NCBI RefSeq assembly: GCF_017084525.1
Contig: NZ_CP070950.1
Coordinates: 2,914,001 to 2,978,000 of the forward strand
Length of the DNA stretch: 64,000 bases
Source: Conexibacter sp. SYSU D00693
Lineage (GTDB): Bacteria > Actinomycetota > Thermoleophilia > Solirubrobacterales > Solirubrobacteraceae
Direction of reading: 5' to 3'
The position numbers and the translations under genes were made by a program. The notes under the pieces were generated by a model. It was not told the DNA's origin and did no database searches. It saw nothing but the letters and a program-made list of their open reading frames with translations. Shown here piece by piece: positions 1 through 64,000 of this stretch. Every line of letters starts with the position of its first letter. The stretch's first letter is position 1.

Positions 1-170
1 TAGGCGGCGATGACGAGCGTGACGCGCGGCGGCGGGTCCCCGGGCTCGGCGGTGCGCGGCCGGCGCGGGCCCGTGGCGGCCCTGAGCGCCGCGAGCGCGA
101 GGGGGTAGCCGGCCTGCGACCAGGCCAGGGCGCCGAGCGCGGCGAGGCGGGTGGTGCGGCGCACCGTCAC
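1..170 (-). CDS. Glycosyltransferase family 2, N-terminal fragment (partial at window edge)
   Basis: Only the first 56 or so codons lie in the window. The GTG start at 170 overlaps the stop of the upstream glycosyltransferase in a GTGA, so the two are translationally coupled. The fragment begins with a short basic stretch and a hydrophobic segment (ALGALAWSQAGYPLALAAL), then a Pro/Arg-rich linker, then PRVTLVIAAY. That last motif is the usual first beta strand of membrane-anchored GT2 enzymes (VSVIIAAYNEE type). The substrate cannot be told. The frame is open to the left edge. Confidence 0.65.
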   Translation of the reverse strand, partial: MTVRRTTRLAALGALAWSQAGYPLALAALRAATGPRRPRTAEPGDPPPRVTLVIAA

Positions 171-1270
171 CGGGACAGCGTCGCGTAGAGGTCGAGGTGA
201 CGCCGGGCGATCGCGTCCCACGAGAACCGGGTGCGGGCGGCGCGTCCGGCGGCGGCGGCCAGGCGCGCGCGGGCAGCCTCGTCGTCGAGCAGGCGGTCGA
301 GCACCGCGTGCAGCGCAGCGGGCTCGCCGGGCGGGACCAGCTCGATCGCGCCGTCGCTGGCGACCTCGGGGAAGCCGCCGACGGCGCTCGCGACGATCGG
401 CTTGCCGAACGCCAGCGCCGCGAAGAGCACGCCGGACTGGTCGATCTCGCGGTAGGGCAGGACGACGAGGTCGGCGCGGCGCAGGACGGCGGCGACCTCC
501 GCGTCGGTCACGAAGCGGTCGACGAAGCTCACCGCGGGCGGCGCGGCCTGCTTGAGCGGCCGCAGGTCCATCCGCGGCATGCCCACCACCCAGAGCTCGG
601 CGCCCCGGATGCCGCGCCAGGCGTCGAGCAGGACGTCGAGGCCCTTGTACGGGCGCACGAGGCCGAGCTGGAGGACGACGGGGGCGTCGCGGGCGGCGCT
701 GCGCTCGAGCTCCGGCGGGAGCTCGGGGTCGGTGCGCGCCAGGTGCTCGAAGGCGCCGTGGGCGATCACGTGGACCTTCTCCGGGTCGGCCCCGGCCTCG
801 TCGATGAGCCGGCGGCGGCCGTGCTCGGAGTGCACGACGACGGCGTCGACCTCGCCGTAGAGGCGGCGCTGGGCGTCGAGCTGGCCGGGGCGCGGCTCGC
901 GCGGGAGGACGTCGTGGGCGGTGAGCACCAGCGGCGGCGCGAAGCGCCCGAGCAGGCCGACGTCGAGGTGCTGGACGGCGAGCCACTGGAAGTGCACGAC
1001 GTCGGCGTCCTGGGTCTGGCGAGCGAGGCGGCGCATCGCCGGGACGTGGCCCAGGAGCTTCGTCGCGCGGCGCACGCGGCCGCCGGCCGGGCCGAAGGAG
1101 CGGCGGTAGAAGGACTCGCGGACGTCGACGCCGGGCGCGGGCGGGACCTCGCCGTAGGGGAACGCGCTCGTGTGCAGGACCACGTCGGCGCCGGCGCGGG
1201 CGAGGGCCGCGGCGAGCGCCCGGTCGTAGGGCGGCGTGAACGCGGACGGGTCGACGAGCTGGACGTCCAA
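167..1270 (-). CDS. Glycosyltransferase family 4 (GT-B fold)
   Basis: A 367-residue GT-B retaining glycosyltransferase. The N-terminal half contains ADVVHFQW and LTAHDVLP (acceptor-side Rossmann fold). The C-terminal half has VLQLGLVRPYKGLDVLL and the nucleotide-sugar-binding region DQSGVLFAALAFGKPIVAS followed by GGFPEV, the normal order for GT4. The start is TTG at 1270; a TAGGGT lies 11 nt upstream. It overlaps the following GT2 gene by 4 bp. It likely adds a sugar in an exopolysaccharide or glycan pathway; donor and acceptor are unknown. Confidence 0.85.
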   Translation of the reverse strand: MDVQLVDPSAFTPPYDRALAAALARAGADVVLHTSAFPYGEVPPAPGVDVRESFYRRSFGPAGGRVRRATKLLGHVPAMRRLARQTQDADVVHFQWLAVQHLDVGLLGRFAPPLVLTAHDVLPREPRPGQLDAQRRLYGEVDAVVVHSEHGRRRLIDEAGADPEKVHVIAHGAFEHLARTDPELPPELERSAARDAPVVLQLGLVRPYKGLDVLLDAWRGIRGAELWVVGMPRMDLRPLKQAAPPAVSFVDRFVTDAEVAAVLRRADLVVLPYREIDQSGVLFAALAFGKPIVASAVGGFPEVASDGAIELVPPGEPAALHAVLDRLLDDEAARARLAAAAGRAARTRFSWDAIARRHLDLYATLSR

Positions 1271-1295
1271 CGGCGCGGCGGACCCTAGCGGGGCG

Positions 1296-2525
1296 TCAGG
1301 CGCGGCCGCGGGCGAGGTCGAGCAGGTGGCCGAGCACGCGCTCGCCGTCGGCGCGCAGGCCGTTGTGCTCGAACTCGCTGGTGAGCCAGGGGCGCAGGCC
1401 CTTGATGCGCGCGGCGGTCTCCTCGGAGAAGCGCCGCTCGACGTACGCGTCGTTGGCGTAGATCGCGGCGGCGGCCGGGACCTCGTTGGCGGCGAGGGCG
1501 TCCTCGTCGTACAGGCGCGGCCACGGGTGCTCGGCGAGGAGCTCGGCGGCGGCCTTGAGCGGCGCGAGCGCGGCGTACTCGTCGAACATCCACGGGAAGA
1601 TGTGCTCGCCGGTGAAGAGCTCGGGCTCCTCGGCGTACACGTCGGGCAGCACGCGCTGGGCCGACCAGCGCGTGGCGTGGCCGTCGGCCATGCAGGCCTC
1701 GTGCAGGACAGCGTAGATCGGGTTGCGCGCGAAGGGCAGCGCGGCGTCGAGGTCGTGGAGGAAGGCGGGCGAGCCCGGCGGCAGCTCGAGGAGGTGGTGC
1801 AGGCTCTCGGCGCCGTCGCCCATGCCCAGGCGCTCGCCGACCTGGCGCAGGCGGCGGGGCGTGAGGACGTCGCCGCTCGGGAGCGTCGGGGGGTCCTGCT
1901 GGAGCGCGCGGACGCGCTCGCGGTCCTCGGGGTAGCGGTCGTAGTACGCGCGGCTGCGATCGAGCATGCGGGCGAACGTCGCGGCGTAGAGCTCGTCCGG
2001 GTGGTGGCCGAGGGGCGCGAGGCCGCCCGTGATGAGCACGAGGTCGAGCGCGTCGGGCGCCGTCGACAGGTACGTCATCGCGCAGAGGCCGCCGAAGCTC
2101 TGGCCGAGCAGGCCCCAGCGCCGGACGCCCAGGTGCTCGCGCAGCAGCTCGGCGTCGCGGACGATCGCGTCGGCGCGGAAGTGCGTCAGGTAGGTGGCCT
2201 GCTCCTGCGGGGTGCCGGGGAGGTCGGCGCCGACGGGGCTGCTGCGGCCGGTCCCCCGCTGGTCGAGGAGGACGACGCGGAAGTCCTGCAGCGCGCGGGC
2301 CAGCCAGCCCGGGCTGACGGGTGCGCCGGTGGGACGGGTCGCCTCGTGGCCGGGACCGCCCTGGAGGAAGAGCAGGCAGGGCTTGTCGGCGCCGCCGTCG
2401 GCGTCGGCGACGACGCGGGCGAAGAGCGTCAGCGGCGGGCTCTGGGGGTCGTCGTGGTCGAGCGGGACCTCGAGCTCGTGCTCGGTGAGGACCAGGCCCG
2501 GGATGCGGTGCGTCCGCGACGTCAC
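1296..2525 (-). CDS. Alpha/beta hydrolase, proline iminopeptidase-like (peptidase family S33)
   Basis: A 409-residue alpha/beta hydrolase. The oxyanion motif LFLQGGPGHE, the strand VVLLDQRGTGRSS and the nucleophile elbow GLLGQSFGG (Ser) are the hallmarks of the prolyl aminopeptidase S33 family. Length fits the longer actinobacterial form. It probably removes N-terminal residues, chiefly proline, from peptides in the cytoplasm. The start is GTG at 2525, with a TAGCCT -10-like hexamer 7 nt upstream, so the mRNA may be leaderless. It is not functionally tied to its glycosyltransferase neighbours. Confidence 0.85.
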   Translation of the reverse strand: MTSRTHRIPGLVLTEHELEVPLDHDDPQSPPLTLFARVVADADGGADKPCLLFLQGGPGHEATRPTGAPVSPGWLARALQDFRVVLLDQRGTGRSSPVGADLPGTPQEQATYLTHFRADAIVRDAELLREHLGVRRWGLLGQSFGGLCAMTYLSTAPDALDLVLITGGLAPLGHHPDELYAATFARMLDRSRAYYDRYPEDRERVRALQQDPPTLPSGDVLTPRRLRQVGERLGMGDGAESLHHLLELPPGSPAFLHDLDAALPFARNPIYAVLHEACMADGHATRWSAQRVLPDVYAEEPELFTGEHIFPWMFDEYAALAPLKAAAELLAEHPWPRLYDEDALAANEVPAAAAIYANDAYVERRFSEETAARIKGLRPWLTSEFEHNGLRADGERVLGHLLDLARGRA

Positions 2526-2532
2526 GGCGCGC

Positions 2533-2538
2533 AGGCTA
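2533..2538 (-). promoter_or_regulatory. Candidate -10 element (TAGCCT) of the S33 peptidase gene
   Basis: TAGCCT on the minus strand, 7 nt before the GTG at 2525. The same TAGCCT-GCG arrangement, also 7 nt from the start, precedes the lipoprotein gene at 6074. This spacing is typical of leaderless transcripts in actinobacteria. No clear -35 box was found. Confidence 0.4.
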
Positions 2539-2586
2539 CGGGTGCACGGCGCGCCGGGTCCACGCGCGGCGGGTAGGGAGGTCGTC

Positions 2587-3309
2587 GTGCTCGAGGCCCT
2601 GCTCTACGGCCTGCTCGCCGGCTCGTCGCTGCTCATCGGCGCGGGGCTCGGGCTGACCGTGCTGCCGGAGGGGCGGGTCACCGGCCTGCTGCTGGGCTTC
2701 GGCGCGGGGGCGATGATCTCGGCGGTGGCGTTCGAGCTGGCCGAGGAGGCGCTCGACGCGGCGGGGACGGCACCGCTGATGGGCGGGCTCGTCGGTGGGG
2801 CGGCGGTGTACTTCGGGGCGAGCCGCGCGATGGGCCGGCGCTTCGGCGGTGGGCGCGGCGAGGGGGGTGGAGGCGCGGCGGTCGGCGCCCTGCTGGCGTT
2901 GGGGGCGCTGCTCGACGGGATCCCCGAGTCGGCGGCGCTCGGCCTCGGGCTGGCGCAGGGCGGCGGCGTCGGCGTCGCGCTGCTGGGAGCGGTCTTCGTG
3001 TCGAACCTGCCCGAGGCGGTCGGCTCGGCCGCGGCGCTGCGCGCGCAGGGCACGCGGCCGGCCCACGTCCTGGGGCTGTGGCTCGCGGTCGCGCTGGCGG
3101 GCGCGGTCGCCAGCGCGGTGGGCTACGCGGTGCTCGGCGACGCGTCCGACGAGCTCGTCGCGGTCACCCAGGGCTTCGCGGCGGGGGCGATCCTCACGAT
3201 GCTCGCCGACACGATGGTCCCCGAGTCCCACGAGCGCGGCGGGGACGCGGTCGGCCTCGCGACGGTGGCGGGCTTCGCCGCCGCGCTGCTGCTCGCGCAG
3301 GCGGGGTAG
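2587..3309 (+). CDS. ZIP-family-like membrane permease
   Basis: A 240-residue protein with about seven hydrophobic segments separated by a Gly/Arg-rich loop, the layout of ZIP metal transporters. The two ZIP core helices are visible as LDGIPESAALG and FVSNLPEAVGSA. They keep the Pro-Glu of the binuclear metal site but carry Asp and Asn where most ZIPs have His. GTG at 2587 is chosen because GGAGG sits 6 nt upstream and the hydrophobic N-terminus begins there; the reading frame extends further upstream without support. Metal transport is inferred, and metal preference may differ from zinc ZIPs. Confidence 0.7.
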   Translation: MLEALLYGLLAGSSLLIGAGLGLTVLPEGRVTGLLLGFGAGAMISAVAFELAEEALDAAGTAPLMGGLVGGAAVYFGASRAMGRRFGGGRGEGGGGAAVGALLALGALLDGIPESAALGLGLAQGGGVGVALLGAVFVSNLPEAVGSAAALRAQGTRPAHVLGLWLAVALAGAVASAVGYAVLGDASDELVAVTQGFAAGAILTMLADTMVPESHERGGDAVGLATVAGFAAALLLAQAG

Positions 3310-3310
3310 C

Positions 3311-4267
3311 GTGCCCGGCCCGGTGGCCGAGCCCGTCGAGCTGACCTTCTGCGTCGTGAACACCGAGCAGCGCGAGCTGCTGCTGCGGTGCCTCGACGCG
3401 ATCGCGGCCGAGCGTGCGGCGCTGCCGTTCGCGACCGAGGTGCTCGTCCTCGACAACGCCTCGAGCGACGGCTCCGCGGGCGCGGCACGGCGCCACCCGA
3501 CGGTCGACGAGGTCGTGGCGCTCGAGCAGCGCCACGGCAAGGCGGAGAACGACACGGCCCTGCTCCAGCGCGCGCGGGGCCGCTACGGCCTGCTGCTCAA
3601 CGAGGACTCCGAGCTGCGGCCGGGCGCGACGGCGGCGCTGCACGCGGCGCTCGAGGCCGATCCGCGGGCGGGCGCGGCCGGCGCGAAGCTCCTGCGTCCC
3701 GACGGCGCGCCGCAGGCCAGCGCCTGGCGCTTCCCGACCCCGCTCAGCGCCCTCGCCGCGGCGCTGTTCCTGCACCGGCGGCTGACGGTCCAGAGCCGCG
3801 GGACGCGGACGCGCCGCGTCGACTGGGCGCAGAGCGCCGCGCTGCTCGTCCGCCGCGAGGCCGCCGCGGCGATCGACTTCTTCGACCCGCTGTTCTTCGT
3901 CTACTCCGACGAGGTCGACTTCTGCAAGCGCCTGCGCGACGCCGGCTGGTCGACGCTCTACGTCCCGGACGCCGTCTGCGTCCACCACGAGCAGCTCTCC
4001 ACGGGCGCCGTCCCGGAGCGTCGCATCGTCGAGCTCAGCCGCAACCGCGACCGCTACATGCGCAAGCACCACTCCGCGGCGGCCGCGGCGCTCGTCCGCT
4101 GGCTCACCGCCTGGACCTACGCCCTGCGCGCCCTCGCGGCCCTCGCCCTCCCCGACCACGACCCCCGCCGCTACTGGCGCCATGTCACCGCGACCCTCAA
4201 CCCCTCCAAGGGCGAGGGCCTGCGCGAGGCGGCCTACGAGCGCAACCGCGGCGGCCGCCGCCTCTAG
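3311..4267 (+). CDS. Glycosyltransferase family 2 (rhamnosyltransferase-like)
   Basis: A 318-residue GT-A glycosyltransferase. ELTFCVVNTEQRELLLRCL opens the fold, EVLVLDNASSDGS is the nucleotide-binding strand, GLLLNEDSEL occupies the DXD position, and FFDPLFFVYSDEVDFCKRL is the acceptor loop of WbbL/GT2 rhamnosyltransferase-like enzymes. The GTG at 3311 is 1 nt after the previous stop; GTG 3323 is an alternative. Its stop shares the palindrome CTAG (4264-4267) with the convergent transposase gene. It probably extends a cell-surface glycan; the sugar is unknown. Confidence 0.85.
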   Translation: MPGPVAEPVELTFCVVNTEQRELLLRCLDAIAAERAALPFATEVLVLDNASSDGSAGAARRHPTVDEVVALEQRHGKAENDTALLQRARGRYGLLLNEDSELRPGATAALHAALEADPRAGAAGAKLLRPDGAPQASAWRFPTPLSALAAALFLHRRLTVQSRGTRTRRVDWAQSAALLVRREAAAAIDFFDPLFFVYSDEVDFCKRLRDAGWSTLYVPDAVCVHHEQLSTGAVPERRIVELSRNRDRYMRKHHSAAAAALVRWLTAWTYALRALAALALPDHDPRRYWRHVTATLNPSKGEGLREAAYERNRGGRRL

Positions 4268-5088
4268 CCCCAAGCTGGAATGTGCCAGGTACTTTCCACC
4301 CTGCGGCCCCGAGCGATCCGTCGCCAGACCGTGGTCGTCGGCTGGTCGAGGTGCCGGGCGATCTCCGTGATCGCGTGTGCATGCTCGTCGAATGCGCGTG
4401 CGACATCCGCGTCCGTGGGAGCGGATCCGAGAGCGGCCGCGACGTCGTGGACCTCGGGGCGAAGCGCCAACACCGTCGGGCGGGACGGGGCGAGCTTCGC
4501 CGCCTGACGCAGCCGCTGCACGAGGTCCGGCCGGAGGTCGGCAGCGCCCGACATGAGCTCGAGGTAGGAGGACGGGCCACGGAGGCCGGCCACCGGCCCG
4601 AACGCCTCGTAGACCGCCTCGACGTCCAACCAAGCAGGGGCGGGCTCGGTGGCCGCGAGCATGCGATGGCTCGACCACCGCCACGAGGCAGGGTCGTCGC
4701 ACAGCCCCTCGCGGACCGGGTTGAGCGGGACGTAGCGCAGCACCTCGAGCAGGTGCCGCTCGTCCTCGATCAACCGGTGGCCGTAGCGCTTGGCGAACAC
4801 CGCGTTGTGGCCCCCGCGTCGCGCGTTCTGCCGACGGGCGAAGTGCCACTGCAGCCAGTGCATCCCCTTGTCGATGTCGGCGTCGGCCGTGCGCACGACC
4901 AGATGGACGTGGTCGGGCATCAGGCAGAAGCTCTGGCACGACCACTGCAACCGGACCACGACCTTCTCCAGGAGCGTGACGTAGTCGCGGCGGTCCCGCC
5001 CGTCGAGGAACAGGTCCCGGCCGTGGACCGCCTGCCCGGTGAGGTGGTAGGTCGCGTCGGCGGCGATCGGACGAGGAGGACGGCCCAT
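4264..5088 (-). CDS. REP-associated tyrosine transposase (RAYT), Y1 HUH family
   Basis: A 274-residue Y1-type HUH nuclease. MPDHVHLVV (residues 58-66) supplies the His-hydrophobic-His metal site, and RYVPLNPVREGL (118-129) carries the candidate catalytic Tyr119, followed by the family's PASWRWSSH. A C-terminal extension (about 235-270) with IARHLDQPTTTVWRRIARG looks like a helix-turn-helix. ATG 5088 is preferred; the frame continues upstream without domain support. Two matching palindromes flank the gene, one inside its last codons. RAYTs are usually single-copy, domesticated enzymes that process REP sequences. Confidence 0.85.
   Translation of the reverse strand: MGRPPRPIAADATYHLTGQAVHGRDLFLDGRDRRDYVTLLEKVVVRLQWSCQSFCLMPDHVHLVVRTADADIDKGMHWLQWHFARRQNARRGGHNAVFAKRYGHRLIEDERHLLEVLRYVPLNPVREGLCDDPASWRWSSHRMLAATEPAPAWLDVEAVYEAFGPVAGLRGPSSYLELMSGAADLRPDLVQRLRQAAKLAPSRPTVLALRPEVHDVAAALGSAPTDADVARAFDEHAHAITEIARHLDQPTTTVWRRIARGRRVESTWHIPAWG
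4277..4297. repeat. REP-like palindrome, left copy
   Basis: GGAATGTGCC-A-GGTACTTTCC, 10-bp arms with two mismatches around one central base. It lies within the last codons of the RAYT gene. Its reverse complement matches the right copy (5131-5151) closely, so the two form an inverted pair bracketing the transposase. Confidence 0.7.
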
Positions 5089-5130
5089 GCCCTCTGTAGG
5101 GCAGGGGCACCATGAGTTCGCCCCCCGGGT

Positions 5131-5151
5131 GGAAAGTGCCTGGCACTTTCC
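5131..5151. repeat. REP-like palindrome, right copy
   Basis: GGAAAGTGCC-T-GGCACTTTCC, perfect 10-bp arms around one base, 43 bp upstream of the RAYT start. As single-stranded DNA it could form a hairpin with a CCTGG loop, the type of structure RAYT enzymes recognise. It closely resembles the left copy once inverted. Confidence 0.75.
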
Positions 5152-5159
5152 GCCGTGGG

Positions 5160-6074
5160 CTACGGGCCGAGGAGGCCGGCGGCGCCGGACTTCAGGAGGT
5201 CGTTGAGGTCGTCGGTGGCGTCGTAGCGGTCCGAGGCGGGCGGCGGGGAGGTGTCGAGCTTGGCGCCGAAGTCGGAGAGCTCGTACTGGACGCGGAACTC
5301 GCCGGCGGGGACGCCCTGGGCCGAGGGGGTCTTGAGGGTCTGGCGCATGCGGCGCAAGACGCCCTGGTCGTCGACCCACAGCTCGGTCGGGATGGCGGTG
5401 TCGGCGGAGAACCCGGTGCCGGCGCCCTGCTTGGCGAGCTGGTCGAGGGCCTTCTGGGCCTGCTCGCGCTGGTCGGCGGGCAGGGCGGCGATGAGGTCGC
5501 GGAGCTTGAGGGTGCCCGTGAAGTGGGTGGTCGTCGCGCCGGCGACGTCCTCCTCGCCGGCCTCCTTGAGCCCCTTGGCCTTCGTCAGGGCCTGGAGCTG
5601 TCCGGCCGGGTCGACGGAGAAGCCGCTGGTGAGGCCCTTGCCGTCGAGGCCCAGCGCGTCGGCGAGCTGCGCGATGTCCAGGCCGACCCAGCTCTTGCCG
5701 TTCGGGATGTCGAGGCCCCGCACGCCCTTGGGCTGCACGTAGAGCTGGCCGTCGGCGAGCTTGAGGCGGATCTGCGCGTCGCCGACGGGCAGGCCGATGC
5801 TCGACAGCGTCTTGCCGATGTCGGCGCTGAAGTCCATCGCCGGGCGGTCCAGCGACGTCACGCCCTCGCCCTCGAAGCGCAGGGCGCCCGGGAGGCCGAG
5901 GCCCGAGGCGCGCACGTCGAGCGCGAAGCGTGCCGTGCCCTTGGCCTTGGTCTGCGTGGCGGCCTGGGCGACGTCGACGCCGCCCGGCGCCTCGTCACCG
6001 CAGCCGGAGGCCACGACGCCGGCCGGACCGGCGACGGCGAGCACGGCGAGGAGCGCGGGGAGCTTGCGACGCAT
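5160..6074 (-). CDS. Secreted lipoprotein, LppX/LolA-like
   Basis: A 304-residue exported lipoprotein. The signal peptide begins MRRKLPALLAVLAVAG and ends in the lipobox VVASGC with the lipidated Cys near residue 25. The mature part is mostly beta strands with repeated TTHFTGTLKLRDLI and IPTELWVDDQGVLRRMRQ. That pattern is typical of the LppX/LprG/LolA half-barrel families, which carry lipids at the cell surface. Start ATG 6074 has a TAGCCT hexamer 7 nt upstream. Lipid-carrier function is inferred from fold-like patterns only. Confidence 0.65.
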   Translation of the reverse strand: MRRKLPALLAVLAVAGPAGVVASGCGDEAPGGVDVAQAATQTKAKGTARFALDVRASGLGLPGALRFEGEGVTSLDRPAMDFSADIGKTLSSIGLPVGDAQIRLKLADGQLYVQPKGVRGLDIPNGKSWVGLDIAQLADALGLDGKGLTSGFSVDPAGQLQALTKAKGLKEAGEEDVAGATTTHFTGTLKLRDLIAALPADQREQAQKALDQLAKQGAGTGFSADTAIPTELWVDDQGVLRRMRQTLKTPSAQGVPAGEFRVQYELSDFGAKLDTSPPPASDRYDATDDLNDLLKSGAAGLLGP

Positions 6075-6081
6075 GGGACGC

Positions 6082-6087
6082 AGGCTA
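6082..6087 (-). promoter_or_regulatory. Candidate -10 element (TAGCCT) of the lipoprotein gene
   Basis: TAGCCT 7 nt before the ATG at 6074, the same sequence and spacing as at 2533-2538. It suggests a leaderless mRNA. Confidence 0.4.
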
Positions 6088-6103
6088 GCTCCGTCCGGCG
6101 GGC

Positions 6104-6135
6104 GGGCGCCCCACCTGGACCGTGGCGGGGCGCCC
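6104..6135 (-). terminator. Candidate terminator after the subtilase gene
   Basis: Perfect 9-bp inverted repeat GGGCGCCCC / GGGGCGCCC with a 14-nt loop, 59 nt past the subtilase stop and upstream of the lipoprotein gene. No T-tract, as is common in very GC-rich genomes. Confidence 0.4.
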
Positions 6136-6193
6136 GGTTGACGCGGCGGCGGCGGCCTGCGGGAGCGCCGCCGCCCGGCGCGAGGACGCGTGG

Positions 6194-7429
6194 CTAGGGG
6201 GTAGCCGCCTTGGCGAGGTTGACCCGGCCGAAGCCGAAGGCGGCGTCGCGGCCCGGCGCGCCGAGGTCGTCGACCGACGCGTCGAGCTTCGCGCGCGCCG
6301 CCGCCGCGGTGCCGCCGCGCGAGCGGATGAGCGCGGCGACGCCCGCCACGTGCGGCGTGGCCATCGACGTGCCGCTGATCGTGGCGTAGGCGGTGTTCGA
6401 CGTGTTCCAGGCCGAGGTGATGTCGACGCCCGGGGCCGCGACCTCCACGTCGGCGTTCGCGTTGGAGAACGACGCCCGCGCGTCACGCCGGTCGGTCGCC
6501 GCCACCGACACGACCTCGGGGTAGCCGGCCGGGTAGTTCACCGTCGCGTTGCCGTCGTTGCCCGCCGCCGCCACCACGAGGACGTCGTTGGCCGCCGCGT
6601 TGGCCACCGCGGACTGCAACGTCGCCGACGCCGCTCCGCCCAGGCTCATCGAGATGACCTTCGCGCCCTTGCCGACGAGGTAGGTGATGCAGTTCGCGAC
6701 GCCCGCCGTCGAGCCCGAGCCCGCGGCGCCGTGCAGCGCCTTGCAGATCGCCAGCGGCGAGGTGAACGACACGCCCACCACGCCGCGCCCGTTGCCCGCC
6801 GTCGCCGCGATGGTCCCCGCGACGTGGGTGCCGTGGCCGTTGTCGTCGTTGCAGCCACGGCTCTCGGACGGGTTGGGGTCGCCGCCGATGATCCCCAGCA
6901 GCCCGTTGAGCGTCGCGGCGCACGCCACGACGTGGCCGGTGAGGTCCTCGTGGGTGCCCCGGATCCCGGTGTCGACGATGCCGACCCGCGTCCCGGTCAG
7001 CGCGCTCGGGAAGCCGCCGAGGCCGAACGCGTCCCAGCCCTCGGGCGCGTCGATGTCCGCGTCGGCCATGCCGCCGGACTGCCCGGTGTTGTGGAGCCCG
7101 TAGAGCTCGCCGAAGCGCGCGTCGTTCGGGACCGCCGACACGCGCAGGACCCGGTCGCGCTCGGCGTACTGCACCAGCGAGGACGCACGCAGCGCGCGCA
7201 GCAGCGCGTCGGCGCCCGCCGGGACGCGCACGACGAGCGCCCCGTTGTGGCGGACCGTGCCCACCCGCGACACGCCCGCGAGCAGCCGGTCCACCGTCGG
7301 GGAGCCGCTGGCTCCCGGCCGCAGCTTCACGATGAGCTGCTCGTCGGCGGAGGCCGCGGGTGCGGCCGCCATGGTCGTCACAGCGACCGCGCAGCCGACC
7401 ACGGCTGCGCGCAGGGCATGTCGGGGCAA
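6194..7429 (-). CDS. Secreted subtilisin-like serine protease (S8)
   Basis: A 411-residue extracellular protease with a complete catalytic triad: Asp153 in GIVDTGIRG, His199 in NGHGTHVAG, Ser355 in ISGTSMATPHVAG, and the oxyanion Asn291 in AAAGNDGN. A signal peptide (MPRHALRAAVVGCAVAV... to PAASA, cleavage near 28) and a propeptide of about 70 residues precede the catalytic domain. The TTG at 7429 is chosen because it gives a normal signal peptide and has GGGAGAGAGAG just upstream; the frame runs much further upstream only as an antisense shadow. Substrates are unknown. Confidence 0.9.
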   Translation of the reverse strand: MPRHALRAAVVGCAVAVTTMAAAPAASADEQLIVKLRPGASGSPTVDRLLAGVSRVGTVRHNGALVVRVPAGADALLRALRASSLVQYAERDRVLRVSAVPNDARFGELYGLHNTGQSGGMADADIDAPEGWDAFGLGGFPSALTGTRVGIVDTGIRGTHEDLTGHVVACAATLNGLLGIIGGDPNPSESRGCNDDNGHGTHVAGTIAATAGNGRGVVGVSFTSPLAICKALHGAAGSGSTAGVANCITYLVGKGAKVISMSLGGAASATLQSAVANAAANDVLVVAAAGNDGNATVNYPAGYPEVVSVAATDRRDARASFSNANADVEVAAPGVDITSAWNTSNTAYATISGTSMATPHVAGVAALIRSRGGTAAAARAKLDASVDDLGAPGRDAAFGFGRVNLAKAATP

Positions 7430-7455
7430 GCGCTCTCTCTCCCAGAGACGGATCC

Positions 7456-7478
7456 GCCACCGCCGACCCGGCGGTGGC
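7456..7478 (-). terminator. Strong hairpin between flippase and subtilase genes
   Basis: GCCACCGCCG / CGGCGGTGGC, a perfect 10-bp stem with a 3-nt loop, 20 nt past the flippase stop and 27 nt before the subtilase start on the minus strand. Most simply it is the flippase terminator; a role as a 5' leader structure for the protease mRNA is possible. No T-tract. Confidence 0.45.
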
Positions 7479-7497
7479 TGCCCCCCGATCTCCTGGC

Positions 7498-8955
7498 TCA
7501 GCGCCGCCGAACCCTCGTCTGTACGGCGCCGGACAGCTGACGGAGCTCCGCGAGCGAGACGACACGCGCCGCCACGAGCAGGGGCGCCGCGACCCCCAGG
7601 GCGACGACGCGCAGCGCCAGTCCGTCGAGGCCGTCGGTGGGCAGCAGCAGCTCGCCCGCGACCGCCACGCCGGCGTACACGAGCACCGCCCCCGCGAGCC
7701 GCGCCCGCTCGAACGGCACCTCGAAGAGCGTCCGCGTCAGCCGGTGCAGGACGGCGAGCATCACGACGTAGGACGCGCACAGCGCGATGCCCGCGCCCGC
7801 GATCCCCAGCGGCTCGACGAGCAGGACGAGCACGACGACGTTCACCACGAGCCCGGCGGCCGCCGCGGGCAGGTTGCGCCCCGTCGCCTTCGCCCGTCCC
7901 GCGATCGTCACGAACACGAGGTAGAGCCCGTAGAGCGCCCACCCGAGCGCGACCCACGGCAGCGCCTCGAACGCCGCGCCGAAGCGGTCGTCGGCCAGCA
8001 GGTCGACGACCCAGCGCCCGAGGAGCGTGACCCCGCAGACGACCGCCCCCGTCACCACCACGTAGGCGGTCGTGACCCGTGCGTAGAGCCGTCCCGCCTC
8101 GGCCGCGTCGGTGACCGAGTAGGCCAGGGGCGGCCACGCCGCCTGGAACCCGCGCACCGCGACGATCACCACCGTCGCGAGCTTCACCGCCACCGCGTAC
8201 ACGCCCGCCGCCGCCGCGCCCTGCGAGCGCACGAGGTAGGCCCGGTCGACGACGTTGAGCGCGAACACCGCGGCGTCGGCCGGGACCGTCGGCCCGCCGT
8301 AGCGCGTCAGCGGCGCCAGGGTCTGCCACCGCGGCGGGACGAACGCGATGCGCCGGCGCTCGCGCCACCACAGCCCGAGCAGGACGACCGTCGACGCCGC
8401 GTAGTTGCCCAGCACGTAGCCCGTCGCCCCCTCGTCGAGCACCACGACGAGCACCACCGTGAGCGCGACCGTCAGGACGACGTTCGCGCACGAGGCCGCG
8501 AGGTACACCCCGCGGCGCTCCTCCACGCGCAGCAGCGCGTAGGCCACCTCGAGGTTCGTGAAGGCCCACAGCCCGAGGACGCCGCAGGCCAGCAGCCCCG
8601 CGTCGCGGACCGTCAGCAGCGCCTCGCTCAGCGGTCCCGCGAAGACGAGCAGGACCGCCGCCGCGGCGGTCGTGGCGGCGAACGTCCAGCCCGTCGCCGC
8701 CCGTGCCAGGGCCACCCGCGCCGGCCCCTCCTCCGTGTCGAACCAGAAGCGCACGAGCGCCTCCCCCAGCCCCAGGCGCAGGAGGATCGACAGCAGGATG
8801 ATCGCCGTCAGCAGCGTCTCGGCGTAGCCGTACTCCGCCTCGCTCAGCGCCGCCGTGTACAGCGGCAGCGTGACGACGGCGAGCGCGCTCGCCAGGAGGC
8901 TCGAGGCCTGGTAGGCCGCGGAGCCGGCCAGCAGGCGGCGCAGCTGGTCGCCCAT
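7498..8955 (-). CDS. Polysaccharide flippase (Wzx-like, MOP superfamily)
   Basis: A 485-residue integral membrane protein with 12-14 predicted hydrophobic helices. It begins MGDQLRRLLAGSAAYQASSLLAS and continues LTLPLYTAALSEAEYGYAE-like, the typical opening of Wzx/RfbX polysaccharide exporters. It would flip undecaprenyl-linked glycans across the membrane. ATG 8955 is chosen because the hydrophobic domain begins there. It is divergent from a glycosyltransferase only 28 bp away and sits in the glycan cluster. Confidence 0.85.
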   Translation of the reverse strand: MGDQLRRLLAGSAAYQASSLLASALAVVTLPLYTAALSEAEYGYAETLLTAIILLSILLRLGLGEALVRFWFDTEEGPARVALARAATGWTFAATTAAAAVLLVFAGPLSEALLTVRDAGLLACGVLGLWAFTNLEVAYALLRVEERRGVYLAASCANVVLTVALTVVLVVVLDEGATGYVLGNYAASTVVLLGLWWRERRRIAFVPPRWQTLAPLTRYGGPTVPADAAVFALNVVDRAYLVRSQGAAAAGVYAVAVKLATVVIVAVRGFQAAWPPLAYSVTDAAEAGRLYARVTTAYVVVTGAVVCGVTLLGRWVVDLLADDRFGAAFEALPWVALGWALYGLYLVFVTIAGRAKATGRNLPAAAAGLVVNVVVLVLLVEPLGIAGAGIALCASYVVMLAVLHRLTRTLFEVPFERARLAGAVLVYAGVAVAGELLLPTDGLDGLALRVVALGVAAPLLVAARVVSLAELRQLSGAVQTRVRRR

Positions 8956-8968
8956 CGGCGCGGCACCG

Positions 8969-8974
8969 TACTGT
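8969..8974 (+). promoter_or_regulatory. Candidate overlapping divergent -10 elements
   Basis: TACTGT on the plus strand lies 9 nt before the GTG at 8984. On the minus strand TACGGT (8965-8970 region) lies about 9 nt before the flippase ATG at 8955. The two share the central GTAC, so both genes of this 28-bp divergent gap may be read from back-to-back elements. Confidence 0.3.
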
Positions 8975-8983
8975 GCGCGGCCC

Positions 8984-10042
8984 GTGCCGTCCGCCCAGCA
9001 CGCCCGCCCGGTCTGCGTCCTCCTGCTCCCGCGGACCCTCGAGGAGTTCATCCTGCGCGAGCAGGCCGAGGACCTCCTGCGCGCCGAGGCGGTCGTCGCC
9101 GCCGACCCGCCGCGCATCCCGTACGGCGCGCTGGGACGCCTGCCGCCGCACCTCGCGCTCACCGTCGCCCGCCGCCAGGCCCGGCGGCTCGTCAAGGGCC
9201 TGGACCGTCGCGGCGACGTCCCGCGCGCCGTCGCGATCTTCCACCCGCTGCAGCTGCCGCTCGCCCGCGCCGTCGTCGAGGAGGCGCCCGGCCCCTGCGA
9301 GCTCTGGTACGGGCGCTGGGACCGCTACGAGCACGCCTACGACGCCGGTCCCGCGCTGCGCGTGCGCCTCGAGGAGCTCCACCGCGAGGCCGCGCAGCGC
9401 AGCGACCTGACGTTCGTCGCCTCCGAGGAGCTGGCCCGCCTCGAGCGGGAGGCGGGACGCGAGGCGACGCTCGTCCCCCTGGCCGCCGACAGCTTCCCGG
9501 CGCCCGACCCCGACGCCGCCGTCGTCGCCGTCTCGCTCGGCCACCTCGGCTGGCGCACCGACTGGTCGCTCCTGCGCGCCGTAGCCGAGCGTCTGCCCCA
9601 GCTCGTGCTGCTCCTCGTCGGCGCCTGGCACGACGACGAGTCCCAGGACGACCCCGACTACGCGTGGTGCCGCCAGCACCCCGGGTTCGTCTGGCTGGGC
9701 CGGCGCAGCGACGAGGAGGCCGCCCGGCTCGTGCTCTGCGCCGACGTCGGGATCGTCCCCTTCAAGGTCGAGCCGTTCAACGACGCCGGCCTGCCGTACC
9801 GCATCCTCAAGTACGCCCGCCTCGGCCGCCGCACCGTCACGCCCGACCTCAAGGGCGTGCGCACGTGGGCCGACGCGGTCGACGTCGCGCCCGACGCCGA
9901 CGCGTTCGCCGCGGCCCTGCGGGCGCAGGCCGGCCGGCGCACCAACCCCGATCGCGACCTGCGCGCCTGGGCGCTCAAGCAGACCGCCGCGAGCCAGAAC
10001 GCGCCGCTGTGGGAGCGCCTGCGCGCGTTGGGGATCAGCTAG
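8984..10042 (+). CDS. Glycosyltransferase (GT-B fold, GT1/GT4-like)
   Basis: A 352-residue protein with a GT-B layout. The first half has AIFHPLQLPLARAVV and a conserved LWYGRWDRYEHAY; the second has LLVGAWHDD, PGFVWLGRRSDEEAARLVLCADVGIVPF and the sugar-nucleotide loop FNDAGLPYRILKYARLGR. It resembles glycosyltransferases that sit next to Wzx genes. Start GTG 8984; its stop overlaps the 3' end of the convergent membrane glycosyltransferase. The transferred sugar is not predictable. Confidence 0.75.
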   Translation: MPSAQHARPVCVLLLPRTLEEFILREQAEDLLRAEAVVAADPPRIPYGALGRLPPHLALTVARRQARRLVKGLDRRGDVPRAVAIFHPLQLPLARAVVEEAPGPCELWYGRWDRYEHAYDAGPALRVRLEELHREAAQRSDLTFVASEELARLEREAGREATLVPLAADSFPAPDPDAAVVAVSLGHLGWRTDWSLLRAVAERLPQLVLLLVGAWHDDESQDDPDYAWCRQHPGFVWLGRRSDEEAARLVLCADVGIVPFKVEPFNDAGLPYRILKYARLGRRTVTPDLKGVRTWADAVDVAPDADAFAAALRAQAGRRTNPDRDLRAWALKQTAASQNAPLWERLRALGIS

Positions 10043-11348
10043 CGCCCGGACAGGCCACGTAGGCGACGAACATCCCGCGGCGCACGGCCCGGACGAACCC
10101 GGGCTGGGGCACGACCGTCCGCGGCGACGCCCCGTCGGCGAACCCGTAGCGGCGCAGGGGCTTGTCCCCGACGAGGAACAGCGCGACGCCGCGATCGCGC
10201 TCGCGCGCGCTGCGGGCGCCCACCTCGCTGCGCGTCGCGTGCAGGACCCACCGCGTCTCGGGCACGAGCCGGTAGTTCGGCAGCGTGATCGGGCCGCAGC
10301 GGCGCCCCGCCGCCACCTCCGGCGTGGCCAGCACCGCCTCGAGGTCGGCCCGCACGTCGCGCGTGAAGTCGAGCTCGGTCCCCAGGCGGTCCAGCCGGTC
10401 CAGCCCGTACCAGGCGACGACCGGGGCGGCGAGCACGCACACGCCGACGACGACCCACCGCCGCCACTGCCATGCCGCCACCGCGGCGACGGCGCCCAGC
10501 ACGCAGAGCACGATCGCCGGGACCGTGAGGTAGCGCGGCAGGACGCTGAGCCCCGCGACGCCGGTCGCCCCGAAGGTCAGCGCGCCCGAGAGGAACAGCC
10601 CGCCCAGCACCTGCACCGGCCGCTCGCGCCGGCGGCGCCACAGCAGCGCCGCGCCGCCGAGCGCCAGCACCGCGACCGGCTCGCGCGCCGTCCCGCCCAG
10701 GAAGGTGAAGAACGACCGGACCGCCTCGGCCAGCCCCTGCGGCCGGCCGAGCTCGTCGGCGAGGTCCGACGTCGCGTGCAGCGAGAACAGCGGGTCGCCC
10801 GTGACGGCGAGGTCGACCGCCGCCCAGCCCAGCGGCGCGATCGCCGCCAGCGCCCACGCCCGGACGTCCCGGCGCGCCGCCCACAGCAGGAACAGCCCGG
10901 ACAGCACCCACGCCTCGGGACGCAGCAGCCCCGCGAGGGCGAGCAGCGCGAGCGTCCGGCGCGGCCGGGGCCGCTCGACCTCGAGCACCGCCGCCCACAG
11001 CACCAGCGCGAGGAACGGCGTGTCGACGTAGGCCCGCGCGGCGTAGAGCAGCAGGGCGAACGACGAGCCCGCGAACGCCGCCGCCAGCACGCCCGTCCAG
11101 GTCCCGCCGACCCCGCGGCCCAGCCGGAAGACCGCCCAGACCAGCGCGAGGTGCGCGAGGAGCGTGATGGCGACGAGCACCTGGTCGGCGCCGTCGCCGA
11201 AGACCGAGACCAGCGCGCAGACCGCGAGCCACAGCGGGTGCTCGGTCGGCGCGGCGTAGGACTCGAAGCCCGGCGCGATCCCGTCGAGCAGGTCCCGCCC
11301 CCAAACGAGGTGGTAGGCCGAGTCGTAGTTCGGCTGGAACGGGCTCAT
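10035..11348 (-). CDS. Multi-spanning membrane glycosyltransferase (GT39/ArnT-like)
   Basis: A 437-residue membrane protein with about nine helices and a soluble C-terminal domain. The N-terminus carries YDSAYHLVWGRDLLDG and APTEHPLWLAV, the periplasm-facing loop typical of GT-C polyprenyl-phosphate-sugar transferases (an Asp after helix 1, then a Glu/His loop). The C-terminal domain contains RCGPITLPNYRLVPETRW. Start ATG 11348 overlaps the stop of the upstream ligase gene by 4 bp. It may decorate surface glycan or protein; the specificity is unknown. Confidence 0.7.
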   Translation of the reverse strand: MSPFQPNYDSAYHLVWGRDLLDGIAPGFESYAAPTEHPLWLAVCALVSVFGDGADQVLVAITLLAHLALVWAVFRLGRGVGGTWTGVLAAAFAGSSFALLLYAARAYVDTPFLALVLWAAVLEVERPRPRRTLALLALAGLLRPEAWVLSGLFLLWAARRDVRAWALAAIAPLGWAAVDLAVTGDPLFSLHATSDLADELGRPQGLAEAVRSFFTFLGGTAREPVAVLALGGAALLWRRRRERPVQVLGGLFLSGALTFGATGVAGLSVLPRYLTVPAIVLCVLGAVAAVAAWQWRRWVVVGVCVLAAPVVAWYGLDRLDRLGTELDFTRDVRADLEAVLATPEVAAGRRCGPITLPNYRLVPETRWVLHATRSEVGARSARERDRGVALFLVGDKPLRRYGFADGASPRTVVPQPGFVRAVRRGMFVAYVACPGAS

Positions 11349-12799
11349 GCGGCCGCCGTGCGGGGGAGGCGCGCGAGCGCGACGCCGGCCCCGAGCAGCG
11401 CCCACGTCACCGGGTCCTCGAGGAACGCCGCGTAGGAGAGCGTGTGCACGACGACCGCCGCGAACGCCGCGGCGAGCGCCACCCGCACGAGGTCGCGGGC
11501 CGCCGCGCGGAAGAGCCGCACGAACGCCAGCGCGAGCAGCGCGAGGTACAGGGCGAGGCCCACGACGCCCTGCTCGGCCGCCACCGTCACCGGGATCGTG
11601 TGCGACGCCGACACCGCCTGCTCGCCCGACGCGTCCTCCGCCCGCCGGTACTCGCGCGAGAACGAGCCCGAGCCGTGACCCAGCAGCGGCGCGTCCCCGA
11701 AGAGCCGCAGGCCGCCCTCGACGAGCTCGACCCGGCCGCTCGTCGCGTCGTCCAGCGAGTCGGCGCTGCCGAGGTCCAGGCGGATCGCCGACCCCGCGAG
11801 CAGCACGATCAGCACGCCGACGACCACCACCCCGCCGGCGGCCATCGCCGCCCGCCGCGGGTCCCAGCGCAGGCCGCCCAGCACCGCGAGCCCGACGAGC
11901 AGCGCCGCGAAGGACGACTGCGAGAGCGTCAGCAGCAGCCCGGGCCACAGGAGCGCCAGCAGCGCCGCGGTCAGCGCGAAGTCGCGCGCCCGCCGCGTCC
12001 ACAGCAGCACGCACGTCACCGCGAGCATCACGACCGCCAGGAAGCGCCCGTAGATGTTCGGGTCGAAGAACAGCGAGTTGACCCGGAAGTACTCCTCGAA
12101 CTGGTTCGAGGCGATGACCTTCGGGTTGAGCAGCAGGTGGCGGGTCGCGTACTCGACGAAGCCGATCCCGACGAAGACCACGGCCAGCGCGGTGAGCACC
12201 CCGAGGCACTGGACCGCCAGGCGCGTCGTCCACGCCACGCGGCCGAGCAGGACGAAGAGCACCGCGAAGGGCACGAAGAAGAAGACGGTGTTCTCGAGCG
12301 CCTTGTCGAAGTCCGACGAGCCGATCGCCTGCACCGCGTAGAGCAGGACCGTCAGGCCCAGCACGCGCTCCAGCCACCCGACCGCGTGCTCCTCCGGCGT
12401 CGCGCGGCCGAGGATCCGCGGTACCGCGTAGGCCAGCGCCCCCGCCGCGACGACGAGGTACAGCGGGACCAGCAGGTTGGCCGTCGAGCCGCCCGTCGAG
12501 ATCGGGACGCGGAACGGCAGCGCGAGTGCCGCCGCCAGCGGGAACGCGACCGGCCTGCGGTGGAAGAGGAGCGCCAGGGCGCCCACCGCCGCGAGGCCCA
12601 CGGCGGCCGCGCCGGCCGCCACCGCCGGGCGGTCGGTGAGCGTGTCGAGCTGCTCGGAGTCGGCGATGTGCCACAGCAGGATCACCGGCGCGATGACCAG
12701 CGCGCCGAGCATGGACCAGGCGCGGCCGCGCGCCCCCGGCAGCAGGATCGCGCCGGCCGCCAGCAGCGCCGCGGCGATCAGCGGGACAGGAGCGTCCAC
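11345..12799 (-). CDS. O-antigen ligase/polymerase-like membrane protein (Wzy_C domain)
   Basis: A 484-residue protein with 11-12 helices. Between helices lies the large loop with LGHGSGSFSREYR and SASHTIPVTVAAEQGVVGLALYL, the Wzy_C signature in which the conserved His and Gly-rich segment contact lipid-linked glycan. The start is GTG 12799, inside the end of the upstream gene (22-bp overlap). It would polymerise or ligate repeat units moved by the flippase at 7498-8955. Confidence 0.8.
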   Translation of the reverse strand: MDAPVPLIAAALLAAGAILLPGARGRAWSMLGALVIAPVILLWHIADSEQLDTLTDRPAVAAGAAAVGLAAVGALALLFHRRPVAFPLAAALALPFRVPISTGGSTANLLVPLYLVVAAGALAYAVPRILGRATPEEHAVGWLERVLGLTVLLYAVQAIGSSDFDKALENTVFFFVPFAVLFVLLGRVAWTTRLAVQCLGVLTALAVVFVGIGFVEYATRHLLLNPKVIASNQFEEYFRVNSLFFDPNIYGRFLAVVMLAVTCVLLWTRRARDFALTAALLALLWPGLLLTLSQSSFAALLVGLAVLGGLRWDPRRAAMAAGGVVVVGVLIVLLAGSAIRLDLGSADSLDDATSGRVELVEGGLRLFGDAPLLGHGSGSFSREYRRAEDASGEQAVSASHTIPVTVAAEQGVVGLALYLALLALAFVRLFRAAARDLVRVALAAAFAAVVVHTLSYAAFLEDPVTWALLGAGVALARLPRTAAA

Positions 12800-14604
12800 G
12801 TGCGCGCCACCAGGGCCTGGAGAGCGGGGTCGGGGGTGAGCCGGACGCCGAGGTCCGGCAGGCCGGGCCGGACGACGAGGCCGCGGCCGAAGCGGGCGGC
12901 GACGACGACCTCGCGGCCGGGCGGGTCGACGGTCACGGCGCTGGCCGCGTGCCGGAGCTGCGGGCCCAGCGACGCCGTCTCCTCCCACGCCGGCACGCCG
13001 GGGAAGCGCCCGTCCGTGCCGGCGAAGAGCTGGACCGCGTCGGGCTGGCCGGAGACCTCGAGGTCGACGGGGCGCCGCACCACGGGCCGCAGCCGTGCCC
13101 CGAAGAGGTCGGCGCGGCCGCGCGGGCCGGGGTCGGCCAGGCGCTCGCGCCGGCCCTGGCGCAGCCGCACGGTGCGCAGGAGGCTGTCGGTCCCGAACGA
13201 CGCGAGCGCGCCGCCGCGGCGCACGAACGTCCGCAGGTCGCGGCGCACGCGCGGGGTGAGCCAGCGGGTGTCGCCCGGCAGCAGGACGCCGCGGTGGCCG
13301 GCGAGCCGCGGGCCGACGCCGTGCTCGAGCGCGAGGTCGGTCGTCACGTCGTAGCGGCGGCCCGTGCGGTCCAGCCACGCGAGGACCGGCGCCTCGTGCG
13401 TGGCGAAGCCGGCGGGCAGCCCGCCCGCGCCGACGACCATCCGCTGCGTGCGCGCCGGGCGGCCGAGGTCGAGCGCGTCGGGCAGGCCGTCGCCGTCGTC
13501 GTCGGCGCCGTTGCGGCCCTGCCACGTCGTCCACGGCAGGACGGCGAGGACCGGCCGCGGGCGGGCGTCCTCGACGAGGAACGGCGTGGCCGTGGCGTGG
13601 CGCCGCGTGCGGACCTCGAGCAGGAAGACGCCGGACGCCACGTCCGCGGGCACGGTCACGCCGAACTGCGCGCGCGTCCCGCTGCCGCGCTTGTAGACCG
13701 TCGGCGAGCCCACCCGCCGCAGCCGCCACGAGTACCGCGCCTGCCGCGCGTCGATGCCGAAGACCGCCCGCTCGCCGGCGCGCACCGGCGCGCTCGGTCC
13801 CTGCACGCCGAGGTTGCGCACCGTGATGCCGCCGCGGCCCGGCCACGGCCGCCCGTTGGCGGGCACCCGCGGCAGGCCGTCGCGCCCCAGCGGGATCGAC
13901 GTGCCGATGTTCTCCGCCTCGTCGCGCCACTCGAGCACGGCGACGTACGTCCCGCCCGAGGCGCGCCGGCCGCCGTCGAGCTCGCCGGTCCAGCTCCACG
14001 ACGTGGTCCCCGGCGCGAGCCGGCGCTCGAGCACCAGCCGGGGGCGGCCCGGCGCCGTCTTGAAGACCATGACCCGCGCACGCTCGAGTGCCGGGCCGAA
14101 GCGCACGACGGCCGGCCCGCCGTCGGGCTTGGGCAGGAGCTCGGGGCCGTAGACCCGGTCGGGCGAGATCGACGTGACGCGCGGCGCGGGCGGCGTCCGG
14201 TCCACGCGCACGGAGCGCTGCGGGACGATCGTGCGGCCCTGGCCCTGCAGGACGATGCGCAGCCGGTAGCGCCCGTCGGGCACCGGCTCGCCGTCGTCGT
14301 CGCGGCCGTCCCACCGCAGCGGGTCGTCGAACGCGCGGTAGGCCGGGCGCGGCAGGTCCTCGACGAGCGTGCGCACGAGGTCGCCGTCGGCGTCGACGAC
14401 CTCGACCGTGACGTCGTCGGCCTCCTTGACGAGGAAGTTCAGGCGCACGGTGTCCTTGCGCCCGTCGCTGTTGGGCGACAGCACGCCGCTGAAGCGCACG
14501 TACTGCACGACCGACGGGGCGTTCTTGAGCCGCTGCGCCACGAAGAACGCCGCGAAGGTCGCGGCGACGAGGGTCAGGAAGGCGATGCGGCGCGCGAGGT
14601 TCAC
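12778..14604 (-). CDS. Membrane-anchored extracellular protein with FlgD/Ig-like and glutaminase-like domains, function unknown
   Basis: A 608-residue protein with one N-terminal helix (RIAFLTLVAATFAAFFVAQ). Then follows a FlgD-like Ig module (SPNSDGRKDTVRLNF ... LRWDGRDDDGEPVPDGRYRL), a second beta-rich module (SWSWTGELDGGRRASGGTYV), and a C-terminal alpha/beta part with HRGVLLPGDTRWLTPRVRR and RRGGALASFGTDSL. The C-terminal part resembles the glutamine-amidotransferase-like domain of N,N-dimethylformamidase-type proteins. GTG 14604 overlaps the upstream phosphatase gene. It lies in a glycan operon, suggesting an envelope role; no activity can be assigned. Confidence 0.6.
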   Translation of the reverse strand: MNLARRIAFLTLVAATFAAFFVAQRLKNAPSVVQYVRFSGVLSPNSDGRKDTVRLNFLVKEADDVTVEVVDADGDLVRTLVEDLPRPAYRAFDDPLRWDGRDDDGEPVPDGRYRLRIVLQGQGRTIVPQRSVRVDRTPPAPRVTSISPDRVYGPELLPKPDGGPAVVRFGPALERARVMVFKTAPGRPRLVLERRLAPGTTSWSWTGELDGGRRASGGTYVAVLEWRDEAENIGTSIPLGRDGLPRVPANGRPWPGRGGITVRNLGVQGPSAPVRAGERAVFGIDARQARYSWRLRRVGSPTVYKRGSGTRAQFGVTVPADVASGVFLLEVRTRRHATATPFLVEDARPRPVLAVLPWTTWQGRNGADDDGDGLPDALDLGRPARTQRMVVGAGGLPAGFATHEAPVLAWLDRTGRRYDVTTDLALEHGVGPRLAGHRGVLLPGDTRWLTPRVRRDLRTFVRRGGALASFGTDSLLRTVRLRQGRRERLADPGPRGRADLFGARLRPVVRRPVDLEVSGQPDAVQLFAGTDGRFPGVPAWEETASLGPQLRHAASAVTVDPPGREVVVAARFGRGLVVRPGLPDLGVRLTPDPALQALVARTWTLLSR

Positions 14605-15146
14605 GGCAGGTCGAACAGCGCCGCGTTGGGGATCTGGTCGCGCCCGACGGTGTCCGCGCCGGTCGCCCGGGTGAGCGCGAGGCGGATGACGCCGCGGTGG
14701 CAGACGACGAGCGCCGGCAGCGGCCCGCCGGCCACCTCCTGCAGCCCTGCCCAGATGCGGTCGGACTGCTCCCGGAAGGACTCGCCGCCGGGGAAGCCCC
14801 AGCCGAGGTCGGTGCGCTCGAAGGCGGCGAAGCCGTCGGGGTCCTCGGCCTGGACCTCGGCGAACGCCCGGCCCGTCCAGTCGCCGGTGTGCGTCTCGGC
14901 GAAGCGCGCGTCCTCGCGCGGCTCGAGCCCGATGGCCGCCGACACGATCGCCGCCGTCCGGCGGGCGCGCTCCAGCGGCGAGCACCACAGCGCCGCCCAC
15001 TCGCGCTGCGCCGCGAGCCTCGCGAGCTCGTGGGCCTGCTGGAGCCCGCGGTCAGTCAGGCCGACGGGCAGGTGGCCCTGGAAGCGGCCCTCCGCGTTGT
15101 AGGGCGTCTCGCCGTGGCGGGCGAGCGCGACGCCGGCGAGGCTCAC
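14601..15146 (-). CDS. Histidine phosphatase family protein (phosphoglycerate-mutase-like)
   Basis: A 181-residue branch-1 histidine phosphatase. The RHG motif is in LARHGETPYN (phosphorylated His). LWCSPLERARRTA and HTGDWTGRAF follow in order, and VVCHRGVIRLAL gives the second catalytic His. Start GTG 15146 overlaps the upstream stop in GTGA. Such proteins dephosphorylate small metabolites, and the true substrate cannot be read from sequence. Operon position between a ComA-like gene and envelope genes gives no firm hint. Confidence 0.85.
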   Translation of the reverse strand: MSLAGVALARHGETPYNAEGRFQGHLPVGLTDRGLQQAHELARLAAQREWAALWCSPLERARRTAAIVSAAIGLEPREDARFAETHTGDWTGRAFAEVQAEDPDGFAAFERTDLGWGFPGGESFREQSDRIWAGLQEVAGGPLPALVVCHRGVIRLALTRATGADTVGRDQIPNAALFDLP

Positions 15147-15898
15147 CGCAGCGTCCTCATCGTGTCCGAGCGCAGCCCGAGGCGCAGGGTCTCCAGCGAC
15201 AGGACGTCCTCGGGGCGGATGTTGCCGAGGTTCGCGTCGCGCCCGAGCTTCTCCAGGAACCAGACCTGCTGGGCCTTCTGGGGCGCCTCGAAGACGATCC
15301 GCGAGGCGTCGACCGCGTGGACGATCTCGTCGATGAGGCCCATGCGGACCTCGCCGTCGTGGCGGAAGATGCCGGCGGTCCCGGTCTCACGCGCCTCCGC
15401 GACGACCTTCCACGCGCCGGCGTCGAGCTCGGCCTGGATGAGCTCGACCCACCGGTAGGGGGCCATGATCGTCGTGTCGTCCTTCGAGCCCACCTCGGAG
15501 AACACCGTGAAGCCCTCGCTCGCCAGCCCGCCGATGACCTCGCGCTTGCGCTCGGGCTCGATGGCGATCGTCCCGTCGGAGACCTCGACGTGGGTGATGC
15601 CGAGGTCGCGCAGCCAGCCGACGAGGCCGTCGAGGCGCTCCTCGTGCAGCGCGAGCTCGGTGAGCGTCCCGCCGAGGAGGACCGGCACGCCGTGCGCGCG
15701 GTAGCGGTCGAGCTTGGGCTCGAGGTTCGCGGTCACCAGCGCGGTGCCCCAGCCGAGCTTCACGACGTCGACGCTGTCGCCGCAGACCTCCATGAGGCCG
15801 TCGACCTGCGCGCACGACAGCCCCTTGTCGAGGACGTGCGTGAGGCCCCGGTCGCGCGGCTTGGCGCTGCGCTGGGCGAGGGGGAGGAACGGGGGCAA
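15143..15898 (-). CDS. Phosphosulfolactate synthase family (ComA-like)
   Basis: A 251-residue TIM-barrel-type protein matching the (2R)-phospho-3-sulfolactate synthase family. Diagnostic stretches are GLTHVLDKGLS, DVVKLGWGTAL, PVLLGGTLTELAL, HVEVSDGTIAI, FTVFSEVGSKD and EAPQKAQQVWFL. In methanogens this enzyme joins phosphoenolpyruvate and sulfite for coenzyme M; in bacteria without coenzyme M the product is usually thought to be sulfolactate or is unknown. Start TTG 15898 with AGGG upstream. It is followed in GTGA overlap by the phosphatase, so the pair could make and dephosphorylate a phosphosulfolactate-like compound (inference). Confidence 0.8.
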   Translation of the reverse strand: MPPFLPLAQRSAKPRDRGLTHVLDKGLSCAQVDGLMEVCGDSVDVVKLGWGTALVTANLEPKLDRYRAHGVPVLLGGTLTELALHEERLDGLVGWLRDLGITHVEVSDGTIAIEPERKREVIGGLASEGFTVFSEVGSKDDTTIMAPYRWVELIQAELDAGAWKVVAEARETGTAGIFRHDGEVRMGLIDEIVHAVDASRIVFEAPQKAQQVWFLEKLGRDANLGNIRPEDVLSLETLRLGLRSDTMRTLR

Positions 15899-15903
15899 GC
15901 GCC

Positions 15904-17139
15904 CTACGGGGTCTGCTGCGCCCCGCCGCCGGCGGTGTTCTGGTCGGCGCCCACCGTGACGACGACGTCCTCGTCCTGCGCGAAGGCCCGGGCCCCGGCG
16001 TCGACCGCGCTGATGGCGCTCACGCGCACGCCGATGGCGCGGGCGACGGCGACCGCCGCGCGGCGCTGACCCGGGGCGTACTGCACGATGGTCGAGCCGC
16101 GCGACTGGTCGGCGGCGTTGGTGACCGTGCCGATGGCGAAGCCGCCCTGCTCGACGCGGTCGGCCACGCCGCGGGCGAGGCCGGTCGTGGTCGTGCCGTT
16201 GAGGACGGCGACGCTGACGTCGCTGGGACGCAGCGCGGCGGTCGTGGTGGTGCGCCCGCTGTCCGTGCCGCCCTCGTCGGCGGGCTCGGTCGTCGCGGCG
16301 GGCGCGGGGCCGAGGCGGTTGGGCTCGGGCTCGTCGCTGCCCCCGAGGACCTGGGTGGCGACGAAGATGACGGCCGCCAGCAGGACGGCGACGCCGCCGA
16401 CGATGGCCAGCGTCGAGCGCAGCGGCGAGCCCTCGTCGTCACGGCCGGGGTGGCCGCCCGCGGCGATCTCGTCGGCGCGGCGGCCGTGCGGGGGACGGCG
16501 GGGCGGCGTGGTGCTCGCCGTCGCCGCGGGCTGCGGGGCGCGCAGCGGCTGGGCGGGGCGGTTCGCGGCGGCCCCGGCGGCTGCGGCACCCGCGGCGGTG
16601 GCGGCACCGGCGCCGGCCGGCGTGGCGGGCTGGCCCGGTGCGGGCGGGCGCGGCGGCTGCGCCGGCTGGCCGGGTGCCGTGGCGGGCTGGGCCTGGCCGG
16701 GCTGGCCCGGCGTCGCAGGCTGGCCGGGGGTCGCGGGCTGGGCCGGCTGGCCGGGCTGCGCGGGCGCCGCGGGAGCCTTCGCGGTCGCCGCGGCGGCGCC
16801 GGCGGCGGCCGCGGCACCGGCGCCGGCCGCACTCGCGGCGGCGGGCTGCACCGTGGTCGGCTGCCCGGGGGCGCCGTTGGCCTGGCCCGCCGCGGCAGCG
16901 GCCTGCCCCGCGGGGGTGGCCGGCACCTGCGCGGGGCGCGGCTGCGCGACGACGCGCGCGGGCTGCGCCGGCTGGGCCGGGGCCTCCGGCGCACGCCCCG
17001 CCCACTCGCGCAGGCGCTTGAGCTCGCGCGCCTGGGCGAAGTAGAGGAGGGACAGCACCGCCAGGCCGACGATCGACGCGACCCCGGCGTACGCCCCGAA
17101 CTTCTCGATCTGCTCGGAGACGGAGAGGGCGACCGGCAT
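15904..17139 (-). CDS. LytR C-terminal (LytR_C) domain membrane protein with Pro/Ala/Gln-rich linker
   Basis: A 411-residue protein. A hydrophobic helix at 17-37 (GVASIVGLAVLSLLYFAQA) is followed by about 170 residues of Ala/Pro/Gln/Gly low complexity (repeats such as PGQPATPGQP). A second helix (LAIVGGVAVLLAAVIFVATQVLG) precedes the LytR_C domain (DVSVAVLNGTTTTGLARGVAD ... IVQYAPGQR). LytR_C occurs on cell-wall ligase-associated actinobacterial proteins; no LCP catalytic domain is present here. It probably spans the wall near sites of glycan attachment. ATG 17139 with TAGCAT 9 nt upstream. Confidence 0.75.
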   Translation of the reverse strand: MPVALSVSEQIEKFGAYAGVASIVGLAVLSLLYFAQARELKRLREWAGRAPEAPAQPAQPARVVAQPRPAQVPATPAGQAAAAAGQANGAPGQPTTVQPAAASAAGAGAAAAAGAAAATAKAPAAPAQPGQPAQPATPGQPATPGQPGQAQPATAPGQPAQPPRPPAPGQPATPAGAGAATAAGAAAAGAAANRPAQPLRAPQPAATASTTPPRRPPHGRRADEIAAGGHPGRDDEGSPLRSTLAIVGGVAVLLAAVIFVATQVLGGSDEPEPNRLGPAPAATTEPADEGGTDSGRTTTTAALRPSDVSVAVLNGTTTTGLARGVADRVEQGGFAIGTVTNAADQSRGSTIVQYAPGQRRAAVAVARAIGVRVSAISAVDAGARAFAQDEDVVVTVGADQNTAGGGAQQTP

Positions 17140-17148
17140 GAGGCGGGG

Positions 17149-17154
17149 ATGCTA
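17149..17154 (-). promoter_or_regulatory. Candidate -10 element (TAGCAT) of the LytR_C gene
   Basis: TAGCAT 9 nt before the ATG at 17139, in a 68-bp gap after the CapD-like gene; possible short-leader or leaderless promoter. Confidence 0.3.
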
Positions 17155-17207
17155 GACGTCGGTCCGGTCCGTCGCGGCGCCCCCTGCAGGGGACTTCCCC
17201 AGGCGGT

Positions 17208-19145
17208 CTACGCGACGGGACGGGTGGTGCGCAGCTGCGTCAGCTCCGCGACCTTCTGCGCCAGCCCGGCCGCGTCGCCCTCCAGGACGAGCAGCGCGAC
17301 CTCGTCGAACATGACCTCGACCGCGGCCGCGTCGATCGGCTCGCGCTCGGCGCGCATGATCTTCTCGGCGGGCGTCGGCTGCTTGCGCTCGAACGGGTTG
17401 AAGAGCTCCTCGTGGAGCTTCTCGCCCGGCCGCCGGCCGATCTCCTCGATGGCGATGTCGACGTCCGGGCGCAGGCCCGACAGCTCGATCATGTCCCGGG
17501 CGAGCTGCTCGATCTTCACCGGCTCGCCCATCTCGAGCACGAAGATCTCGCCGCCCTGGCCCAGCGACCCCGCGCGGATGACGAGCTGCACCGCCTCCGG
17601 GATCGTCATGAAGTACCGGGTCATCCGCCGGTCGGTGATCGTGACCGGCCCGCCCAGCGCGATCTGGCGGCGGAAGATCGGGACGACCGACCCCGACGAG
17701 CCCAGGACGTTGCCGAAGCGCACCGTGGCGTAGCGGGTCTGCGGGAAGCGCTCCTGCGCGGCCTCGACGGCGTACTCGGCCAGCGCCTTGGACGCGCCCA
17801 TCACCGTGGCCGGCGTCACGGCCTTGTCCGTGGAGATCTGGACGAAGGCCTGCACGCCCGCCTCGCCCGCGACGCGCGCCATCAGCCGGGTGGCCAGGGC
17901 GTTGTTGCGCACCGCCTCGACCGGGTTGAGCTCCATGAGCCCGACGTGCTTGTAGGCCGCGGCGTGGAAGACGATCGTCGGGCGCTGCTCCTGGAAGACC
18001 TCGCGCATCCGCTCGCCCTCCTTGCAGTCCGCGAGGACGGCGGCGAGCAGCGACGGGTGGACGTGGCGGTCGTCCTCGAGCTCGCGCTGGATGCGGAAGA
18101 GGTTGTCCTCCGCGTGGTCGACGAGCACCAGGCGCCGCGGCCCGACGCGGGCGATCTGGCGCGCGAGCTCGGACCCGATGGAGCCGCCCGCCCCCGTCAC
18201 CATGACGACCTCGTTGTGGAGGTAGCGCCCGACCCGGTCGAGCTCCATGCGCACGGGCTCGCGGCCCAGGACGTCCTCGATCTCGACCGGGCGCACCTGG
18301 CGCACGGCGGTGCCCCCGGCCTGCAGCAGCTCGAAGACCGTCGGCAGCGTGCGGACGGGGATGGCGCGCTCGCGACAGGCGCGCACGACGCGGGCGCGCA
18401 GCTCGCCCGGCGCCGAGGGGATCGCGATCGTGACGTCGTCGGGCTCGGCCTCGTCCAGGACCCGCGCGAGCGACTGGGTCGTGCCCAGCACCCGGACGCC
18501 GTCGATGCGCATGCCCCGCTTGGTCGGGTCGTCGTCGACGAAGCCGACGGGCGCCAGGCCGAGCTCGGGGTTGCGGACGATCTCGCGCAGGACGAGCCGG
18601 CCGCCGTCGCCCGCGCCGATGATGAGGACGCGGCGCGCGCCGGGCCGCGGCCGGAAGCCGCGCAGCGGGCGCTCGTAGACCGTGCGCGCGACGAACCGCG
18701 CGCCGCCCACGAGCAGCAGCAGCAGCAGGAGGAACGACGCGAGGACGCCCGTCGGCACGGTCAGGGTGACCAGGCCGCTCTCGCCCGAGCGCGCCGTGAC
18801 CGGGTCGAACACCGCGACGTAGGCCGGCACGAAGAGCGTCGCGACGAGCACGGCCTGCGCCAGCGCCACGTAGTCGCGCTGACCGACGTAGCGCCACCAC
18901 TTCTCGTACAGGCGGAAGAGCGTGAAGACGACGACCGCCGCCGCGACGGCGGGCAGGATCGTCTTGTCGCGCAGCTCGGCGAACTGGTCCGGGATCCCGC
19001 GGTCGAACCGCAGCCGGTAGGCCAACCAGTAGGCGAGCGCGACGAGGACCCCGTCGATCGCCAGCTGGGGCAGGGAGTGGCGGTGGAGGGGGATCGCCGC
19101 GGGGCGAAGCCGCCGGCGCACGGATGGGAGTCTAGAGCGCCGCAC
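17208..19145 (-). CDS. Nucleotide-sugar 4,6-dehydratase, CapD/WbpM/FlaA1 family, membrane-bound
   Basis: A 645-residue protein with four N-terminal helices, a CoA-binding-like Rossmann domain (RVLIIGAGDGGRLVLREI) and a C-terminal extended-SDR domain. The latter has VVMVTGAGGSIGSELARQI (NAD binding), HAAAYKHVGLMELNP, and the region QISTDKAVTPATVMGASK, whose Lys is the catalytic equivalent of the usual Tyr/Met-Lys pair of this family. It converts a UDP-HexNAc to a 4-keto-6-deoxy sugar. GTG 19145 has GGAGG 10 nt upstream. Relatives make flagellin or capsule sugars, relevant because the divergent gene has a flagellar-type promoter. Confidence 0.88.
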   Translation of the reverse strand: MRRSRLPSVRRRLRPAAIPLHRHSLPQLAIDGVLVALAYWLAYRLRFDRGIPDQFAELRDKTILPAVAAAVVVFTLFRLYEKWWRYVGQRDYVALAQAVLVATLFVPAYVAVFDPVTARSGESGLVTLTVPTGVLASFLLLLLLLVGGARFVARTVYERPLRGFRPRPGARRVLIIGAGDGGRLVLREIVRNPELGLAPVGFVDDDPTKRGMRIDGVRVLGTTQSLARVLDEAEPDDVTIAIPSAPGELRARVVRACRERAIPVRTLPTVFELLQAGGTAVRQVRPVEIEDVLGREPVRMELDRVGRYLHNEVVMVTGAGGSIGSELARQIARVGPRRLVLVDHAEDNLFRIQRELEDDRHVHPSLLAAVLADCKEGERMREVFQEQRPTIVFHAAAYKHVGLMELNPVEAVRNNALATRLMARVAGEAGVQAFVQISTDKAVTPATVMGASKALAEYAVEAAQERFPQTRYATVRFGNVLGSSGSVVPIFRRQIALGGPVTITDRRMTRYFMTIPEAVQLVIRAGSLGQGGEIFVLEMGEPVKIEQLARDMIELSGLRPDVDIAIEEIGRRPGEKLHEELFNPFERKQPTPAEKIMRAEREPIDAAAVEVMFDEVALLVLEGDAAGLAQKVAELTQLRTTRPVA

Positions 19146-19150
19146 GGGGG

Positions 19151-19177
19151 CTCAACCTCCGGCCCCCGCGGCCGACC
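19151..19177 (+). promoter_or_regulatory. Sigma-28-type promoter of the Gfo/Idh/MocA gene
   Basis: CTCAA (19151-19155), 15-nt spacer, GCCGACC (19171-19177), then 8 nt to the GTG at 19186. Boxes, spacing and distance to the start are the same as for the flagellar units (for example 62279-62305), but this one is on the plus strand in the polysaccharide region. Confidence 0.65.
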
Positions 19178-19185
19178 AACCTGGT

Positions 19186-20160
19186 GTGACGCGCGTCGCG
19201 CTCCTCGGCTCCGGGCCGCAGGCCGCTGCCCACGCCGCCGCCCTCAAGGCGGTCGGCCCGGCCGCCGTGCTCGCGGGCGTCCACTGCAGCGACGCCGACG
19301 CGGTCACGGCGCTGGCCACCCACCTCGGTGCCCCGGCCGTCGGCGACCGCGACGCGCTGCTGCGCGACGCCCAGCTCGCGGTCGTCGCCACCCCCGCCGA
19401 GCGGCGCACCGCCGACGCGCGCCGCGCCCTCGAGCTCGGCCTCGACGTCCTCGTCGAGGGACCGCTCCCCGTCGCCGACCTCGGCGAGCTCCACGGGACC
19501 GCGACGCGCACCGGGACCCACCCGGTCCTCGCCGTCTCGCACCCCGCCGCCTTCCACCCGGTGCTGCGCGCGCTGCGGACCCTGCTGGGCGACACGCCGC
19601 TCATCGCCGTCGAGGCGACGAACCTGCTGGCCTTCGACGACGCGCCCGGGCACCCCGACGTCACCGGCGACCTGCTGCTCGAGCCCCTGCAGCTCGTCCT
19701 CGCCCTCGCGGGCCGGCCGCCGGCGTCGACGCAGGCCGCGGGCCGGCGCTTCCGCCGGGGCCAGGGCTACGACCTCGCCACCGCGACGCTCATCTTCGAC
19801 GACGACCTGATCGGCGTCCTCACCGCCGGTCGTGCCGGCGCGCACGCCGTCCGCCGCCTGGTGGTCGACGCCCCCGAGGCCCGCGTGACCTGCGACCTCA
19901 CCGCCGGCACGCTCGAGGCCGCCCGCGACCTCCCGGGCCGCGGCGTCGTGGTCGAGCGCATCGGCCCCGTGCCGGGCACCGCCCACGAGCGCCAGCTCGA
20001 GGGCGTCCTCAGGGCCTGCGCGACGCGCCGGCCCCCGGAGGTGGGCGTCGGCGTCGCCATGGCGCTCATGGAGGCCGCCGAGGCGATCCACCGCCGCGTG
20101 GAGCTCCTCGCCCACCGCCCGCCGGCGGCGCACAAGCGCCCGCCGCTGCGCGCGGCCTAG
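19186..20160 (+). CDS. Gfo/Idh/MocA-family oxidoreductase
   Basis: A 324-residue NAD(P)-dependent dehydrogenase. The N-terminal Rossmann fold starts VALLGSGPQAAAHAAAL (GXGXXA type); LAVVATPAERR, LGLDVLVEGPLPV (degenerate EKP motif: EGP, so the usual catalytic Lys is missing) and the substrate domain follow. Loss of that Lys suggests an altered reaction or specificity. GTG 19186 lies 8 nt after a sigma-28-like promoter, so the mRNA is probably leaderless and co-regulated with flagella. It may modify a nucleotide sugar. Its stop shares CTAG with the convergent gene. Confidence 0.75.
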   Translation: MTRVALLGSGPQAAAHAAALKAVGPAAVLAGVHCSDADAVTALATHLGAPAVGDRDALLRDAQLAVVATPAERRTADARRALELGLDVLVEGPLPVADLGELHGTATRTGTHPVLAVSHPAAFHPVLRALRTLLGDTPLIAVEATNLLAFDDAPGHPDVTGDLLLEPLQLVLALAGRPPASTQAAGRRFRRGQGYDLATATLIFDDDLIGVLTAGRAGAHAVRRLVVDAPEARVTCDLTAGTLEAARDLPGRGVVVERIGPVPGTAHERQLEGVLRACATRRPPEVGVGVAMALMEAAEAIHRRVELLAHRPPAAHKRPPLRAA

Positions 20161-21161
20161 CGCGCGACGGGCCGGCAGAGCAGGTCCACCAGGACCTGCG
20201 GGTCGCGCCGCACGCGCTCCGGGCCCCCGCCGCCCGCGCCACGCGCCGCCACCACGACGTCCTCGGGTCGCGCGAGCTTGCGCAGCCGCCCCTCGGCGAT
20301 CAGGCGCTCGTCGACCGCGCCGAGGCGGCCCTCGAACGTCGTCCACACGGGCGTGCCCAGGGCGACGGCCTCGCGGTTCATCGTCCCGCCCGCACTCACC
20401 ACGACGTCGGCCAGCGCGACGAGGGAGGGCGCGTCGATGGCCCGCTCGGGCACGACGAAGCCGCCGGCCCTCGCGAGCTCCGCGCGCTGGTCGGACGTGC
20501 GGGGCAGCACGACGGTCTGCGCGCGCTCGCGCAGGTGCTGGAGGACCCCGGCGAAGACGTCGTTCTCGAAGCGGTGGTAGAGGGAGACCGACGGCGGCGT
20601 GCGCACGACCGCCAGGGGCTGGTCGGCCGCGACCCCGAGCTCGTCGAGGACCGCCGGGTCGGGCTCGAGGTCGGCGAGGTAGTACTCCTCCTTGAGCCCC
20701 GCGTAGGGCGCGAGCTTGCGCCGCGCGCCGTAGCGGTCCAGGCGCTCGGGCGGGATCGCGTCCGGGACGACGACCGCCTGCGCGAGCCGGCAGTTGACCG
20801 TGTGCTGCACGGTCGCCCACTCGTAGTCGAACATCGTCGAGCAGGGGATGCGCAGGAGCCGCGCGGCGACCGTCACGTCGTTGGAGCCGTGACCGAGCGC
20901 GAGGTCGAAGCGCCGGCCGCGCGCCCAGCGGGCCAGCGCGAAGGACCGGTCGGCGAGCCCGAGCGCCTTCGCCGCGACGCGCCCGCCGCGGTGGTGGCCG
21001 ATGACCTGCGCGTCCATGCCGTGGCGCCGCGCGAGCTCGACGGTCTGCGCGAAGTCGCGGGCCGTGACCTGCACCTCGTGGCCCGCGGCGCGCAGCCGCT
21101 GGACGACCGGGCGCAGGACCAGGACGTGCGGCGAGTTGGTGAGGTCGACCCAGACCCTCAT
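20157..21161 (-). CDS. DUF354 family protein (UDP-GlcNAc 2-epimerase/GT-B-like)
   Basis: A 334-residue GT-B-like protein of the DUF354 family. It begins RVWVDLTNSPHVLVLRPVV, contains DLALGHGSNDVTVAARLL, FDYEWATVQHTVNCRLA and AGLKEEYYL, and ends with ALADVVVSAGGTMNREAVALGTPVW, the conserved SGGT-like sugar-nucleotide loop. Members occur beside nucleotide-sugar enzymes; reaction not established. ATG 21161 overlaps the aminotransferase stop (ATGA), so the two are coupled. The stop overlaps the oxidoreductase stop at CTAG. Confidence 0.8.
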   Translation of the reverse strand: MRVWVDLTNSPHVLVLRPVVQRLRAAGHEVQVTARDFAQTVELARRHGMDAQVIGHHRGGRVAAKALGLADRSFALARWARGRRFDLALGHGSNDVTVAARLLRIPCSTMFDYEWATVQHTVNCRLAQAVVVPDAIPPERLDRYGARRKLAPYAGLKEEYYLADLEPDPAVLDELGVAADQPLAVVRTPPSVSLYHRFENDVFAGVLQHLRERAQTVVLPRTSDQRAELARAGGFVVPERAIDAPSLVALADVVVSAGGTMNREAVALGTPVWTTFEGRLGAVDERLIAEGRLRKLARPEDVVVAARGAGGGGPERVRRDPQVLVDLLCRPVAR

Positions 21162-22243
21162 CCGGCGTGCGGCGCGAAGGCCGCCACGACCTCGCCGACC
21201 TGCTCGCGCGTGATCGCCGCGGAGATCGGGATGGCGAGGTGGGCACGCGCCGCCTCCTCCGTCCCGGGCAGCTCGACGCCCCCGGCGAACTCGCGCATCG
21301 GCGGCTGGCGGTGGACGGGCACCCGGTAGTAGGGCCGGCAGCCGATCCCGGCCTCGGCCAGGCGCTGCGCCATGCGGTCGCTGTCGGGCGCGCGCACGAC
21401 GAAGAGGTGCCACGCGGGCGTGGCGCCGGGCGTCGGGTCGGGCAGCGCCGCGTGCGCGTCGAGGCCCGCCTCGGCGTACCAGCGCCCGGCCTGCGCGCGG
21501 TGCGCGGCCCACGCCGGCAGGTGCGGGAGCTGCACGCGCAGGACCGCCGCCTGGACCTCGTCGAGGCGCGAGTTGAAGCCGACGCGCTCGTAGCCGACCT
21601 TGTCGCGCGAGCCGTGGAAGCGCAGGACGCGGATCGTCTCCGCGAGCTCGTCGTCGCTCGTGGTGATCGCCCCGCCGTCGCCGAAGGCCCCGAGGTTCTT
21701 CGAGGGGTAGAAGGAGAACGTCCCCACGGTGCCGATCGCCCCCGGGGCGCCGTCCGGGCCGGTCGTGCCCGCCGCCTGCGCCGCGTCCTCGAGCACCGGG
21801 AGCCCGAGCGCCTCCACCTCGCGCACCGGCGCGACGTTGCCGAAGAGGTGGACGAGCACGACGGCCTTCGTCGCCGGCGTCAGCGCCGCGCGCACGTGGT
21901 CGGCGGTCGCGACGTACGTCCTGGGGTCGACGTCGCAGAAGACGGGCCGCGCGCCCGCGTTGACGATCGCCTCGGCCGAGGCGTAGAACGTGAAGGACGG
22001 GACGACGACGTCGTCGCCGGGCCCGACGCCGAGCCCGCGCAGGGCGACGGTGATCGCCTCGGTGCCGTTGGCCACGCCGATCGCGTGCCGCGCGCCGACC
22101 GCCCGGGCGAACTCCTCCTCGAAGGCGGCGACCTCCGGGCCGAGGACGAACGCGCCGCCGTCGAGCACCCGCGCGACCGCCGCGTGCAGCTCGTCGCGCA
22201 GGGGCTGCAGCGGCGTGCTGGGGTCGAAGAGCGGGACCGCCAC
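21158..22243 (-). CDS. DegT/DnrJ/EryC1/StrS-family sugar aminotransferase
   Basis: A 361-residue PLP-dependent aminotransferase. GVANGTEAITVALRGLGV, VVVPSFTFYASAEAIVNAG, PVLEDAAQAAG (PLP-ring Asp) and FSFYPSKNLGAFGDGGAI (Schiff-base Lys) are in the family order; the C-terminal part has PYYRVPVHRQPPM. It transfers an amino group to a keto-sugar nucleotide, probably the product of the CapD-like dehydratase at 17208-19145. GTG 22243, with a TAGCTT hexamer 8 nt upstream. Coupled to the DUF354 gene. Confidence 0.9.
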   Translation of the reverse strand: MAVPLFDPSTPLQPLRDELHAAVARVLDGGAFVLGPEVAAFEEEFARAVGARHAIGVANGTEAITVALRGLGVGPGDDVVVPSFTFYASAEAIVNAGARPVFCDVDPRTYVATADHVRAALTPATKAVVLVHLFGNVAPVREVEALGLPVLEDAAQAAGTTGPDGAPGAIGTVGTFSFYPSKNLGAFGDGGAITTSDDELAETIRVLRFHGSRDKVGYERVGFNSRLDEVQAAVLRVQLPHLPAWAAHRAQAGRWYAEAGLDAHAALPDPTPGATPAWHLFVVRAPDSDRMAQRLAEAGIGCRPYYRVPVHRQPPMREFAGGVELPGTEEAARAHLAIPISAAITREQVGEVVAAFAPHAG

Positions 22244-22251
22244 GAGGGGGC

Positions 22252-22257
22252 AAGCTA
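22252..22257 (-). promoter_or_regulatory. Candidate -10 element (TAGCTT) of the aminotransferase operon
   Basis: TAGCTT 8 nt before the GTG at 22243, inside the 39-bp divergent gap; compatible with a leaderless transcript. Confidence 0.35.
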
Positions 22258-22270
22258 CCGAGCGCGCCGG

Positions 22271-22276
22271 TACCCT
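22271..22276 (+). promoter_or_regulatory. Candidate -10 element (TACCCT) of the DedA-uppP-purM unit
   Basis: TACCCT 6 nt before the GTG at 22283, the mirror arrangement of the aminotransferase promoter on the other strand. Confidence 0.35.
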
Positions 22277-22282
22277 CGCTCG

Positions 22283-22942
22283 GTGCTCTCGCTGACGAGC
22301 TTGCTCGTCGTCGCGTCGGTCACGGACACCCTGGCGGACTGGGTGACCGGCGTCGTCGACGACATCGGCCTGGTCGGGATCTTCGTGCTCATGGCGCCCG
22401 AGAGCGCCTGCATCCCGATCCCGTCGGAGCCGACCATGCTGTTCGCCGGCTTCGCCGCGAGCGACGGCGCCTACCCGTGGTGGGCGCCCGCGCTGGTCGC
22501 CTCGGTGGCCAACCTCGTCGGCTCGATGGTCGCCTACGCGGCCGGCTACTACGGCCGCCTCGAGCTCCTCGAGCGCCAGCGGTTCGTGCACATCAGCCCC
22601 AAGCACCTCGAGTGGGCCGACCGGTTCTTCGCCCGCCACGGCGACAAGGCCGTCTTCTTCAGCCGGATGCTGCCGATCGTCCGCACCTTCGTCTCGCTGC
22701 CGGCGGGCATCGCGCGGATGCCGTTCGGGCGCTTCTGCGTCCTGACGTTCCTCGGCGCCCTGCCGTGGAACACCGGCCTCGTGCTCGCCGGCTACGCGGC
22801 GCGCGACAACTGGGACGACCTGCGCGACTACCTGCACCTCATCGACTACGCGGTCGTGCTGGTGATCGTCGTCGGGGCCGGCTGGCTGGCGCTGCGCTGG
22901 TGGCGCGGCCGGCGCGCCGAGCCCGCGCAGGATGCGGCCTAG
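22283..22942 (+). CDS. DedA family membrane protein
   Basis: A 219-residue DedA/SNARE-associated membrane protein. ESACIPIPSEPTMLFAGFAA is the first re-entrant segment with the conserved Glu and Pro, LVGSMVAYAAGYYGR follows, and FFSRMLPIVRTFVSLPAGIARM is the second re-entrant segment with the conserved Arg residues. DedA proteins are now viewed as polyprenyl-phosphate or phospholipid translocases. The gene overlaps uppP by 11 bp; both act on undecaprenyl phosphate recycling, consistent with the glycan cluster upstream. GTG start at 22283. Confidence 0.88.
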   Translation: MLSLTSLLVVASVTDTLADWVTGVVDDIGLVGIFVLMAPESACIPIPSEPTMLFAGFAASDGAYPWWAPALVASVANLVGSMVAYAAGYYGRLELLERQRFVHISPKHLEWADRFFARHGDKAVFFSRMLPIVRTFVSLPAGIARMPFGRFCVLTFLGALPWNTGLVLAGYAARDNWDDLRDYLHLIDYAVVLVIVVGAGWLALRWWRGRRAEPAQDAA

Positions 22943-23732
22943 CCGCACCGGCCTGCCGCTGCCCCACGCCGTCGCCCTCGGGCTCCTGCACGGGCCGGCC
23001 GAGCTGCTGCCCGTCTCGAGCTCGGCCCACGTGACGCTCGTCCCCGGGCTGGCCGGCTGGCCCTACGGCGCCCTGGCGCCGGAGGTCCGCAAGGCCTTCG
23101 AGGTCGCGCTGCACGCCGGGACGCTCGCCGGCGCCGCGCACGTCCTCGGCCGCCCGCGCCCGTGGTTCGCCGCGGTCTCGGTCGCTCCCGCCGCGCTGGT
23201 GGGCGCCATGCTCGAGGGGCCGGTCGAGCGGCGTCTGGGGTCCCCGCGCGGGATCGCGCTCGGGCTGCTGGCCGGCAGCGCGCTGCTGCTGGCGGGCGAG
23301 CGGGCGGGGCGCCGCGCGCACGCCGCGCGCACCGCGGCCGACGCCCGCCCGGCCGACGCGCTGGCCCTGGGCCTGGCCCAGGCCGCCGCCCTCGTCCCCG
23401 GCCTGTCGCGCTCGGGCCTCACGTACGCCGCCGCCCGCGCCCGGGGCTTCGGGGCCGGCGGCGCCGCCGCGCTCAGCCGCGAGGCCGCCGCGCCGGTCCT
23501 CGCCGGCGCCACCGTCCTGAAGGGGGTGCGGCTCGCCCGGGGCGGCCTGCCCGCCGGCCTCGCCGCGCCGTTCGCGGCCGGGGCGCTCGCCGCCGCCCTC
23601 GGCGCCCGCGCCGCCGCGCCGCTGGCCCGCCGCCCGGTGCCCGTGCGCGCCGCCGTCGCCGAGCGCTGCGCGCTGGCCCTCGCCACGCTGGCCCGCCCGA
23701 CGCCGCCCGCTGTGCTTCGATGGACCGCATGA
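22932..23732 (+). CDS. uppP: Undecaprenyl-diphosphatase (UppP/BacA)
   Basis: A 266-residue membrane phosphatase, hydrophobic throughout. The two BacA active-site motifs are seen as GLLHGPAELLPVSSSAHVTL (Glu-containing, with Ser-Ser-Ser-Ala-His) and VPGLSRSGLTYAAA. It removes one phosphate from undecaprenyl diphosphate on the outer face, regenerating the carrier for peptidoglycan and polysaccharide synthesis. It overlaps the DedA gene before it and purM after it (ATGA). It is Ala-rich, and the middle loop is arginine-rich. Confidence 0.88.
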   Translation: MRPSRTGLPLPHAVALGLLHGPAELLPVSSSAHVTLVPGLAGWPYGALAPEVRKAFEVALHAGTLAGAAHVLGRPRPWFAAVSVAPAALVGAMLEGPVERRLGSPRGIALGLLAGSALLLAGERAGRRAHAARTAADARPADALALGLAQAAALVPGLSRSGLTYAAARARGFGAGGAAALSREAAAPVLAGATVLKGVRLARGGLPAGLAAPFAAGALAAALGARAAAPLARRPVPVRAAVAERCALALATLARPTPPAVLRWTA

Positions 23733-24793
23733 GCGACGCCTACGCCGCCGCCGGGGTGGACACCGCGCAGGCCGACGCGGGCGTCAAGGCGCTCGTCGGC
23801 GCGCTGAGCCGCGTCGAGCCGGGCCGCCCCTCCGCCTCCGTGGTCCCCAGCGGCCACTACGCGAGCGTCCTGCGCGTCGCACCGGGCCTGGGCATCGCGA
23901 TCTCGACCGACGGCGTCGGCTCCAAGCTCGTCGTCGCCGAGCAGACCGGCCGCATCGACACCGTCGGGATCGACTGCATCGCGATGAACGTCAACGACGT
24001 CATCTGCGTGGGCGCCGAGCCGATCGCGCTGGTCGACTACCTCGCCGTCGAGCAGGCCGACCCGGAGCGCCTCGCGGCCATCGGCCGCGGACTCGCCGCC
24101 GGCGCGCAGGAGGCGGGCGTGGAGATCCCGGGCGGCGAGCTCGCCGTCATCCCCGAGCTCATCCGCGGCCACCCGTCGCCCGGGGGCTTCGACCTCTGCG
24201 CGACCTGCATCGGGACGGTCGCCCTCGACGACGGCCTCGTCCTGGGCGACCGCATCGCGCCGGGCGACGCGCTGATCGGCCTGCCCTCCAGCGGCCTGCA
24301 CTCCAACGGCTACACGCTGGCCCGCCGGGCGCTGCTCGACGACGGCGGCCTGGCCCTCGACGCGACGCCCGAGGAGCTCGGCGGCGCCTCCGTGGCCGAC
24401 GCGCTGCTCGAGCCGACCGTCATCTACGTGCGCGCGGTGCTGGACCTGCTGCGCTCCGACGCCGACGTCCGCGGCCTCGCGCACATCACGGGCGGCGGGC
24501 TGCTGAACCTCGTGCGCCTCGGCGACCACGTCGGCTTCCAGGTCGACGCGCCGCTCCCCGTCCCCGGCGTCTTCGACCTCGTCGCCCGCTGCGGCAAGGT
24601 CGAGGCCGCCGAGATGTGGGAGGTCTTCAACATGGGCTGCGGCTTCGTCTGCGTCGTGCCCGAGGCCGACGCCGACGCCGCGGTGGCGCTGCTCGCCAAG
24701 CGCCACCCGGGCGCCGCGCGGATCGGCACGGTGACCGCCGACGGCGGCGCCGTGAGCGTGCCGCCGCTCGGCCTGGCCTACGGCCGCACGTAG
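23729..24793 (+). CDS. purM: Phosphoribosylformylglycinamidine cyclo-ligase (AIR synthetase)
   Basis: A 354-residue PurM. YAAAGVDTAQADAGVKALV begins the family; ISTDGVGSKLVVAE (ATP-binding Asp/Gly motif), IDCIAMNVNDVICVGAEP, GLPSSGLHSNGYTLAR and AHITGGGLLNLVRL are all standard. It closes the imidazole ring in purine synthesis. ATG 23729 is chosen because ATGA overlaps the uppP stop; another ATG is 9 nt upstream. The last 16 bp overlap the convergent CHAP amidase gene. It appears a housekeeping gene trapped between envelope and flagellar regions. Confidence 0.95.
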   Translation: MSDAYAAAGVDTAQADAGVKALVGALSRVEPGRPSASVVPSGHYASVLRVAPGLGIAISTDGVGSKLVVAEQTGRIDTVGIDCIAMNVNDVICVGAEPIALVDYLAVEQADPERLAAIGRGLAAGAQEAGVEIPGGELAVIPELIRGHPSPGGFDLCATCIGTVALDDGLVLGDRIAPGDALIGLPSSGLHSNGYTLARRALLDDGGLALDATPEELGGASVADALLEPTVIYVRAVLDLLRSDADVRGLAHITGGGLLNLVRLGDHVGFQVDAPLPVPGVFDLVARCGKVEAAEMWEVFNMGCGFVCVVPEADADAAVALLAKRHPGAARIGTVTADGGAVSVPPLGLAYGRT

Positions 24794-25389
24794 CCGAGCG
24801 CGCTGCCCGCCGCGTGCGTGCGGCGGATGACCTGGTCGCTCGAGTTGCCCTCGATGGTGCGGACGGTCCCGTCGGGGTCGACGGACTCGACGAGGCCGAC
24901 GTGCTCGTCCCACACGATGAGGTCCCCCGGCTGGGGCGGGACGCCGCTGGACGCGGCGTTCCAGCGGCCCGAGCGCTGCCCCCAGGACGCCAGGGCGTCG
25001 ACGGAGGCGAACCCCTCGCCGCGGTCGCCCAGCGGCGTTCCGGCCTCGCGCGCGGCCCAGGAGACGAAGTACGCGCACCACGGGCCGACGCCCGGGTTGC
25101 CGGGCATGGCGGCGCGGTACTGCGCGATGCGCGGGGAGTCGTTGGAGCCGGGCGGCTGCTCGGCCTGGCCCACCTCGCCCTGCGCCGCAGTGACGAGCCG
25201 CTGCGCGGGTGTGCCGGCGCCGGCGAGGGCGCTGGCGAAGGAGGTCCCCGCGGTGCCGGCGGTGGCGCCCGTCGGGGTCAGCGTGCCCATGGCGTTCGTC
25301 GCCGTCGCCGTCGTGGCGGCAGCCTGACGCGGGCGGGAGACCATGGTGTGGATCTCCGCCATGCGCAGGAGCACGGCCTCGACGCTCAT
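24778..25389 (-). CDS. CHAP-domain peptidoglycan hydrolase, probably flagellar
   Basis: A 203-residue protein. N-terminal segment SVEAVLLRMAEIHTMVSRPR, then a low-complexity linker containing TSFASALAGAG (49-59), then a CHAP amidase domain with catalytic Cys105 in GPWCAYFVSWAAREAG and His163 in DEHVGLVES. There is no Sec signal peptide. The N-terminal pattern R-[MV]-A-E-I-x-x-M and the TSFAS-x-L motif recur in the lytic transglycosylase of the flagellar operon (50247-50966). A sigma-28-type promoter lies just upstream. Likely opens the wall for the flagellum, like FlgJ in other bacteria (inference). GTG 25392 is an alternative start. Confidence 0.75.
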   Translation of the reverse strand: MSVEAVLLRMAEIHTMVSRPRQAAATTATATNAMGTLTPTGATAGTAGTSFASALAGAGTPAQRLVTAAQGEVGQAEQPPGSNDSPRIAQYRAAMPGNPGVGPWCAYFVSWAAREAGTPLGDRGEGFASVDALASWGQRSGRWNAASSGVPPQPGDLIVWDEHVGLVESVDPDGTVRTIEGNSSDQVIRRTHAAGSALGYVRP

Positions 25390-25399
25390 CACCCGAGGT

Positions 25400-25426
25400 G
25401 GTCGGACGGCGGGGACGGACCTTGAG
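25400..25426 (-). promoter_or_regulatory. Sigma-28-type promoter of the CHAP amidase gene
   Basis: CTCAA (25422-25426) - 15 nt - TCCGACC (25400-25406), one mismatch in the -10 to GCCGACC. It ends 10 nt before ATG 25389 (7 nt before GTG 25392). It lies between the fliC terminator and the gene. Confidence 0.65.
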
Positions 25427-25434
25427 CACGACGA

Positions 25435-25462
25435 CGAGGGGCGGTCCGAAGACCGCCCCTCG
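25435..25462 (-). terminator. fliC terminator
   Basis: Perfect 12-bp stem (CGAGGGGCGGTC / GACCGCCCCTCG) with a TTCG tetraloop on the minus strand, 29 nt past the flagellin stop. It is the strongest hairpin of this area. Confidence 0.8.
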
Positions 25463-25491
25463 CCTCAGGTCCAGCGTGCTGCAGGTGGTGC

Positions 25492-26292
25492 CTAGCCGCG
25501 CAGGAGCGACAGGACCGACTGCGGGGCCTGGTTGGCCTGCGCGAGCATGGCCTGGCCGGCCTGCGTGAGGATCTGGTTCTTGGTCATGGTGACCATCTCC
25601 TGAGCCATGTCCACGTCGCGGATGCGGGACTCGGCGGAGACCAGGTTCTCGTGGTAGGTGGCCGTGGCGCCCAGAGCGTGCTCGAGGCGGTTCTGCACCG
25701 CGCCGAAGGAGGCACGGGTGTTCGAGACGGCGTTGATGGCGGTGTCGACGTCGGCGAGGATCGTGGCCGAGCTCAGCGTGCTGTACGCGGTGCCGATCGT
25801 CGTCGAGAGGTTGACGGTGCCCACCGTGATGGTGTCCGAGTCGTTGGCGCCGACCTGGAAGGTCACGGTGCCAGCGGCCGACAGCAGGTTCACGCCGTTG
25901 AAGTTCGCCGACGTGGCGATGCGGTCGATCTCGGAGACGAGCTGGTTGACCTCGGACTGGATCGCCGCGGTGCCCGCGCCGGTCGTGCCGTTCTTGTACT
26001 GGACCGCCAGCTCGCGGACGCGCTGCAGCATCGAGTGGACCTCGTCGAGGTTGCCCTCGGCGGTCTGGACCAGCGAGATGCCGTCCTGCGCGTTGCGCTG
26101 CGCCTGCGCGAGGCCGTTGATCTGGCCGCGCATCTTCTCGGAGATGCCGAGGCCGGCGGCGTCGTCGCCGGCGCGGTTGATCCGGGAGCCCGTGGAGAGC
26201 TTCTCCATGGACTTCGTCAGCGCCGCCGTGCTCTTGGCGAGCGAGCGGTGGGCGCTGAAGGCCTCGATGTTGTTGTTGATGCGGAGGGACAT
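25492..26292 (-). CDS. fliC: Flagellin
   Basis: A 266-residue short flagellin. The N-terminal D0/D1 domain is RINNNIEAFSAHRSL ... GDDAAGLGISEKMRGQ and QDGISLVQTAEGNLDE. The C-terminal D0/D1 is SAESRIRDVDMAQEM ... ILTQAGQAMLAQANQAPQSVL. Between them is a Thr/Ser-rich middle of about 100 residues, so D2/D3 are almost absent. It is polymerised outside the cell after export through FlhA/FlhB, chaperoned by FliS. A good ribosome site AAGGAG precedes ATG 26292, and a sigma-28 promoter lies about 70 nt upstream. The Ser/Thr-rich middle is a possible glycosylation target. Confidence 0.96.
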   Translation of the reverse strand: MSLRINNNIEAFSAHRSLAKSTAALTKSMEKLSTGSRINRAGDDAAGLGISEKMRGQINGLAQAQRNAQDGISLVQTAEGNLDEVHSMLQRVRELAVQYKNGTTGAGTAAIQSEVNQLVSEIDRIATSANFNGVNLLSAAGTVTFQVGANDSDTITVGTVNLSTTIGTAYSTLSSATILADVDTAINAVSNTRASFGAVQNRLEHALGATATYHENLVSAESRIRDVDMAQEMVTMTKNQILTQAGQAMLAQANQAPQSVLSLLRG

Positions 26293-26358
26293 GAGCGATC
26301 TCCTTGATCTGTGGGTTGTGTCCCGGGCGACTCCCTGTCGCCCTGTTCTGACCTGGGT

Positions 26359-26385
26359 GGTCGGCGTCCCGCGCGAGGCCTTGAA
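26359..26385 (-). promoter_or_regulatory. Sigma-28-type promoter of fliC
   Basis: TTCAA (26381-26385) - 15 nt - GCCGACC (26359-26365). Leader of about 60 nt with AAGGAG, one of the few flagellar units here with a real 5' leader. Confidence 0.75.
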
Positions 26386-26418
26386 GGGCCCGCGGACGTC
26401 TGTCGTAGCCCGAAGCGG

Positions 26419-26613
26419 CTAGGCGAGGACGTCGACGTGCGGCAGGCCGTCGTCGTCCTGCCGGCGCGGCGACGGGCGGCGCTGGGGCGGGCGCTCCTGC
26501 GCGAGGTCCTCCTCGGGGTCCTGGTGGCGCCGGGTGACGGGCGCCAGGCGCTCGACGGGCCCCGCCTCGAGCGGGCCGCGGCGGCGCCGGACGGGCTCGA
26601 TGCGGTCGCTCAC
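26419..26613 (-). CDS. Small hypothetical protein, last gene of the flhA operon
   Basis: A 64-residue, highly charged protein (Arg, Glu, Asp, Pro) without a hydrophobic segment. It starts SDRIEPVRRRRGPLE and ends DDGLPHVDVLA. ATG 26613 overlaps the upstream stop in ATGA, which supports it as a real translated gene. Function not recognised; position at the end of the flhA-flhF operon suggests a flagellar accessory role. Confidence 0.5.
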   Translation of the reverse strand: MSDRIEPVRRRRGPLEAGPVERLAPVTRRHQDPEEDLAQERPPQRRPSPRRQDDDGLPHVDVLA

Positions 26614-26930
26614 GCGGACTCAGCCGCGGCGGCCGCCTCGGCGGCGGCGCGGCGCTCGGCGCGCCGGGCCAGGACGCGCCGGCGCGCGACCTCGAGCTCG
26701 GCCATGACGAGCTGGCGCCAGACGAGGACCGCGAAGCCCCAGCACACGAGGCTGCCGGCGAAGCCCGCCATGAGGGCGCGCAGCGCGGCGTCGTCGGCGC
26801 CGAGGCCGGCGCGCCTGGCGAAGAGGAAGGCGAGGGCGAAGGCGATCAGGCCGCCGAACCCGCGGGCCTTGCGGACGTGCCGGCGGGCCCTGGGGTGGTT
26901 GGCCACCGCGATGGCGACCGCGTCGCTCAC
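26610..26930 (-). CDS. Small membrane protein of the flhA-flhF operon
   Basis: A 106-residue protein with two hydrophobic segments (GGLIAFALAFLFA, and ALMAGFAGSLVCWGFAVLVW) followed by a charged helix (ELEVARRRVLARRAERR). ATG 26930 overlaps the flhF stop and its own stop overlaps the next gene, so it is translationally coupled on both sides. Not recognised; it occupies the place where flhG is often found but is not an ATPase. Confidence 0.6.
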   Translation of the reverse strand: MSDAVAIAVANHPRARRHVRKARGFGGLIAFALAFLFARRAGLGADDAALRALMAGFAGSLVCWGFAVLVWRQLVMAELEVARRRVLARRAERRAAAEAAAAAESA

Positions 26931-28447
26931 GGGACGAGCGCCTCGGCCAGGGCGGTCGCGTCAGCCGCCTCGAGGCGCTCGCCGTGCAGGACGACCGACA
27001 GCGGCACGCCGGTCTGGACCGCGAGCGCCACGGCGGTGCCCAGCTGGGCGGTCTCGTCGGCGTGGGTGATCGCGACGGCGGTGACGCCGAGGGCGCCGAC
27101 GGCGTCGAGCAGCTCGCGCGCGGCGCCGAGGCTCATGGTCGCCGGGATGGCGAGGTGGACCTCGTCGGCGCCGGCGGCGCGCAGGTCGACGGCGAGCTGG
27201 CGCAGGGCGTCGGCGTCGCGCGGGGCGGCCGCCGGGAGGTCGAGGACGGCGAGGGCGCCGGCGGCGTGGTCGCGCGCCGCGGTGCCGTCGGCCAGCGGGG
27301 CCACGGCGACGCCCGCGGCGGCGAGGCGGCGCCCGAGCTCGGCCCCGCCGTCGGGCGCGCGCAGGGCCAGCGCGGCGACGGGCAGGCCGGCCGCGGCGTG
27401 CGCGGCGGCGATGGCCGCCGCGAGCGAGGTCTTGCCGGCGCCGCCGGGCCCCGCGAGGGCGACGACGCGCGGGCCGGCGGCGAGCCGGGCGACTGGGATG
27501 CGGCGGGCCAGCGCGGCGACGGCGAGCTCGCGCAGGGGGCGGTCGGTGGCCAGCGGCGCGAGGCGCTCGGTGGCCTCGGCGAGGACGTCGACGGCGAGGC
27601 GGTGCGGGACGCCCCGGTCCTCGAGGGCCTCGGCGAGCGCCTCGACCTCCGGGTCGACGGCCGGCGCGGCGGCCGGCTGGGGCAGGGCGGCGACCGGCTC
27701 GGGGGTGACGACGGGCTCGGGGACGGCGGGCGCCTCCAGGACGGGCTCCGGCTGCGCCGCGACCGGCTCCTCGGCGACGACCTCCTCCACCGGCGGCGGC
27801 GCCCAGGCGCGCGGCTCGGGCTGGGCCTCGTCGCCGGGGGCGTCGACCGGCGCGGGCTCGAAGCCCTCCGGCTCGTGCTCCTCGACGACGAGCTGGGGCG
27901 CCTCGGCGACGGGCTCCTCGACGACCGGCTCGGGCTGGGGCTGCTCGGCGACGGGCACCTCGACGACCGGCTCGGCCTGGGGCTGCTCGGCGACGGGCAC
28001 CTCGACGACCGGCTCGGCCTGGGGCGCCTCGGCGACCGGCTCCTCGGCCACGGAGGGCTCGGCGGCGGGCGGCTCGGCCACCGGCTCGCGTCCGGCGGCG
28101 AAGAGGCCGGCGAGGCCCTCGTCCTGCGGTGCGGCGAAGAGGTCGTCCACCGTCACGTCGGTCACGCGGGCGTCGACGTGCGGGCGGTGGGCGGGCGCGG
28201 CGGGCGGCAGGACCTCCTCCTGGAGGTCGGCCTCGGCGCGCGACAGCTCGGCGGCGAAGCGCTCGAGCTCGGCGGCGGGCGCCGCGTCGAGCTCCAGGAC
28301 GCGCTTCTGGAAGAAGCCGCCGACGCCGCCGTCGAGCGCCTCGCGGCGGTCGACGATGACGGCGTCCTCGCCCAGCTCGGCCTTGATCTGCGGGACCAGC
28401 TCCTCGAGGGAGCGGCCGCGGTAGGTCTTGGTGCCACGGGTGCTCAT
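26927..28447 (-). CDS. flhF: FlhF-like SRP GTPase-family protein, divergent G motifs
   Basis: A 506-residue protein. The N-terminal KTYRGRSLEELVPQIKAELG and DAVIVDRRE match FlhF. A long acidic Pro/Glu/Val-rich linker (about 120-290) includes a 14-residue repeat. The NG domain at 300-506 has a P-loop GPGGAGKTS. The later motifs are degenerate: the place of DTAGRSP reads LDLPAAAPRD and the TKLDE motif reads THADET. GTP hydrolysis may thus be weak. FlhF guides flagellar placement and FlhA assembly. Start ATG 28447 overlaps the flhA stop by one base. Confidence 0.8.
   Translation of the reverse strand: MSTRGTKTYRGRSLEELVPQIKAELGEDAVIVDRREALDGGVGGFFQKRVLELDAAPAAELERFAAELSRAEADLQEEVLPPAAPAHRPHVDARVTDVTVDDLFAAPQDEGLAGLFAAGREPVAEPPAAEPSVAEEPVAEAPQAEPVVEVPVAEQPQAEPVVEVPVAEQPQPEPVVEEPVAEAPQLVVEEHEPEGFEPAPVDAPGDEAQPEPRAWAPPPVEEVVAEEPVAAQPEPVLEAPAVPEPVVTPEPVAALPQPAAAPAVDPEVEALAEALEDRGVPHRLAVDVLAEATERLAPLATDRPLRELAVAALARRIPVARLAAGPRVVALAGPGGAGKTSLAAAIAAAHAAAGLPVAALALRAPDGGAELGRRLAAAGVAVAPLADGTAARDHAAGALAVLDLPAAAPRDADALRQLAVDLRAAGADEVHLAIPATMSLGAARELLDAVGALGVTAVAITHADETAQLGTAVALAVQTGVPLSVVLHGERLEAADATALAEALVP
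27917..28042. repeat. 42-bp tandem repeat in flhF linker
   Basis: Three in-frame copies of a 42-bp unit starting at 27917, 27959 and 28001, encoding EPVVEVPVAEQPQA-type units of 14 residues. In-frame repeats of this kind can change linker length between strains. Confidence 0.75.
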
Positions 28448-30525
28448 CAGGCGTTCACGACTCCGATCGTCTCGACAGAGATGCCCGGAGCGATCTCGTT
28501 GTAGGCGCAGACGCCGAGCTGGGGCAGGGCCTGCTCGCACAGGCGCCGCAGGTGGCGGCGCACGCGCGACGAGCAGAGCAGCACCGGCCGGCGGCCCGTC
28601 GCGACGAGCTGCTCGGACTGGGCGTTGAGGGCGATGAGCAGCGACTGGGCGCGGCTCGGGTCCATCGCGAGGTACTCCCCGTCGGGCGTCTGGGCGATCG
28701 ACTGGGCGACCTCCTGCTCGAGCCCCGGGTCCAGCGACAGCGCGCGCAGCGTGTTCTCGCCGTCGACGTAGGGCTCGGTGATGGCGCGCGACAGGGCGAC
28801 GCGGGCGTGCTCGGCCAGGAGCTCCGGGTCGCGCGTGACGCGCGCGCGGTCGCCCGCCGCCTCGACGATGGCGCCGAGGTCGCGGATCGAGACGCCCTCG
28901 CGCAAGAGCGCCTGCAGGACGCGCTGCAGCTCGCCCACGCTGAGCAGGTCGGGCACGACCTCCTCGACGACCGCCTGGTTGGACTCCTTGAGGCGGTCGA
29001 GCAGCACGCGCGTGTCCTGCCGGGTCAGCAGCTCGGCGACGTGGCGGCGGATGGTCTCCGTGAGGTGGGTGACGACGATCGACTCGGCGTCGACGACGGT
29101 GTAGCCCAGCGCCTCGGCCTCGGCCCGCGCCGCGTCGGAGATCCAGACGGCCGGGAGGCCGAACGCCGGCTCGGTCGTGGGCAGGCCCTCGACCTGCCCG
29201 ACCGCGTCGCCCGGGTCCAGCGCGAGCTGGTGGCCGGCCATGAGCCGCCCGCGGGCCACCACGGAGCCGCGGACCTTCAGGACGTACTCGTGCGAGCCCA
29301 GGCCGACCTCGTCGTGGATGCGCACCGACGGGACGATCGTGCCGGTCTCCGAGGCGAGCTGTCGGCGCACCGCGGAGACGCGGGCCAGGAGCGAGCCGCC
29401 GCCCCCGCCGTCGACCATGGGCACGAGGCCGAAGCCGATGCAGAGCTCGAGCGGGTCCATGCCCAGCGCCTCGACGACCGCGTCGCGCGGGGAGGCGGGC
29501 AGGGCGGGCGCGGTGGCGGCCGCGACCGCGGCGGCCTCCTCGGCCTGCTCCTTGGCCCCGGCCTCCTTCATGAGCTTGCGGCCCAGCAGGATGAAGCCGG
29601 CGCCGATGAGCAGGAACGGCAGCTTCGGGAAGCCGGGGATGAGGGCGAAGAGGCAGATGACGACGCCCGCGACCATCGGCGCCTTCTGCTGCGCGGAGAT
29701 CTGGCCGGCGACCTGCGTGCCGAGGTCCTGCGCCTCGTCGCCCTCGCCGGCCGCGCGGGTGACGATGATGCCGGTCGCCACCGAGATGAGCAGCGCCGGG
29801 ATCTGCGCGGCCAGGCCGTCGCCGACGGTCAGCAGCGAGAAGTGGCTCGCCGCGTCGCCGAAGGGCATGCCCTGCATGGCGACGCCGACGACGATGCCGC
29901 CGACGAGGTTGATCAGGGTGATGAGGACGGCGGCGATCGCGTCGCCCTTGACGAACTTCGAGGCACCGTCCATCGCGCCGTAGAAGTCGGCCTCGCGGGC
30001 GATCTCGGAGCGGCGCTTGCGGGCCTCGTCCTCGGTGATCTGCCCCGAGTTGAGGTCGGCGTCGATCGCCATCTGCTTGCCCGGCATCGCGTCGAGCGTG
30101 AAGCGCGCGCCGACCTCGGCCACGCGCCCGGCGCCGTTGGTCACGACGACGAACTGGATGACGATGAGGATGAGGAAGACGATGAGGCCGACGACGACGT
30201 TGCCGCCGACCACGAAGTGCCCGAACGCCTCGACGACGTGGCCCGCGTCCCCGTGCAGGAGGATGAGACGCGTGACGCTGATGTTGATCGCCAGGCGGAA
30301 GAGCGTGGTGAGCAGCAGCAGCGAGGGGAAGACGCTGAAGTCGAGCGCCCGCGGGACGTACAGCGTGGTGACGACGATCGCCAGCGCGCACGAGATGTTC
30401 AGCGTGATGAAGAAGTCGAGGATGGTCGGCGGCAGCGGCACGACCATCATCACGACGACCAGGACCACGACCGCGGCGGCGATGAGGTCCGTCGACCGTC
30501 CGAGACGTTGCATCACGGAGGACAT
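28447..30525 (-). CDS. flhA: Flagellar export gate protein FlhA
   Basis: A 692-residue FlhA. Eight helices occupy the first ~330 residues, including LNISCALAIVVTTLYVPRALDFSVFPSLLL and LFRLAINISVTRLIL. The FHIPEP-region counterpart is GRVAEVGARFTLDAMPGKQMAIDADLNSG. The cytoplasmic domain ends RRHLRRLCEQALPQLGVCAYNEI. It forms the nonameric export gate that receives chaperone-substrate complexes. ATG 30525 is taken, with ATG 30513 possible. A sigma-28-type promoter ends 11 nt upstream. First gene of the flhA-flhF unit. Confidence 0.97.
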   Translation of the reverse strand: MSSVMQRLGRSTDLIAAAVVVLVVVMMVVPLPPTILDFFITLNISCALAIVVTTLYVPRALDFSVFPSLLLLTTLFRLAINISVTRLILLHGDAGHVVEAFGHFVVGGNVVVGLIVFLILIVIQFVVVTNGAGRVAEVGARFTLDAMPGKQMAIDADLNSGQITEDEARKRRSEIAREADFYGAMDGASKFVKGDAIAAVLITLINLVGGIVVGVAMQGMPFGDAASHFSLLTVGDGLAAQIPALLISVATGIIVTRAAGEGDEAQDLGTQVAGQISAQQKAPMVAGVVICLFALIPGFPKLPFLLIGAGFILLGRKLMKEAGAKEQAEEAAAVAAATAPALPASPRDAVVEALGMDPLELCIGFGLVPMVDGGGGGSLLARVSAVRRQLASETGTIVPSVRIHDEVGLGSHEYVLKVRGSVVARGRLMAGHQLALDPGDAVGQVEGLPTTEPAFGLPAVWISDAARAEAEALGYTVVDAESIVVTHLTETIRRHVAELLTRQDTRVLLDRLKESNQAVVEEVVPDLLSVGELQRVLQALLREGVSIRDLGAIVEAAGDRARVTRDPELLAEHARVALSRAITEPYVDGENTLRALSLDPGLEQEVAQSIAQTPDGEYLAMDPSRAQSLLIALNAQSEQLVATGRRPVLLCSSRVRRHLRRLCEQALPQLGVCAYNEIAPGISVETIGVVNA

Positions 30526-30536
30526 CCACCCCTGCC

Positions 30537-30563
30537 TGTCGGCAGCTGCGCGCCGAAGTTGAG
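30537..30563 (-). promoter_or_regulatory. Sigma-28-type promoter of the flhA operon
   Basis: CTCAA (30559-30563) - 15 nt - GCCGACA (30537-30543), 11 nt before ATG 30525. Confidence 0.7.
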
Positions 30564-30667
30564 CGGTGGGCGGCGGACGGGCGGAGGTGGCACGGTCCGG
30601 TCGGCCTCCTGTACGGTCGCACCGAAGACGGGTCCGACGTCGAGGAGGGGCGTTCCGGGAGATGACG

Positions 30668-31948
30668 ATGGAAGCCGCGCACGTGCAGCTGGAGAGCTTC
30701 CCGCAGCGCCACGAGCCGCTGGCGCCGGACACGGCTGCCCGACTACGAGGACTCGCCGCCGCGTTCCTCGAGCAGTGCCGCGAGGGCGACCTCGGCGGCG
30801 TGATGTCCAACCACCTGCTCGAGCAGCAGCCCGAGCTGCGTCTGCGCGAGGACGACACGCTCTACGCGGAGACCCGCGCGAGCTGCCAGCAGAACATCGA
30901 GGAGATCCTCTCCCGCCTGCACGAGGGCATGCCGGGCTGGGGCGCCGACCCGCCGCCGATGGCGGCCGCCTGGGCGCGCTCCATGGTCCGCCGCGGCGTC
31001 GAGCTCCAGGCGGTCCTGCGGGCCTACCGCCTCGGCCACGGCCTGCTGTGGCACGAGTGGTCGGCGTGGGTGCACGACCAGTGCGAGGACACCCCGCAGC
31101 GCGCCGAGCTCCTGCACGCCAGCTCGGCGCACATGTTCGCCTACATCGACGCGGTCTGCGCGCGGCTCGTCGAGTTCTACGACCAGGAGCGCCAGCGCTG
31201 GGCGCGCAGCGCGAGCGCCGTGCGGGCGGAGGTCGTCCGCCAGCTCCTGGCCCACGAGCCGGTCAACGTCGAGGCCGCCTCGAGCGCCCTCGGCTACGAG
31301 CTGCGCCGCCGCCACGTGGCGCTCATCGTCTGGGACGACCGCGAGGTGGCCGAGTCCGACGACGTCGTGGAGGCCGCCCAGGCGTTCTGCGCGGCCGCGG
31401 GCCATCCGGACGCCCTCGTCGTCCCCGCCGGCCTGCGCGTGGTGTGGGCGTGGTGCGGCGGCGCCGAGGTCGAGGCCGAGGACTTCGACCTGCGCGACGT
31501 CGCGCGCAAGCGCGGCCTGCGCGTCGCCACCGGCGAGGTCTGGGAGGGTGCCGAGGGCTTCGCGCGCTCGCACGAGGACGCGTCGCACGCCTTCCGGGTC
31601 GCCCAGGTCCTGCGCCGGCGCCCCGGCTCGGTCACCCGCTTCCGCTCCGTCGCCCTGTCGGCGCTGCTGAGCGCCGACCCGGCTCTCGCGCGCCGCTTCG
31701 CCGACGCCGAGCTGACGGTCCTGCGCGGCGAGGACGACGCGACGCGCCGCATCCGCGCGACGCTCCAGGTCTTCCTCGAGGAGGGCGGCAGCTACGTGCG
31801 CGCCGCGCGCCGCCTCGGGGTCCACGAGAACACCGTCGCCTACCGCGTGCACCGGGCCGAGGACCTCCTCGGCCACCCGGTGGCCGAGCGGCGCCTCGAG
31901 CTCGAGGCCGCCCTGCTCGTGCACCGCACGCTCGAGACCGAGGCCTAG
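30668..31948 (+). CDS. PucR/CdaR-family transcriptional regulator
   Basis: A 426-residue regulator. An N-terminal helical sensor region (about 1-175, with ELQAVLRAYRLGHGLLWHEW) resembles the RsbRD-like domain of this family. A middle GGDEF-like region follows, and the PucR C-terminal helix-turn-helix (HTH_30) is ATLQVFLEEGGSYVRAARRLGVHENTVAYRVHRAEDL-like. GGGAG lies 6 nt before ATG 30668 (ATG 30662 also possible). It is divergent from flhA and convergent with EamA (shared CTAG). Ligand and targets are unknown; regulation of the neighbouring EamA transporter is a reasonable guess. Confidence 0.85.
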   Translation: MEAAHVQLESFPQRHEPLAPDTAARLRGLAAAFLEQCREGDLGGVMSNHLLEQQPELRLREDDTLYAETRASCQQNIEEILSRLHEGMPGWGADPPPMAAAWARSMVRRGVELQAVLRAYRLGHGLLWHEWSAWVHDQCEDTPQRAELLHASSAHMFAYIDAVCARLVEFYDQERQRWARSASAVRAEVVRQLLAHEPVNVEAASSALGYELRRRHVALIVWDDREVAESDDVVEAAQAFCAAAGHPDALVVPAGLRVVWAWCGGAEVEAEDFDLRDVARKRGLRVATGEVWEGAEGFARSHEDASHAFRVAQVLRRRPGSVTRFRSVALSALLSADPALARRFADAELTVLRGEDDATRRIRATLQVFLEEGGSYVRAARRLGVHENTVAYRVHRAEDLLGHPVAERRLELEAALLVHRTLETEA

Positions 31949-32829
31949 GCCTGCACGGGGCGCGGGCGGCGCACGCCGCCCGTCGCCACCCACGAGCCGG
32001 CGAGGATCAGCGCCAGGCCGCCGGCCGCGGCGGCCGTGAGCGCCTCGTCGAGCACGAGCACGCCGAGCAGGACCGCCACCGCCGGGTTGAGGTAGGTGAT
32101 GACCGACGCCCGCGACGGGCCGACCTCGGCGATCAGGGCGAAGAACAGGACGAAGGCCAGGGCGGTGCACAGCAGCCCGAGCGCCACGAGGCTCGCGACC
32201 GCCTCGTCGGTGACGTCGCCGCCGGGCAGGTCGAGCAGCGCGAACGGCAGGAGCATCAGGGCCGAGGCCGCGAAGCTCGCCGTCACCGGGCCCAGCGGCG
32301 GCAGGTGGCCGAGGTGGCGCTTGACGACCATCGGCCCGATCGCGTAGCCGACGGTGGCCACGAGGACCGCGAGCGCGCCGACGAGCTCGTCCGCCGACCC
32401 CGCGACGTCGACGCCGACGAGCAGCACGACGCCCGCCAGGCCGACGACGAGCCCCGCCAGCCGGCGCGGCGTCGGCCGCTCCTCGGGGTCGACCCGCAGC
32501 GCGATCAGGGCGATGACGAGCGGCAGCGCGGCGATGAGGATCGCCGCCAGCGACGAGGCGATCCGCTGCTCGCCGAACGAGATGAGCGGGAACGGCACGA
32601 CGACCTCGAACAGCGCGTAGACGACGATCGCCCTGGTGTGGGGCCGCAGCCCCCGCAGCGCCCCGGCGCGCCACGCCAGGGGCGCGAGGACCACGACGGC
32701 GATGACGACGCGGATCCAGGCGACGAACGCCGGCGGCACGCCGTCGTCGACGGCGACCTTGATGAAGAAGTACGGCAGCCCCCAGACCACCGCGACGGCG
32801 GCGAAGAGGGCGGCGCCCCGCGTGCTCAC
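31945..32829 (-). CDS. EamA/DMT-superfamily transporter
   Basis: A 294-residue membrane protein with ten helices in two EamA repeats. GAALFAAVAVVWGLPYFFIKVA opens the first; SVITYLNPAVAVLLGVLVLDE near the end is the typical second-repeat motif. Such proteins export small metabolites or amino acids. GTG 32829 is chosen because the first helix begins there; the frame extends upstream over low-complexity Arg/Pro sequence. No ribosome site is obvious. The upstream 390 bp is noncoding and includes a structured inverted repeat. It interrupts the flagellar locus. Confidence 0.8.
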   Translation of the reverse strand: MSTRGAALFAAVAVVWGLPYFFIKVAVDDGVPPAFVAWIRVVIAVVVLAPLAWRAGALRGLRPHTRAIVVYALFEVVVPFPLISFGEQRIASSLAAILIAALPLVIALIALRVDPEERPTPRRLAGLVVGLAGVVLLVGVDVAGSADELVGALAVLVATVGYAIGPMVVKRHLGHLPPLGPVTASFAASALMLLPFALLDLPGGDVTDEAVASLVALGLLCTALAFVLFFALIAEVGPSRASVITYLNPAVAVLLGVLVLDEALTAAAAGGLALILAGSWVATGGVRRPRPVQA

Positions 32830-33033
32830 GCCCGCGAGCGTCGCAGGTGGGGCGCGCTTCGGCCGTGACCCGCCGGGTGGGTCGCGTGCCACTCGGGCGG
32901 TGCCGGGGTGGGTGGCGTTCCGCTTGGGCGGTCGCGGGGTCCGGGGCGGTCGCGGTTCGGCACCGAGGAGAGGGAGGACCCGCCGCCGCGGTGCCCGCGA
33001 GGCGTCGCGACCGGGAGCCCGTGACGCACCTCG

Positions 33034-33111
33034 CCAGCCGTTGGCGGATTCTCCGGGCATTCCGGGGTGGATCCGCCACTCGATGGGATCGCGCGTCCCG
33101 GTGACGGCTGG
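33034..33111. repeat. Nested inverted repeat, possible structured RNA
   Basis: Outer arms CCAGCCGT (33034-33041) / ACGGCTGG (33104-33111), inner arms TGGCGGAT (33042-33049) / ATCCGCCA (33071-33078), and a small GGGA/TCCC stem near 33085-33099. All are perfect and abut each other, giving a three-way-junction fold. It lies about 205 nt upstream of the EamA start on the minus strand. Family not recognised; no tRNA or known riboswitch motif was matched. Confidence 0.45.
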
Positions 33112-33179
33112 TGCATGCAGGACATGCTCGAGGCGTCACGCAGCCTCGCGCGGCCAGGTTCCTCGCCCGGCGCGGGGCC

Positions 33180-33202
33180 CGAGCGGCACACCAGACCGCT
33201 CG
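33180..33202 (-). terminator. Candidate terminator after flhB
   Basis: CGAGCGG / CCGCTCG, 7-bp stem with 9-nt loop, 19 nt past the flhB stop. Moderate stability, no T-tract. Confidence 0.35.
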
Positions 33203-33221
33203 AAGGACGGCAGCAACCCCC

Positions 33222-34280
33222 CTACGCCGCCCGCCGCGGCCGCGTGCGGAAGACCCAGGCGAGGACCTGGGCGACGGCGACGTAGAGCTCCTCCGGGATC
33301 TCCTCGCCGACCTCGACGGAGGCGTGCAGCGCGCGGGCGAGGGGCGGCTCGGGGACCACCGGCACGCCGGCGTCGCGGGCGAGCTCGCGGATGCGCAGCG
33401 CGACGAGGTCCTGGCCCTTGGCGATGACCTGCGGGGCGAGGCTCGAGCCGTCGTACTTCAGGGCCACGGAGTAGTGGGTCGGGTTGGTGATGACGACGTC
33501 GGCCTCGGGGACGGCGGCCATCATGCGCGCGCGGGCGGCGGCCATCTGGCGGCGGCGCATGGCGGCGCGGACCTCGGGCGGCAGGCCCTGCTGCTTGAAC
33601 TCCTCCTTGACCTCCTGGATGTCCATCCGCAGCTGCTTCTCGTGGCGGTAGCGCTGCCAGGCGAAGTCCGCGAGGCCGATGACGACGTAGGCGCCGGCGG
33701 CGCGCCAGGCCATGCCGCGGATCTCCTCACCCAGGGCGATGGAGAGCGAGAGCGGCGAGAAGCCCATGAGCGTCCCGACCTCGTCGAGCTTGGGCAGCAG
33801 GGCGGCGGCGACGATCGCGCCGACCACGGAGACCTTCGTGACGCTCTTGACGCCCTCGACGAGCGCGTGCTGGCCGAAGATGTTCTTCGCGCCCGTGACC
33901 GGGTTGAGCTTCTTCGGGTCGGGCTTGATCGACTGGGGCATCGGCTTGATGCCGACCTGCACCGCGTAGCTCACGACGCCCGCGACCATGCAGACGCCGG
34001 CGATCGGCGCGACGGCGAGCAGGACGTCCTTGCCGCACGCGAGGAGGACCGCGCCGATCGTCCCCGCCTCCACGACCTCGGGGTCCGAGGCCAGGGCGAT
34101 CGTGCGCCGCATGCACGCGGCGAGGCGCTCGCACATGCCCGGGCCGGCGGCCCCGAGCGCGACGAGCGAGGCGAGCAGGACGACCGCGCCGGACAGGTCG
34201 GTGGACCGCGCGACCTGGCCCTTCTTGCGGGCCTCCTCCTTCTTCTTGGGTGTGGCCTTCTCGGTCTTCTCGCCCGCCAT
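33222..34280 (-). CDS. flhB: Flagellar export switch protein FlhB
   Basis: A 352-residue FlhB. Cytoplasmic start EKTEKATPKKKEEARKKGQV, four helices, and a C-terminal domain with the autocleavage site NPTH at about residues 266-269 (VVITNPTHYSVALKYD). Cleavage between Asn and Pro switches export from hook to filament type; this domain is also the docking site for early substrates that carry an FxxxPhi motif. Last gene of the fliO-P-Q-R-flhB unit; starts 23 nt after fliR. Confidence 0.97.
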   Translation of the reverse strand: MAGEKTEKATPKKKEEARKKGQVARSTDLSGAVVLLASLVALGAAGPGMCERLAACMRRTIALASDPEVVEAGTIGAVLLACGKDVLLAVAPIAGVCMVAGVVSYAVQVGIKPMPQSIKPDPKKLNPVTGAKNIFGQHALVEGVKSVTKVSVVGAIVAAALLPKLDEVGTLMGFSPLSLSIALGEEIRGMAWRAAGAYVVIGLADFAWQRYRHEKQLRMDIQEVKEEFKQQGLPPEVRAAMRRRQMAAARARMMAAVPEADVVITNPTHYSVALKYDGSSLAPQVIAKGQDLVALRIRELARDAGVPVVPEPPLARALHASVEVGEEIPEELYVAVAQVLAWVFRTRPRRAA

Positions 34281-34303
34281 GCTCCATCACCTCCCGCCGC
34301 GGG

Positions 34304-35065
34304 CTAGGCGCCCAGGAGCCGGTCCTGGAGCCACTGCGACAGGAACGGCAGGGACGCGCCGACCGTGAGCAGGCCGACGGTGACCTTCGCCGGGAAGCCG
34401 ATGGCGAAGACGTTGAGCTGCGGGACGACCCGCGAGACCAGGCCGAAGGCCGCGTCGGTGAGCACCACGGCGAGCAGGACCGGGCCCGCGACCTGGAGCG
34501 CGCCGGCGAAGATGCCCGAGAACGCCTCGACCGCGGTCGCCACCGTCCGGTCGATCGACGGCAGCTCGGTGAGCCCGACGACGTCGTAGCTCTCGGCCAT
34601 CCCCTGGATGACCCAGCGGTCGCCGCCGATGGCGATGAAGATCATCAGGCCGACCATCGCGTAGGTCGAGCTGAGCACGGAGGACTGCTGGCCGCTCATC
34701 GGGTCCACGAGGCCGCCGAAGGTGAAGCCGACGAACGTGTCGAGGAACGCGCCCGCGACCTGGACGGCGGCGAACACCGCGCCCACGGCGAACGCGAAGC
34801 CGGCGCCGACCAGCAGCTCCTTGGCGATCAGCCCGCTCAGCGCCCAGGCCTCGAGCGGGATGTCGGCGCCGCGCATGACGACCGGCCCGAGGCCGACCGC
34901 CAGGGCCACCGCCACGATGCCGCGCACGCGCATCGGGATCGCCCGCGACGAGAACAGCGGCGCCAGCATGAACAGCGGCGAGACGCGCGCGAGGACCAGG
35001 AAGAAGGAGGCGACCTGGGCGGGGTCGAGGATCCCGCCCAGCGTCGGGGACAGGTTCAGGTTCAC
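34304..35065 (-). CDS. fliR: Flagellar export protein FliR
   Basis: A 253-residue FliR with about six hydrophobic segments. VASFFLVLARVSPLFMLAPLFSSRAIPMRVRG is the family's first signature, KELLVGAGFAFAVGAVFAAVQVAG the second and LNVFAIGFPAKVTVGLLTV the third. It joins FliP5-FliQ4 in the export pore and contacts FlhB. GTG 35065 overlaps the fliQ stop in GTGA. Confidence 0.95.
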   Translation of the reverse strand: MNLNLSPTLGGILDPAQVASFFLVLARVSPLFMLAPLFSSRAIPMRVRGIVAVALAVGLGPVVMRGADIPLEAWALSGLIAKELLVGAGFAFAVGAVFAAVQVAGAFLDTFVGFTFGGLVDPMSGQQSSVLSSTYAMVGLMIFIAIGGDRWVIQGMAESYDVVGLTELPSIDRTVATAVEAFSGIFAGALQVAGPVLLAVVLTDAAFGLVSRVVPQLNVFAIGFPAKVTVGLLTVGASLPFLSQWLQDRLLGA

Positions 35066-35334
35066 GTCCCGATGAGCTGCGGGATCGAGCTCCACAGCTC
35101 CGTCGTGTAGGCCAGGAGCTGGTTGAGCATCCACGGCCCGCCGACGACGAGGACCGCCGCGGTGGCGAGGATCTTCGGGATGAAGGAGAGCGTCTGCTCC
35201 TGGATCTGCGTGACCGCCTGGAAGACGCTGATCACGAGGCCGACGACGAGGCCGACGAGCAGGAGCGGGAGGGCGACCTTGAGCGCGAGCTCGAGGGCAC
35301 CCGTGGAGATGGTGACGACGGAGTCGGCGTCCAT
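35062..35334 (-). CDS. fliQ: Flagellar export protein FliQ
   Basis: A 90-residue protein of two helices separated by VSVFQAVTQIQEQTLSFIPK-like sequence (here ISVFQAVTQIQEQTLSFIPK), the signature of FliQ/EscS. Usual length for the family. It forms part of the helical export pore with FliP and FliR. Starts 12 nt after the fliP stop; overlaps fliR by 4 bp. Confidence 0.96.
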   Translation of the reverse strand: MDADSVVTISTGALELALKVALPLLLVGLVVGLVISVFQAVTQIQEQTLSFIPKILATAAVLVVGGPWMLNQLLAYTTELWSSIPQLIGT

Positions 35335-35346
35335 GGCGGCGGCCTC

Positions 35347-35982
35347 CTAGCCGAAGCTCTCGACGATGGACCTCGTCACGAGGTTCCACCCGTCCACCAG
35401 GACGAAGAGCAGGATCTTGAAGGGGAGGGCGATGAACGTCGGTGGGAGCATGATCATGCCCATCGACATGAGCGTCGAGCTCACCACCAGGTCGATCACC
35501 AGGAACGGCAGGAAGATCAGGAACCCGATCTGGAACGCCGTCTTGAGCTCGGAGACCACGAAGGCCGGGACGAGCACGTAGGTCGGGACGTCGGCCCGCG
35601 TCTTCGGGCGGTCCATCTTCGCGAGCTTCACGAACAGCGCCAGGTCCTTGTTGCGGGTCTGGCGGAACATGAACTCGCGGATCGGCTTCTCGCCGCGCTC
35701 GAAGGCCTGGGCCTGCGTGATCTTGCCGGCGCTCAGCGGATCGATGGCGTCCTTCTTGACGTCCTGGAACGTCGGCGCCATGACGAAGAGCGTGAGGAAG
35801 AGCGCGATGCCGACGAGCACCTGGTTGGGCGGCGCCGTGGGCGTGCCCAGACCGGTGCGGATGAAGCCCAGCACCACGAGGATGCGGGTGAAGCCGGTGA
35901 CGGTGAACAGCAGCGCCGGGACGAGGGTGATGCCCCCGACCAGCAGCAGCAGCTGGACCGCCTGGCCGCCGTCCTGCGGCAT
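35347..35982 (-). CDS. fliP: Flagellar export protein FliP
   Basis: A 211-residue FliP. The opening LLLVGGITLVPALLFTVTGFTRILVV, the middle FMFRQTRNKDLALFV and the end FQIGFLIFLPFLVIDLVVSSTLMSMGM are diagnostic. It lacks the cleavable signal peptide found in many proteobacterial FliP proteins. ATG 35982 shares one base with the fliO stop. It forms the pentameric export pore. Confidence 0.97.
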   Translation of the reverse strand: MPQDGGQAVQLLLLVGGITLVPALLFTVTGFTRILVVLGFIRTGLGTPTAPPNQVLVGIALFLTLFVMAPTFQDVKKDAIDPLSAGKITQAQAFERGEKPIREFMFRQTRNKDLALFVKLAKMDRPKTRADVPTYVLVPAFVVSELKTAFQIGFLIFLPFLVIDLVVSSTLMSMGMIMLPPTFIALPFKILLFVLVDGWNLVTRSIVESFG

Positions 35983-36542
35983 CAGCGCACGGTCCTCTCG
36001 CGCAGCAGGTCGACGACGGTGCGCCGGCGCGCGGGGACGAGCGCCGCGCCGGTCGAGCCGGCCACCACGGCGCCGCCGTCGACCACGTCGTCGTCGTCCT
36101 GGGGCGGGAGCAGGCCGAGGCGGCGGGCCTCGTCCTCGCTGTAGGTCTTGATCGGCACCACGCCGTGCTCGGCGCTGCCGACGAGCACGAGCTCGCGGCC
36201 GGCCCGGATGAGGTGCACGGAGCGGTTGGGCCCCAGCGCGATGACCGCCTCGCTGGAGAGGCCGAAGCCGGAGGAGCGCTCCTCCTTGCCCCGCTTCATC
36301 TGGCGCAGCGCCCAGGCGACGCCGTAGATCACGGCCACGACGACGGCCAGGCCGATCATCGTGCGCATGAACGAGCCACCGCCACCGCCGATCTCGGCGG
36401 TGCGCGACGGGCCCTCGTCGGGCAGGTCGAGCGGCTTGTCCTCGCCGTACTTGTCGGCGGCGAAGACGGTCGCGGGGGCGGCCAGGAGCAGGCACGCGGC
36501 GGCGGCCGCTCCCGCTGCGATGCGGGGACGGAGGGGGTCCAC
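35982..36542 (-). CDS. fliO: Flagellar protein FliO
   Basis: A 186-residue FliO. A signal-peptide-like start (AAGAAAAACLLLAAPATVFAA) precedes an extracellular stretch, one helix (FMRTMIGLAVVVAVIYGVAWAL) and a cytoplasmic FliO domain containing VIALGPNRSVHLIRAGRELVLVG and HGVVPIKTYSEDEA. FliO assists FliP pore assembly. GTG 36542 is 8 nt after a sigma-28-type promoter, so the operon mRNA is probably leaderless. Confidence 0.85.
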   Translation of the reverse strand: MDPLRPRIAAGAAAAACLLLAAPATVFAADKYGEDKPLDLPDEGPSRTAEIGGGGGSFMRTMIGLAVVVAVIYGVAWALRQMKRGKEERSSGFGLSSEAVIALGPNRSVHLIRAGRELVLVGSAEHGVVPIKTYSEDEARRLGLLPPQDDDDVVDGGAVVAGSTGAALVPARRRTVVDLLRERTVR

Positions 36543-36550
36543 ACCCTGGT

Positions 36551-36577
36551 CATCGACCAGGCTGGACGGATGTTGAG
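36551..36577 (-). promoter_or_regulatory. Sigma-28-type promoter of the fliO-flhB operon
   Basis: CTCAA (36573-36577) - 15 nt - GTCGATG (36551-36557), 8 nt before GTG 36542. It directly abuts the terminator of the preceding unit. Confidence 0.6.
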
Positions 36578-36605
36578 CGCCGGGCGGACAGGCGTCCGCC
36601 CGGCG
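36578..36605 (-). terminator. Terminator of the motA-motB-fliL-fliN unit
   Basis: Perfect 12-bp stem CGCCGGGCGGAC / GTCCGCCCGGCG with a 4-nt loop, 11 nt past the fliN stop. Confidence 0.75.
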
Positions 36606-36616
36606 ACCCTGAGGGG

Positions 36617-37015
36617 CTAGGCCGCGGGCTGCTCGGCGGCGGCCGGGGCCTGCTGCTCGCCCGACAGCCCGGCGATCTCGGTGATGCGCAGGCCGAACTG
36701 CTCGTCGATGACGACGACCTCGCCGCGGGCGATCGGGCGGCCGTTGACCAGGAGGTCCACCGGCCGGTCGGCCAGGCGGTCGAGGGTCACGACGGAGCCC
36801 GGGCCCAGGGCGAGCGCCTCGCCCAGCGACATGCGGGTGCGCCCGACCTCGACGGTCAGCTCGACCGTCACGTCGGTCAGGCGGCTGAGGTCCGCGGGCA
36901 GCTCGACCATGCCGGCGGCGGCCGGGTCGGCGACGCCCGTCGGGGCGCTCGGCACCACGGCGGCGTCGGCCGGGACAGAGGTGTCCTCCAGCGGCGGGAG
37001 CTCGACCTCGTCCAT
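36617..37015 (-). CDS. fliN: Flagellar motor switch protein FliN
   Basis: A 132-residue protein. An acidic Pro/Ala-rich N-terminus is followed by one SpoA domain: LTDVTVELTVEVGRTRMSLGEALAL, GSVVTLDRLADRPVDLLVNGRPIARGEVVVIDEQFGLRI. FliN forms the lower C-ring with FliM and docks FliH. ATG 37015 shares one base with the fliL stop. A second SpoA protein, FliY-like, is encoded at 39542-40408. Confidence 0.93.
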   Translation of the reverse strand: MDEVELPPLEDTSVPADAAVVPSAPTGVADPAAAGMVELPADLSRLTDVTVELTVEVGRTRMSLGEALALGPGSVVTLDRLADRPVDLLVNGRPIARGEVVVIDEQFGLRITEIAGLSGEQQAPAAAEQPAA

Positions 37016-37467
37016 CACTGCACCGCCACGTCGGTGAAGAGCACGTCCTCGACCTTGACGTCGGTGGTCTTCTCGATGCGCTCGAGGACCTCGTGCTGCA
37101 GGTGCTTGCGGCCCTTCTTGGTCTCGAGCTCCTCGCGCTCGACGCCGGTGATGACGTCGGTGACGATCGCGCGCACGATGGCCTCCTGGGGCAGCAGGCC
37201 GTAGCCCTCCGGCGGCTTGGCCGGGGCGGCGGAGCCGTGGGCGCCGCCGGCCGGGGCGGCGGTGTAGCCGTGGTGGAAGACGAGGCCGACGCCGAGCTTG
37301 GCGTACCGGCCACCCGCGAGGTTGATCATGAAGTCCTTGGGCAGGACGTAGACCTCGCCCTCGACCTTCGGCTTCGGAGGCGGCGCGGCCTTCGCGACCA
37401 CCATCTTGTAGTAGCCGCCGCCGCCGACCAGCAGCAGCACCGGCACCAGCATCAGGATCTTCTTCAT
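37015..37467 (-). CDS. fliL: Flagellar basal-body-associated protein FliL
   Basis: A 150-residue protein: one N-terminal helix (ILMLVPVLLLVGGGGYY), a Pro/Lys spacer and the periplasmic-side FliL domain VYVLPKDFMINLAGGRYAKLGVGLVF ... TDVITGVEREEL. It rings the MotAB stator and stabilises it. ATG 37467 overlaps motB by 4 bp, consistent with stator-linked function. Confidence 0.92.
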   Translation of the reverse strand: MKKILMLVPVLLLVGGGGYYKMVVAKAAPPPKPKVEGEVYVLPKDFMINLAGGRYAKLGVGLVFHHGYTAAPAGGAHGSAAPAKPPEGYGLLPQEAIVRAIVTDVITGVEREELETKKGRKHLQHEVLERIEKTTDVKVEDVLFTDVAVQ

Positions 37468-38261
37468 GGGGTTCGTGCCGTCCTTGGCAGCAGGATCTCC
37501 ACGCGCCGGTTCAGGGACCGGCCCGCGGCCGTGTCGTTGGAGGTGATCGGATCGAGGTAGGCGCGGCCCGCGGCGGTGAGGCGCCGCTGGGACACGCCCG
37601 TCTTGGTGAAGGCGTGGAGGACCGCGGTGGCGCGGGCCGTCGACAGCTCCCAGTTGGAGGTGAAGCCCGAGCCGCCCGTCGGGACCGGGTCGGTGTGGCC
37701 CTCGACGACGACCGGGTGCTGGGCCTCGCGGCTCAGGAGCGTCCCGAGCTTGGCCAGCAGCGGGGCGGCCTGGGGGTTCGGCGTCGCGCTGCCCGAGCCG
37801 AAGAGCAGGTCGTCGGTGAGGATGCGCACGCGCAGGCCGTCCTTGGACATGCGGGCCTTGACCTTGTTCTGGAGGCCGAGGTCGCGCGCGGCCGCGTCGA
37901 CCTGCTTCTTGAGCTGCTGGAGCTGGCGCTCCTCGCGCTTGCGCCCGACGTCGCCCTTGCGCTCCTGGACGGGCGCGAAGCTCGGCGGCGCCGAGGACGA
38001 GCCCAGCTTGGTCGACTGGTCGTCGCCGCCCGTCTGGCGCAGGCCCTGGCCGCCGGGGAAGATCTTGCCGCTGAAGGCCTCCTGCATCGAGCGCTGGAGG
38101 GACTCGAACTTCGACGTGTTCACCGACGAGATCGAGAAGAGGACCATGAACAGCGCGACGAGCAGGGTCATCATGTCCGCGTAGGACACGAGCCAGGCCT
38201 CGTCGACGTGCTCCTCGTGGTCGTCGTGCCCGCCACCCTTGTGGCGCCGTCCGGCGGCCAT
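37464..38261 (-). CDS. motB: Flagellar stator protein MotB
   Basis: A 265-residue MotB. The single helix VSYADMMTLLVALFMVLFSI carries the proton-binding Asp of the plug region. The OmpA-like peptidoglycan-binding domain has HPVVVEGHTDPVPTGGSG, SNWELSTARATAVL and GRSLNRRVEILL. The His-rich start (RRHKGGGHDDHEEHVDEAW) is typical. It anchors the stator to the wall. Located 2 nt after motA. Confidence 0.95.
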   Translation of the reverse strand: MAAGRRHKGGGHDDHEEHVDEAWLVSYADMMTLLVALFMVLFSISSVNTSKFESLQRSMQEAFSGKIFPGGQGLRQTGGDDQSTKLGSSSAPPSFAPVQERKGDVGRKREERQLQQLKKQVDAAARDLGLQNKVKARMSKDGLRVRILTDDLLFGSGSATPNPQAAPLLAKLGTLLSREAQHPVVVEGHTDPVPTGGSGFTSNWELSTARATAVLHAFTKTGVSQRRLTAAGRAYLDPITSNDTAAGRSLNRRVEILLPRTARTP

Positions 38262-38263
38262 GG

Positions 38264-39085
38264 CTAGGCGGCCTGCGCCTCACCGGCGCCGCCGTCGACG
38301 GCGCGCAGCTTCGGGTCCTCGCCGGTGACCTCACCGCGGTCGGCCGGCGGGACGTAGGACAGGAGCTTCTCCTGCACGACGCGCGGGTTGTCGCCCGCCT
38401 GGATGGCGAGGATGCCCTCGAGCAGGAGCGTGCGGTACTGGACCTCCTCGGCCGAGAGGTTCGCGAGGCGGTTGCCGACCGGGAGGAAGATGATGTTGGC
38501 GGCGCCGATGCCGTAGAGCGTCGCGATGAACGCGGTGGCGATCGACGGGCCGAGGGTCTCGGGCGCCGAGAGGTTGCCGAGCACGTGCACGAGGCCGATG
38601 ACCGTGCCCATGACGCCGATGGTCGGGGAGAAGGCGCCGGCCTTGATGAAGACGTTGGCGTTCTGCTTGTGGCGGGCGTGCATCGCCTGCGTGTCGGCCT
38701 CGAGGACCTCGGCGAGGAGCTCGGGGTCGGTGCCGTCGACGACGAGCTGCATGCCCTTGCGGGTGAAGTCGTCCTCGATGGACTCGATCTCCTCCTCGAG
38801 GGCGAGCAGGCCGTCCTTGCGGGCGCGCTCGGCGAAGCCGGTGAGCTGCTTGACGGACCCGGCCAGGTCCATGGGCTCCGGCGAGATCGCCTTCTTGTAC
38901 AGCGTGGGGATCAGCTTGGCCCGGTCCATCCCCATGGCCGCGATGGTGCAGCCGAGCGTCGTGGGGAGGATGATCACGAACGCAGCCGGGTTGATCAGCT
39001 GCGTCGGCTGGGTGCCCTTCATGATGCCGCCCACGATGAGGCTGACGAGGGCGATGCCGATCCCGATGGCAGTGGCGGCCTTCAC
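38264..39085 (-). CDS. motA: Flagellar stator protein MotA
   Basis: A 273-residue MotA with four helices: ATAIGIGIALVSLIVGGIMKG, PAAFVIILPTTLGCTIAAM, AGAFSPTIGVMGTVIGLVHVL (conserved Pro of helix 3), and AFIATLYGIGAANIIFLPV. The cytoplasmic loop contains FAERARKDGLLALEEEI with the rotor-facing Arg/Glu. GTG 39085 lies 8 nt after a sigma-28-type promoter; no ribosome site, so probably leaderless. Confidence 0.96.
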   Translation of the reverse strand: MKAATAIGIGIALVSLIVGGIMKGTQPTQLINPAAFVIILPTTLGCTIAAMGMDRAKLIPTLYKKAISPEPMDLAGSVKQLTGFAERARKDGLLALEEEIESIEDDFTRKGMQLVVDGTDPELLAEVLEADTQAMHARHKQNANVFIKAGAFSPTIGVMGTVIGLVHVLGNLSAPETLGPSIATAFIATLYGIGAANIIFLPVGNRLANLSAEEVQYRTLLLEGILAIQAGDNPRVVQEKLLSYVPPADRGEVTGEDPKLRAVDGGAGEAQAA

Positions 39086-39093
39086 AGTCAGGT

Positions 39094-39120
39094 GATCGGC
39101 CGCGGCGCCTGGGACTTCAG
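39094..39120 (-). promoter_or_regulatory. Sigma-28-type promoter of motA operon
   Basis: CTGAA (39116-39120) - 15 nt - GCCGATC (39094-39100), ending 8 nt before GTG 39085. Confidence 0.65.
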
Positions 39121-39130
39121 GGCTTCATCA

Positions 39131-39166
39131 CCCGGCGGACACCGCGTCGAGCGCGGGTCCGCCGGG
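39131..39166 (-). terminator. Terminator of the chemotaxis operon
   Basis: Perfect 10-bp stem CCCGGCGGAC / GTCCGCCGGG with a 16-nt loop that itself can pair (CGCG...CGCG), 16 nt past the cheY stop and just before the motA promoter. Confidence 0.65.
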
Positions 39167-39182
39167 GACGAGCAGGGGTGGG

Positions 39183-39542
39183 CTAGGCCAGGGCCTTCTC
39201 GACCGCGCCGAGGACGCGATCGGCCTGGAAGGGCTTCACGACGAAGTCCTTCGCGCCCAGCTTGATCGACTCCAGCACCTTCGACTCCTGGCCGAGGGCG
39301 GAGCACATGATCACCTTCGCGCCCGGGTCCAGGGCGACGATCTCCTTGAGGGCGGCGATGCCGTCCTTCTCGGGCATGGTGATGTCGAGGGTCATGACGT
39401 CCGGCCGGAGCTCCTGGAAGCGGCTGACCGCCTCCGCGCCGTTGCCGGCCTCGCCGACCACCTCGTGACCGCCGCCGGTCAGGGCGTCGGTGACCATCTT
39501 CCGCATGAAGGCGGCGTCGTCGACGACGAGCACTCGTGCCAT
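39183..39542 (-). CDS. cheY: Chemotaxis response regulator CheY
   Basis: A 119-residue single receiver domain. Acidic pair D8/D9 in LVVDDAAFM, phospho-acceptor Asp53 in VMTLDITMPEKDG, Thr/Ser in IMCSAL, and Lys103 in VVKPFQ. CheY-P binds FliM/FliY to change rotation. ATG 39542 shares a base with the fliY stop; last gene of the chemotaxis operon, followed by a terminator. Confidence 0.95.
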   Translation of the reverse strand: MARVLVVDDAAFMRKMVTDALTGGGHEVVGEAGNGAEAVSRFQELRPDVMTLDITMPEKDGIAALKEIVALDPGAKVIMCSALGQESKVLESIKLGAKDFVVKPFQADRVLGAVEKALA

Positions 39543-40408
39543 CAGGCTGCGACCTCCGTGATCTGGGGGGTTGTGGGGTTGGGGGTGGAGCCCTGGGCTC
39601 CGTGGACCTGCTCGACGCGGAGCGCCAGGGTCCCGTCCTCGTCCACGACGAGGCGGCCCGAGGCCACGCGCATGCCGTCGGCGTAGAGGTCGACCGGGGC
39701 GTCCGCCTCGTGGTCGAGCTCGACGACGCTGCCCGAGGGCAGACCGACGACGCGTGCCGAGGGCATCCGGGTGCGGCCGAGCTCGGCCCACACCCGGACG
39801 GTGACGTGCCGGAGCGACTCTCCCAGCGGGGCCGAGTCGTACTCCGTCGTCATCTCGTCCAGCGCGCGCGTCATGCGCACGATGAACGCGTGCGGCACGA
39901 GCTGCACCAGGGTGCAGGGTGCGCCGCAGACGGTGAAGGTGACGCGCGTGACCTGTCCGGCGTGGTCCTCCGCCGGCATGGCCTCCGCCACGTCCTGGAC
40001 GACGCGCACGTCGGGCGGCGCGATCTCGACCTCCTGGCCGAGGACGTCGCTCGTGGCCCGTGCGGCGGCCGCCATCATCTGGTTCATCGCCTCGCCGACG
40101 GCGCTGAGCGAGAGCTCGTCGAGCTCCCCGCCCGGCTCCACGGAGTCCGGGTCGGCGCCCATCATCGTGGCGGCGAGGCGGCGTGCCCCCTCGAGGGGCA
40201 TCACCAGGACGTTGCCGCCGGTGACGCCGTCCACGTAGGAGACGTCGGCGGCCACGGCGGGCACCGAGACGTCCTCGAGCGGGTGCCCGCTCTGGACGAC
40301 GTCGACGGTCCCCGGCTTCACGCCGTCGGGCGTGTAGGTCTTGAGGACGTCCTGGACGGCCTCCGAGGTCGAGGCGGCGAGGCGCAGCAGGGCCTGCTCG
40401 GTGTTCAC
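39542..40408 (-). CDS. fliY: FliY-like motor switch protein (CheC-like plus SpoA domain)
   Basis: A 288-residue protein. N-terminal CheC-like region with GGNVLVMPLEGARRLAATMMG and the helix LSLSAVGEAMNQMMAAAARA (E-x-x-N phosphatase pattern retained as Glu/Asn). C-terminal SpoA domain follows: VTVRVWAELGRTRMPSARVVGL, GSVVELDHEADAPVDLYADGMRVASG. The combination is FliY of Bacillus-type rotors, which removes phosphate from CheY-P at the motor. GTG 40408 overlaps fliM in GTGA. Confidence 0.85.
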   Translation of the reverse strand: MNTEQALLRLAASTSEAVQDVLKTYTPDGVKPGTVDVVQSGHPLEDVSVPAVAADVSYVDGVTGGNVLVMPLEGARRLAATMMGADPDSVEPGGELDELSLSAVGEAMNQMMAAAARATSDVLGQEVEIAPPDVRVVQDVAEAMPAEDHAGQVTRVTFTVCGAPCTLVQLVPHAFIVRMTRALDEMTTEYDSAPLGESLRHVTVRVWAELGRTRMPSARVVGLPSGSVVELDHEADAPVDLYADGMRVASGRLVVDEDGTLALRVEQVHGAQGSTPNPTTPQITEVAA

Positions 40409-41412
40409 GAGCTCCCCTCCTCGCCCCGCGCGGCGGGCGCGACGACCTGGACGGCGCGCTTGGTGCCCGAGCGGCCGGCGCGGCCGTGCAGGACCGGCGT
40501 GCGGTCGGCGTAGACGACGACGTGGCCGAGGTCCTTGGCGCCGGCGGGGCCGCCGAGCTTCAGGGTGTCGCCCGGCTGGAGGCCGAGGACGTCCTCGAGG
40601 GTCAGCGTCGTCTCGGCGACCTCGGCGCGCAGCGTCACGTCGACGCGGCCCAGGCCGCTGCGGACGGCCTGCGCGGTGCGCTCGTCCTGCACCTTGCCGT
40701 CGTCCTCCTTGCGCGAGAACGCGCTGGCGACGGGGGCGATGGCGGCGTAGGGCACGAGCAGCACGCAGGTGGACGAGACGCGCTCGAGGCGGGCCTCCAT
40801 GACCAGCGCGAGCGTCGGCTCGCTGCCGGCCGCGACCTGCACGAGCTCGGACTGGCTCTCGATGTCGCTGAGGCGCAGCGTGGTCTCCGAGAGGTCGAAC
40901 CAGACGCCGCTGAGGACCTCGACGATCGTCCCGAGCAGGCGGCGCACGAGCATCAGGTCGATGTCGGTGAGCTCGCGCTCCTTGACGAGGTCCTCGGAGG
41001 TGCCGCCCATGAGGCGCTCGAGGGCGACCACGAGCAGCGACACCTGGGCGGTGAGGAGCATCCGGCCCTCGTGGGGCGCGGTCTCGACGATGCCGTAGAC
41101 CGACCCGTCGGGCAGCAGCCCGAACGCGTTGGTCCAGGTGAGCTGCTGGACGTCGATGACCTCGAGCTCGATGGGCGTGCGGTGCTCGGCCACCAGGCGG
41201 GTGGTGACCGAGGCGCACAGGGCGTCCAGGGCGCGGCGCATGCGCCGCTCCTGGTCGGTCGAGAACTTGCTCGGCCGCGTGAAGTCGACGGTCCTCAGCC
41301 ACCGCGCGCGGCGACCGCCGCCCGCACCGGGAGCCTCGATCGGGAGGTTGCCCTCCGAGGCCCGCTCGAAGAGGGCCTCGATCTGGTTCGTGCTGAGGAA
41401 CCCCGAGCTCAT
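40405..41412 (-). CDS. fliM: Flagellar motor switch protein FliM
   Basis: A 335-residue FliM. The CheY-P-binding N-terminus is LSTNQIEALFE. The middle domain contains LRTVDFTRPSKFSTDQERRM (GGXG region nearby) and LLTAQVSLLVVALERLMGG, and the C-terminal SpoA domain VDVTLRAEVAETTLTLEDVLGLQPGDTL. It links FliG to FliN/FliY and binds CheY-P. ATG 41412 overlaps cheD by 4 bp. Confidence 0.96.
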   Translation of the reverse strand: MSSGFLSTNQIEALFERASEGNLPIEAPGAGGGRRARWLRTVDFTRPSKFSTDQERRMRRALDALCASVTTRLVAEHRTPIELEVIDVQQLTWTNAFGLLPDGSVYGIVETAPHEGRMLLTAQVSLLVVALERLMGGTSEDLVKERELTDIDLMLVRRLLGTIVEVLSGVWFDLSETTLRLSDIESQSELVQVAAGSEPTLALVMEARLERVSSTCVLLVPYAAIAPVASAFSRKEDDGKVQDERTAQAVRSGLGRVDVTLRAEVAETTLTLEDVLGLQPGDTLKLGGPAGAKDLGHVVVYADRTPVLHGRAGRSGTKRAVQVVAPAARGEEGSS

Positions 41413-41924
41413 GCCGCGATCGCGAAGCTCCGGCCGAGGTCCATGGGGACGTCCGTGCCGCCCGCCTCGCGGACGGTCACGGCGGGCAGCTCGCCCGAGC
41501 CGGCGAGCACGGCACGCACGGTGCGACCGCGGTCCCCGCCGGTCATGGCGGCGACGACGGGCACGCGCACGGCGGCGAGCGCCTGGCGGACGGCCTGCTC
41601 GTTGCGAGCACCGATCTCCTGGCCCCCGGCCATCGCGAACATGGAGGCCCCGCCCACGAGGGCGGCCTCCAGCCGCGTGGGGCGGGCGCCGGCGGCGACG
41701 AGCTGCTCGACCGTCACCGGGATGGCGGTGTCGGCGAACTTGGCGGGCGTGGCGCCCGGGCCGCTCGGCGGCGACTGGGGCAGCATCACGTGCGCGAGCG
41801 CCGCGACGCCCCACGTGCGGTCGACGACCAGGAGCCCGATGCAGGACCCGAGGCCGACGCAGGCAAGGACGTCGCCGGCCGCGCGCGAGACTGCGAGCTC
41901 ACCCATGCGGACGACGTGCTCCAT
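41409..41924 (-). CDS. cheD: Chemoreceptor glutamine deamidase CheD
   Basis: A 171-residue CheD with catalytic Cys28 in GLGSCIG and His45 in HVMLP, plus VGGASMFAMAGGQEIGARN. CheD deamidates receptors and stimulates CheC. It directly follows cheC with shared bases, the partner arrangement of Bacillus-type chemotaxis. The corresponding receptors are not in this window. Confidence 0.95.
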   Translation of the reverse strand: MEHVVRMGELAVSRAAGDVLACVGLGSCIGLLVVDRTWGVAALAHVMLPQSPPSGPGATPAKFADTAIPVTVEQLVAAGARPTRLEAALVGGASMFAMAGGQEIGARNEQAVRQALAAVRVPVVAAMTGGDRGRTVRAVLAGSGELPAVTVREAGGTDVPMDLGRSFAIAA

Positions 41925-42505
41925 CAGAGGCCCAGCCGTGCGAGGAGGTCGCCGACGGCGCCGCCGGCGGGCAGCAGCAGGAAGCTGAGCTCGCAGGAGT
42001 CGCCCTCGACGAGGAGCGCCGAGTCCATGAGCAGCGCGGTGGTGTCCGTGCCGTCGCCCAGCAGGACGGAGGCGAGGATCGCGCCCAGCATGTCGAAGAC
42101 CACCATCGGCGGCGCGGGCTCGGTGTCGAGGCCGAGCATCTGCGCCAGCGCGTTGATGTACGACGTGCCGAGGATGTTGCCGATCTCGCCCAGCGCCGAG
42201 CGGCCGTCGTCGGTGCCGACGGGGACGCCGAGCAGCTCGCACAGGCGCGCCGCGTCGGCCTCGGGGAAGAGCAGCAGGACGTGGCCGGGCAGGTCGCCGA
42301 CCGTGGGGACGACCACGCCGTAGCGGGCCTCCGCCGGGTCGCCCGCGGCCTCGACCGCGTCCGGCACCGGGAGGGCCTGGACGGTCGGGACGTTGATGTC
42401 GACGGGCTTGCCGAGCATCTGGCTCAGCGCGCCGCCGGCGGTGCCGGAGCCGATGTTGGCGAGCTCGCGCAGGGCGTCGAGCTGGACGTCGGTGAACGTG
42501 GTCAT
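41924..42505 (-). CDS. cheC: CheY-P phosphatase CheC
   Basis: A 193-residue protein with two E-x-x-N-I phosphatase motifs: LRELANIGSGTAGGALSQM and LGEIGNILGTSYINALAQM. The CheC fold matches over its full length. It dephosphorylates CheY-P and forms a complex with CheD. ATG 42505 has AAGGAAG upstream and lies 24 nt after cheA. Confidence 0.93.
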   Translation of the reverse strand: MTTFTDVQLDALRELANIGSGTAGGALSQMLGKPVDINVPTVQALPVPDAVEAAGDPAEARYGVVVPTVGDLPGHVLLLFPEADAARLCELLGVPVGTDDGRSALGEIGNILGTSYINALAQMLGLDTEPAPPMVVFDMLGAILASVLLGDGTDTTALLMDSALLVEGDSCELSFLLLPAGGAVGDLLARLGL

Positions 42506-42529
42506 GAGTCGGTGCTTCCTTGCGGTGGC

Positions 42530-44521
42530 TCAGGCGACGGCGGTCAGGGAGGGACGGCCGGCGGTCGCGGTGGTGGTCGAGGTGGAGGAGATGACGGCGT
42601 CGCAGTCGGCGAGCAGGACGATCGAGCCGTCCGGCAGGACCGCGGCGCCCGACACGGCGGCACGCGGCGCCACGCCCTGCGGCAGCGGCCGCGTGACGAG
42701 CTCGCGCTGGCCGACCAGGCCGGAGACGCTGAGGGCGATGGAGCGCTCGGAACCGCGGATGATCACGACATGTGTGTCATCGGCAGCCTCCTCGCTGTCG
42801 TGACCGAAGACGTCGCGCGCGGACAGCAGCGGCAGGGAGGGCCCGTCCTGCTGGACGAGCATCTTCTTGCCGGCCACCCCGCGGACGGGCAGGTCGTCGA
42901 GGCGCAGCGTGCGCTCGACGCGCTGGAGCGGGATGCCGTACGGGCGGCCGTCGGCCTCGACGAGCAGCGCCGACATGATCGCCAGGGTCAGCGGGAGGCG
43001 GACCTCGGCCTCGGTGCCCTCGCCGGGCACGGAGGTCACGACGACCTCGCCGCCGAGCTGGCGGATCTTCTCGCGCACCGCGTCCATGCCGACGCCGCGA
43101 CCCGAGAGGTCGCCCACGGTCTCGGCGGTGGAGAAGCCGGGCGCGAAGAGCAGCTCGATGGCGGCACGGACGTCGACCGTGGCGGCCTGCTCGGCGGTGA
43201 TGAGCCCGCGCTGCACGGCCTTCGCGGCGACCTTGGCCGGGTCGACGCCGCGGCCGTCGTCCTTGACGGAGATGACGATGGAGCCGCCGGCGTGGCGCGC
43301 GGCGATGGTCAGCGTGCCCGTCGCCTCCTTGCCCGCGGCGAGGCGCTCGGCCGGCGGCTCGAGGCCGTGGTCCAGCGCGTTGCGGATGAGGTGGACGAGC
43401 GGGTCGCCCAGCGCGTCGACGACGGTGCGGTCGAGCTCGGTCTCCTGGCCGACGAGCTGGAGGTCGACCTGCTTGCCGAGCTTCGAGCTCGCGTCGCGCA
43501 CGAGGCGCGGGAAGCGCAGGAAGACGGCCTCCACGGGGATCATGCGGATCTGCATGACCATCGCCTGGAGCTCGTGCGAGCTGCGGGTGAGGCCCTGCAT
43601 GGCCTGCGAGAGGCCGGGGACGTCGACGTCGGCGGCGAGGCCCTCGACGAGGGTGCGCTGGACGACGAGCTCGCCCATCAGGTGCATGAGCTGGTCGAGG
43701 CGCTCGGCGTCGACGCGGACCGTGCTGGCCCCGCGCGACGAGCCGCCGGCGCTGGTGGCGCGGCGCTCGGCCGCGTTGACGACCTTGCCGGGCTCGGGCT
43801 CCTCGGCCTGCGGCGGCGCGGGGACCGCGACGGCGACCGACCCGACGTCCGGGACGGCGCGGATCGCGGCGCTGAGCACGTCGGCCTCGGCCTGCGTGGC
43901 GACGAGGGCGTGGATCTCCGAGCCGGTGAAGCCGTCGACGTCGGCGTCGGCCGGGGCCGACTGCACGATCGTGCCGTGCTCGCCGATGGCGGCGAGCACC
44001 ATGTAGGCGCGCACGGCGGCCATCTGGCAGTCCTCGGCGAGGCCGACGGTGACCTCGAGGACGGTCCCGTCGGCGTCGATCGGCGCGAGGACGGGCGCGG
44101 CGGCCGCGGGCTCCTCGGCCGGCGCGTCCTCCGAGCCGTCGGAGTCGCGGACGAGGCCCTGCAGGCGGGTGATGAGCTCGGCGGGGTCCAGCGACTCGCT
44201 GCCGTCGGCCTCGATGCCGTCGGTCGCGGTCTCGAGCGCGTCGAGGCACGCCAGGACGACGTCGGTGACCTCGGAGGTCAGCGCGCCGTCGCGCTGGCGC
44301 AGCAGCTCGAAGACGTCCTCCATCTGGTGGGTCAGCCGGGCCATGCCCTCGAAGCCCATGGTCGCGGCCATCCCCTTGAGGGAGTGGGCGGCGCGGAAGA
44401 TCTCGTCGACGGTCCCGCGGTCGTGCGGGTCCTCCTCGAGGCGGACGACGGCGAGGTTGAGCTCCTGGAGGTGCTCGCGGCACTCCGCCAGGAACATCGG
44501 GAGGTACTCGTTGGTGTCCAT
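42530..44521 (-). CDS. cheA: Chemotaxis histidine kinase CheA
   Basis: A 663-residue CheA. P1 (Hpt) with phospho-His46 in FRAAHSLKGMAATMGF. An acidic linker and CheY-binding region follow. P3 dimerisation region starts ASTVRVDAERLDQLMHLMGEL. P4 kinase has LIRNALDHGLE (N box), DDGRGVDP (G1) and GRGVGMDAVREKI (G2). P5 CheW-like end is LTLAIMSALLVEADGRPYGIP. It phosphorylates CheY and CheB. ATG 44521, 5 nt after cheR. Confidence 0.97.
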   Translation of the reverse strand: MDTNEYLPMFLAECREHLQELNLAVVRLEEDPHDRGTVDEIFRAAHSLKGMAATMGFEGMARLTHQMEDVFELLRQRDGALTSEVTDVVLACLDALETATDGIEADGSESLDPAELITRLQGLVRDSDGSEDAPAEEPAAAAPVLAPIDADGTVLEVTVGLAEDCQMAAVRAYMVLAAIGEHGTIVQSAPADADVDGFTGSEIHALVATQAEADVLSAAIRAVPDVGSVAVAVPAPPQAEEPEPGKVVNAAERRATSAGGSSRGASTVRVDAERLDQLMHLMGELVVQRTLVEGLAADVDVPGLSQAMQGLTRSSHELQAMVMQIRMIPVEAVFLRFPRLVRDASSKLGKQVDLQLVGQETELDRTVVDALGDPLVHLIRNALDHGLEPPAERLAAGKEATGTLTIAARHAGGSIVISVKDDGRGVDPAKVAAKAVQRGLITAEQAATVDVRAAIELLFAPGFSTAETVGDLSGRGVGMDAVREKIRQLGGEVVVTSVPGEGTEAEVRLPLTLAIMSALLVEADGRPYGIPLQRVERTLRLDDLPVRGVAGKKMLVQQDGPSLPLLSARDVFGHDSEEAADDTHVVIIRGSERSIALSVSGLVGQRELVTRPLPQGVAPRAAVSGAAVLPDGSIVLLADCDAVISSTSTTTATAGRPSLTAVA

Positions 44522-44526
44522 GTGGA

Positions 44527-45330
44527 TCAGGCCTCGCGGCGGTAGAGGAAGGGGGCTTCGGGGACGAGGCCCATGGCGGCGGGCTCGTTGACCCGCTCCG
44601 TGGCGCCGACGACCATCCGACCGCCCGGGCGCAGGGCCGAGGCCAGCCGGGCGTGGAGGTCGTCGCGCACCTCCGGGGTGAAGTAGATGACGGTGTTGCG
44701 GCACAGGACGAGGTCCTGGCTGCCGGGCACCGGCTTGAGGCGCAGCAGGTCGCCCTGCTCGAAGCGGCAGAGGCGGCGGACCGCGTCCTTGGCCTGCAGG
44801 CCGCTGTCGACGGCGTCGAAGTGGCGGCGCAGCGCGTCGGCCGGGGCGTCGCGGCCGTCCTCCTTGGAGAACAGCCCCGCCTTGGCGCGGGCGACCATGC
44901 GGGCGTCGATGTCCGTGCCGAGGATCGAGACGCGGGCCGCCGGGACGGCGTCCAGGCAGACCGCGGCCAGCGTGTGGGCCTCGGCGCCGTAGGAGCAGCC
45001 CGCCGACCAGGCGCGGATGCGCCCGCCGCCGGAGGCGGCCAGCTCGGGCAGGACGGTCTTGGCCAGCGCCTCCCACTGCTCCGGGTTGCGCCAGAGCTGG
45101 GAGACGTTGATGGTCACGCGGTCGAGGAAGGCCTCGAGCTCGTCCTTGTCGGCGCGCAGCGTCTTGGCGTACTCGCGCAGGTCCTGGACGCCGCGGGCGC
45201 CCGCGAACGAGCGGATGCGGCGCTCCATCTGGTCGCGCTTGTACTGCGAGAGGTCGATGCCGTTGATCGAGCGGACCGCCGTGCAGAGGTCCACGTAGTC
45301 GTCGGCGCGACCGCCGGCCAGGGCGCTCAT
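44527..45330 (-). CDS. cheR: Chemoreceptor methyltransferase CheR
   Basis: A 267-residue SAM-dependent methyltransferase. N-terminal helical domain with YKRDQMERRIRSF, VTINVSQLWRNPEQW, then the SAM fold RAWSAGCSYGAEAHTLA (motif I region), ILGTDIDARMVARAKAG and DLVLCRNTVIYF. It methylates receptor glutamates. Overlaps cheB in ATGA. Confidence 0.95.
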   Translation of the reverse strand: MSALAGGRADDYVDLCTAVRSINGIDLSQYKRDQMERRIRSFAGARGVQDLREYAKTLRADKDELEAFLDRVTINVSQLWRNPEQWEALAKTVLPELAASGGGRIRAWSAGCSYGAEAHTLAAVCLDAVPAARVSILGTDIDARMVARAKAGLFSKEDGRDAPADALRRHFDAVDSGLQAKDAVRRLCRFEQGDLLRLKPVPGSQDLVLCRNTVIYFTPEVRDDLHARLASALRPGGRMVVGATERVNEPAAMGLVPEAPFLYRREA

Positions 45331-46412
45331 GACGCGATCGCCTCCGCCAGCTCGCCGAGGGGCAGGACCTCGTCGACGAGGCCCGCCTCGGCCACCGCTC
45401 GCGGCATGCCGTAGACGGTGCAGGTGTGCTCGGCCTCAGCGATGATCCGCCCGCCGTGCTCCTTGACGACGCGGGCGCCGGCGAGGCCGTCGGCCCCCAT
45501 GCCGGTCATGACGCAGAGGACGACGCGGTCCTTGAAGCGCTTGGCGACGTCGGCGATCGTCAGGTCGGCGCGGGGGCGCAGGCCGCCGATCGGCTCGGTC
45601 TCGGTGAGGCGCAGGACGTCGCCGTCGGTGAGGCGCAGGTGCTTGCCGCCCGGGGCGATGAGCAGCTGCGTCGGGTCGAGGCGGTCGCCGTCGACGGCCT
45701 CGCGCACGCCGATCCTGGCGGCGCGGTCCAGCCGGGCGGCCAGCGAGGCCGTGAAGCCCTCGGGCATGTGCTGGACGATCAGTCCGCCGGCGCCGAGCGC
45801 GCCCGGCAGGCCGGGGACGACGGCGGCCAGCGCGCGCGGGCCGCCGGTCGAGGTGGCGATGACCACGACGCGGTCCTTCGCGCTCGCCGTGGCGATGCGC
45901 GGGCGGCGCGCCGGGACGCTCGCCGCGGCGGGCGCGGCGGCGGGGCGGGCACTCGGCCGCGGTGCGGCGGCGGACCTGGTGGAGCCCGCGGCGGCCTCGA
46001 GCTTGCCGGCCAGCGTCTTGGCGAACGCGTCGAACGGCTCGCCGATCGCCGGCTTGGCGACGAGGTCGAAGGCGCCCTCGGCGAGCGCGTCGACCGCGCG
46101 GGCGCCGTGGGCCGGGGAGAAGGCGGAGACGACGACGACCGGCACCGAGGCGTTGCCGCTGCGCAGCGCGCGCAGGACGCCGATGCCGTCGAGCCCGGGC
46201 ATGGCCAGGTCGAGCGTCATGGCGTCGGGACGCAGGCGCCGGTGCAGCGCGAGCGCCTCGTCCCCGTCGGCGGCCTCGCCGACGACCTCGAAGCCCTGGT
46301 CACGCAGCGCCTGGCTCAGCAGGCGCCGCATGAAGGACGAGTCGTCGCAGACGAGGATCCGCGTCCCGCTGCCCGTCCGGGCAGCGGGTCGGTTGCCGGC
46401 CGTCGTGGCCAT
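45327..46412 (-). CDS. cheB: Chemotaxis methylesterase/deamidase CheB
   Basis: A 361-residue CheB. Receiver domain with ILVCDDSSFMRRLL, Asp68 in AMTLDLAMPGLDG and Lys in VAKPAIG. A Pro/Ala linker follows (about 145-175). The esterase domain has catalytic Ser in VVIATSTGGPRAL, His in IVQHMPEGFT and Asp in MTGMGADGL. ATG 46412 shares a base with the cheW stop. Confidence 0.96.
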   Translation of the reverse strand: MATTAGNRPAARTGSGTRILVCDDSSFMRRLLSQALRDQGFEVVGEAADGDEALALHRRLRPDAMTLDLAMPGLDGIGVLRALRSGNASVPVVVVSAFSPAHGARAVDALAEGAFDLVAKPAIGEPFDAFAKTLAGKLEAAAGSTRSAAAPRPSARPAAAPAAASVPARRPRIATASAKDRVVVIATSTGGPRALAAVVPGLPGALGAGGLIVQHMPEGFTASLAARLDRAARIGVREAVDGDRLDPTQLLIAPGGKHLRLTDGDVLRLTETEPIGGLRPRADLTIADVAKRFKDRVVLCVMTGMGADGLAGARVVKEHGGRIIAEAEHTCTVYGMPRAVAEAGLVDEVLPLGELAEAIAS

Positions 46413-46897
46413 CAGGCCGCGACCGCGACCTCGGTGGTGGCCTCGTCGGCGGCCGTCTCGGCCTGGCGACGGGCCGCGCCCGGGACGATCCCGTGCGGGT
46501 TGAGCAGGACGACCAGGCGGTCGTCGATCTTGGCGATGCCGTCGATGGAGACGTGGTCCGAGCCCGGGGCCTCCTCGAGGGTGGAGCTCTCGACGGTGAT
46601 GACCTCCTCGACCTCGTCGCAGATGACGCCCGCCATCTCGGCGTCGGTCTCGACGATCACGATGTTGGACTCGACGCCGTCGGCGGCGCGGTCCAGACCG
46701 AGGCGCTGCGCCAGGTCGAGGACCGGCAGGATCTTGCCGCGCAGCGAGATGACGCCGCGGACGCTCGGGTCCGACGAGGCGACCGAGCGCGGCTCGGCGT
46801 AGCGGATGATCTCGTGGACGTGGGAGATGGGCAGCGCGTACTCCTCGCCGGCGAGGCTGAAGACGACGAGCTGGGTGGTGGTGGTGTCGGCAGACAT
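46412..46897 (-). CDS. cheW: Chemotaxis coupling protein CheW
   Basis: A 161-residue CheW: QLVVFSLAGEEYALPISHVHEIIRY, GVISLRGKILPVLDLAQRLGL, NIVIVETDAEMAGVICDEVEEVI. It couples receptors to CheA. ATG 46897 is chosen because the family begins here and GGAGGG precedes it; upstream frame is shadow. First gene of a nine-gene chemotaxis/switch operon. Confidence 0.95.
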   Translation of the reverse strand: MSADTTTTQLVVFSLAGEEYALPISHVHEIIRYAEPRSVASSDPSVRGVISLRGKILPVLDLAQRLGLDRAADGVESNIVIVETDAEMAGVICDEVEEVITVESSTLEEAPGSDHVSIDGIAKIDDRLVVLLNPHGIVPGAARRQAETAADEATTEVAVAA

Positions 46898-46938
46898 GGG
46901 GTCGGATCCCTCCGTGGACGTGGGCCAGCACCCATGTG

Positions 46939-46965
46939 TGTCGGACGCACCGCCCGTCGCTTGAG
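46939..46965 (-). promoter_or_regulatory. Sigma-28-type promoter of cheW operon
   Basis: CTCAA (46961-46965) - 15 nt - TCCGACA (46939-46945). Leader of about 35 nt with a GGAGGG ribosome site, unlike the leaderless units. Confidence 0.65.
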
Positions 46966-46998
46966 GTGCGCGCGCCGAACGGCACGGCCCCGAACGAC

Positions 46999-47024
46999 AG
47001 CGGGCGCCCCGGAGGGCGCCCGCT
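46999..47024 (-). terminator. Terminator of the fliJ-flbD operon
   Basis: Perfect 11-bp stem AGCGGGCGCCC / GGGCGCCCGCT with a TCCG tetraloop on the minus strand, 28 nt past the flbD stop. Confidence 0.8.
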
Positions 47025-47052
47025 GGACGGCTGTCCTGCTGCGTTGTGGGGG

Positions 47053-47271
47053 CTAGCGCACGGGGCGCGAGCGCCGCAGGGCCTCCGCGGCGATGCCGGT
47101 GCGCCACTCGCGGGCGCGCGCGATCACCTCGTCGGCGGTCTCGGCCACCGCGATGCTGGCGCCGGTGGTGAGCGTGATGTGGCAGTCCGGGCTCTCCTCC
47201 AGGGACTGGATGAGGTCCGGGTTGAGGTGGAACGGCTCCCGGGCCGTCGACAGGCGGTGCAGCAGGATCAT
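47053..47271 (-). CDS. flbD: FlbD family flagellar protein
   Basis: A 72-residue protein matching FlbD (short Bacillus-type, not the Caulobacter regulator): MILLHRL, FHLNPDLIQSLEESPDCHITLTTG, VAETADEVIARAREW. FlbD family proteins follow flgE in many monoderm clusters; in Bacillus-type organisms their role (swarming, motor power) is only partly known. ATG 47271, 17 nt after flgE. Confidence 0.88.
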   Translation of the reverse strand: MILLHRLSTAREPFHLNPDLIQSLEESPDCHITLTTGASIAVAETADEVIARAREWRTGIAAEALRRSRPVR

Positions 47272-47288
47272 GTGGTCCTACCTCGGGA

Positions 47289-48113
47289 CTAGCGCTTCAG
47301 GTTGACGAGGTCCTGCAGCATCTCATCGCCGACGGAGATCACGCGGGAGTTCGCCTGGAAGCCGCGCTGGGCGACGATCATGTCGGTGAACTCGGCCGCG
47401 AGGTCGACGTTGGACATCTCGAGCGTGCCGCCGATGGTCTGGCCGAAGTTGCCGCCGGGCAGGCCGACGAGCTCGGTGCCGGAGGCCGGGTTGGACTCCC
47501 AGCGGTTGCCCGAGACGCGCACGAGGCCGTTCTCGTTCGGGAACTTCGCCAGCGACAGCGTGCCGGCCGTGACGCGTGCGCCGCCGCCCGCCGGGATGTA
47601 GGTGACCATGCCGTCGTTGCCCACGGCCACGGCGGTCGCGCCCGTCGGGATCTGGATGTACTCGTCGGGGCCGCCGGCCGTCGTGCGGCCCATGACGTAG
47701 TAGCCCTCGGCGGTGGTCAGGTAGCCCTGGTCGTTGCGCTGGAAGTTGCCGGCGCGGGTGTACTGGATCTGCGTCGGGGCGGCGGGCGGCGCGCCGGTGG
47801 CGACGCGGAAGAAGCCCTCGCCCTGGATGGCGATGTCCAGCGGGTTGCCGGTGGCCTGCAGCGAGCCGGCGGTCATGACCGCGTCGACCGACGCGAGCTG
47901 GACGCCGAGGCCGATCTGCGCGGCGTTCGTGCCGCCGGTGTTCGGGCCGGACGCCGAGCCGCCGTAGACCGTCTGCTGGAGCTGGTCCTTGAAGGACGTG
48001 CGCGCCGTCTTGTAGCCGACGGTGTTCACGTTGGCCAGGTTGTTCGACGTGACGTCGAGCTTGGTCTGGTGCTGCTTGAGGCCGGAGACGGCCGAGTACA
48101 TGCCACGGAGCAT
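47289..48113 (-). CDS. flgE: Flagellar hook protein FlgE (FlgE/F/G family, short form)
   Basis: A 274-residue hook/rod protein. N-terminal MYSAVSGLKQHQTKLDVTSNNLANVNTVGYK, middle NPLDIAIQGEGFFRV and RAGNFQRNDQGYL, C-terminal SNVDLAAEFTDMIVAQRGFQANSRVI. By length it resembles FlgG or the short Bacillus hook protein. Position after FlgD and FliK supports a hook role. It is the only FlgE/F/G homologue in the window, so distal rod proteins must be encoded elsewhere or be absent. Confidence 0.88.
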   Translation of the reverse strand: MLRGMYSAVSGLKQHQTKLDVTSNNLANVNTVGYKTARTSFKDQLQQTVYGGSASGPNTGGTNAAQIGLGVQLASVDAVMTAGSLQATGNPLDIAIQGEGFFRVATGAPPAAPTQIQYTRAGNFQRNDQGYLTTAEGYYVMGRTTAGGPDEYIQIPTGATAVAVGNDGMVTYIPAGGGARVTAGTLSLAKFPNENGLVRVSGNRWESNPASGTELVGLPGGNFGQTIGGTLEMSNVDLAAEFTDMIVAQRGFQANSRVISVGDEMLQDLVNLKR

Positions 48114-48126
48114 TCTGGGTTCCTCC

Positions 48127-48489
48127 CTAGGAGAAGACGGCGGAGTCGATGTTCGTGAAGACGTGGTCGCGCAGCTGGTCGCGGCCGACGGCGGTGATGA
48201 CGGTGCGGTTGGGCACCGAGCAGACGAACGCCACGTCGCCCAGGAGGACGACGGTGTCGCGGGCGCCCTTGGCCGCGGCGCGGCTGAGGGCGTCGTCGAG
48301 GCGCTCGAGGGTCGGGCGGTCCAGCGACAGCCCGCGGCGCTGCACGCGCTGGGAGGCGTGCTTGGAGAAGGTGACGTCGAGGACCTGGCCGAACGCCGGG
48401 CCCTCGGGCGAGGTGGTCGCCGGCGGCGCGACCGGACGGGGCATCCCGTCCGGCGGGCGCAGCGCGGGGTTGAGCTCGACCGGGTTCAT
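48127..48489 (-). CDS. Flagellar operon protein, TIGR02530 family
   Basis: A 120-residue protein of the TIGR02530 flagellar operon family: FSKHASQRVQRRGLSLDRPTLERLDDAL, and SVPNRTVITAVGRDQLRDHVFTNIDSAV. The N-terminus is Pro-rich with PAFGQVLDVT (F33-L37), an FxxxL motif also found in other early export substrates here. It lies between flgD and flgE, as in Firmicutes. Exact function is unknown; probably hook assembly. Confidence 0.8.
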   Translation of the reverse strand: MNPVELNPALRPPDGMPRPVAPPATTSPEGPAFGQVLDVTFSKHASQRVQRRGLSLDRPTLERLDDALSRAAAKGARDTVVLLGDVAFVCSVPNRTVITAVGRDQLRDHVFTNIDSAVFS

Positions 48490-48492
48490 GGC

Positions 48493-48882
48493 CTAGCGCA
48501 CCTCGACGACCGTGCTGGTGGCGATGCCGGGCTTGCCGGCGATCGTCAGCTTGGGGGCGGACTCGGAGACGTCGACGGACTCGACCTTGCCCGTCACCTT
48601 CTCGCCGGTGGTCGGCTCGACGTAGGTGACGGTGCGGCCGATGAGCGACTGGGCGTGCGTGGCCTCGGTCGCCTGCGTCAGCGACGTGATCTGCTCGACC
48701 ATCGTCATCTGCGAGACCTGGGCCATCTGGGCGCTGAGGTCCTGCGGCGCCGTCGGGTCCTGGTTCTTGAGCTGCTCGACGAAGAGCCGCAGGAACGCCT
48801 GCTTGTCGAGCGTCTGCGACGGCTTGGACGAGCCGGTCCTGGACGTGGTCTGGGTCGGGTCGATGCCGGAGACGGAGGGCAT
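48493..48882 (-). CDS. flgD: Hook capping scaffold FlgD (short form)
   Basis: A 129-residue FlgD consisting of the conserved N-terminal region only: DKQAFLRLFVEQLKNQDPTAPQD and QMAQVSQMTMVEQITSLTQA, followed by a short beta region (LIGRTVTYVEPTTGEKVTG). The Ig/Tudor-like C-terminal half of proteobacterial FlgD is reduced, as in Bacillus. FLRLF (30-34) is the export gate recognition type motif. It caps the growing hook. Confidence 0.92.
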   Translation of the reverse strand: MPSVSGIDPTQTTSRTGSSKPSQTLDKQAFLRLFVEQLKNQDPTAPQDLSAQMAQVSQMTMVEQITSLTQATEATHAQSLIGRTVTYVEPTTGEKVTGKVESVDVSESAPKLTIAGKPGIATSTVVEVR

Positions 48883-48888
48883 GGCTAC

Positions 48889-50250
48889 CTAGGCGTGGAC
48901 GTCGACGAGGGCGCCGGCGGGGAGGCCGACGGTCGTCGTGGTGGTCGTGGTCGGGTCGAGCTCGGTGGCGTCGCCGGCGGCGGTGGCGCCACCGACGCGG
49001 CGGGTGCCGGAGCCGTCGCCGGCGGCGGCGCCGCCGGCCTGGCGGCGGCTGTCGCCCTGCGCCCCGAGCTGGAGGTCGATGCGGGCGACGACGACGCCGC
49101 GGTCCTCGAGGGAGCGGCGCAGGTCCTGGCCCGCCTGCTGGAGGGCCTCGAGGGTCGTCTGCTCCTGCGCGGAGACGGTGGCGATGACGCCGTCCTGGTG
49201 GGCGCGCAGCAGCACGTCGACGCGGCCGAGGTCGAGCGGGTGCAGCTCGAGGCGGGCGGTCGCGGTGCCCTTGGTGTGCGCGAGCTGCACGAGCGCGTGG
49301 ACGCGCTCGAGGCGGTCGGCCAGGAGGACGGGCGTGCCGGCGGGCGTGGCCGGCGTCGCGGTCACGCCCTGCGGCGTGGCCGCGGGCTGCACCGCGGCCG
49401 GCGCGGCCGGCGCGGCCGGCGCGGCCGGCGTGGCCGGGCCGGCCTGGGCGGCGGGCTGGGCGGGCGTCGCCGTGGTGGGCGACGGCGCGGCGGCCTGCGG
49501 CTGCGGGCGGCCCTCGCCGGACGGCTGGCCGCCGGCCTGCGGCTGACCGCCGCCGGCCTGCTCGCCGGTCCCGGCCTCGGCCGGCGCACCGGGGAGGTCG
49601 GTCGTGGCGGCGGGGTCGGCCGGCGCGCTCGCCGGCGCATCGGTCGGCAGCGGCTCGATGGTCGGCTCAGGCTGCGCGGTGGCGGCCTCGGCGGCGATCG
49701 GCGCGCCGGGCGCCGACGGGGCCGGGATGGCCGTCGCCGGGACGGCCGGCCCGTCGGCCGTCGTCTGCGTCGTCGTCGTCGTCGGGGGCGTCGCCGGAGC
49801 GGCCTGGGCGGCCACTGGAGCCTGGAGCGCCGAGGCCTGGGCGTCGGCCTGTGCCGCGACCGGGACGGCCGCCGCCGGGTCGGCCGGCACGGGCACGGCC
49901 GGCGCCGTCTGCGGCGCGGCGTCGGCGCCCGGCGTCTGGGTCGCGGAGACCGGCGGCTGCTCGGCCACGGCGACGGGCAGCGCCGGGGCGTCGGGCAGCG
50001 ACACCGCCACCACGGGCAGCTCCGGCGTCGCGACGGCGTCGTCCGGCGTCGCCGGCGTGTCGGTGTCGCGCTGCTGCTGGCCGTCGGTGTCGGAGACGGG
50101 CGAGCTGGTGGGGCCTTCCGCAGGGGCGGTCCGGGCCTGGGTGTCGAGGACGGCGGCGAAGAGGTCCGCCGGCTGGTCGCCGGGCGGGCCTGCGCGCCCC
50201 GTCAGCCGCTCCGGCGGGGGTGCCGGGGCGACGGGTGCGGTGCGGGTCAT
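48889..50250 (-). CDS. fliK: Flagellar hook-length control protein FliK
   Basis: A 453-residue, Ala/Pro/Thr-rich protein. N-terminal [10 protein letters not shown] (F31-L35) is a candidate export signal. About 250 residues are low complexity, including an (Ala-Ala-Pro)n tract. The C-terminal Flg_hook domain reads [33 protein letters not shown] with the family's L-x-P-x-x-L-G pattern. It measures hook length and triggers the FlhB switch. ATG 50250 overlaps the transglycosylase stop. Confidence 0.88.
49394..49434. repeat. 9-bp tandem repeat inside fliK
   Basis: About four to five copies of the 9-bp unit GGCGCGGCC, encoding Ala-Ala-Pro units on the minus strand. Repeat-number change would keep frame and alter the length of the ruler protein. 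Confidence 0.6.
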
Positions 50251-50966
50251 GTCGTCGAGTAGGGCAGGGCGCCGCCGGCCAGCGGCTGGGTCGGGGTCGT
50301 GGCCGTGGTGGCGCCGAGCGCCGAGAGGGCAGAGGCGGGGAGCGCCTGCGTCGTCGCCGGGGTGGCGACGGCGGTCGCCGCGGCCGCGCGGAGCTCCTGC
50401 GCGTAGCCGAGGACCTTCGTGACGTAGGTCTGGGTCTCCGCGAAGGGCGGCACGCCGCCGAAGCGCTGGACGGCGCCCGGGCCGGCGTTGTACGCGGCGA
50501 GCGCCTTGCGCTCGTCGCCGCCGAAGCGGTCGAGCTGCTGCTTGAGGTACTTCGCGCCGCCGTCGAGGGCCTGCGCCGGGTCGAGCGGGTTGGTCACGCC
50601 CAGCCCGGCGGCCGTGCCGGGCATGAGCTGCGTGAGCCCCTGGGCGCCGGCGCTCGACTGCGCGTTCGGGTTGAAGCCGGACTCCTGCTTGACCAGCGCC
50701 TTGAGCAGCGACGGGTCGACGCCGTGCTTCGTCGCGGCCTGCTGGATGAGCGCGTCGTACTGCGTGTCGCCACCGGTGGAGCCCGGCGTCGTCGACGGCG
50801 CGGAGGCCGCCTGCAGGGTGGAGGCGAAGCTCGTGGGCGACGCCGCGGCGTCGGGCGCCTGGACGCCGCCGGCGGCCGTGAGCGCCTGCGGGCCGCGCGC
50901 CATCGTGGCGAGCATCTGGTCGATCTCGGCGACCCGCGTCTGCGCGGCGATGGCGCCCACGGGCAT
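50247..50966 (-). CDS. Flagellar lytic transglycosylase (SLT domain)
   Basis: A 239-residue protein with an SLT domain at about 68-165: catalytic Glu95 in [26 protein letters not shown], and [16 protein letters not shown]. No Sec signal peptide; the N-terminus has [18 protein letters not shown] and [11 protein letters not shown] (F47-L51), both shared with the CHAP protein at 24778-25389. Embedded between fliJ and fliK, it is the probable functional substitute for FlgJ, exported through the flagellar apparatus and opening peptidoglycan for the rod. ATG 50966 abuts the fliJ stop. Confidence 0.88.
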
Positions 50967-51425
50967 CTACGCGGCCCGCCCGTGCATGCGCGTGGCCATC
51001 TCGTCGAGCTCGACGGCCTCGGCGCGCAGCGCCTCGAGGCGGTGCTCCTCGCCGCGGCGGGCCTTGAGGCGCTCGAGCACCTCGCGGTTGCGGCTGGCGT
51101 GCGCGAGCGACGCGCGGCTGTCGGCCAGGCGCTGGTCGAGGTCGGCCAGCAGGTGCGCCGCGTCGGCGCGATGGCGCTCGAGGCGCTCGACCCAGGTCTG
51201 GCGGGCCAGCAGGTCGGACCCGCTCAGCGACGGGGCGCCGGGGTCGGTGGCCGGGCGGGCGCCGTCGACGGCCGCACGCAGGCGGCCCTCGGCGTCGGCG
51301 AGGTGGGCGGCTCCGCGCACCCGCTCGTTGAGGCTGGCGGCGAAGGCCTCCTTGGCCCGGTCCTCGTCGTGGGCGCGCAGCTCGCGCACCCGCTCGAGGC
51401 CGAACTTGAAGGGCTTGTCCTTCAC
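50967..51425 (-). CDS. fliJ: Flagellar export chaperone/stalk protein FliJ
   Basis: A 152-residue, almost fully helical coiled-coil protein: FKFGLERVRELRAHDEDRAKEAFAASL at the start, followed by Arg/Glu/Leu heptads. It forms the central stalk of the FliI ring and contacts FlhA. GTG 51425 is supported by the family start (FKF-LERV-LR) and lies 9 nt after a sigma-28-type promoter, so it begins its own transcript though fliI is only 64 nt upstream. Confidence 0.82.
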   Translation of the reverse strand: MKDKPFKFGLERVRELRAHDEDRAKEAFAASLNERVRGAAHLADAEGRLRAAVDGARPATDPGAPSLSGSDLLARQTWVERLERHRADAAHLLADLDQRLADSRASLAHASRNREVLERLKARRGEEHRLEALRAEAVELDEMATRMHGRAA

Positions 51426-51434
51426 GGTCTTGGT

Positions 51435-51461
51435 GGTCGGTCGCGGGGAGGGCGGCTTGAC
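51435..51461 (-). promoter_or_regulatory. Sigma-28-type promoter of the fliJ operon
   Basis: GTCAA (51457-51461) - 15 nt - ACCGACC (51435-51441), ending 9 nt before GTG 51425. Weaker boxes than fliC. Confidence 0.5.
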
Positions 51462-51489
51462 GGCCTGGTGGACGCGTGTCCTAGGCGCC

Positions 51490-52926
51490 TCAGACGCCGA
51501 GGTTCAGCGGCGGGATGGCCGACGGGGCGCTGGCGGGCGCCGCGGGCATGGCGAACGCGCCGGCGGGGTCCTCGGCGGCCGCGAAGCCGCCCATGGCCGG
51601 GTCCGGCGCGCCGCCCGCGAGCTCGAGCAGCCGGGCGTCGGCGCCCAGGCCGTCCGAGCGGTCGTCGGCGCGCTGCTTGAGGAAGTCGTCGATCGCCGGC
51701 TTGAGGTCGATCGCGCGGTCGGTCATCGGGTCGCTGCCGCGCTCGTAGGCGCCGATCGCGATGAGGTCGCGCTTCTCCTTGTGCGCGGCGAGCAGCGAGC
51801 GCACCTCGGTCGCGGCCTCGCGGACCTGCGGCGCCGCGATCTCCGACTGCAGGCGCGAGACGGACTGCAGGACGTCGATCGCCGGGTAGTGGCCGGCGTG
51901 CGCGAGCTCGCGGGTGAGGACGACGTGGCCGTCGAGGATCGACCGCGCGGCGTCGGCGATCGGCTCGTTCATGTCGTCGCCGTCGACCAGGACGGTGTAC
52001 AGGCCGGTGATCGACCCGTGCTCGCTGGTGCCCGAGCGCTCGAGGAGCTTGGGCAGCAGGGCGAAGACGCTCGGCGTGTAGCCGCGGGTGGCGGGCGGCT
52101 CCCCGATGGCCAGGCCGACCTCGCGCTGGGCCATGGCGAAGCGCGTGACGGAGTCCATCATCAGCACGACGTCGCAGCCCTGGTCGCGGAAGTGCTCGGC
52201 GATCGCCGTGGCGGTGAGCGCCGCCTTGATGCGCACGAGCGCCGGCTGGTCGGAGGTCGCGCAGACGACGACCGACCGCGCGGCGGCGGGGCCGAGGTCG
52301 CGCTCGAGGAACTCGACCACCTCGCGGCCACGCTCACCGACGAGGCAGATGACGTTGACGTCGGCGCTCGTCGAGCGGGCGATCATGCCCAGCAGCGAGG
52401 ACTTGCCGACGCCGGAGCCGGCGAAGATGCCCAGGCGCTGGCCGCGGCCGCACGGGACCATCGCGTCGAGCGCGCGCACCCCGAGGTCGACGCGGTCAGT
52501 GATGCGCGGGCGCGACAGCGGCGAGGGCGGCGCGCCCGTGACCGGCCGCGTGGGGAGGTCGTCGAGCGGGGCGCCGCCGTCCATGGGGCGGCCGAGCCCG
52601 TCGAGCACGCGCCCGAGCAGGGCGTCGCCGATGGGGGTCGAGAGCTGGCGGCCGGTGGCGGTGACGCGGTCGCCCGGCCCGACGCCCTCGAGCTCGCCGA
52701 GGGGCATGAGCAGCGTGCGCCCGGCGCGGAAGCCGACGACCTCCGAGGGCAGCGGGTCGCGGTCGCGGCTGGTGTGCAGGAGGCAGACCTCGCCGACCTC
52801 GGCCTCGAGGCCGGTGGCCTCGACGACGAGCCCGATCAGGTCGGTGATGCGGCCCTGGCGGCGGTGCAGGTCGGCGCGCGAGACGGCCTCGGCCGCGTCG
52901 GCCAGGCGCTGGGCGACCGCGTGCAT
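51490..52926 (-). CDS. fliI: Flagellar export ATPase FliI
   Basis: A 478-residue ATPase of the F1-beta/FliI family. Walker A GSGVGKSS at 170-177, VGERGREVVEFLERDLG, Walker B VVLMMDSVTRFAMAQREVGLAIGE-like, and GSITGLYTVLVDGDDMNEPIAD. The C-terminus carries an additional Ala/Pro-rich tail of about 45 residues. It powers unfolding of export substrates. Shares one base with fliH; the last gene of the flgB-fliI unit. Confidence 0.97.
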   Translation of the reverse strand: MHAVAQRLADAAEAVSRADLHRRQGRITDLIGLVVEATGLEAEVGEVCLLHTSRDRDPLPSEVVGFRAGRTLLMPLGELEGVGPGDRVTATGRQLSTPIGDALLGRVLDGLGRPMDGGAPLDDLPTRPVTGAPPSPLSRPRITDRVDLGVRALDAMVPCGRGQRLGIFAGSGVGKSSLLGMIARSTSADVNVICLVGERGREVVEFLERDLGPAAARSVVVCATSDQPALVRIKAALTATAIAEHFRDQGCDVVLMMDSVTRFAMAQREVGLAIGEPPATRGYTPSVFALLPKLLERSGTSEHGSITGLYTVLVDGDDMNEPIADAARSILDGHVVLTRELAHAGHYPAIDVLQSVSRLQSEIAAPQVREAATEVRSLLAAHKEKRDLIAIGAYERGSDPMTDRAIDLKPAIDDFLKQRADDRSDGLGADARLLELAGGAPDPAMGGFAAAEDPAGAFAMPAAPASAPSAIPPLNLGV

Positions 52927-53507
52927 CAGGCCTTGAGCGCCTCGGCCACGACCGCGCGCGCGAGCTCGAGCTTCGTCTCGAGCGAGGCGTCGACGTCGCC
53001 CTCGGCGGTGTGGACGATCGCGCCGCCGCGCGCCACGCGGCGCTCGGCCTGGACCTCGACGTGCTCCATGCCGCCGAGCTCGGCGACGAGTGCCGGCGCC
53101 GCGTCGCGCACCAGGTCGAGGTCGTCCGGGTTGACGAGGACCGTGACGTGACCGCGCTCGACGAGCCGGCGCAGCGCGCCGCGCACGACGTCGACCACGC
53201 GCTCGGGCTCGACCTCCAGGGCGCCGGACAGCGCCTGCTGGGCGATGCGCAGCCCGAGGCCCACGGCCTCGCGCTCGCAGTCGGCGGCGACGCTCGCGCG
53301 CTCGTCGGCCAGGGCCTGCGCGGCGGCCTGCAGCGCGGCGATCGCCCCGGACAGCGCGGCGCGCCCCTCCTCCAGGCCGGCGGCGAAGCCCGCCTCGCGG
53401 GCGGCCTGCGCCTCGGCCTCGAGGTCGACCTGCGGCCGTGCCGGCGCCGCCTCGGCCATGAGCGTCGCGGCCAGCGGCTCGAGCGTCGGGAGGGCGAAGT
53501 CCTGCAC
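52926..53507 (-). CDS. fliH: Flagellar assembly protein FliH
   Basis: A 193-residue helical protein: acidic N-terminus, coiled region (LEAEAQAAREAGFAAGLEEGRAAL, with small-residue repeats of the A/G-xxx-G/A kind) and a C-terminal domain RRLVERGHVTVLVNPDDLDLV ... ARGGAIVHTAEGDVDASLETKL. It tethers FliI to the C-ring. GTG 53507 shares a base with the fliG stop. Confidence 0.88.
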   Translation of the reverse strand: MQDFALPTLEPLAATLMAEAAPARPQVDLEAEAQAAREAGFAAGLEEGRAALSGAIAALQAAAQALADERASVAADCEREAVGLGLRIAQQALSGALEVEPERVVDVVRGALRRLVERGHVTVLVNPDDLDLVRDAAPALVAELGGMEHVEVQAERRVARGGAIVHTAEGDVDASLETKLELARAVVAEALKA

Positions 53508-54556
53508 TAGATGACCTCCTCCTCGTCGCCGTCCTCGCCGCCGCGGCCGAGCGTGATGGCGCCCGCGTCCTCGAGGCGGCGGACGGCGGCCACGACCTTG
53601 CCCTGCGCCTCCTCGACGACGGCGCGCCGCTGGGGCTGGCCGGTCTCGAGGTCCTCGCGCAGCATGTCGGCGCCGCGGGAGGACATGTTGGCGAAGACGC
53701 GCTCGCGGACCTCCTCGCCGACGCCGCGCAGCGCCAGGGCGAGGTCCTTCTGGTCGACCTCGCGCAGCACGAGCTGGATGTCGCGGTCCGACAGGACGAT
53801 GATGTCGTCGAAGGTGAAGAGGCGCTGGCGGATCTCGTCGGCGAGCTCGGAACGCTCCTCGGCGATCGCCTGCAGGACGTTGCGCTCGGTCGAGCGCCCC
53901 GCGCCGTTGAGGATCTCGGCGAGCGAGTCGACGCCGCCGGCGGACGAGAACTCCTGGTTGACGACGGTCGAGAGCTTCTGGCGCAGGCCGCGCTCGATGT
54001 CCTCGATGACGCCCGGGTTCGTGTCGCCCATCGTCGCGATGCGCAGCGCCACGTCGGCCTGCAGCTCGGAGGGCAGCGCGCTGAGCACGCGGGCGGCGAG
54101 CTTCTTGTGCAGCGACGCGACGACGAGCGCGACGGTCTGCGGCGACTCGTCGGCCAGGAACGTGACGATCTGCTCCGGCGGCGTGCGGCGCAGGAAGTCG
54201 AACGGGCGCAGCTCGGCCTGGGCGGTGATCGACCCGATGATCTCCTCGGCGCGCTCGTCGCCGACGAGCTGGACGAGCACCTCCTTGGCGAACTCGGGGC
54301 CGCCCAGCGCGAAGTCGTTGCGCTGGCGGAACTCCTCGGCGAGGTCCTCGAGGACCGCCTGCGCGGTCTCGACCTCGATGCGCCACAGCGTGGCCATCTC
54401 CGCCGAGAGCGCCTCGACCTCGCGGTCGGTCAGGTGCTTGAGGACCTCGGCCGCGCGGCCGGAGCCGATCGTGATGAGGAAGACCGCGGCCTTCTGGCGC
54501 CCCGTCAGGTGGGCGGCGCGCGACCGCTGGACGACCTCGGTGCTCGTCTCGGCCAC
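53507..54556 (-). CDS. fliG: Flagellar motor switch protein FliG
   Basis: A 349-residue FliG: N domain TGRQKAAVFLITIGSGRAAEVLKHL, middle PFDFLRRTPPEQIVTFLADESPQTVALV (EHPQ/ESPQ motif), and C domain TFDDIIVLSDRDIQLVLREVDQKDLALALRG containing the charged torque helix (Arg, Asp, Glu). It binds FliF and faces MotA. Acidic C-terminal tail GGEDGDEEEV. Starts 6 nt after fliF. Confidence 0.97.
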   Translation of the reverse strand: MAETSTEVVQRSRAAHLTGRQKAAVFLITIGSGRAAEVLKHLTDREVEALSAEMATLWRIEVETAQAVLEDLAEEFRQRNDFALGGPEFAKEVLVQLVGDERAEEIIGSITAQAELRPFDFLRRTPPEQIVTFLADESPQTVALVVASLHKKLAARVLSALPSELQADVALRIATMGDTNPGVIEDIERGLRQKLSTVVNQEFSSAGGVDSLAEILNGAGRSTERNVLQAIAEERSELADEIRQRLFTFDDIIVLSDRDIQLVLREVDQKDLALALRGVGEEVRERVFANMSSRGADMLREDLETGQPQRRAVVEEAQGKVVAAVRRLEDAGAITLGRGGEDGDEEEVI

Positions 54557-54562
54557 CGCGCG

Positions 54563-56083
54563 CTACTCCTCGGTGATCCAGGTGCGCAGCTGGGCGGCGA
54601 CGCGCTCGGGCTCGCGCTCGACGAGGTTCTCGATCGCCATCTTGCGCGGGTCCTCGAAGTCCTGCATGGTCGGGATGACCATCCCCGGCTGCGCCGGCTG
54701 GCCGGCCGGGGCGGCCGGCAGGGCCTCGCGCTCGGCCGCCGCGAGCTGGGCCAGCCACGCCGGCTCGCCGAGCTCCTCGTCCTCGCGCTTGCGCAGGTGG
54801 CGCGTCATGAAGAAGAGGAAGAGCAGGACGCCGAGGCCGAGGCCGGCGATCTTCGCGATGCCGGGGATGCCGCCGGGGATCGCGCCGAGCGGCCCGGGCG
54901 CGGGCGCCTCGACCGGCTTGGCGAAGGTGACCTCCTGGACCGAGACGGTGTCGCGACCCTGCTGGGTGCCCGCGGCGGCCTCGACGGCCTTCTGGATCGC
55001 GGCGACGTCCGCCTTGGCGGCCTTGTCGACCATGACGGAGACCGACAGGCGGTTGACGGCGCCCGGCGCGACGCGCGTGCGGGTGACCGTCTTGTTGACG
55101 CCGAACTCGGTCTTCGTGGCGTTCTTGCGGTAGTTGGAGGTGCCGCCGCCGCCCGCCTGGCCCTGGGCGTAGGCCGGGATGTTCGAGCCGGTGCCGGCCG
55201 CCTGGCCGGCGGCGCCCTGGCCGCGCAGCGTCTCGCTCTCCTCGGTCTGCGTGAGGGGCGTGCCCTTGGTCGCGTACTCGAGCTGCTCCTTGGTGGCGTC
55301 GTCGACGTTGAGGTCGGCGCGCACCTGCACCTGGGCCTTGTCCGGGCCGACGGTGCGGGCGAGCATCGCGTCGAGCTGGCTCTGCAGCTGGCTCTCGTAG
55401 CGGGCCTGCATCGCGGTCTTGGACGCCGCGCCGTTGCCGGCGGCGCCGCCCTCGCCCTGCGGCCACAGCATCTGGCCCGCGGCGTCGGTGATCGTCACCG
55501 CGTCGGTCTTCAGGCCCGGGACGGAGGAGGCGACGAGGTTGGCGATGCCGCGCACGCCGCCGCCGTCGAGCGTGCCGGCGCTGCCGAGCAGCACCGCGGC
55601 GGTCGACGGCTTCTCCTCGTCGGTGAAGAGCTCGTCCTTGGGCAGCGTGAGGCGCACCTGCGCCGAGCCGACGCCCTGCACCTGGCCGATCGTCTGGGCG
55701 ATCTGGCCCTCCAGGGCGCGCTGGTAGGCGACCTGCTGCTGGAAGGACGACGCGCCGAGCTTCTGCTTGTCGAGCAGCTCGAAGCCGGGCTGCTGGGCGG
55801 TGCCCGAGACGCCGGCCTCGGCCAGCGCGATGCGCGCCTGGGCGACGGAGGCCTCCTGCACGGCGACGGCGCTGCCGTTCTGCTGGAGCTCGAAGGCGAT
55901 GCCCTTGTCGGCCAGCGCGCTGGTGACCTTGCCGGTCTGCGCCGGGTCCAGGCCGGACTGCACCGTCTGCCACGACGGCGCGGTGGTGAGCTTGAAGAGG
56001 AGGAACACCGCGGCGACGAAGCCCAGCGCGACCGCGCCGAGGATGGCCTTGCCCTTGGTGTCGAGCGACTGGATGAGCTGCAT
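54563..56083 (-). CDS. fliF: MS-ring protein FliF
   Basis: A 506-residue FliF with two helices (AVALGFVAAVFLLFKL near residue 20 and IAGLGLGVLLFLFFMTRHL near 430). Ring-building motifs AFELQQNGSAVAV, YQRALEGQIAQTIGQVQGVGSAQVRL and NKTVTRTRVAPGAVNRLSVSVMVD lie between. The cytoplasmic C-terminus REPERVAAQLRTWI binds FliG. ATG 56083 shares a base with the fliE stop. Confidence 0.96.
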   Translation of the reverse strand: MQLIQSLDTKGKAILGAVALGFVAAVFLLFKLTTAPSWQTVQSGLDPAQTGKVTSALADKGIAFELQQNGSAVAVQEASVAQARIALAEAGVSGTAQQPGFELLDKQKLGASSFQQQVAYQRALEGQIAQTIGQVQGVGSAQVRLTLPKDELFTDEEKPSTAAVLLGSAGTLDGGGVRGIANLVASSVPGLKTDAVTITDAAGQMLWPQGEGGAAGNGAASKTAMQARYESQLQSQLDAMLARTVGPDKAQVQVRADLNVDDATKEQLEYATKGTPLTQTEESETLRGQGAAGQAAGTGSNIPAYAQGQAGGGGTSNYRKNATKTEFGVNKTVTRTRVAPGAVNRLSVSVMVDKAAKADVAAIQKAVEAAAGTQQGRDTVSVQEVTFAKPVEAPAPGPLGAIPGGIPGIAKIAGLGLGVLLFLFFMTRHLRKREDEELGEPAWLAQLAAAEREALPAAPAGQPAQPGMVIPTMQDFEDPRKMAIENLVEREPERVAAQLRTWITEE

Positions 56084-56412
56084 CAGACCTGGGTGTGCAT
56101 CACGTCGTTGATGGCCTCGACGCCCTTGGTGCGCAGCTGGGCGGCGAGCTGCATGGAGAGGCGGGCCTTCTCGACCGCCATGACGACCTGCGCGGGGTCG
56201 TCGGCCTGGCCGGTGGCCAGCGCGCGGGACTGCTCGGCGGCGTCGACCTGCAGGCTCTCGAGGTTCGAGATCTGCTCGGAGAGGACGTTGCCGAAGGAGC
56301 CGGCGCCGGAGCGCTCGGCGTCGCCGAGGCCCCCGACGGAGCCGACGCCCTCGCCGAGGTCGACCGACCACTCGGGCCCGGAGGTGAGGAAGGACGGGTC
56401 GACGACGGTCAT
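56083..56412 (-). CDS. fliE: Basal body protein FliE
   Basis: A 109-residue protein. A Gly/Ser-rich start precedes GSFGNVLSEQISNLESLQVDAAEQS and the C-terminal DDPAQVVMAVEKARLSMQLAAQLRTKGVEAINDVM, typical FliE. It joins the MS-ring to the rod and is among the first exported proteins; F40-L44 is an FxxxL export motif. ATG 56412 overlaps flgC. Confidence 0.92.
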   Translation of the reverse strand: MTVVDPSFLTSGPEWSVDLGEGVGSVGGLGDAERSGAGSFGNVLSEQISNLESLQVDAAEQSRALATGQADDPAQVVMAVEKARLSMQLAAQLRTKGVEAINDVMHTQV

Positions 56413-56825
56413 CGCAGGAGGTCCAGCGTCCGGGTGAAGAGCTGCTTGGCCGTCTGCATCGCCGTGACGTTCGCCTCGTAGGCGCGGGAGGCGCCGATGA
56501 GCTCGACCATCTCGGTGACGGTGTCGACGTTGGGCATCTCGACGTAGCCCTGCTGGTCGGCCTGCGGGTGGCCCGGGTCGTAGACGCGCCGCAGCGGCGT
56601 CTGGTCCTCGACGATGGCCGTGACCTGCACGCCCTTGGCGGCGCGGTCCAGCGCCTCGCCGAAGGAGCCCGGACGGGCGGCGCCGTCCATCGACTGCAGC
56701 GCGACCTCCTTGCGGCGGTAGCCGACGGTCTGCGCGTTGGCGAGGTTCTCGGCGGTGACGTCGAGGCGCATGCGCTCGGCGCTGAGCGCCGAGCCGGTGG
56801 CGTCGATCGCGTCGAAGAGGCCCAT
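56409..56825 (-). CDS. flgC: Proximal rod protein FlgC
   Basis: A 138-residue FlgC: LFDAIDATGSALSAERMRLDVTAENLANAQT at the N-terminus, PGHPQADQQGYVEMPNVDTVTEMVELIGASRAYEANVTAM near the C-terminus, the standard rod protein ends. Usual length. Starts 2 nt after flgB; overlaps fliE by 4 bp. Confidence 0.96.
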   Translation of the reverse strand: MGLFDAIDATGSALSAERMRLDVTAENLANAQTVGYRRKEVALQSMDGAARPGSFGEALDRAAKGVQVTAIVEDQTPLRRVYDPGHPQADQQGYVEMPNVDTVTEMVELIGASRAYEANVTAMQTAKQLFTRTLDLLR

Positions 56826-56827
56826 GG

Positions 56828-57187
56828 CTAGGCGACCCCGATCGCCGCGCGCAGCACGTCGTCGCGCGCCTTGATGACGGAGGCCAGCGCCTCGTACTCG
56901 AGGCCGTTGCGCGCCTGCTCGGCGGCCTCGACATCGGCGTCGACGGAGTTGCCGTCGAGGCGCATCGGGGCCAGCGGGTCGGCGCTCGGCGTGAGGTCGG
57001 CCCGCTCGAGGGCGTCCTTGCCGCCCTCGGCGAAGGCGTTGCGCAGCACGCCGTGGAAGTCCAGGTCCTGCCGGCGGTAGCCCGGCGTGGACACGTTGGC
57101 GAGGTTGCCCGCGATGGCCGACTGGCGGGCGGCCGCGCCGGCGAGGGCCCGCTCGAGGCCGAGGTGCGTGGTGTCGAAGAGCTCCAT
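56828..57187 (-). CDS. flgB: Proximal rod protein FlgB
   Basis: A 119-residue FlgB: LERALAGAAARQSAIAGNLANVSTPGYRRQDLDFH and the C-terminal NSVDADVEAAEQARNGLEYEALASVI. First gene of the seven-gene basal body operon flgB-flgC-fliE-fliF-fliG-fliH-fliI. A sigma-28-type promoter lies 75 nt upstream, leaving a leader. Confidence 0.95.
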   Translation of the reverse strand: MELFDTTHLGLERALAGAAARQSAIAGNLANVSTPGYRRQDLDFHGVLRNAFAEGGKDALERADLTPSADPLAPMRLDGNSVDADVEAAEQARNGLEYEALASVIKARDDVLRAAIGVA

Positions 57188-57262
57188 GGACGGGCGGATC
57201 GCTGGTGGCGTCCCGTCCCTGGGCTTGCCGGGTGGCCGCCGTCCGTGGTGGCCTAGTGCAGT

Positions 57263-57289
57263 GGTCGGCCGGAGCCGAACCGAGTTGAG
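57263..57289 (-). promoter_or_regulatory. Sigma-28-type promoter of the flgB-fliI operon
   Basis: CTCAA (57285-57289) - 15 nt - GCCGACC (57263-57269), a perfect copy of the consensus found here. Leader about 70 nt. Confidence 0.75.
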
Positions 57290-57293
57290 CGCG

Positions 57294-57315
57294 GCGTCCA
57301 GCGCGGGCTGGACGC
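57294..57315 (-). terminator. Terminator of the fliS-fliT unit
   Basis: Perfect 9-bp stem GCGTCCAGC / GCTGGACGC with a 4-nt loop, 17 nt past the fliT-like stop, followed at once by the flgB promoter. Confidence 0.6.
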
Positions 57316-57332
57316 GGACATCGCGCGGGGCG

Positions 57333-57641
57333 CTAGGCGACGCCGGCGGCCGCCGCGTAGGCGCCGACGCCGGCGCGGTGGCGGGCGGTGCCGCCGAGCT
57401 CGCGGCGCAGGGCGTCGCGGCGGTGCGTGAGGTGGTCGGCGGCGGCGCGCTGGAGGGCCAGCGCCTCGTGGAGGACCGGCAGCAGCTCCCGCGGCACGGG
57501 GCCGCCGGCCAGCGCGGCGAGCGCCGCGGCGCGCCGGACGGCGAGCTCCTCGAGGTGCTCCCAGCCGTCCTCGCGGGCGGCCAGGGCGACCTCCTCGCGG
57601 CCGACGGCCAGCAGCTGGCCCGCGGCCTGCTCGGGGCTCAC
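57333..57641 (-). CDS. FliT-like flagellar chaperone
   Basis: A 102-residue helical protein: SPEQAAGQLLAVGREEVALAARE, WEHLEELAVRRAAALAALAG, LLPVLHEALALQRAAADHLTHRRDALRREL. Sequence is weakly conserved, but the size, all-helix pattern and GTGA overlap with fliS (GTG 57641) fit FliT, the FliD chaperone. The call rests chiefly on position, because FliT sequences diverge rapidly. Confidence 0.6.
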   Translation of the reverse strand: MSPEQAAGQLLAVGREEVALAAREDGWEHLEELAVRRAAALAALAGGPVPRELLPVLHEALALQRAAADHLTHRRDALRRELGGTARHRAGVGAYAAAAGVA

Positions 57642-58060
57642 GCCGGGACGGGGGCCGTCGGGGTGGCCGGCGCGGGCGCCGGGGCGCCGCCCTTGGCCAG
57701 CTGGGCCCACGACTCGCGCAGCTCCGCCAGGAGCGTCACCACCGTGCCGATCTTCGACGGGTCGCGCTCGAGGCGCGCGTCGATGAGCAGGCGCTTGCAG
57801 AAGACGTAGATGCCCTCGAGGCGCTCGGCGAGCTCGCCGCCGCGCTCTTTGTCGAGCGTCATGAGCAGCTCGTCGACGATGGCGGTCGCGCGGTTGAGGC
57901 GGTCGACGGCCTGGACGGTGGCGCCCTCCTGCTCGAGCAGGACCTGGCCCTGGCGCAGGAAGCGCAGCGCGCCGTCGTACAGGTGCACGACGAGCTGCTC
58001 GGGCGAGGCGGTGAGGATCGCGCTCTCGCGGTAGGCGTCGGTCCGGCCGTAGGGGTTCAT
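57638..58060 (-). CDS. fliS: Flagellin chaperone FliS
   Basis: A 140-residue protein: YRESAILTASPEQLVVHLYDGALRFLRQG (the family signature), VDRLNRATAIVDELLMTLDKERGGELAERLEGIYVFCKRLL. Extended Ala/Pro C-terminus. It holds flagellin in the cytoplasm until export. ATG 58060 follows GGGTGAG, and a sigma-28-type promoter ends 11 nt upstream. Confidence 0.94.
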   Translation of the reverse strand: MNPYGRTDAYRESAILTASPEQLVVHLYDGALRFLRQGQVLLEQEGATVQAVDRLNRATAIVDELLMTLDKERGGELAERLEGIYVFCKRLLIDARLERDPSKIGTVVTLLAELRESWAQLAKGGAPAPAPATPTAPVPA

Positions 58061-58071
58061 CTCACCCGGGT

Positions 58072-58098
58072 GGTCGTCCGTGGCCGAAGCGTCTTGAG
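58072..58098 (-). promoter_or_regulatory. Sigma-28-type promoter of fliS-fliT
   Basis: CTCAA (58094-58098) - 15 nt - GACGACC (58072-58078), 11 nt before ATG 58060, between fliD and fliS. Confidence 0.6.
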
Positions 58099-58114
58099 CC
58101 GCTCGTCAGGTGTC

Positions 58115-59437
58115 CTACGACGACCCCATCGAGGCGATGAGGTTCGCGAGGTCCGACTGGGCGGACTGGCTCTTGAGGAGGGCGGCCTCCATGGCCGCGA
58201 ACTGCACCCGCAGCCGCTGCTCCTTGGTCTCGAGGCGCTTGTCGAACGCGTCGAGGCTGCTCTTGATCGACGAGAGCTCGGCCTGCGAGCCCTTCTGGCG
58301 CTGGGCGAGGATGCCGTCGGCCTCGACCTGCGGCGCGAGCACCTTCTCGACCGCCTGGGCGAGGCCGTCGACGCCGCCGCCGCCGAGCAGCGTGCGGACG
58401 CTGAGCGGGTCGGCCGCGAGCTTCTCGTTGAACGCCGTCTCGTCGAAGGAGAGCTTGCCCTTGAGGCTGTCGGCCGACGCGGCGCCGCCGGTGGCCTTGC
58501 CGGTCGTGATGCCCAGCGGGCCGCCGAGCTCGCCCAGGACGCCGCGCAGCTCGCTGAGCACGGCCCGCACGCCGGAGTCGCCGTAGAGGGCGCCCCGCTT
58601 GGCGTCGGTCGTCGTCGTGGCGTTGGCGACGCGCTTGTCGTCGAGCTTGAGCTGGAGCGTCTCGACGGTGCCGTTGTAGGCCTCGATGAACGCCTTGACC
58701 TTGTCCTTGACGGCCGCGGCGTCCGGGCCCGGGTTGCCGACGGTGATGTCGGCGTCCTCGGTCGTGCGGCCCTTGAGCGTCAGCTCGACGCCGGGCAGGG
58801 CGTCGGTGACGACGTTCGTGGGCGAGGTCTTCTGGACGCCGTCCAGGGTGTAGACCGCGTCGGCGCCCGGGCGGGCGGTGCCGGGGACCTCGGCCAGGCC
58901 GGCGCCCGAGGCGGTGAAGGCGCTGTCCTCGCCCGTCGTGCGCGCGGAGAGGACGAGCTTGCCGCCGACGTCGACGGCGAAGACGCCGAGCGTCGCGTCG
59001 CCGTTGATGGCGGCGACCGCGTCGCCGACCTTGGCGCCCGCGGCCAGGTTGACGGTCTTCGCGCCGATCGTGATCGACGACGCGCCGGCCTGCTCGGTGA
59101 ACGAGAAGGTGTGCTGCTCGGCGGTGGCCAGCGACACGACGCCGACCGTGTGGCCGCCGGGGCCGGCGCCGGCGGTCTGGCGGACGCCGACCTTCGCGCT
59201 CGAGCTCTCGACGGACTGCTTGTCGGCCCACAGCAGGACCGAGCGCAGGTCGCCCGCGGCGGTCTTGAGCTTGCCGAGCTGGGTCTGGACGTCCTTGAGG
59301 GCGTCCTGCTTGGCCTGCTCGGCGGTCTGGCGCAGGGTGAGGCGCGTCTTGCCCTGCGACTCGACCTGGATGAGCTGGTCGATCACCGCGCTCGTGTCCA
59401 TGCCGGACACGAGGCCGCCGAGCTGGAGGCCCGCCAT
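58115..59437 (-). CDS. fliD: Filament cap protein FliD
   Basis: A 440-residue FliD: N-terminal QLGGLVSGMDTSAVIDQLIQVESQGKTRL, central beta-rich domains with VYTLDGVQKTSPTNVVTDALPGVELTLKG (FliD family strand), and a C-terminal coiled region DAFDKRLETKEQRLRVQFAAMEAALLKSQSA. It caps the filament so flagellin can be inserted. It follows the flaG-like gene by 3 nt. Confidence 0.94.
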   Translation of the reverse strand: MAGLQLGGLVSGMDTSAVIDQLIQVESQGKTRLTLRQTAEQAKQDALKDVQTQLGKLKTAAGDLRSVLLWADKQSVESSSAKVGVRQTAGAGPGGHTVGVVSLATAEQHTFSFTEQAGASSITIGAKTVNLAAGAKVGDAVAAINGDATLGVFAVDVGGKLVLSARTTGEDSAFTASGAGLAEVPGTARPGADAVYTLDGVQKTSPTNVVTDALPGVELTLKGRTTEDADITVGNPGPDAAAVKDKVKAFIEAYNGTVETLQLKLDDKRVANATTTTDAKRGALYGDSGVRAVLSELRGVLGELGGPLGITTGKATGGAASADSLKGKLSFDETAFNEKLAADPLSVRTLLGGGGVDGLAQAVEKVLAPQVEADGILAQRQKGSQAELSSIKSSLDAFDKRLETKEQRLRVQFAAMEAALLKSQSAQSDLANLIASMGSS

Positions 59438-59440
59438 CGG

Positions 59441-59797
59441 CTAGGCCACGTCCCCCGGCACCGAGCCGTGGACGACGTCGCGGAGGTCGAGGCGGCGGAT
59501 GAGCGCCCCCTCGCTGTCCACGAGCCCGGCGACGACCTTGCCGCTCAGCTCGTGGGTGGAGAACTGGACCTGCCGGCCCTCGAAGGCCAGGCGGTCGACG
59601 AGCTCGGACGCACGCGTCATGTCCGCGACGACCTCGTCGGGGAGGTCGACCTTGCGGGCGCGGGCGGCCTCGAGGTCCAGGACGCGACCGAAGTCGCCGG
59701 ACGCGGGCGTCGCCGCAGGGCCACCGGCAGGCGCCGGCGGTCCGACGGGAGCGGGTGCTCCGACCGGCGGCAGCGCGGGGAAGTGGTGCAGCGACAT
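59441..59797 (-). CDS. FlaG-like flagellar protein
   Basis: A 118-residue protein. The Pro/Ala-rich N-terminus contains GDFGRVLDLEA (F36-L40). The C-terminal half, LAFEGRQVQFSTHELSGKVVAGLVDSEGALIRRLDLRDVV, follows the FlaG pattern (F-x-hydrophobic ... V-x-V-x-D-x-x-T-G-E-x-I-R-x-I-P). FlaG affects filament length in some bacteria and usually lies next to fliD as here. GGAGG precedes ATG 59797. Confidence 0.65.
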   Translation of the reverse strand: MSLHHFPALPPVGAPAPVGPPAPAGGPAATPASGDFGRVLDLEAARARKVDLPDEVVADMTRASELVDRLAFEGRQVQFSTHELSGKVVAGLVDSEGALIRRLDLRDVVHGSVPGDVA

Positions 59798-59850
59798 CTA
59801 GCGTTCCTCCTGGAAGCTCCTCGACCGTCCATGGCCGGGGTCGTCCAGGT

Positions 59851-59878
59851 CATCGGCGTGGTTCCTGCGCGACTTGAT
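59851..59878 (-). promoter_or_regulatory. Candidate sigma-28-type promoter of the flaG-fliD unit
   Basis: ATCAA (59874-59878) - 16 nt - GCCGATG (59851-59857). The -10 is excellent, but the spacer is one base longer than at the other sites. Leader about 45 nt with GGAGG. Confidence 0.5.
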
Positions 59879-59897
59879 CGGCACGTGGACGTCCGTC

Positions 59898-62270
59898 CTA
59901 GGCCGCCGCGGCGAGCAGGGTCCGGGCCTCGGTGCGGAACACCTCGGCGTCGTCGTGCAGGCCGCGCGCGTCGGCGATGCGCGCCAGGCCGTCCAGCGCG
60001 CGGGCGTCGGGCCCGTCCTCCTGGACCGCGGCGATCCACTCCTCGGCGGCCGAGTCGAGGAAGCCACGGCGCAGGTAGACGCCGGCGAGCAGCTCACGAC
60101 GCTCGCGCGCGGGGAGCGCGAGCGCGTCGACGGCGCGGGCCAGCGCCTCGAAGGCCTCGAAGCGCTCGAGGCGGGCCAGGGCGTCGAGCATCGTGGCGAG
60201 GACCGGGGCGGCCGCGGCGGGGACGGCGACGTCCTGGCCAGCCCAGGCGCGGAAGGCGGCGAGCTCGTCGTCGGGGAGGCCGGCGTGGGCGGCGGCGTCG
60301 AGGTCGGCGTCACCGCCGGTGGCGAGGGCGACGAAGGCGGCGGTGCGCGCGGCGGCCGCGGCGCAGCCGGCGGTCGGCGGGACGTGCGCGACCTCGGCGG
60401 CGGCCTCCTCGAGGCGGCCCTGGCTCAGCAGCGCCTCGGCCAGCACGACGCGCGCGTGGTGGACGTGCGGGCGGGCCTGCAGGACGCGGCGCAGGAGGCC
60501 CTCGGCCTCGGCGACGGCGCCGGCCTCGTAGAGCGGGACGGCGACCTGGAAGCAGTCGGCGGGGCTGAGGGCGCCGGTGACGGCCTCGACGGCGGCCGGG
60601 ACGCCGGCCGCGGGGGTGCCGGAGGCGAGCAGGAGCTCGGCCAGCGGCTCGGCGACGCCGTGGAAGCCGGGGTGCTCGCGGGCGCAGCGCTCGAGCGTGG
60701 CGCGGGCGCCGGCGTGGTCCTGCTCGGCGCGCTGGACGCGGGCGAGCTCGACGAGGGCGATGGGCCCACCGGCGCCGACGGCGCCGTGCCACTTGGTCGG
60801 CGCGTCGCCCAGCTCGAGCGCCTGCCGGAACTGGGCGGCGGCGCGCCGGGTGTCGCCGAGGGCCAGGGCCGCGCGGCCCTGCTCGAGGACGACGTCGGTG
60901 TAGCCCGGCAGCAGGCGCAGGACGTCGTCGCCGAGCTCGAGCGCCTCGGCGGCGCGGCCGCTGGCGTTGAGCGCCTTGAGCATCCGCGAGCCCAGCGACG
61001 GCGCGAAGCCGAAGGACGTGGGGTCGCGGTCGGCGCGGATGCGGCGCCAGGCGGTGAGGAAGTGCTCGGCGGCGGTGGGGGCGGAGCCCAGGACGAGGTG
61101 CTCCGAGCCGAGGTTGAAGTGCAGGAACGGGCTGTCGTCGCCCTCCGCGCGCTGGCGCTCGAGGAGCTCGAGGTTGCGGGCGGACTTGTCCTTGGCCTCG
61201 CGGACCTCGCCGAGGTAGCCGAAGTGCTCGAAGCGCACGGCGGTGCGCTCGACGCGCTCGGGCACGAAGCCGGGCAGGCGGTGGGCGATCTGCTCGTGGA
61301 TCCGGCCCTCGTAGCGGTGGCCGGGGCGGTTGCGCAACAGGCGCAGGCTGTCGGTGGTGCTCGCGCTGCCGTCGCCGAGCTCCCCGGTGTGGTTCGTCGC
61401 GCGCAGGTAGAACGCCTCGCGCCAGGTGCGGCCGGCGAGCTCGCGCAGCAGCGCGGCGTCGGCCTCGACGAGGACCTCGTCGGCGTCGAGGACCAGGAGC
61501 CAGTCGGCCGTCGCGGCGTCCATCGCGACGTTGCGGGCCTCGGCGAAGTGGCCGGTCCACGGGTGATGCAGGACGCGGGCGCCGTGCTCGAGGGCGATCT
61601 CGACGGTGCGGTCGGTCGAGCCGGTGTCCACGACGACCAGCTCGTCGACCGCGGTGCGGGCGGCGGCGAGCGTGCGGCCGAGCATCGCCTCCTCGTCGCG
61701 GACGATCATCGTCAGGGCGATGGTCAGGCCCGTCGCGGGCCGGGCGGCGTCGGCGGCCGCGCGGGCACGTGCCCCGAGGTCCCGCACGGCCTCCTGGACG
61801 TCGGCGGGCAGGGCGGCGGTGGCCAGTGGCCCGCGGGCGGCGATCGCGTCCGCCGAGACGGTGGGGAACGCCTGGGCCGTGGGGTCCAGGCGGCGGGCGG
61901 CCGCGGCCAGCGCGGTGGCGCCGGCGCGGTCGCCGAGGCCGGTGAGGGCCAGGCCGGCGAGCTCGAGCAGCACCGGCTCGGCCGGCGTCCCCTCGAGGTC
62001 GCAGACCACGGCGTCCAGGGCGGTGGCCAGGAAGCGGGCGGCCAGCTCCGGGGTCCCGCCGGTGGCCGCCAGCGCGAGCTGGGCGGTGAGGCGGCGGGCC
62101 AGGTAGCGGGACTGGGGGTCGTCGAGGCGGCCGGCGGCGTGGAGGGAGGCCGCGAAGGCCCGGACGTCTCCCGCGCGCAGCGTCGCGTGTGCGCGCACGA
62201 GGTGGGCGTCGACCGTGGCGCGCGCGCCCGCGAACGGGGACGTCGAGCCGGGTGACGCCTGGAGGGTCAT
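59898..62270 (-). CDS. Glycosyltransferase family 2 with TPR repeats, candidate flagellin-modifying enzyme
   Basis: A 790-residue cytoplasmic protein. An N-terminal helical region (1-170) precedes a GT2 catalytic domain: LTIALTMIVRDEEAMLGRTL, ELVVVDTGSTDRTVEIA, HHPWTGHFAEARNVAM and WLLVLDADEVLV (metal-binding DAD). Tetratricopeptide-like helices occupy about 390-790 (for example ALELGDDVLRLLPGYTDVVLEQGRAALALGDTRRA). This GT2-plus-TPR layout is known from protein glycosylation loci. It has a perfect sigma-28-type promoter ending 8 nt before ATG 62270, so flagellin or a hook protein is the likely acceptor (inference). Confidence 0.82.
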   Translation of the reverse strand: MTLQASPGSTSPFAGARATVDAHLVRAHATLRAGDVRAFAASLHAAGRLDDPQSRYLARRLTAQLALAATGGTPELAARFLATALDAVVCDLEGTPAEPVLLELAGLALTGLGDRAGATALAAAARRLDPTAQAFPTVSADAIAARGPLATAALPADVQEAVRDLGARARAAADAARPATGLTIALTMIVRDEEAMLGRTLAAARTAVDELVVVDTGSTDRTVEIALEHGARVLHHPWTGHFAEARNVAMDAATADWLLVLDADEVLVEADAALLRELAGRTWREAFYLRATNHTGELGDGSASTTDSLRLLRNRPGHRYEGRIHEQIAHRLPGFVPERVERTAVRFEHFGYLGEVREAKDKSARNLELLERQRAEGDDSPFLHFNLGSEHLVLGSAPTAAEHFLTAWRRIRADRDPTSFGFAPSLGSRMLKALNASGRAAEALELGDDVLRLLPGYTDVVLEQGRAALALGDTRRAAAQFRQALELGDAPTKWHGAVGAGGPIALVELARVQRAEQDHAGARATLERCAREHPGFHGVAEPLAELLLASGTPAAGVPAAVEAVTGALSPADCFQVAVPLYEAGAVAEAEGLLRRVLQARPHVHHARVVLAEALLSQGRLEEAAAEVAHVPPTAGCAAAAARTAAFVALATGGDADLDAAAHAGLPDDELAAFRAWAGQDVAVPAAAAPVLATMLDALARLERFEAFEALARAVDALALPARERRELLAGVYLRRGFLDSAAEEWIAAVQEDGPDARALDGLARIADARGLHDDAEVFRTEARTLLAAAA

Positions 62271-62278
62271 GGCCTTGA

Positions 62279-62305
62279 GGTCGGCAGGGCCGCTCGGCGG
62301 TTGAG
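62279..62305 (-). promoter_or_regulatory. Sigma-28-type promoter of the TPR-glycosyltransferase
   Basis: CTCAA (62301-62305) - 15 nt - GCCGACC (62279-62285), 8 nt before ATG 62270; leaderless geometry. Confidence 0.75.
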
Positions 62306-62469
62306 CGCAGCCCCGGCGAGCGGACGGGGGGTCCCCACTTCTGGGGAGGACGGCGATGGACCGCTCTCCTCGGGCGAATACCGGGAACCGGGGATCGTTC
62401 GGTCACCGGCGGATTCCGATGCTCCTCTCGTCCCCGCCAGACCGTCCCCCCGGAAGGACCACCGCCCTC

Positions 62470-63291
62470 ATGCGCCTCGCAACCGCCACCTCCACCAAGC
62501 CGCGCCGGCTCTCCCCTGAGGACTCGCTCGCCCTCTGGCAGGAGTACCGCCGCACGAACGACCGCGCCCTGCGCGATCGGCTCGTCCTCACCTTCGCGCC
62601 GCTGGTGAAGTACATCGTCTACAAGAAGGTCCGCGAGATGCCGGCCCGCTGCGAGGTGGAGGACTTCATCTCCTGCGGCCTCGAGGCGCTCATCCAGTCG
62701 ATCGACCGCTACGACCCAGAGAAGGGCGCCACGCTCGAGCAGTACGCGTGGACCCGCATCCACGGCGCCGTGCTCGACGAGCTGCGCCGCCAGGACTGGG
62801 CCCCGCGCTCCGTCCGCCGCTGGGAGCGCGACATGGAGCGCGCCGCCGACGACTTCTCGCGCCTGCACGGCCGTCGCCCCACCGCCCCCGAGCTCGCCGA
62901 GACGATGGGCATCTCCCTCGAGGAGCTGCGCCGGCACCGCGACGAGGTCACGCAGTCCGACGTCACGTCGCTGAACACCGTCGTCCTGGGCGACGACGAG
63001 ACGACGATCGAGCGCCTCGACACCATCGCCGCCGACGACGACCGCCTGGACCCGGTCTTCGCCACCGCGACGGAGGAGGCCAAGACGAAGTTCCGCGCCG
63101 CCTTCGCCCAGCTGCCCCAGCGCGAGCGCGAGGTCGCGGTCCTGCTCTACGTCAAGGGCATGACGCTCGCCGAGATCGGCGACATCCTCGGCGTCTCCGA
63201 GTCGCGCGTCTGCCAGATCCACGGCGCGCTCAAGAAGACCCTGCGCCTGGCGCTGGCCGACGACGCCGCGCTGTTCCAGGCCGTCGCCTAG
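62470..63291 (+). CDS. fliA: Flagellar RNA polymerase sigma factor FliA (sigma-28/WhiG family)
   Basis: A 273-residue sigma factor. Region 2: LVLTFAPLVKYIVYKKVREMPARCEVEDFISCGLEALIQSIDRYDPEKGATLEQYAWTRI-like order, with the family's RIHGAVLDELRRQDWAPRSVRR. Region 3: LHGRRPTAPELAETMGIS. Region 4: LPQREREVAVLLYVKGMTLAEIGDILGVSESRVCQIH. It should read the TCAA-N15-GCCGACC promoters. ATG 62470 with GGAAGGA upstream; the frame runs further but without domain. No such motif precedes fliA itself, so another sigma may drive it. No anti-sigma FlgM is seen. Confidence 0.93.
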   Translation: MRLATATSTKPRRLSPEDSLALWQEYRRTNDRALRDRLVLTFAPLVKYIVYKKVREMPARCEVEDFISCGLEALIQSIDRYDPEKGATLEQYAWTRIHGAVLDELRRQDWAPRSVRRWERDMERAADDFSRLHGRRPTAPELAETMGISLEELRRHRDEVTQSDVTSLNTVVLGDDETTIERLDTIAADDDRLDPVFATATEEAKTKFRAAFAQLPQREREVAVLLYVKGMTLAEIGDILGVSESRVCQIHGALKKTLRLALADDAALFQAVA

Positions 63292-63327
63292 CCCGCGACA
63301 CCGCAGCACCTTCCGGGACCTTGCGAG

Positions 63328-63347
63328 CGGCCGCCTTCGGGCGGCCG
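63328..63347 (+). terminator. fliA terminator
   Basis: Perfect 8-bp stem CGGCCGCC / GGCGGCCG with a TTCG tetraloop, followed by TTCGTCGTCG; 36 nt past the fliA stop. Confidence 0.8.
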
Positions 63348-63375
63348 TTCGTCGTCGTGCGGCAGGCTTCACGAC

Positions 63376-64000
63376 GTGCGCACGCTGCGGGAGTCCGCCG
63401 TCGTCGAGGTCCTCGCCCGGATCGAGGCCGCCGGCGCGCGCGAGGACGGCGCGGGCAAGGCCCGCGTCCGCGCCCGGGAGGCGCAGCTCGGCCGCAAGGT
63501 CTACGGACGCGAGCGCGCGGAGCTCTACGGCACGGCGCCCATCGCGGTGGCGCGCGAGGTCGGCGAGCTCCTGCACGTCCTCGTCGTCGCCACCGGGGCA
63601 CGCTCGGTCGTCGAGTTCGGCGCGTCCGTCGGCTTCTCGACGATCCACCTCGCCGCGGGCCTGCGCGACCTCGGCGGCGACGGGCGGCTCGTGACGACCG
63701 AGCTCGACGCGGCGAAGGTCGCCCTGGCCCGCGACCACCTGACGGCCAGCGGCCTGGCCGACCTCGTCGACCTCCGCGCCGGCGACGCGCTCCAGACGCT
63801 CGCCGACGACCCCGCGGCGGTCGACCTCCTCTTCCTCGACGGCTGGAACGACCGCTACCTCGACGTCCTGCGCCTCGCCGAGCCCCGCCTGCGCCGCGGC
63901 GCCCTCGTCGTCGCGGACCTCAGCCGCGACGACCCCGCCTGCGAGGCCTACGCCGCCCACGTCCTGGACCCCGCGAGCGGCTTCACCTCCGTCCGCCTCG
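63376..64000 (+). CDS. SAM-dependent O-methyltransferase (partial, runs off window)
   Basis: At least 208 residues, open at the right edge. It starts VRTLRESAVVEVLARIEAAG. The class I methyltransferase fold follows: GARSVVEFGASVGFSTIHLAAGL (motif I, SAM binding), GRLVTTELDAAKVALARDHL (motif II acidic residue), VDLLFLDGWNDRYLDVLRL (motif IV Asp) and GALVVADLSRDD. This is the pattern of the catechol/caffeoyl-CoA O-methyltransferase-like family. GTG 63376; no strong ribosome site. Acceptor unknown; not obviously part of the flagellar locus. Confidence 0.82.
   Translation, partial: MRTLRESAVVEVLARIEAAGAREDGAGKARVRAREAQLGRKVYGRERAELYGTAPIAVAREVGELLHVLVVATGARSVVEFGASVGFSTIHLAAGLRDLGGDGRLVTTELDAAKVALARDHLTASGLADLVDLRAGDALQTLADDPAAVDLLFLDGWNDRYLDVLRLAEPRLRRGALVVADLSRDDPACEAYAAHVLDPASGFTSVRL

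What the first reader, a model, noticed from the sequence alone, without database searches (positions are those of the whole stretch)
25400..62305. One sigma-28 promoter motif, TCAA-N15-GCCGACC, precedes nearly every flagellar unit
Seen directly: (C/T/G)T(C/G)AA, exactly 15 nt, then (G/T/A)(C/A/T)CGA(C/T)(C/A/G), upstream of CHAP (25400-25426), fliC (26359-26385), flhA (30537-30563), fliO (36551-36577), motA (39094-39120), cheW (46939-46965), fliJ (51435-51461), flgB (57263-57289), fliS (58072-58098) and the TPR-glycosyltransferase (62279-62305), with a 16-nt-spaced variant before flaG-fliD (59851-59878). E. coli sigma-28 reads TAAA-N15-GCCGATAA, the same layout. Inference: FliA at 62470 directly drives early, middle and late genes alike, so there is no sign of a separate class II activator here.
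Basis: partly seen in the sequence, partly recalled or inferred. Interest (0 to 1): 0.8.

Follow-up and report, generated by a model that had tools for sequence, protein, structure and literature searches.

The report
Flagellar sigma-28 promoters plus second box

Summary
All 11 sites are present as written, on the minus strand, each before a flagellar or flagellum-linked gene. A matrix from 12 own sites (these plus one outside the window) finds sites before the matching operon heads in 20 related Solirubrobacterales genomes and rarely before other cluster genes. Genome-wide, 12 of 14 near-perfect matches lie just before a gene start. The promoter class is ordinary sigma-28; one sigma for all flagellar genes was reported for Actinoplanes (recalled; paper not held).

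"No sign of a separate activator" does not hold. CGTCCA/TGGACG lies upstream of the -35 box, at two positions about 11 bp apart, in 42 of 131 promoters (shuffles 4.9). GGAC-N4-GTCC-like boxes precede fliA and an flgM-like gene. fliA lacks the sigma-28 motif in 17 of 18 genomes. A second FliA, WhiG and the c-di-GMP anti-sigma RsiG are also encoded, so which sigma reads which promoter is open.

CsrA-type hairpins sit in fliC (13/13), flgB (13/19) and flaG (6/7) leaders; motA, fliJ and many fliS units look leaderless.

Best model: one FliA regulon, an unidentified activator on top, CsrA-FliW after transcription.

The parts
25400..25426 (-). sigma-28-type promoter before the CHAP gene (24778-25392), start codon 4 nt after the extended -10 word
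   Evidence: 6/7 relatives
26359..26385 (-). sigma-28-type promoter of fliC (25492-26292), 63-nt leader
   Evidence: 12/12 relatives
30537..30563 (-). sigma-28-type promoter of flhA; probably particular to this genome
   Evidence: relatives 2/15, flhB-flhA adjacent there
36551..36577 (-). sigma-28-type promoter in the fliO slot, before fliPQR-flhB
   Evidence: 18/19 relatives at score 15 or more
39094..39120 (-). sigma-28-type promoter of motA (38264-39085)
   Evidence: 15/19 relatives
46939..46965 (-). sigma-28-type promoter of cheW and the che genes
   Evidence: 11/13 relatives
51435..51461 (-). sigma-28-type promoter of fliJ (50967-51425)
   Evidence: 11/20 relatives
57263..57289 (-). sigma-28-type promoter of flgB (56828-57187), 72-nt leader
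   Evidence: 19/20 relatives
58072..58098 (-). sigma-28-type promoter of fliS (57638-58060)
   Evidence: 17/20 relatives
59851..59878 (-). sigma-28-type promoter of flaG-fliD, spacer one base longer
   Evidence: 6/7 relatives
62279..62305 (-). sigma-28-type promoter of the TPR-glycosyltransferase (59898-62270)
   Evidence: 13/17 relatives
19151..19180 (+). further sigma-28-type site, 5 nt before an oxidoreductase gene (start 19186)
36586..36597 (-). GGAC-N4-GTCC box before the fliO-slot promoter (inside an 11-bp-armed palindrome)
51470..51481 (-). GGAC-N4-GTCC box before the fliJ promoter
59887..59898 (-). GGAC-N4-GTCC box before the flaG promoter
26394..26405 (-). degenerate box (CGAC-N4-GTCC) before the fliC promoter, same register
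57296..57313 (-). inverted GTCCA-N8-TGGAC before the flgB promoter
62357..62370 (+). TGGAC-N4-[C]TCC, one-mismatch box upstream of fliA
62377..62422 (+). conserved blocks AATACC..GGGGAT-N20-CCGATGC before fliA, not the sigma-28 motif
62470..63291 (+). fliA (the longer ORF from 62356 is probably not the true start)
26325..26343 (-). CsrA-type hairpin in the fliC leader, ANGGA loop, 7-bp stem
26297..26309 (-). second CsrA-type hairpin over the ribosome-binding region of fliC
59822..59837 (-). CsrA-type hairpin in the flaG leader
   Evidence: place corrected by one base

Best explanation
CTCAA[G/C]-N14-GCCGA[C/T]CACC is the FliA (sigma-28) promoter of this order of actinobacteria and starts nearly every flagellar transcription unit, early and late. 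On top of it a still unidentified DNA-binding protein, most likely an activator, binds GTCCA half-sites one helical turn apart just upstream of the -35 box at many of these promoters. Related GGAC-N4-GTCC boxes precede fliA and an flgM-like gene; fliA does not carry the FliA motif. So fliA is switched on by something other than itself; FliA then turns on all classes together; and CsrA-FliW acting on leadered mRNAs (fliC, flaG-fliD, in most relatives flgB) supplies part of the order that transcription does not. Shown by sequence: the motif, its position and conservation, the box and its position, the hairpins, the presence of the genes. Inferred: who binds what, activation rather than repression, leaderless starts, CsrA action.
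For: Sites at all 11 places and before operon heads of 20 relatives, rarely before other cluster genes. 12 of 14 best genome-wide matches just upstream of gene starts. FliA orthologue in 21/21 flagellated and 0/13 non-flagellated genomes. CGTCCA/TGGACG in 42 of 131 promoter upstreams (4 of 12 own, 38 of 119 in relatives) against a shuffle mean of 4.9 (SD 2.1, maximum 12 in 500 shuffles), peaks near -23 and -12, 9 of 12 genera. GGAC-N4-GTCC 7 against 0.1 expected, GTCC-N7-GTCC 5 against 0.14, GTCC-N9/10-GGAC 7 against 0.3. GGACN4GTCCN9TCAA 3 times in 4.43 Mb, all at fliO, fliJ and flaG. Box with at most 1 mismatch before fliA 11/18 and the flgM-like gene 10/12 (random windows 9% and 11%), exact 3/18 and 3/12 (random 0.4% and 0.5%). 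fliA without the sigma-28 motif in 17/18. Hairpins fliC 13/13, flgB 13/19, flaG 6/7; flgG 0/8, cheW 1/12. CsrA in two or more copies in 19 of 21 flagellated genomes, 0-1 in 13 non-flagellated.
Against: No transcription start is mapped here. The box is missing from most fliS, cheW and CHAP promoters (present in 1/18, 2/12, 1/7), from three genera (12 sites) and from 9 of 10 further sites looked at. In the six other genomes of the genus the exact form GGACN4GTCCN9TCAA gives 4 matches in 3 genomes, only one of them (G006:C1:525795) in a flagellar region by its coordinates. Some boxes (fliO, flgB, flgG) lie in palindromes that could be terminators of the upstream gene. No regulator gene was seen beside the cluster. 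In this genome the flgB leader fails the hairpin rule and the one cheW hit is its own. The flgM-like protein is just under the Pfam cut-off (24.9 against 25). Related genomes are not independent: 39 of 131 sites come from one genus. Random windows are mostly coding.
Confidence: 0.72

Rival explanations
1. FliA alone drives the whole flagellar regulon; the GTCC-rich stretches are terminators of upstream genes or other structure and bind no activator.
For: One motif at nearly all units. Some GTCC boxes lie in long palindromes, for example fliO with 11-bp arms (sequence). fliS, cheW and CHAP promoters mostly lack the box.
Against: The enriched word is specific (CGTCCA) and fixed in distance to the -35 box, with density flat elsewhere; direct repeats 11 bp apart are not hairpins; the box recurs before fliA and the flgM-like gene; fliA has no sigma-28 site in 17 of 18 genomes.
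Confidence: 0.13
2. WhiG, held by RsiG and c-di-GMP, rather than the clustered FliA, reads many of these promoters, or both sigmas share them.
For: WhiG-type sigma and RsiG are encoded; the promoter specificity is shared within the clade (PMC8325347, passages); sites of this type precede GGDEF-HD, PilZ and DICT genes.
Against: WhiG and RsiG are also found without flagella, while FliA follows flagella 21/21 against 0/13; the stricter TAAA-N15-GCCGATAA form finds 9 places genome-wide with 2 mismatches, one of them a flagellar site, motA.
Confidence: 0.12
3. The motif is largely a product of base composition and codon use.
For: Loose forms are common in coding sequence.
Against: Position, conservation and the 12 of 14 genome-wide result.
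Confidence: 0.02

Closest known systems
Actinoplanes missouriensis flagellar regulon (Jang et al. 2016, J Bacteriol 198:2219; not held, content recalled)
   Same: As recalled: eleven mapped starts share CTCA-N15-17-GCCGAA, and one sigma factor was proposed for all flagellar genes.
   Different: Another class of actinobacteria; here the -10 word is longer (GCCGAYCACC) and a GTCCA box lies upstream. The Actinoplanes activator TcrA binds GCA(A/C)CCG-n4-GCA(A/C)CCG (PMC12691653, passages seen), also an 11-bp repeat but another word.
E. coli sigma-28 (FliA) promoters
   Different: In E. coli FliA serves chiefly late genes below FlhDC (recalled); here export, rod and motor genes carry the motif too.
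[quoted passage not shown] abstract, Discussion and passages read)
   Same: Related class, sigma of the same family, same promoter type, c-di-GMP genes among predicted targets; RsiG and WhiG are encoded here.
   Different: There predicted to control type IV pili; here a separate FliA goes with flagella, and RsiG/WhiG are found with and without them.
CsrA-FliW control of the flagellin mRNA in Bacillus subtilis (recalled)
   Same: ANGGA hairpins in the flagellin leader, one over the ribosome-binding region; csrA, and in G006 fliW, beside the flagellar genes.
   Different: Such hairpins also precede flgB and flaG-fliD in most relatives; binding untested.

Membership tests
sigma-28 (FliA-type) promoters | -35 and -10 words in the TAAA-N15-GCCGATAA layout | tested here: met
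   the words differ in detail (TCAA, GCCGAYCA)
sigma-28 (FliA-type) promoters | place just upstream of flagellar and chemotaxis units, conserved in relatives | tested here: met
   flhA an exception (2/15)
sigma-28 (FliA-type) promoters | transcription start at the site and dependence on FliA | not testable with these tools
   needs start mapping with and without fliA
FliA/WhiG sigma family | passes the family model over its curated cut-off | tested here: met
   TIGR02479 202.9 bits against 189.6
single-sigma flagellar regulon as recalled for Actinoplanes | one promoter motif before all flagellar units | tested here: inconclusive
   nearly all units, but fliA itself lacks it in 17 of 18 genomes and a second box is shared
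FlgM anti-sigma-28 | anti-sigma helix by profile | tested here: inconclusive
   matches in 14 of 21 genomes, over cut-off in 4; own gene 24.9 against 25 bits
CsrA-regulated leader | ANGGA in a hairpin loop, conserved | tested here: met
   fliC 13/13
CsrA-regulated leader | CsrA binding and effect on translation | not testable with these tools
   needs gel shift and reporter
RsiG anti-sigma | Pfam RsiG over cut-off | tested here: met
   74.7 bits against 27
RsiG anti-sigma | E-x3-S-x2-R-x3-Q-x3-D motif | tested here: not met
   the Q reads H in this genome (sequence)

The most novel reading that the evidence does not exclude
A flattened flagellar hierarchy: an unknown master regulator reads a TGGAC-N4-GTCCA box at fliA, at the flgM-like gene and at many structural operons (class I and II at once); FliA then fires all classes together. 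Because the early export and rod genes themselves need FliA, FlgM cannot act as the usual checkpoint, and order is restored after transcription by CsrA-FliW on fliC, flaG-fliD and flgB. The CCGATA word before fliA would let WhiG, and so c-di-GMP through RsiG, open the cascade.
Probability: 0.25. Interest if true: 0.72.

Novelty: new variant of a known kind. Interest (0 to 1): 0.5.

Why it matters
How flagella are built in order when one sigma factor drives early and late genes together is open. This order of actinobacteria offers a compact, conserved case with a named promoter, a candidate activator box, a candidate FlgM and candidate CsrA sites, each testable alone. It also sets the c-di-GMP switch RsiG-WhiG beside a separate flagellar sigma, which helps to trace how that switch was re-used.

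Tried and rejected
Rejected: the motif as mere composition. Rejected: RsiG-WhiG as simply the flagellar switch here, since it does not follow flagella. Looked through the predicted ORFs beside the cluster in G000, G001, G006 and G169 for a regulator and saw none (by eye, not every ORF was scanned by profile), so the box-binding protein stays unknown. The first idea that no FlgM exists was dropped; in genus g9 there are two FlgM-like genes, and one search used the one near the flagellar cluster. The box as part of terminators is not excluded for fliO, flgB and flgG. The paper library was searched for the recalled Actinoplanes consensus, Solirubrobacter with flagella and sigma factor (no paper), CsrA-FliW in Actinobacteria, leaderless flagellar promoters and RsiG with Thermoleophilia; their listings show no report of the box or of these leaders. 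Subscription papers are not held, so this does not prove absence. Rows dropped: the 131 promoters are the 12 own sites plus the best site per gene and genome (score over 11, distance over -20) for ten chosen head genes; leaders of 25 nt or less were left out; 8 of 108 genome-wide matches were not listed and not examined; one search used 12 of the 14 genomes with an FlgM match. The GTCC word was first seen by eye in the window's own sites and then tested mainly on relatives.
Full report
What was checked. The window lies at C1:2914001-2978000 of a 4.43-Mb genome. Its FliG is 74-79% identical to that of five Solirubrobacterales records and 56% to Conexibacter sp. DBS9H8, so it belongs to that order. 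The gene names hold by profile: fliC, flhA, flhB, fliR, fliQ; fliP, fliN, motA/B, che genes; flgE-type, flgD, fliK, fliJ, fliI, fliG; fliF, flgB/C, fliS, fliD, TPR-glycosyltransferase, FliA.

More than chance. In the window the tight form TCAA-N15-nCCGA is found 10 times against a simulated mean of 1.4. In the whole genome CTCAAS-N14-GCCGAYCACC has 108 matches with up to two mismatches against 31 for the reversed pattern. I examined 100: with at most one mismatch 12 of 14 have a gene start within 120 nt downstream, with two mismatches 12 of 86. The near-perfect motif marks gene starts; the loose one is largely noise in coding sequence.

Conservation. I took 40 kb around fliG in 20 relatives and placed orthologues by tblastn. 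A matrix trained only on the 12 own sites finds sites before flgB in 19 of 20, fliS 17 of 20, motA 15 of 19, fliC 12 of 12, cheW 11 of 13, the glycosyltransferase 13 of 17, fliJ 11 of 20, flgG 9 of 20, flaG 6 of 7, CHAP 6 of 7, and in the fliO slot in 18 of 19 (best over 900 nt, score 15 or more). Fourteen other cluster genes gave none; others gave a few (fliN 5 of 19, flbD 3 of 20, the rest 1-2), some of which read as coding sequence. Against this, 94 matches above score 14 lay outside the near-gene windows, 106 inside, where the windows are 9% of the bases; I did not sort the outside ones, which include fliO-slot sites. flhA is an exception, 2 of 15: in 15 relatives flhB and flhA are 8-154 nt apart, here about 2.7 kb, so its promoter probably came with the split.

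Leaders. Sites end at most 15 nt before the estimated start codon for fliJ in 11 of 11, motA 14 of 15, CHAP 5 of 6 and fliS 10 of 17, so these mRNAs are probably leaderless; for the glycosyltransferase 2 of 13, flgG 2 of 9, flgB 1 of 19, fliC 0 of 12, cheW 0 of 11, flaG 0 of 6. The start point is taken from known sigma-28 promoters and was not measured.

A second element. Upstream of the -35 word CGTCCA or its complement occurs within 45 nt in 42 of 131 promoters (4 of 12 own, 38 of 119 in relatives); dinucleotide shuffles give 4.9 (SD 2.1, maximum 12 in 500). Density is high at -30 to -1 (46 occurrences) and low farther up and downstream. Half-sites peak near -23 and -12, one helical turn apart. 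Paired forms exceed expectation: GGAC-N4-GTCC 7 against 0.1, GTCC-N7-GTCC 5 against 0.14, GTCC-N9/10-GGAC 7 against 0.3. GGACN4GTCCN9TCAA occurs three times in the 4.43-Mb genome, all here (reversed control one). In the six other genomes of the genus it gives four matches in three genomes, one of them in a flagellar region by coordinates; so this exact form is not conserved, though the half-site is. Nine of twelve genera show CGTCCA; g16, g23 and g12 (12 sites) do not. fliS, cheW and CHAP mostly lack it (1/18, 2/12, 1/7), and one of ten other sites carries it.

fliA and flgM. The region before fliA has no sigma-28 site in 17 of 18 genomes. It has its own conserved blocks, TACC..GGGGAT-N20-CCGATAC; CCGATA occurs in 8 of 18 against 0.0075 expected per window. 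A GGAC-N4-GTCC box with at most one mismatch occurs in 11 of 18 (random windows 9%), exact in 3 (0.4%). An FlgM-like small protein was found by profile, weakly (14 of 21 at E 0.1, 4 over the cut-off, own gene just below). The sequences show what I recall as the anti-sigma helix, and in 11 genomes the gene lies 85-134 kb from fliG (my arithmetic, taking three contigs as circular). Its upstream region has the box with at most one mismatch in 10 of 12, exact in 3. This is the main evidence against 'no separate activator'.

Which sigma. A FliA orthologue is in 21 of 21 flagellated and 0 of 13 non-flagellated genomes checked, a WhiG-type one in all 34; the two form separate clades (100/100; bootstrap not settled, midpoint root). 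RsiG, the c-di-GMP-armed anti-sigma of WhiG (PMC8325347), is in 176 of 232 genomes of the order, FliG in 76 of 232. So RsiG goes with WhiG and not with flagella, yet cross-talk is open: the promoter type is shared, and such sites lie before GGDEF-HD, PilZ and DICT genes.

After transcription. Hairpins with A-N-GGA in the loop occur in 13 of 13 fliC leaders, 13 of 19 flgB and 6 of 7 flaG, against shuffle means of 0.25, 0.38 and 0.12; flgG 0 of 8, cheW 1 of 12, that one being this genome. In this genome fliC and flaG pass and flgB does not. In seven of thirteen fliC leaders a second hairpin covers the ribosome-binding region. CsrA is present in two or more copies in 19 of 21 flagellated genomes (one in G178 and G181), in one copy in 9 and none in 4 of 13 non-flagellated. 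CsrA lies beside the cluster here and, with FliW, in G006. This is the CsrA-FliW arrangement known from Bacillus (recalled), perhaps extended to the rod operon.

Known or new. The promoter class is known, and one sigma for all flagellar genes was reported for Actinoplanes (Jang 2016; not held, from recall; PMC8325347 cites it among papers on flagellar genes directed by WhiG-like sigmas). The TcrA box of Actinoplanes is also an 11-bp repeat but another word (PMC12691653, passages). PMC10746217 (passages) gives Thermoleophilia among classes with many flagellated species and lists FliA, FlgM, CsrA and FliW among proteins searched; the word 'promoter' does not occur in its main text. The GTCCA box at fliA, flgM and operons, and the hairpins before flgB and flaG, were in no listing that I searched. 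Hence 'new variant of a known kind'; the promoter motif alone would be a new member of a known kind.

Noticed in passing
window 30566-33060: flhB and flhA, neighbours in 15 relatives, are about 2.7 kb apart here with an EamA-type transporter gene between; flhA then has its own sigma-28 site.
   Followed up: partly
L015:2404-2442 (G000:C1:2979403-2979441): Two overlapping divergent sigma-28 sites, each -35 word in the other's spacer, between a fliK-like gene and flgF.
   Followed up: partly
window 17208-22948: PseB/PseC-like sugar genes and an oxidoreductase with a sigma-28-type site, in the same window as the TPR-glycosyltransferase: a possible flagellin glycosylation set.
   Followed up: no
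L068:1501, L075:1501, L084:1501, L105:848: Sigma-28-type sites before GGDEF-HD, DICT, prepilin-like and PilZ genes outside the cluster ('prepilin-like' is by eye).
   Followed up: partly
L183:8457-9425: A second FliA (58% identical) away from the cluster, on a long branch.
   Followed up: partly
L184:4645-4760 and L187: A second flagellin gene after csrA in G006 and G001 begins with GGACAAAGGATGTCC, a CsrA-like hairpin over the start codon.
   Followed up: no
L152:1523-1825: The RsiG gene of this genome lies beside a MerR-type and a probable FHA gene (by eye); the Q of the c-di-GMP motif reads H.
   Followed up: no
window 62377-62422: Conserved ATACC..GGGGAT-N20-CCGATA blocks before fliA that fit no promoter class that I know.
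   Followed up: partly
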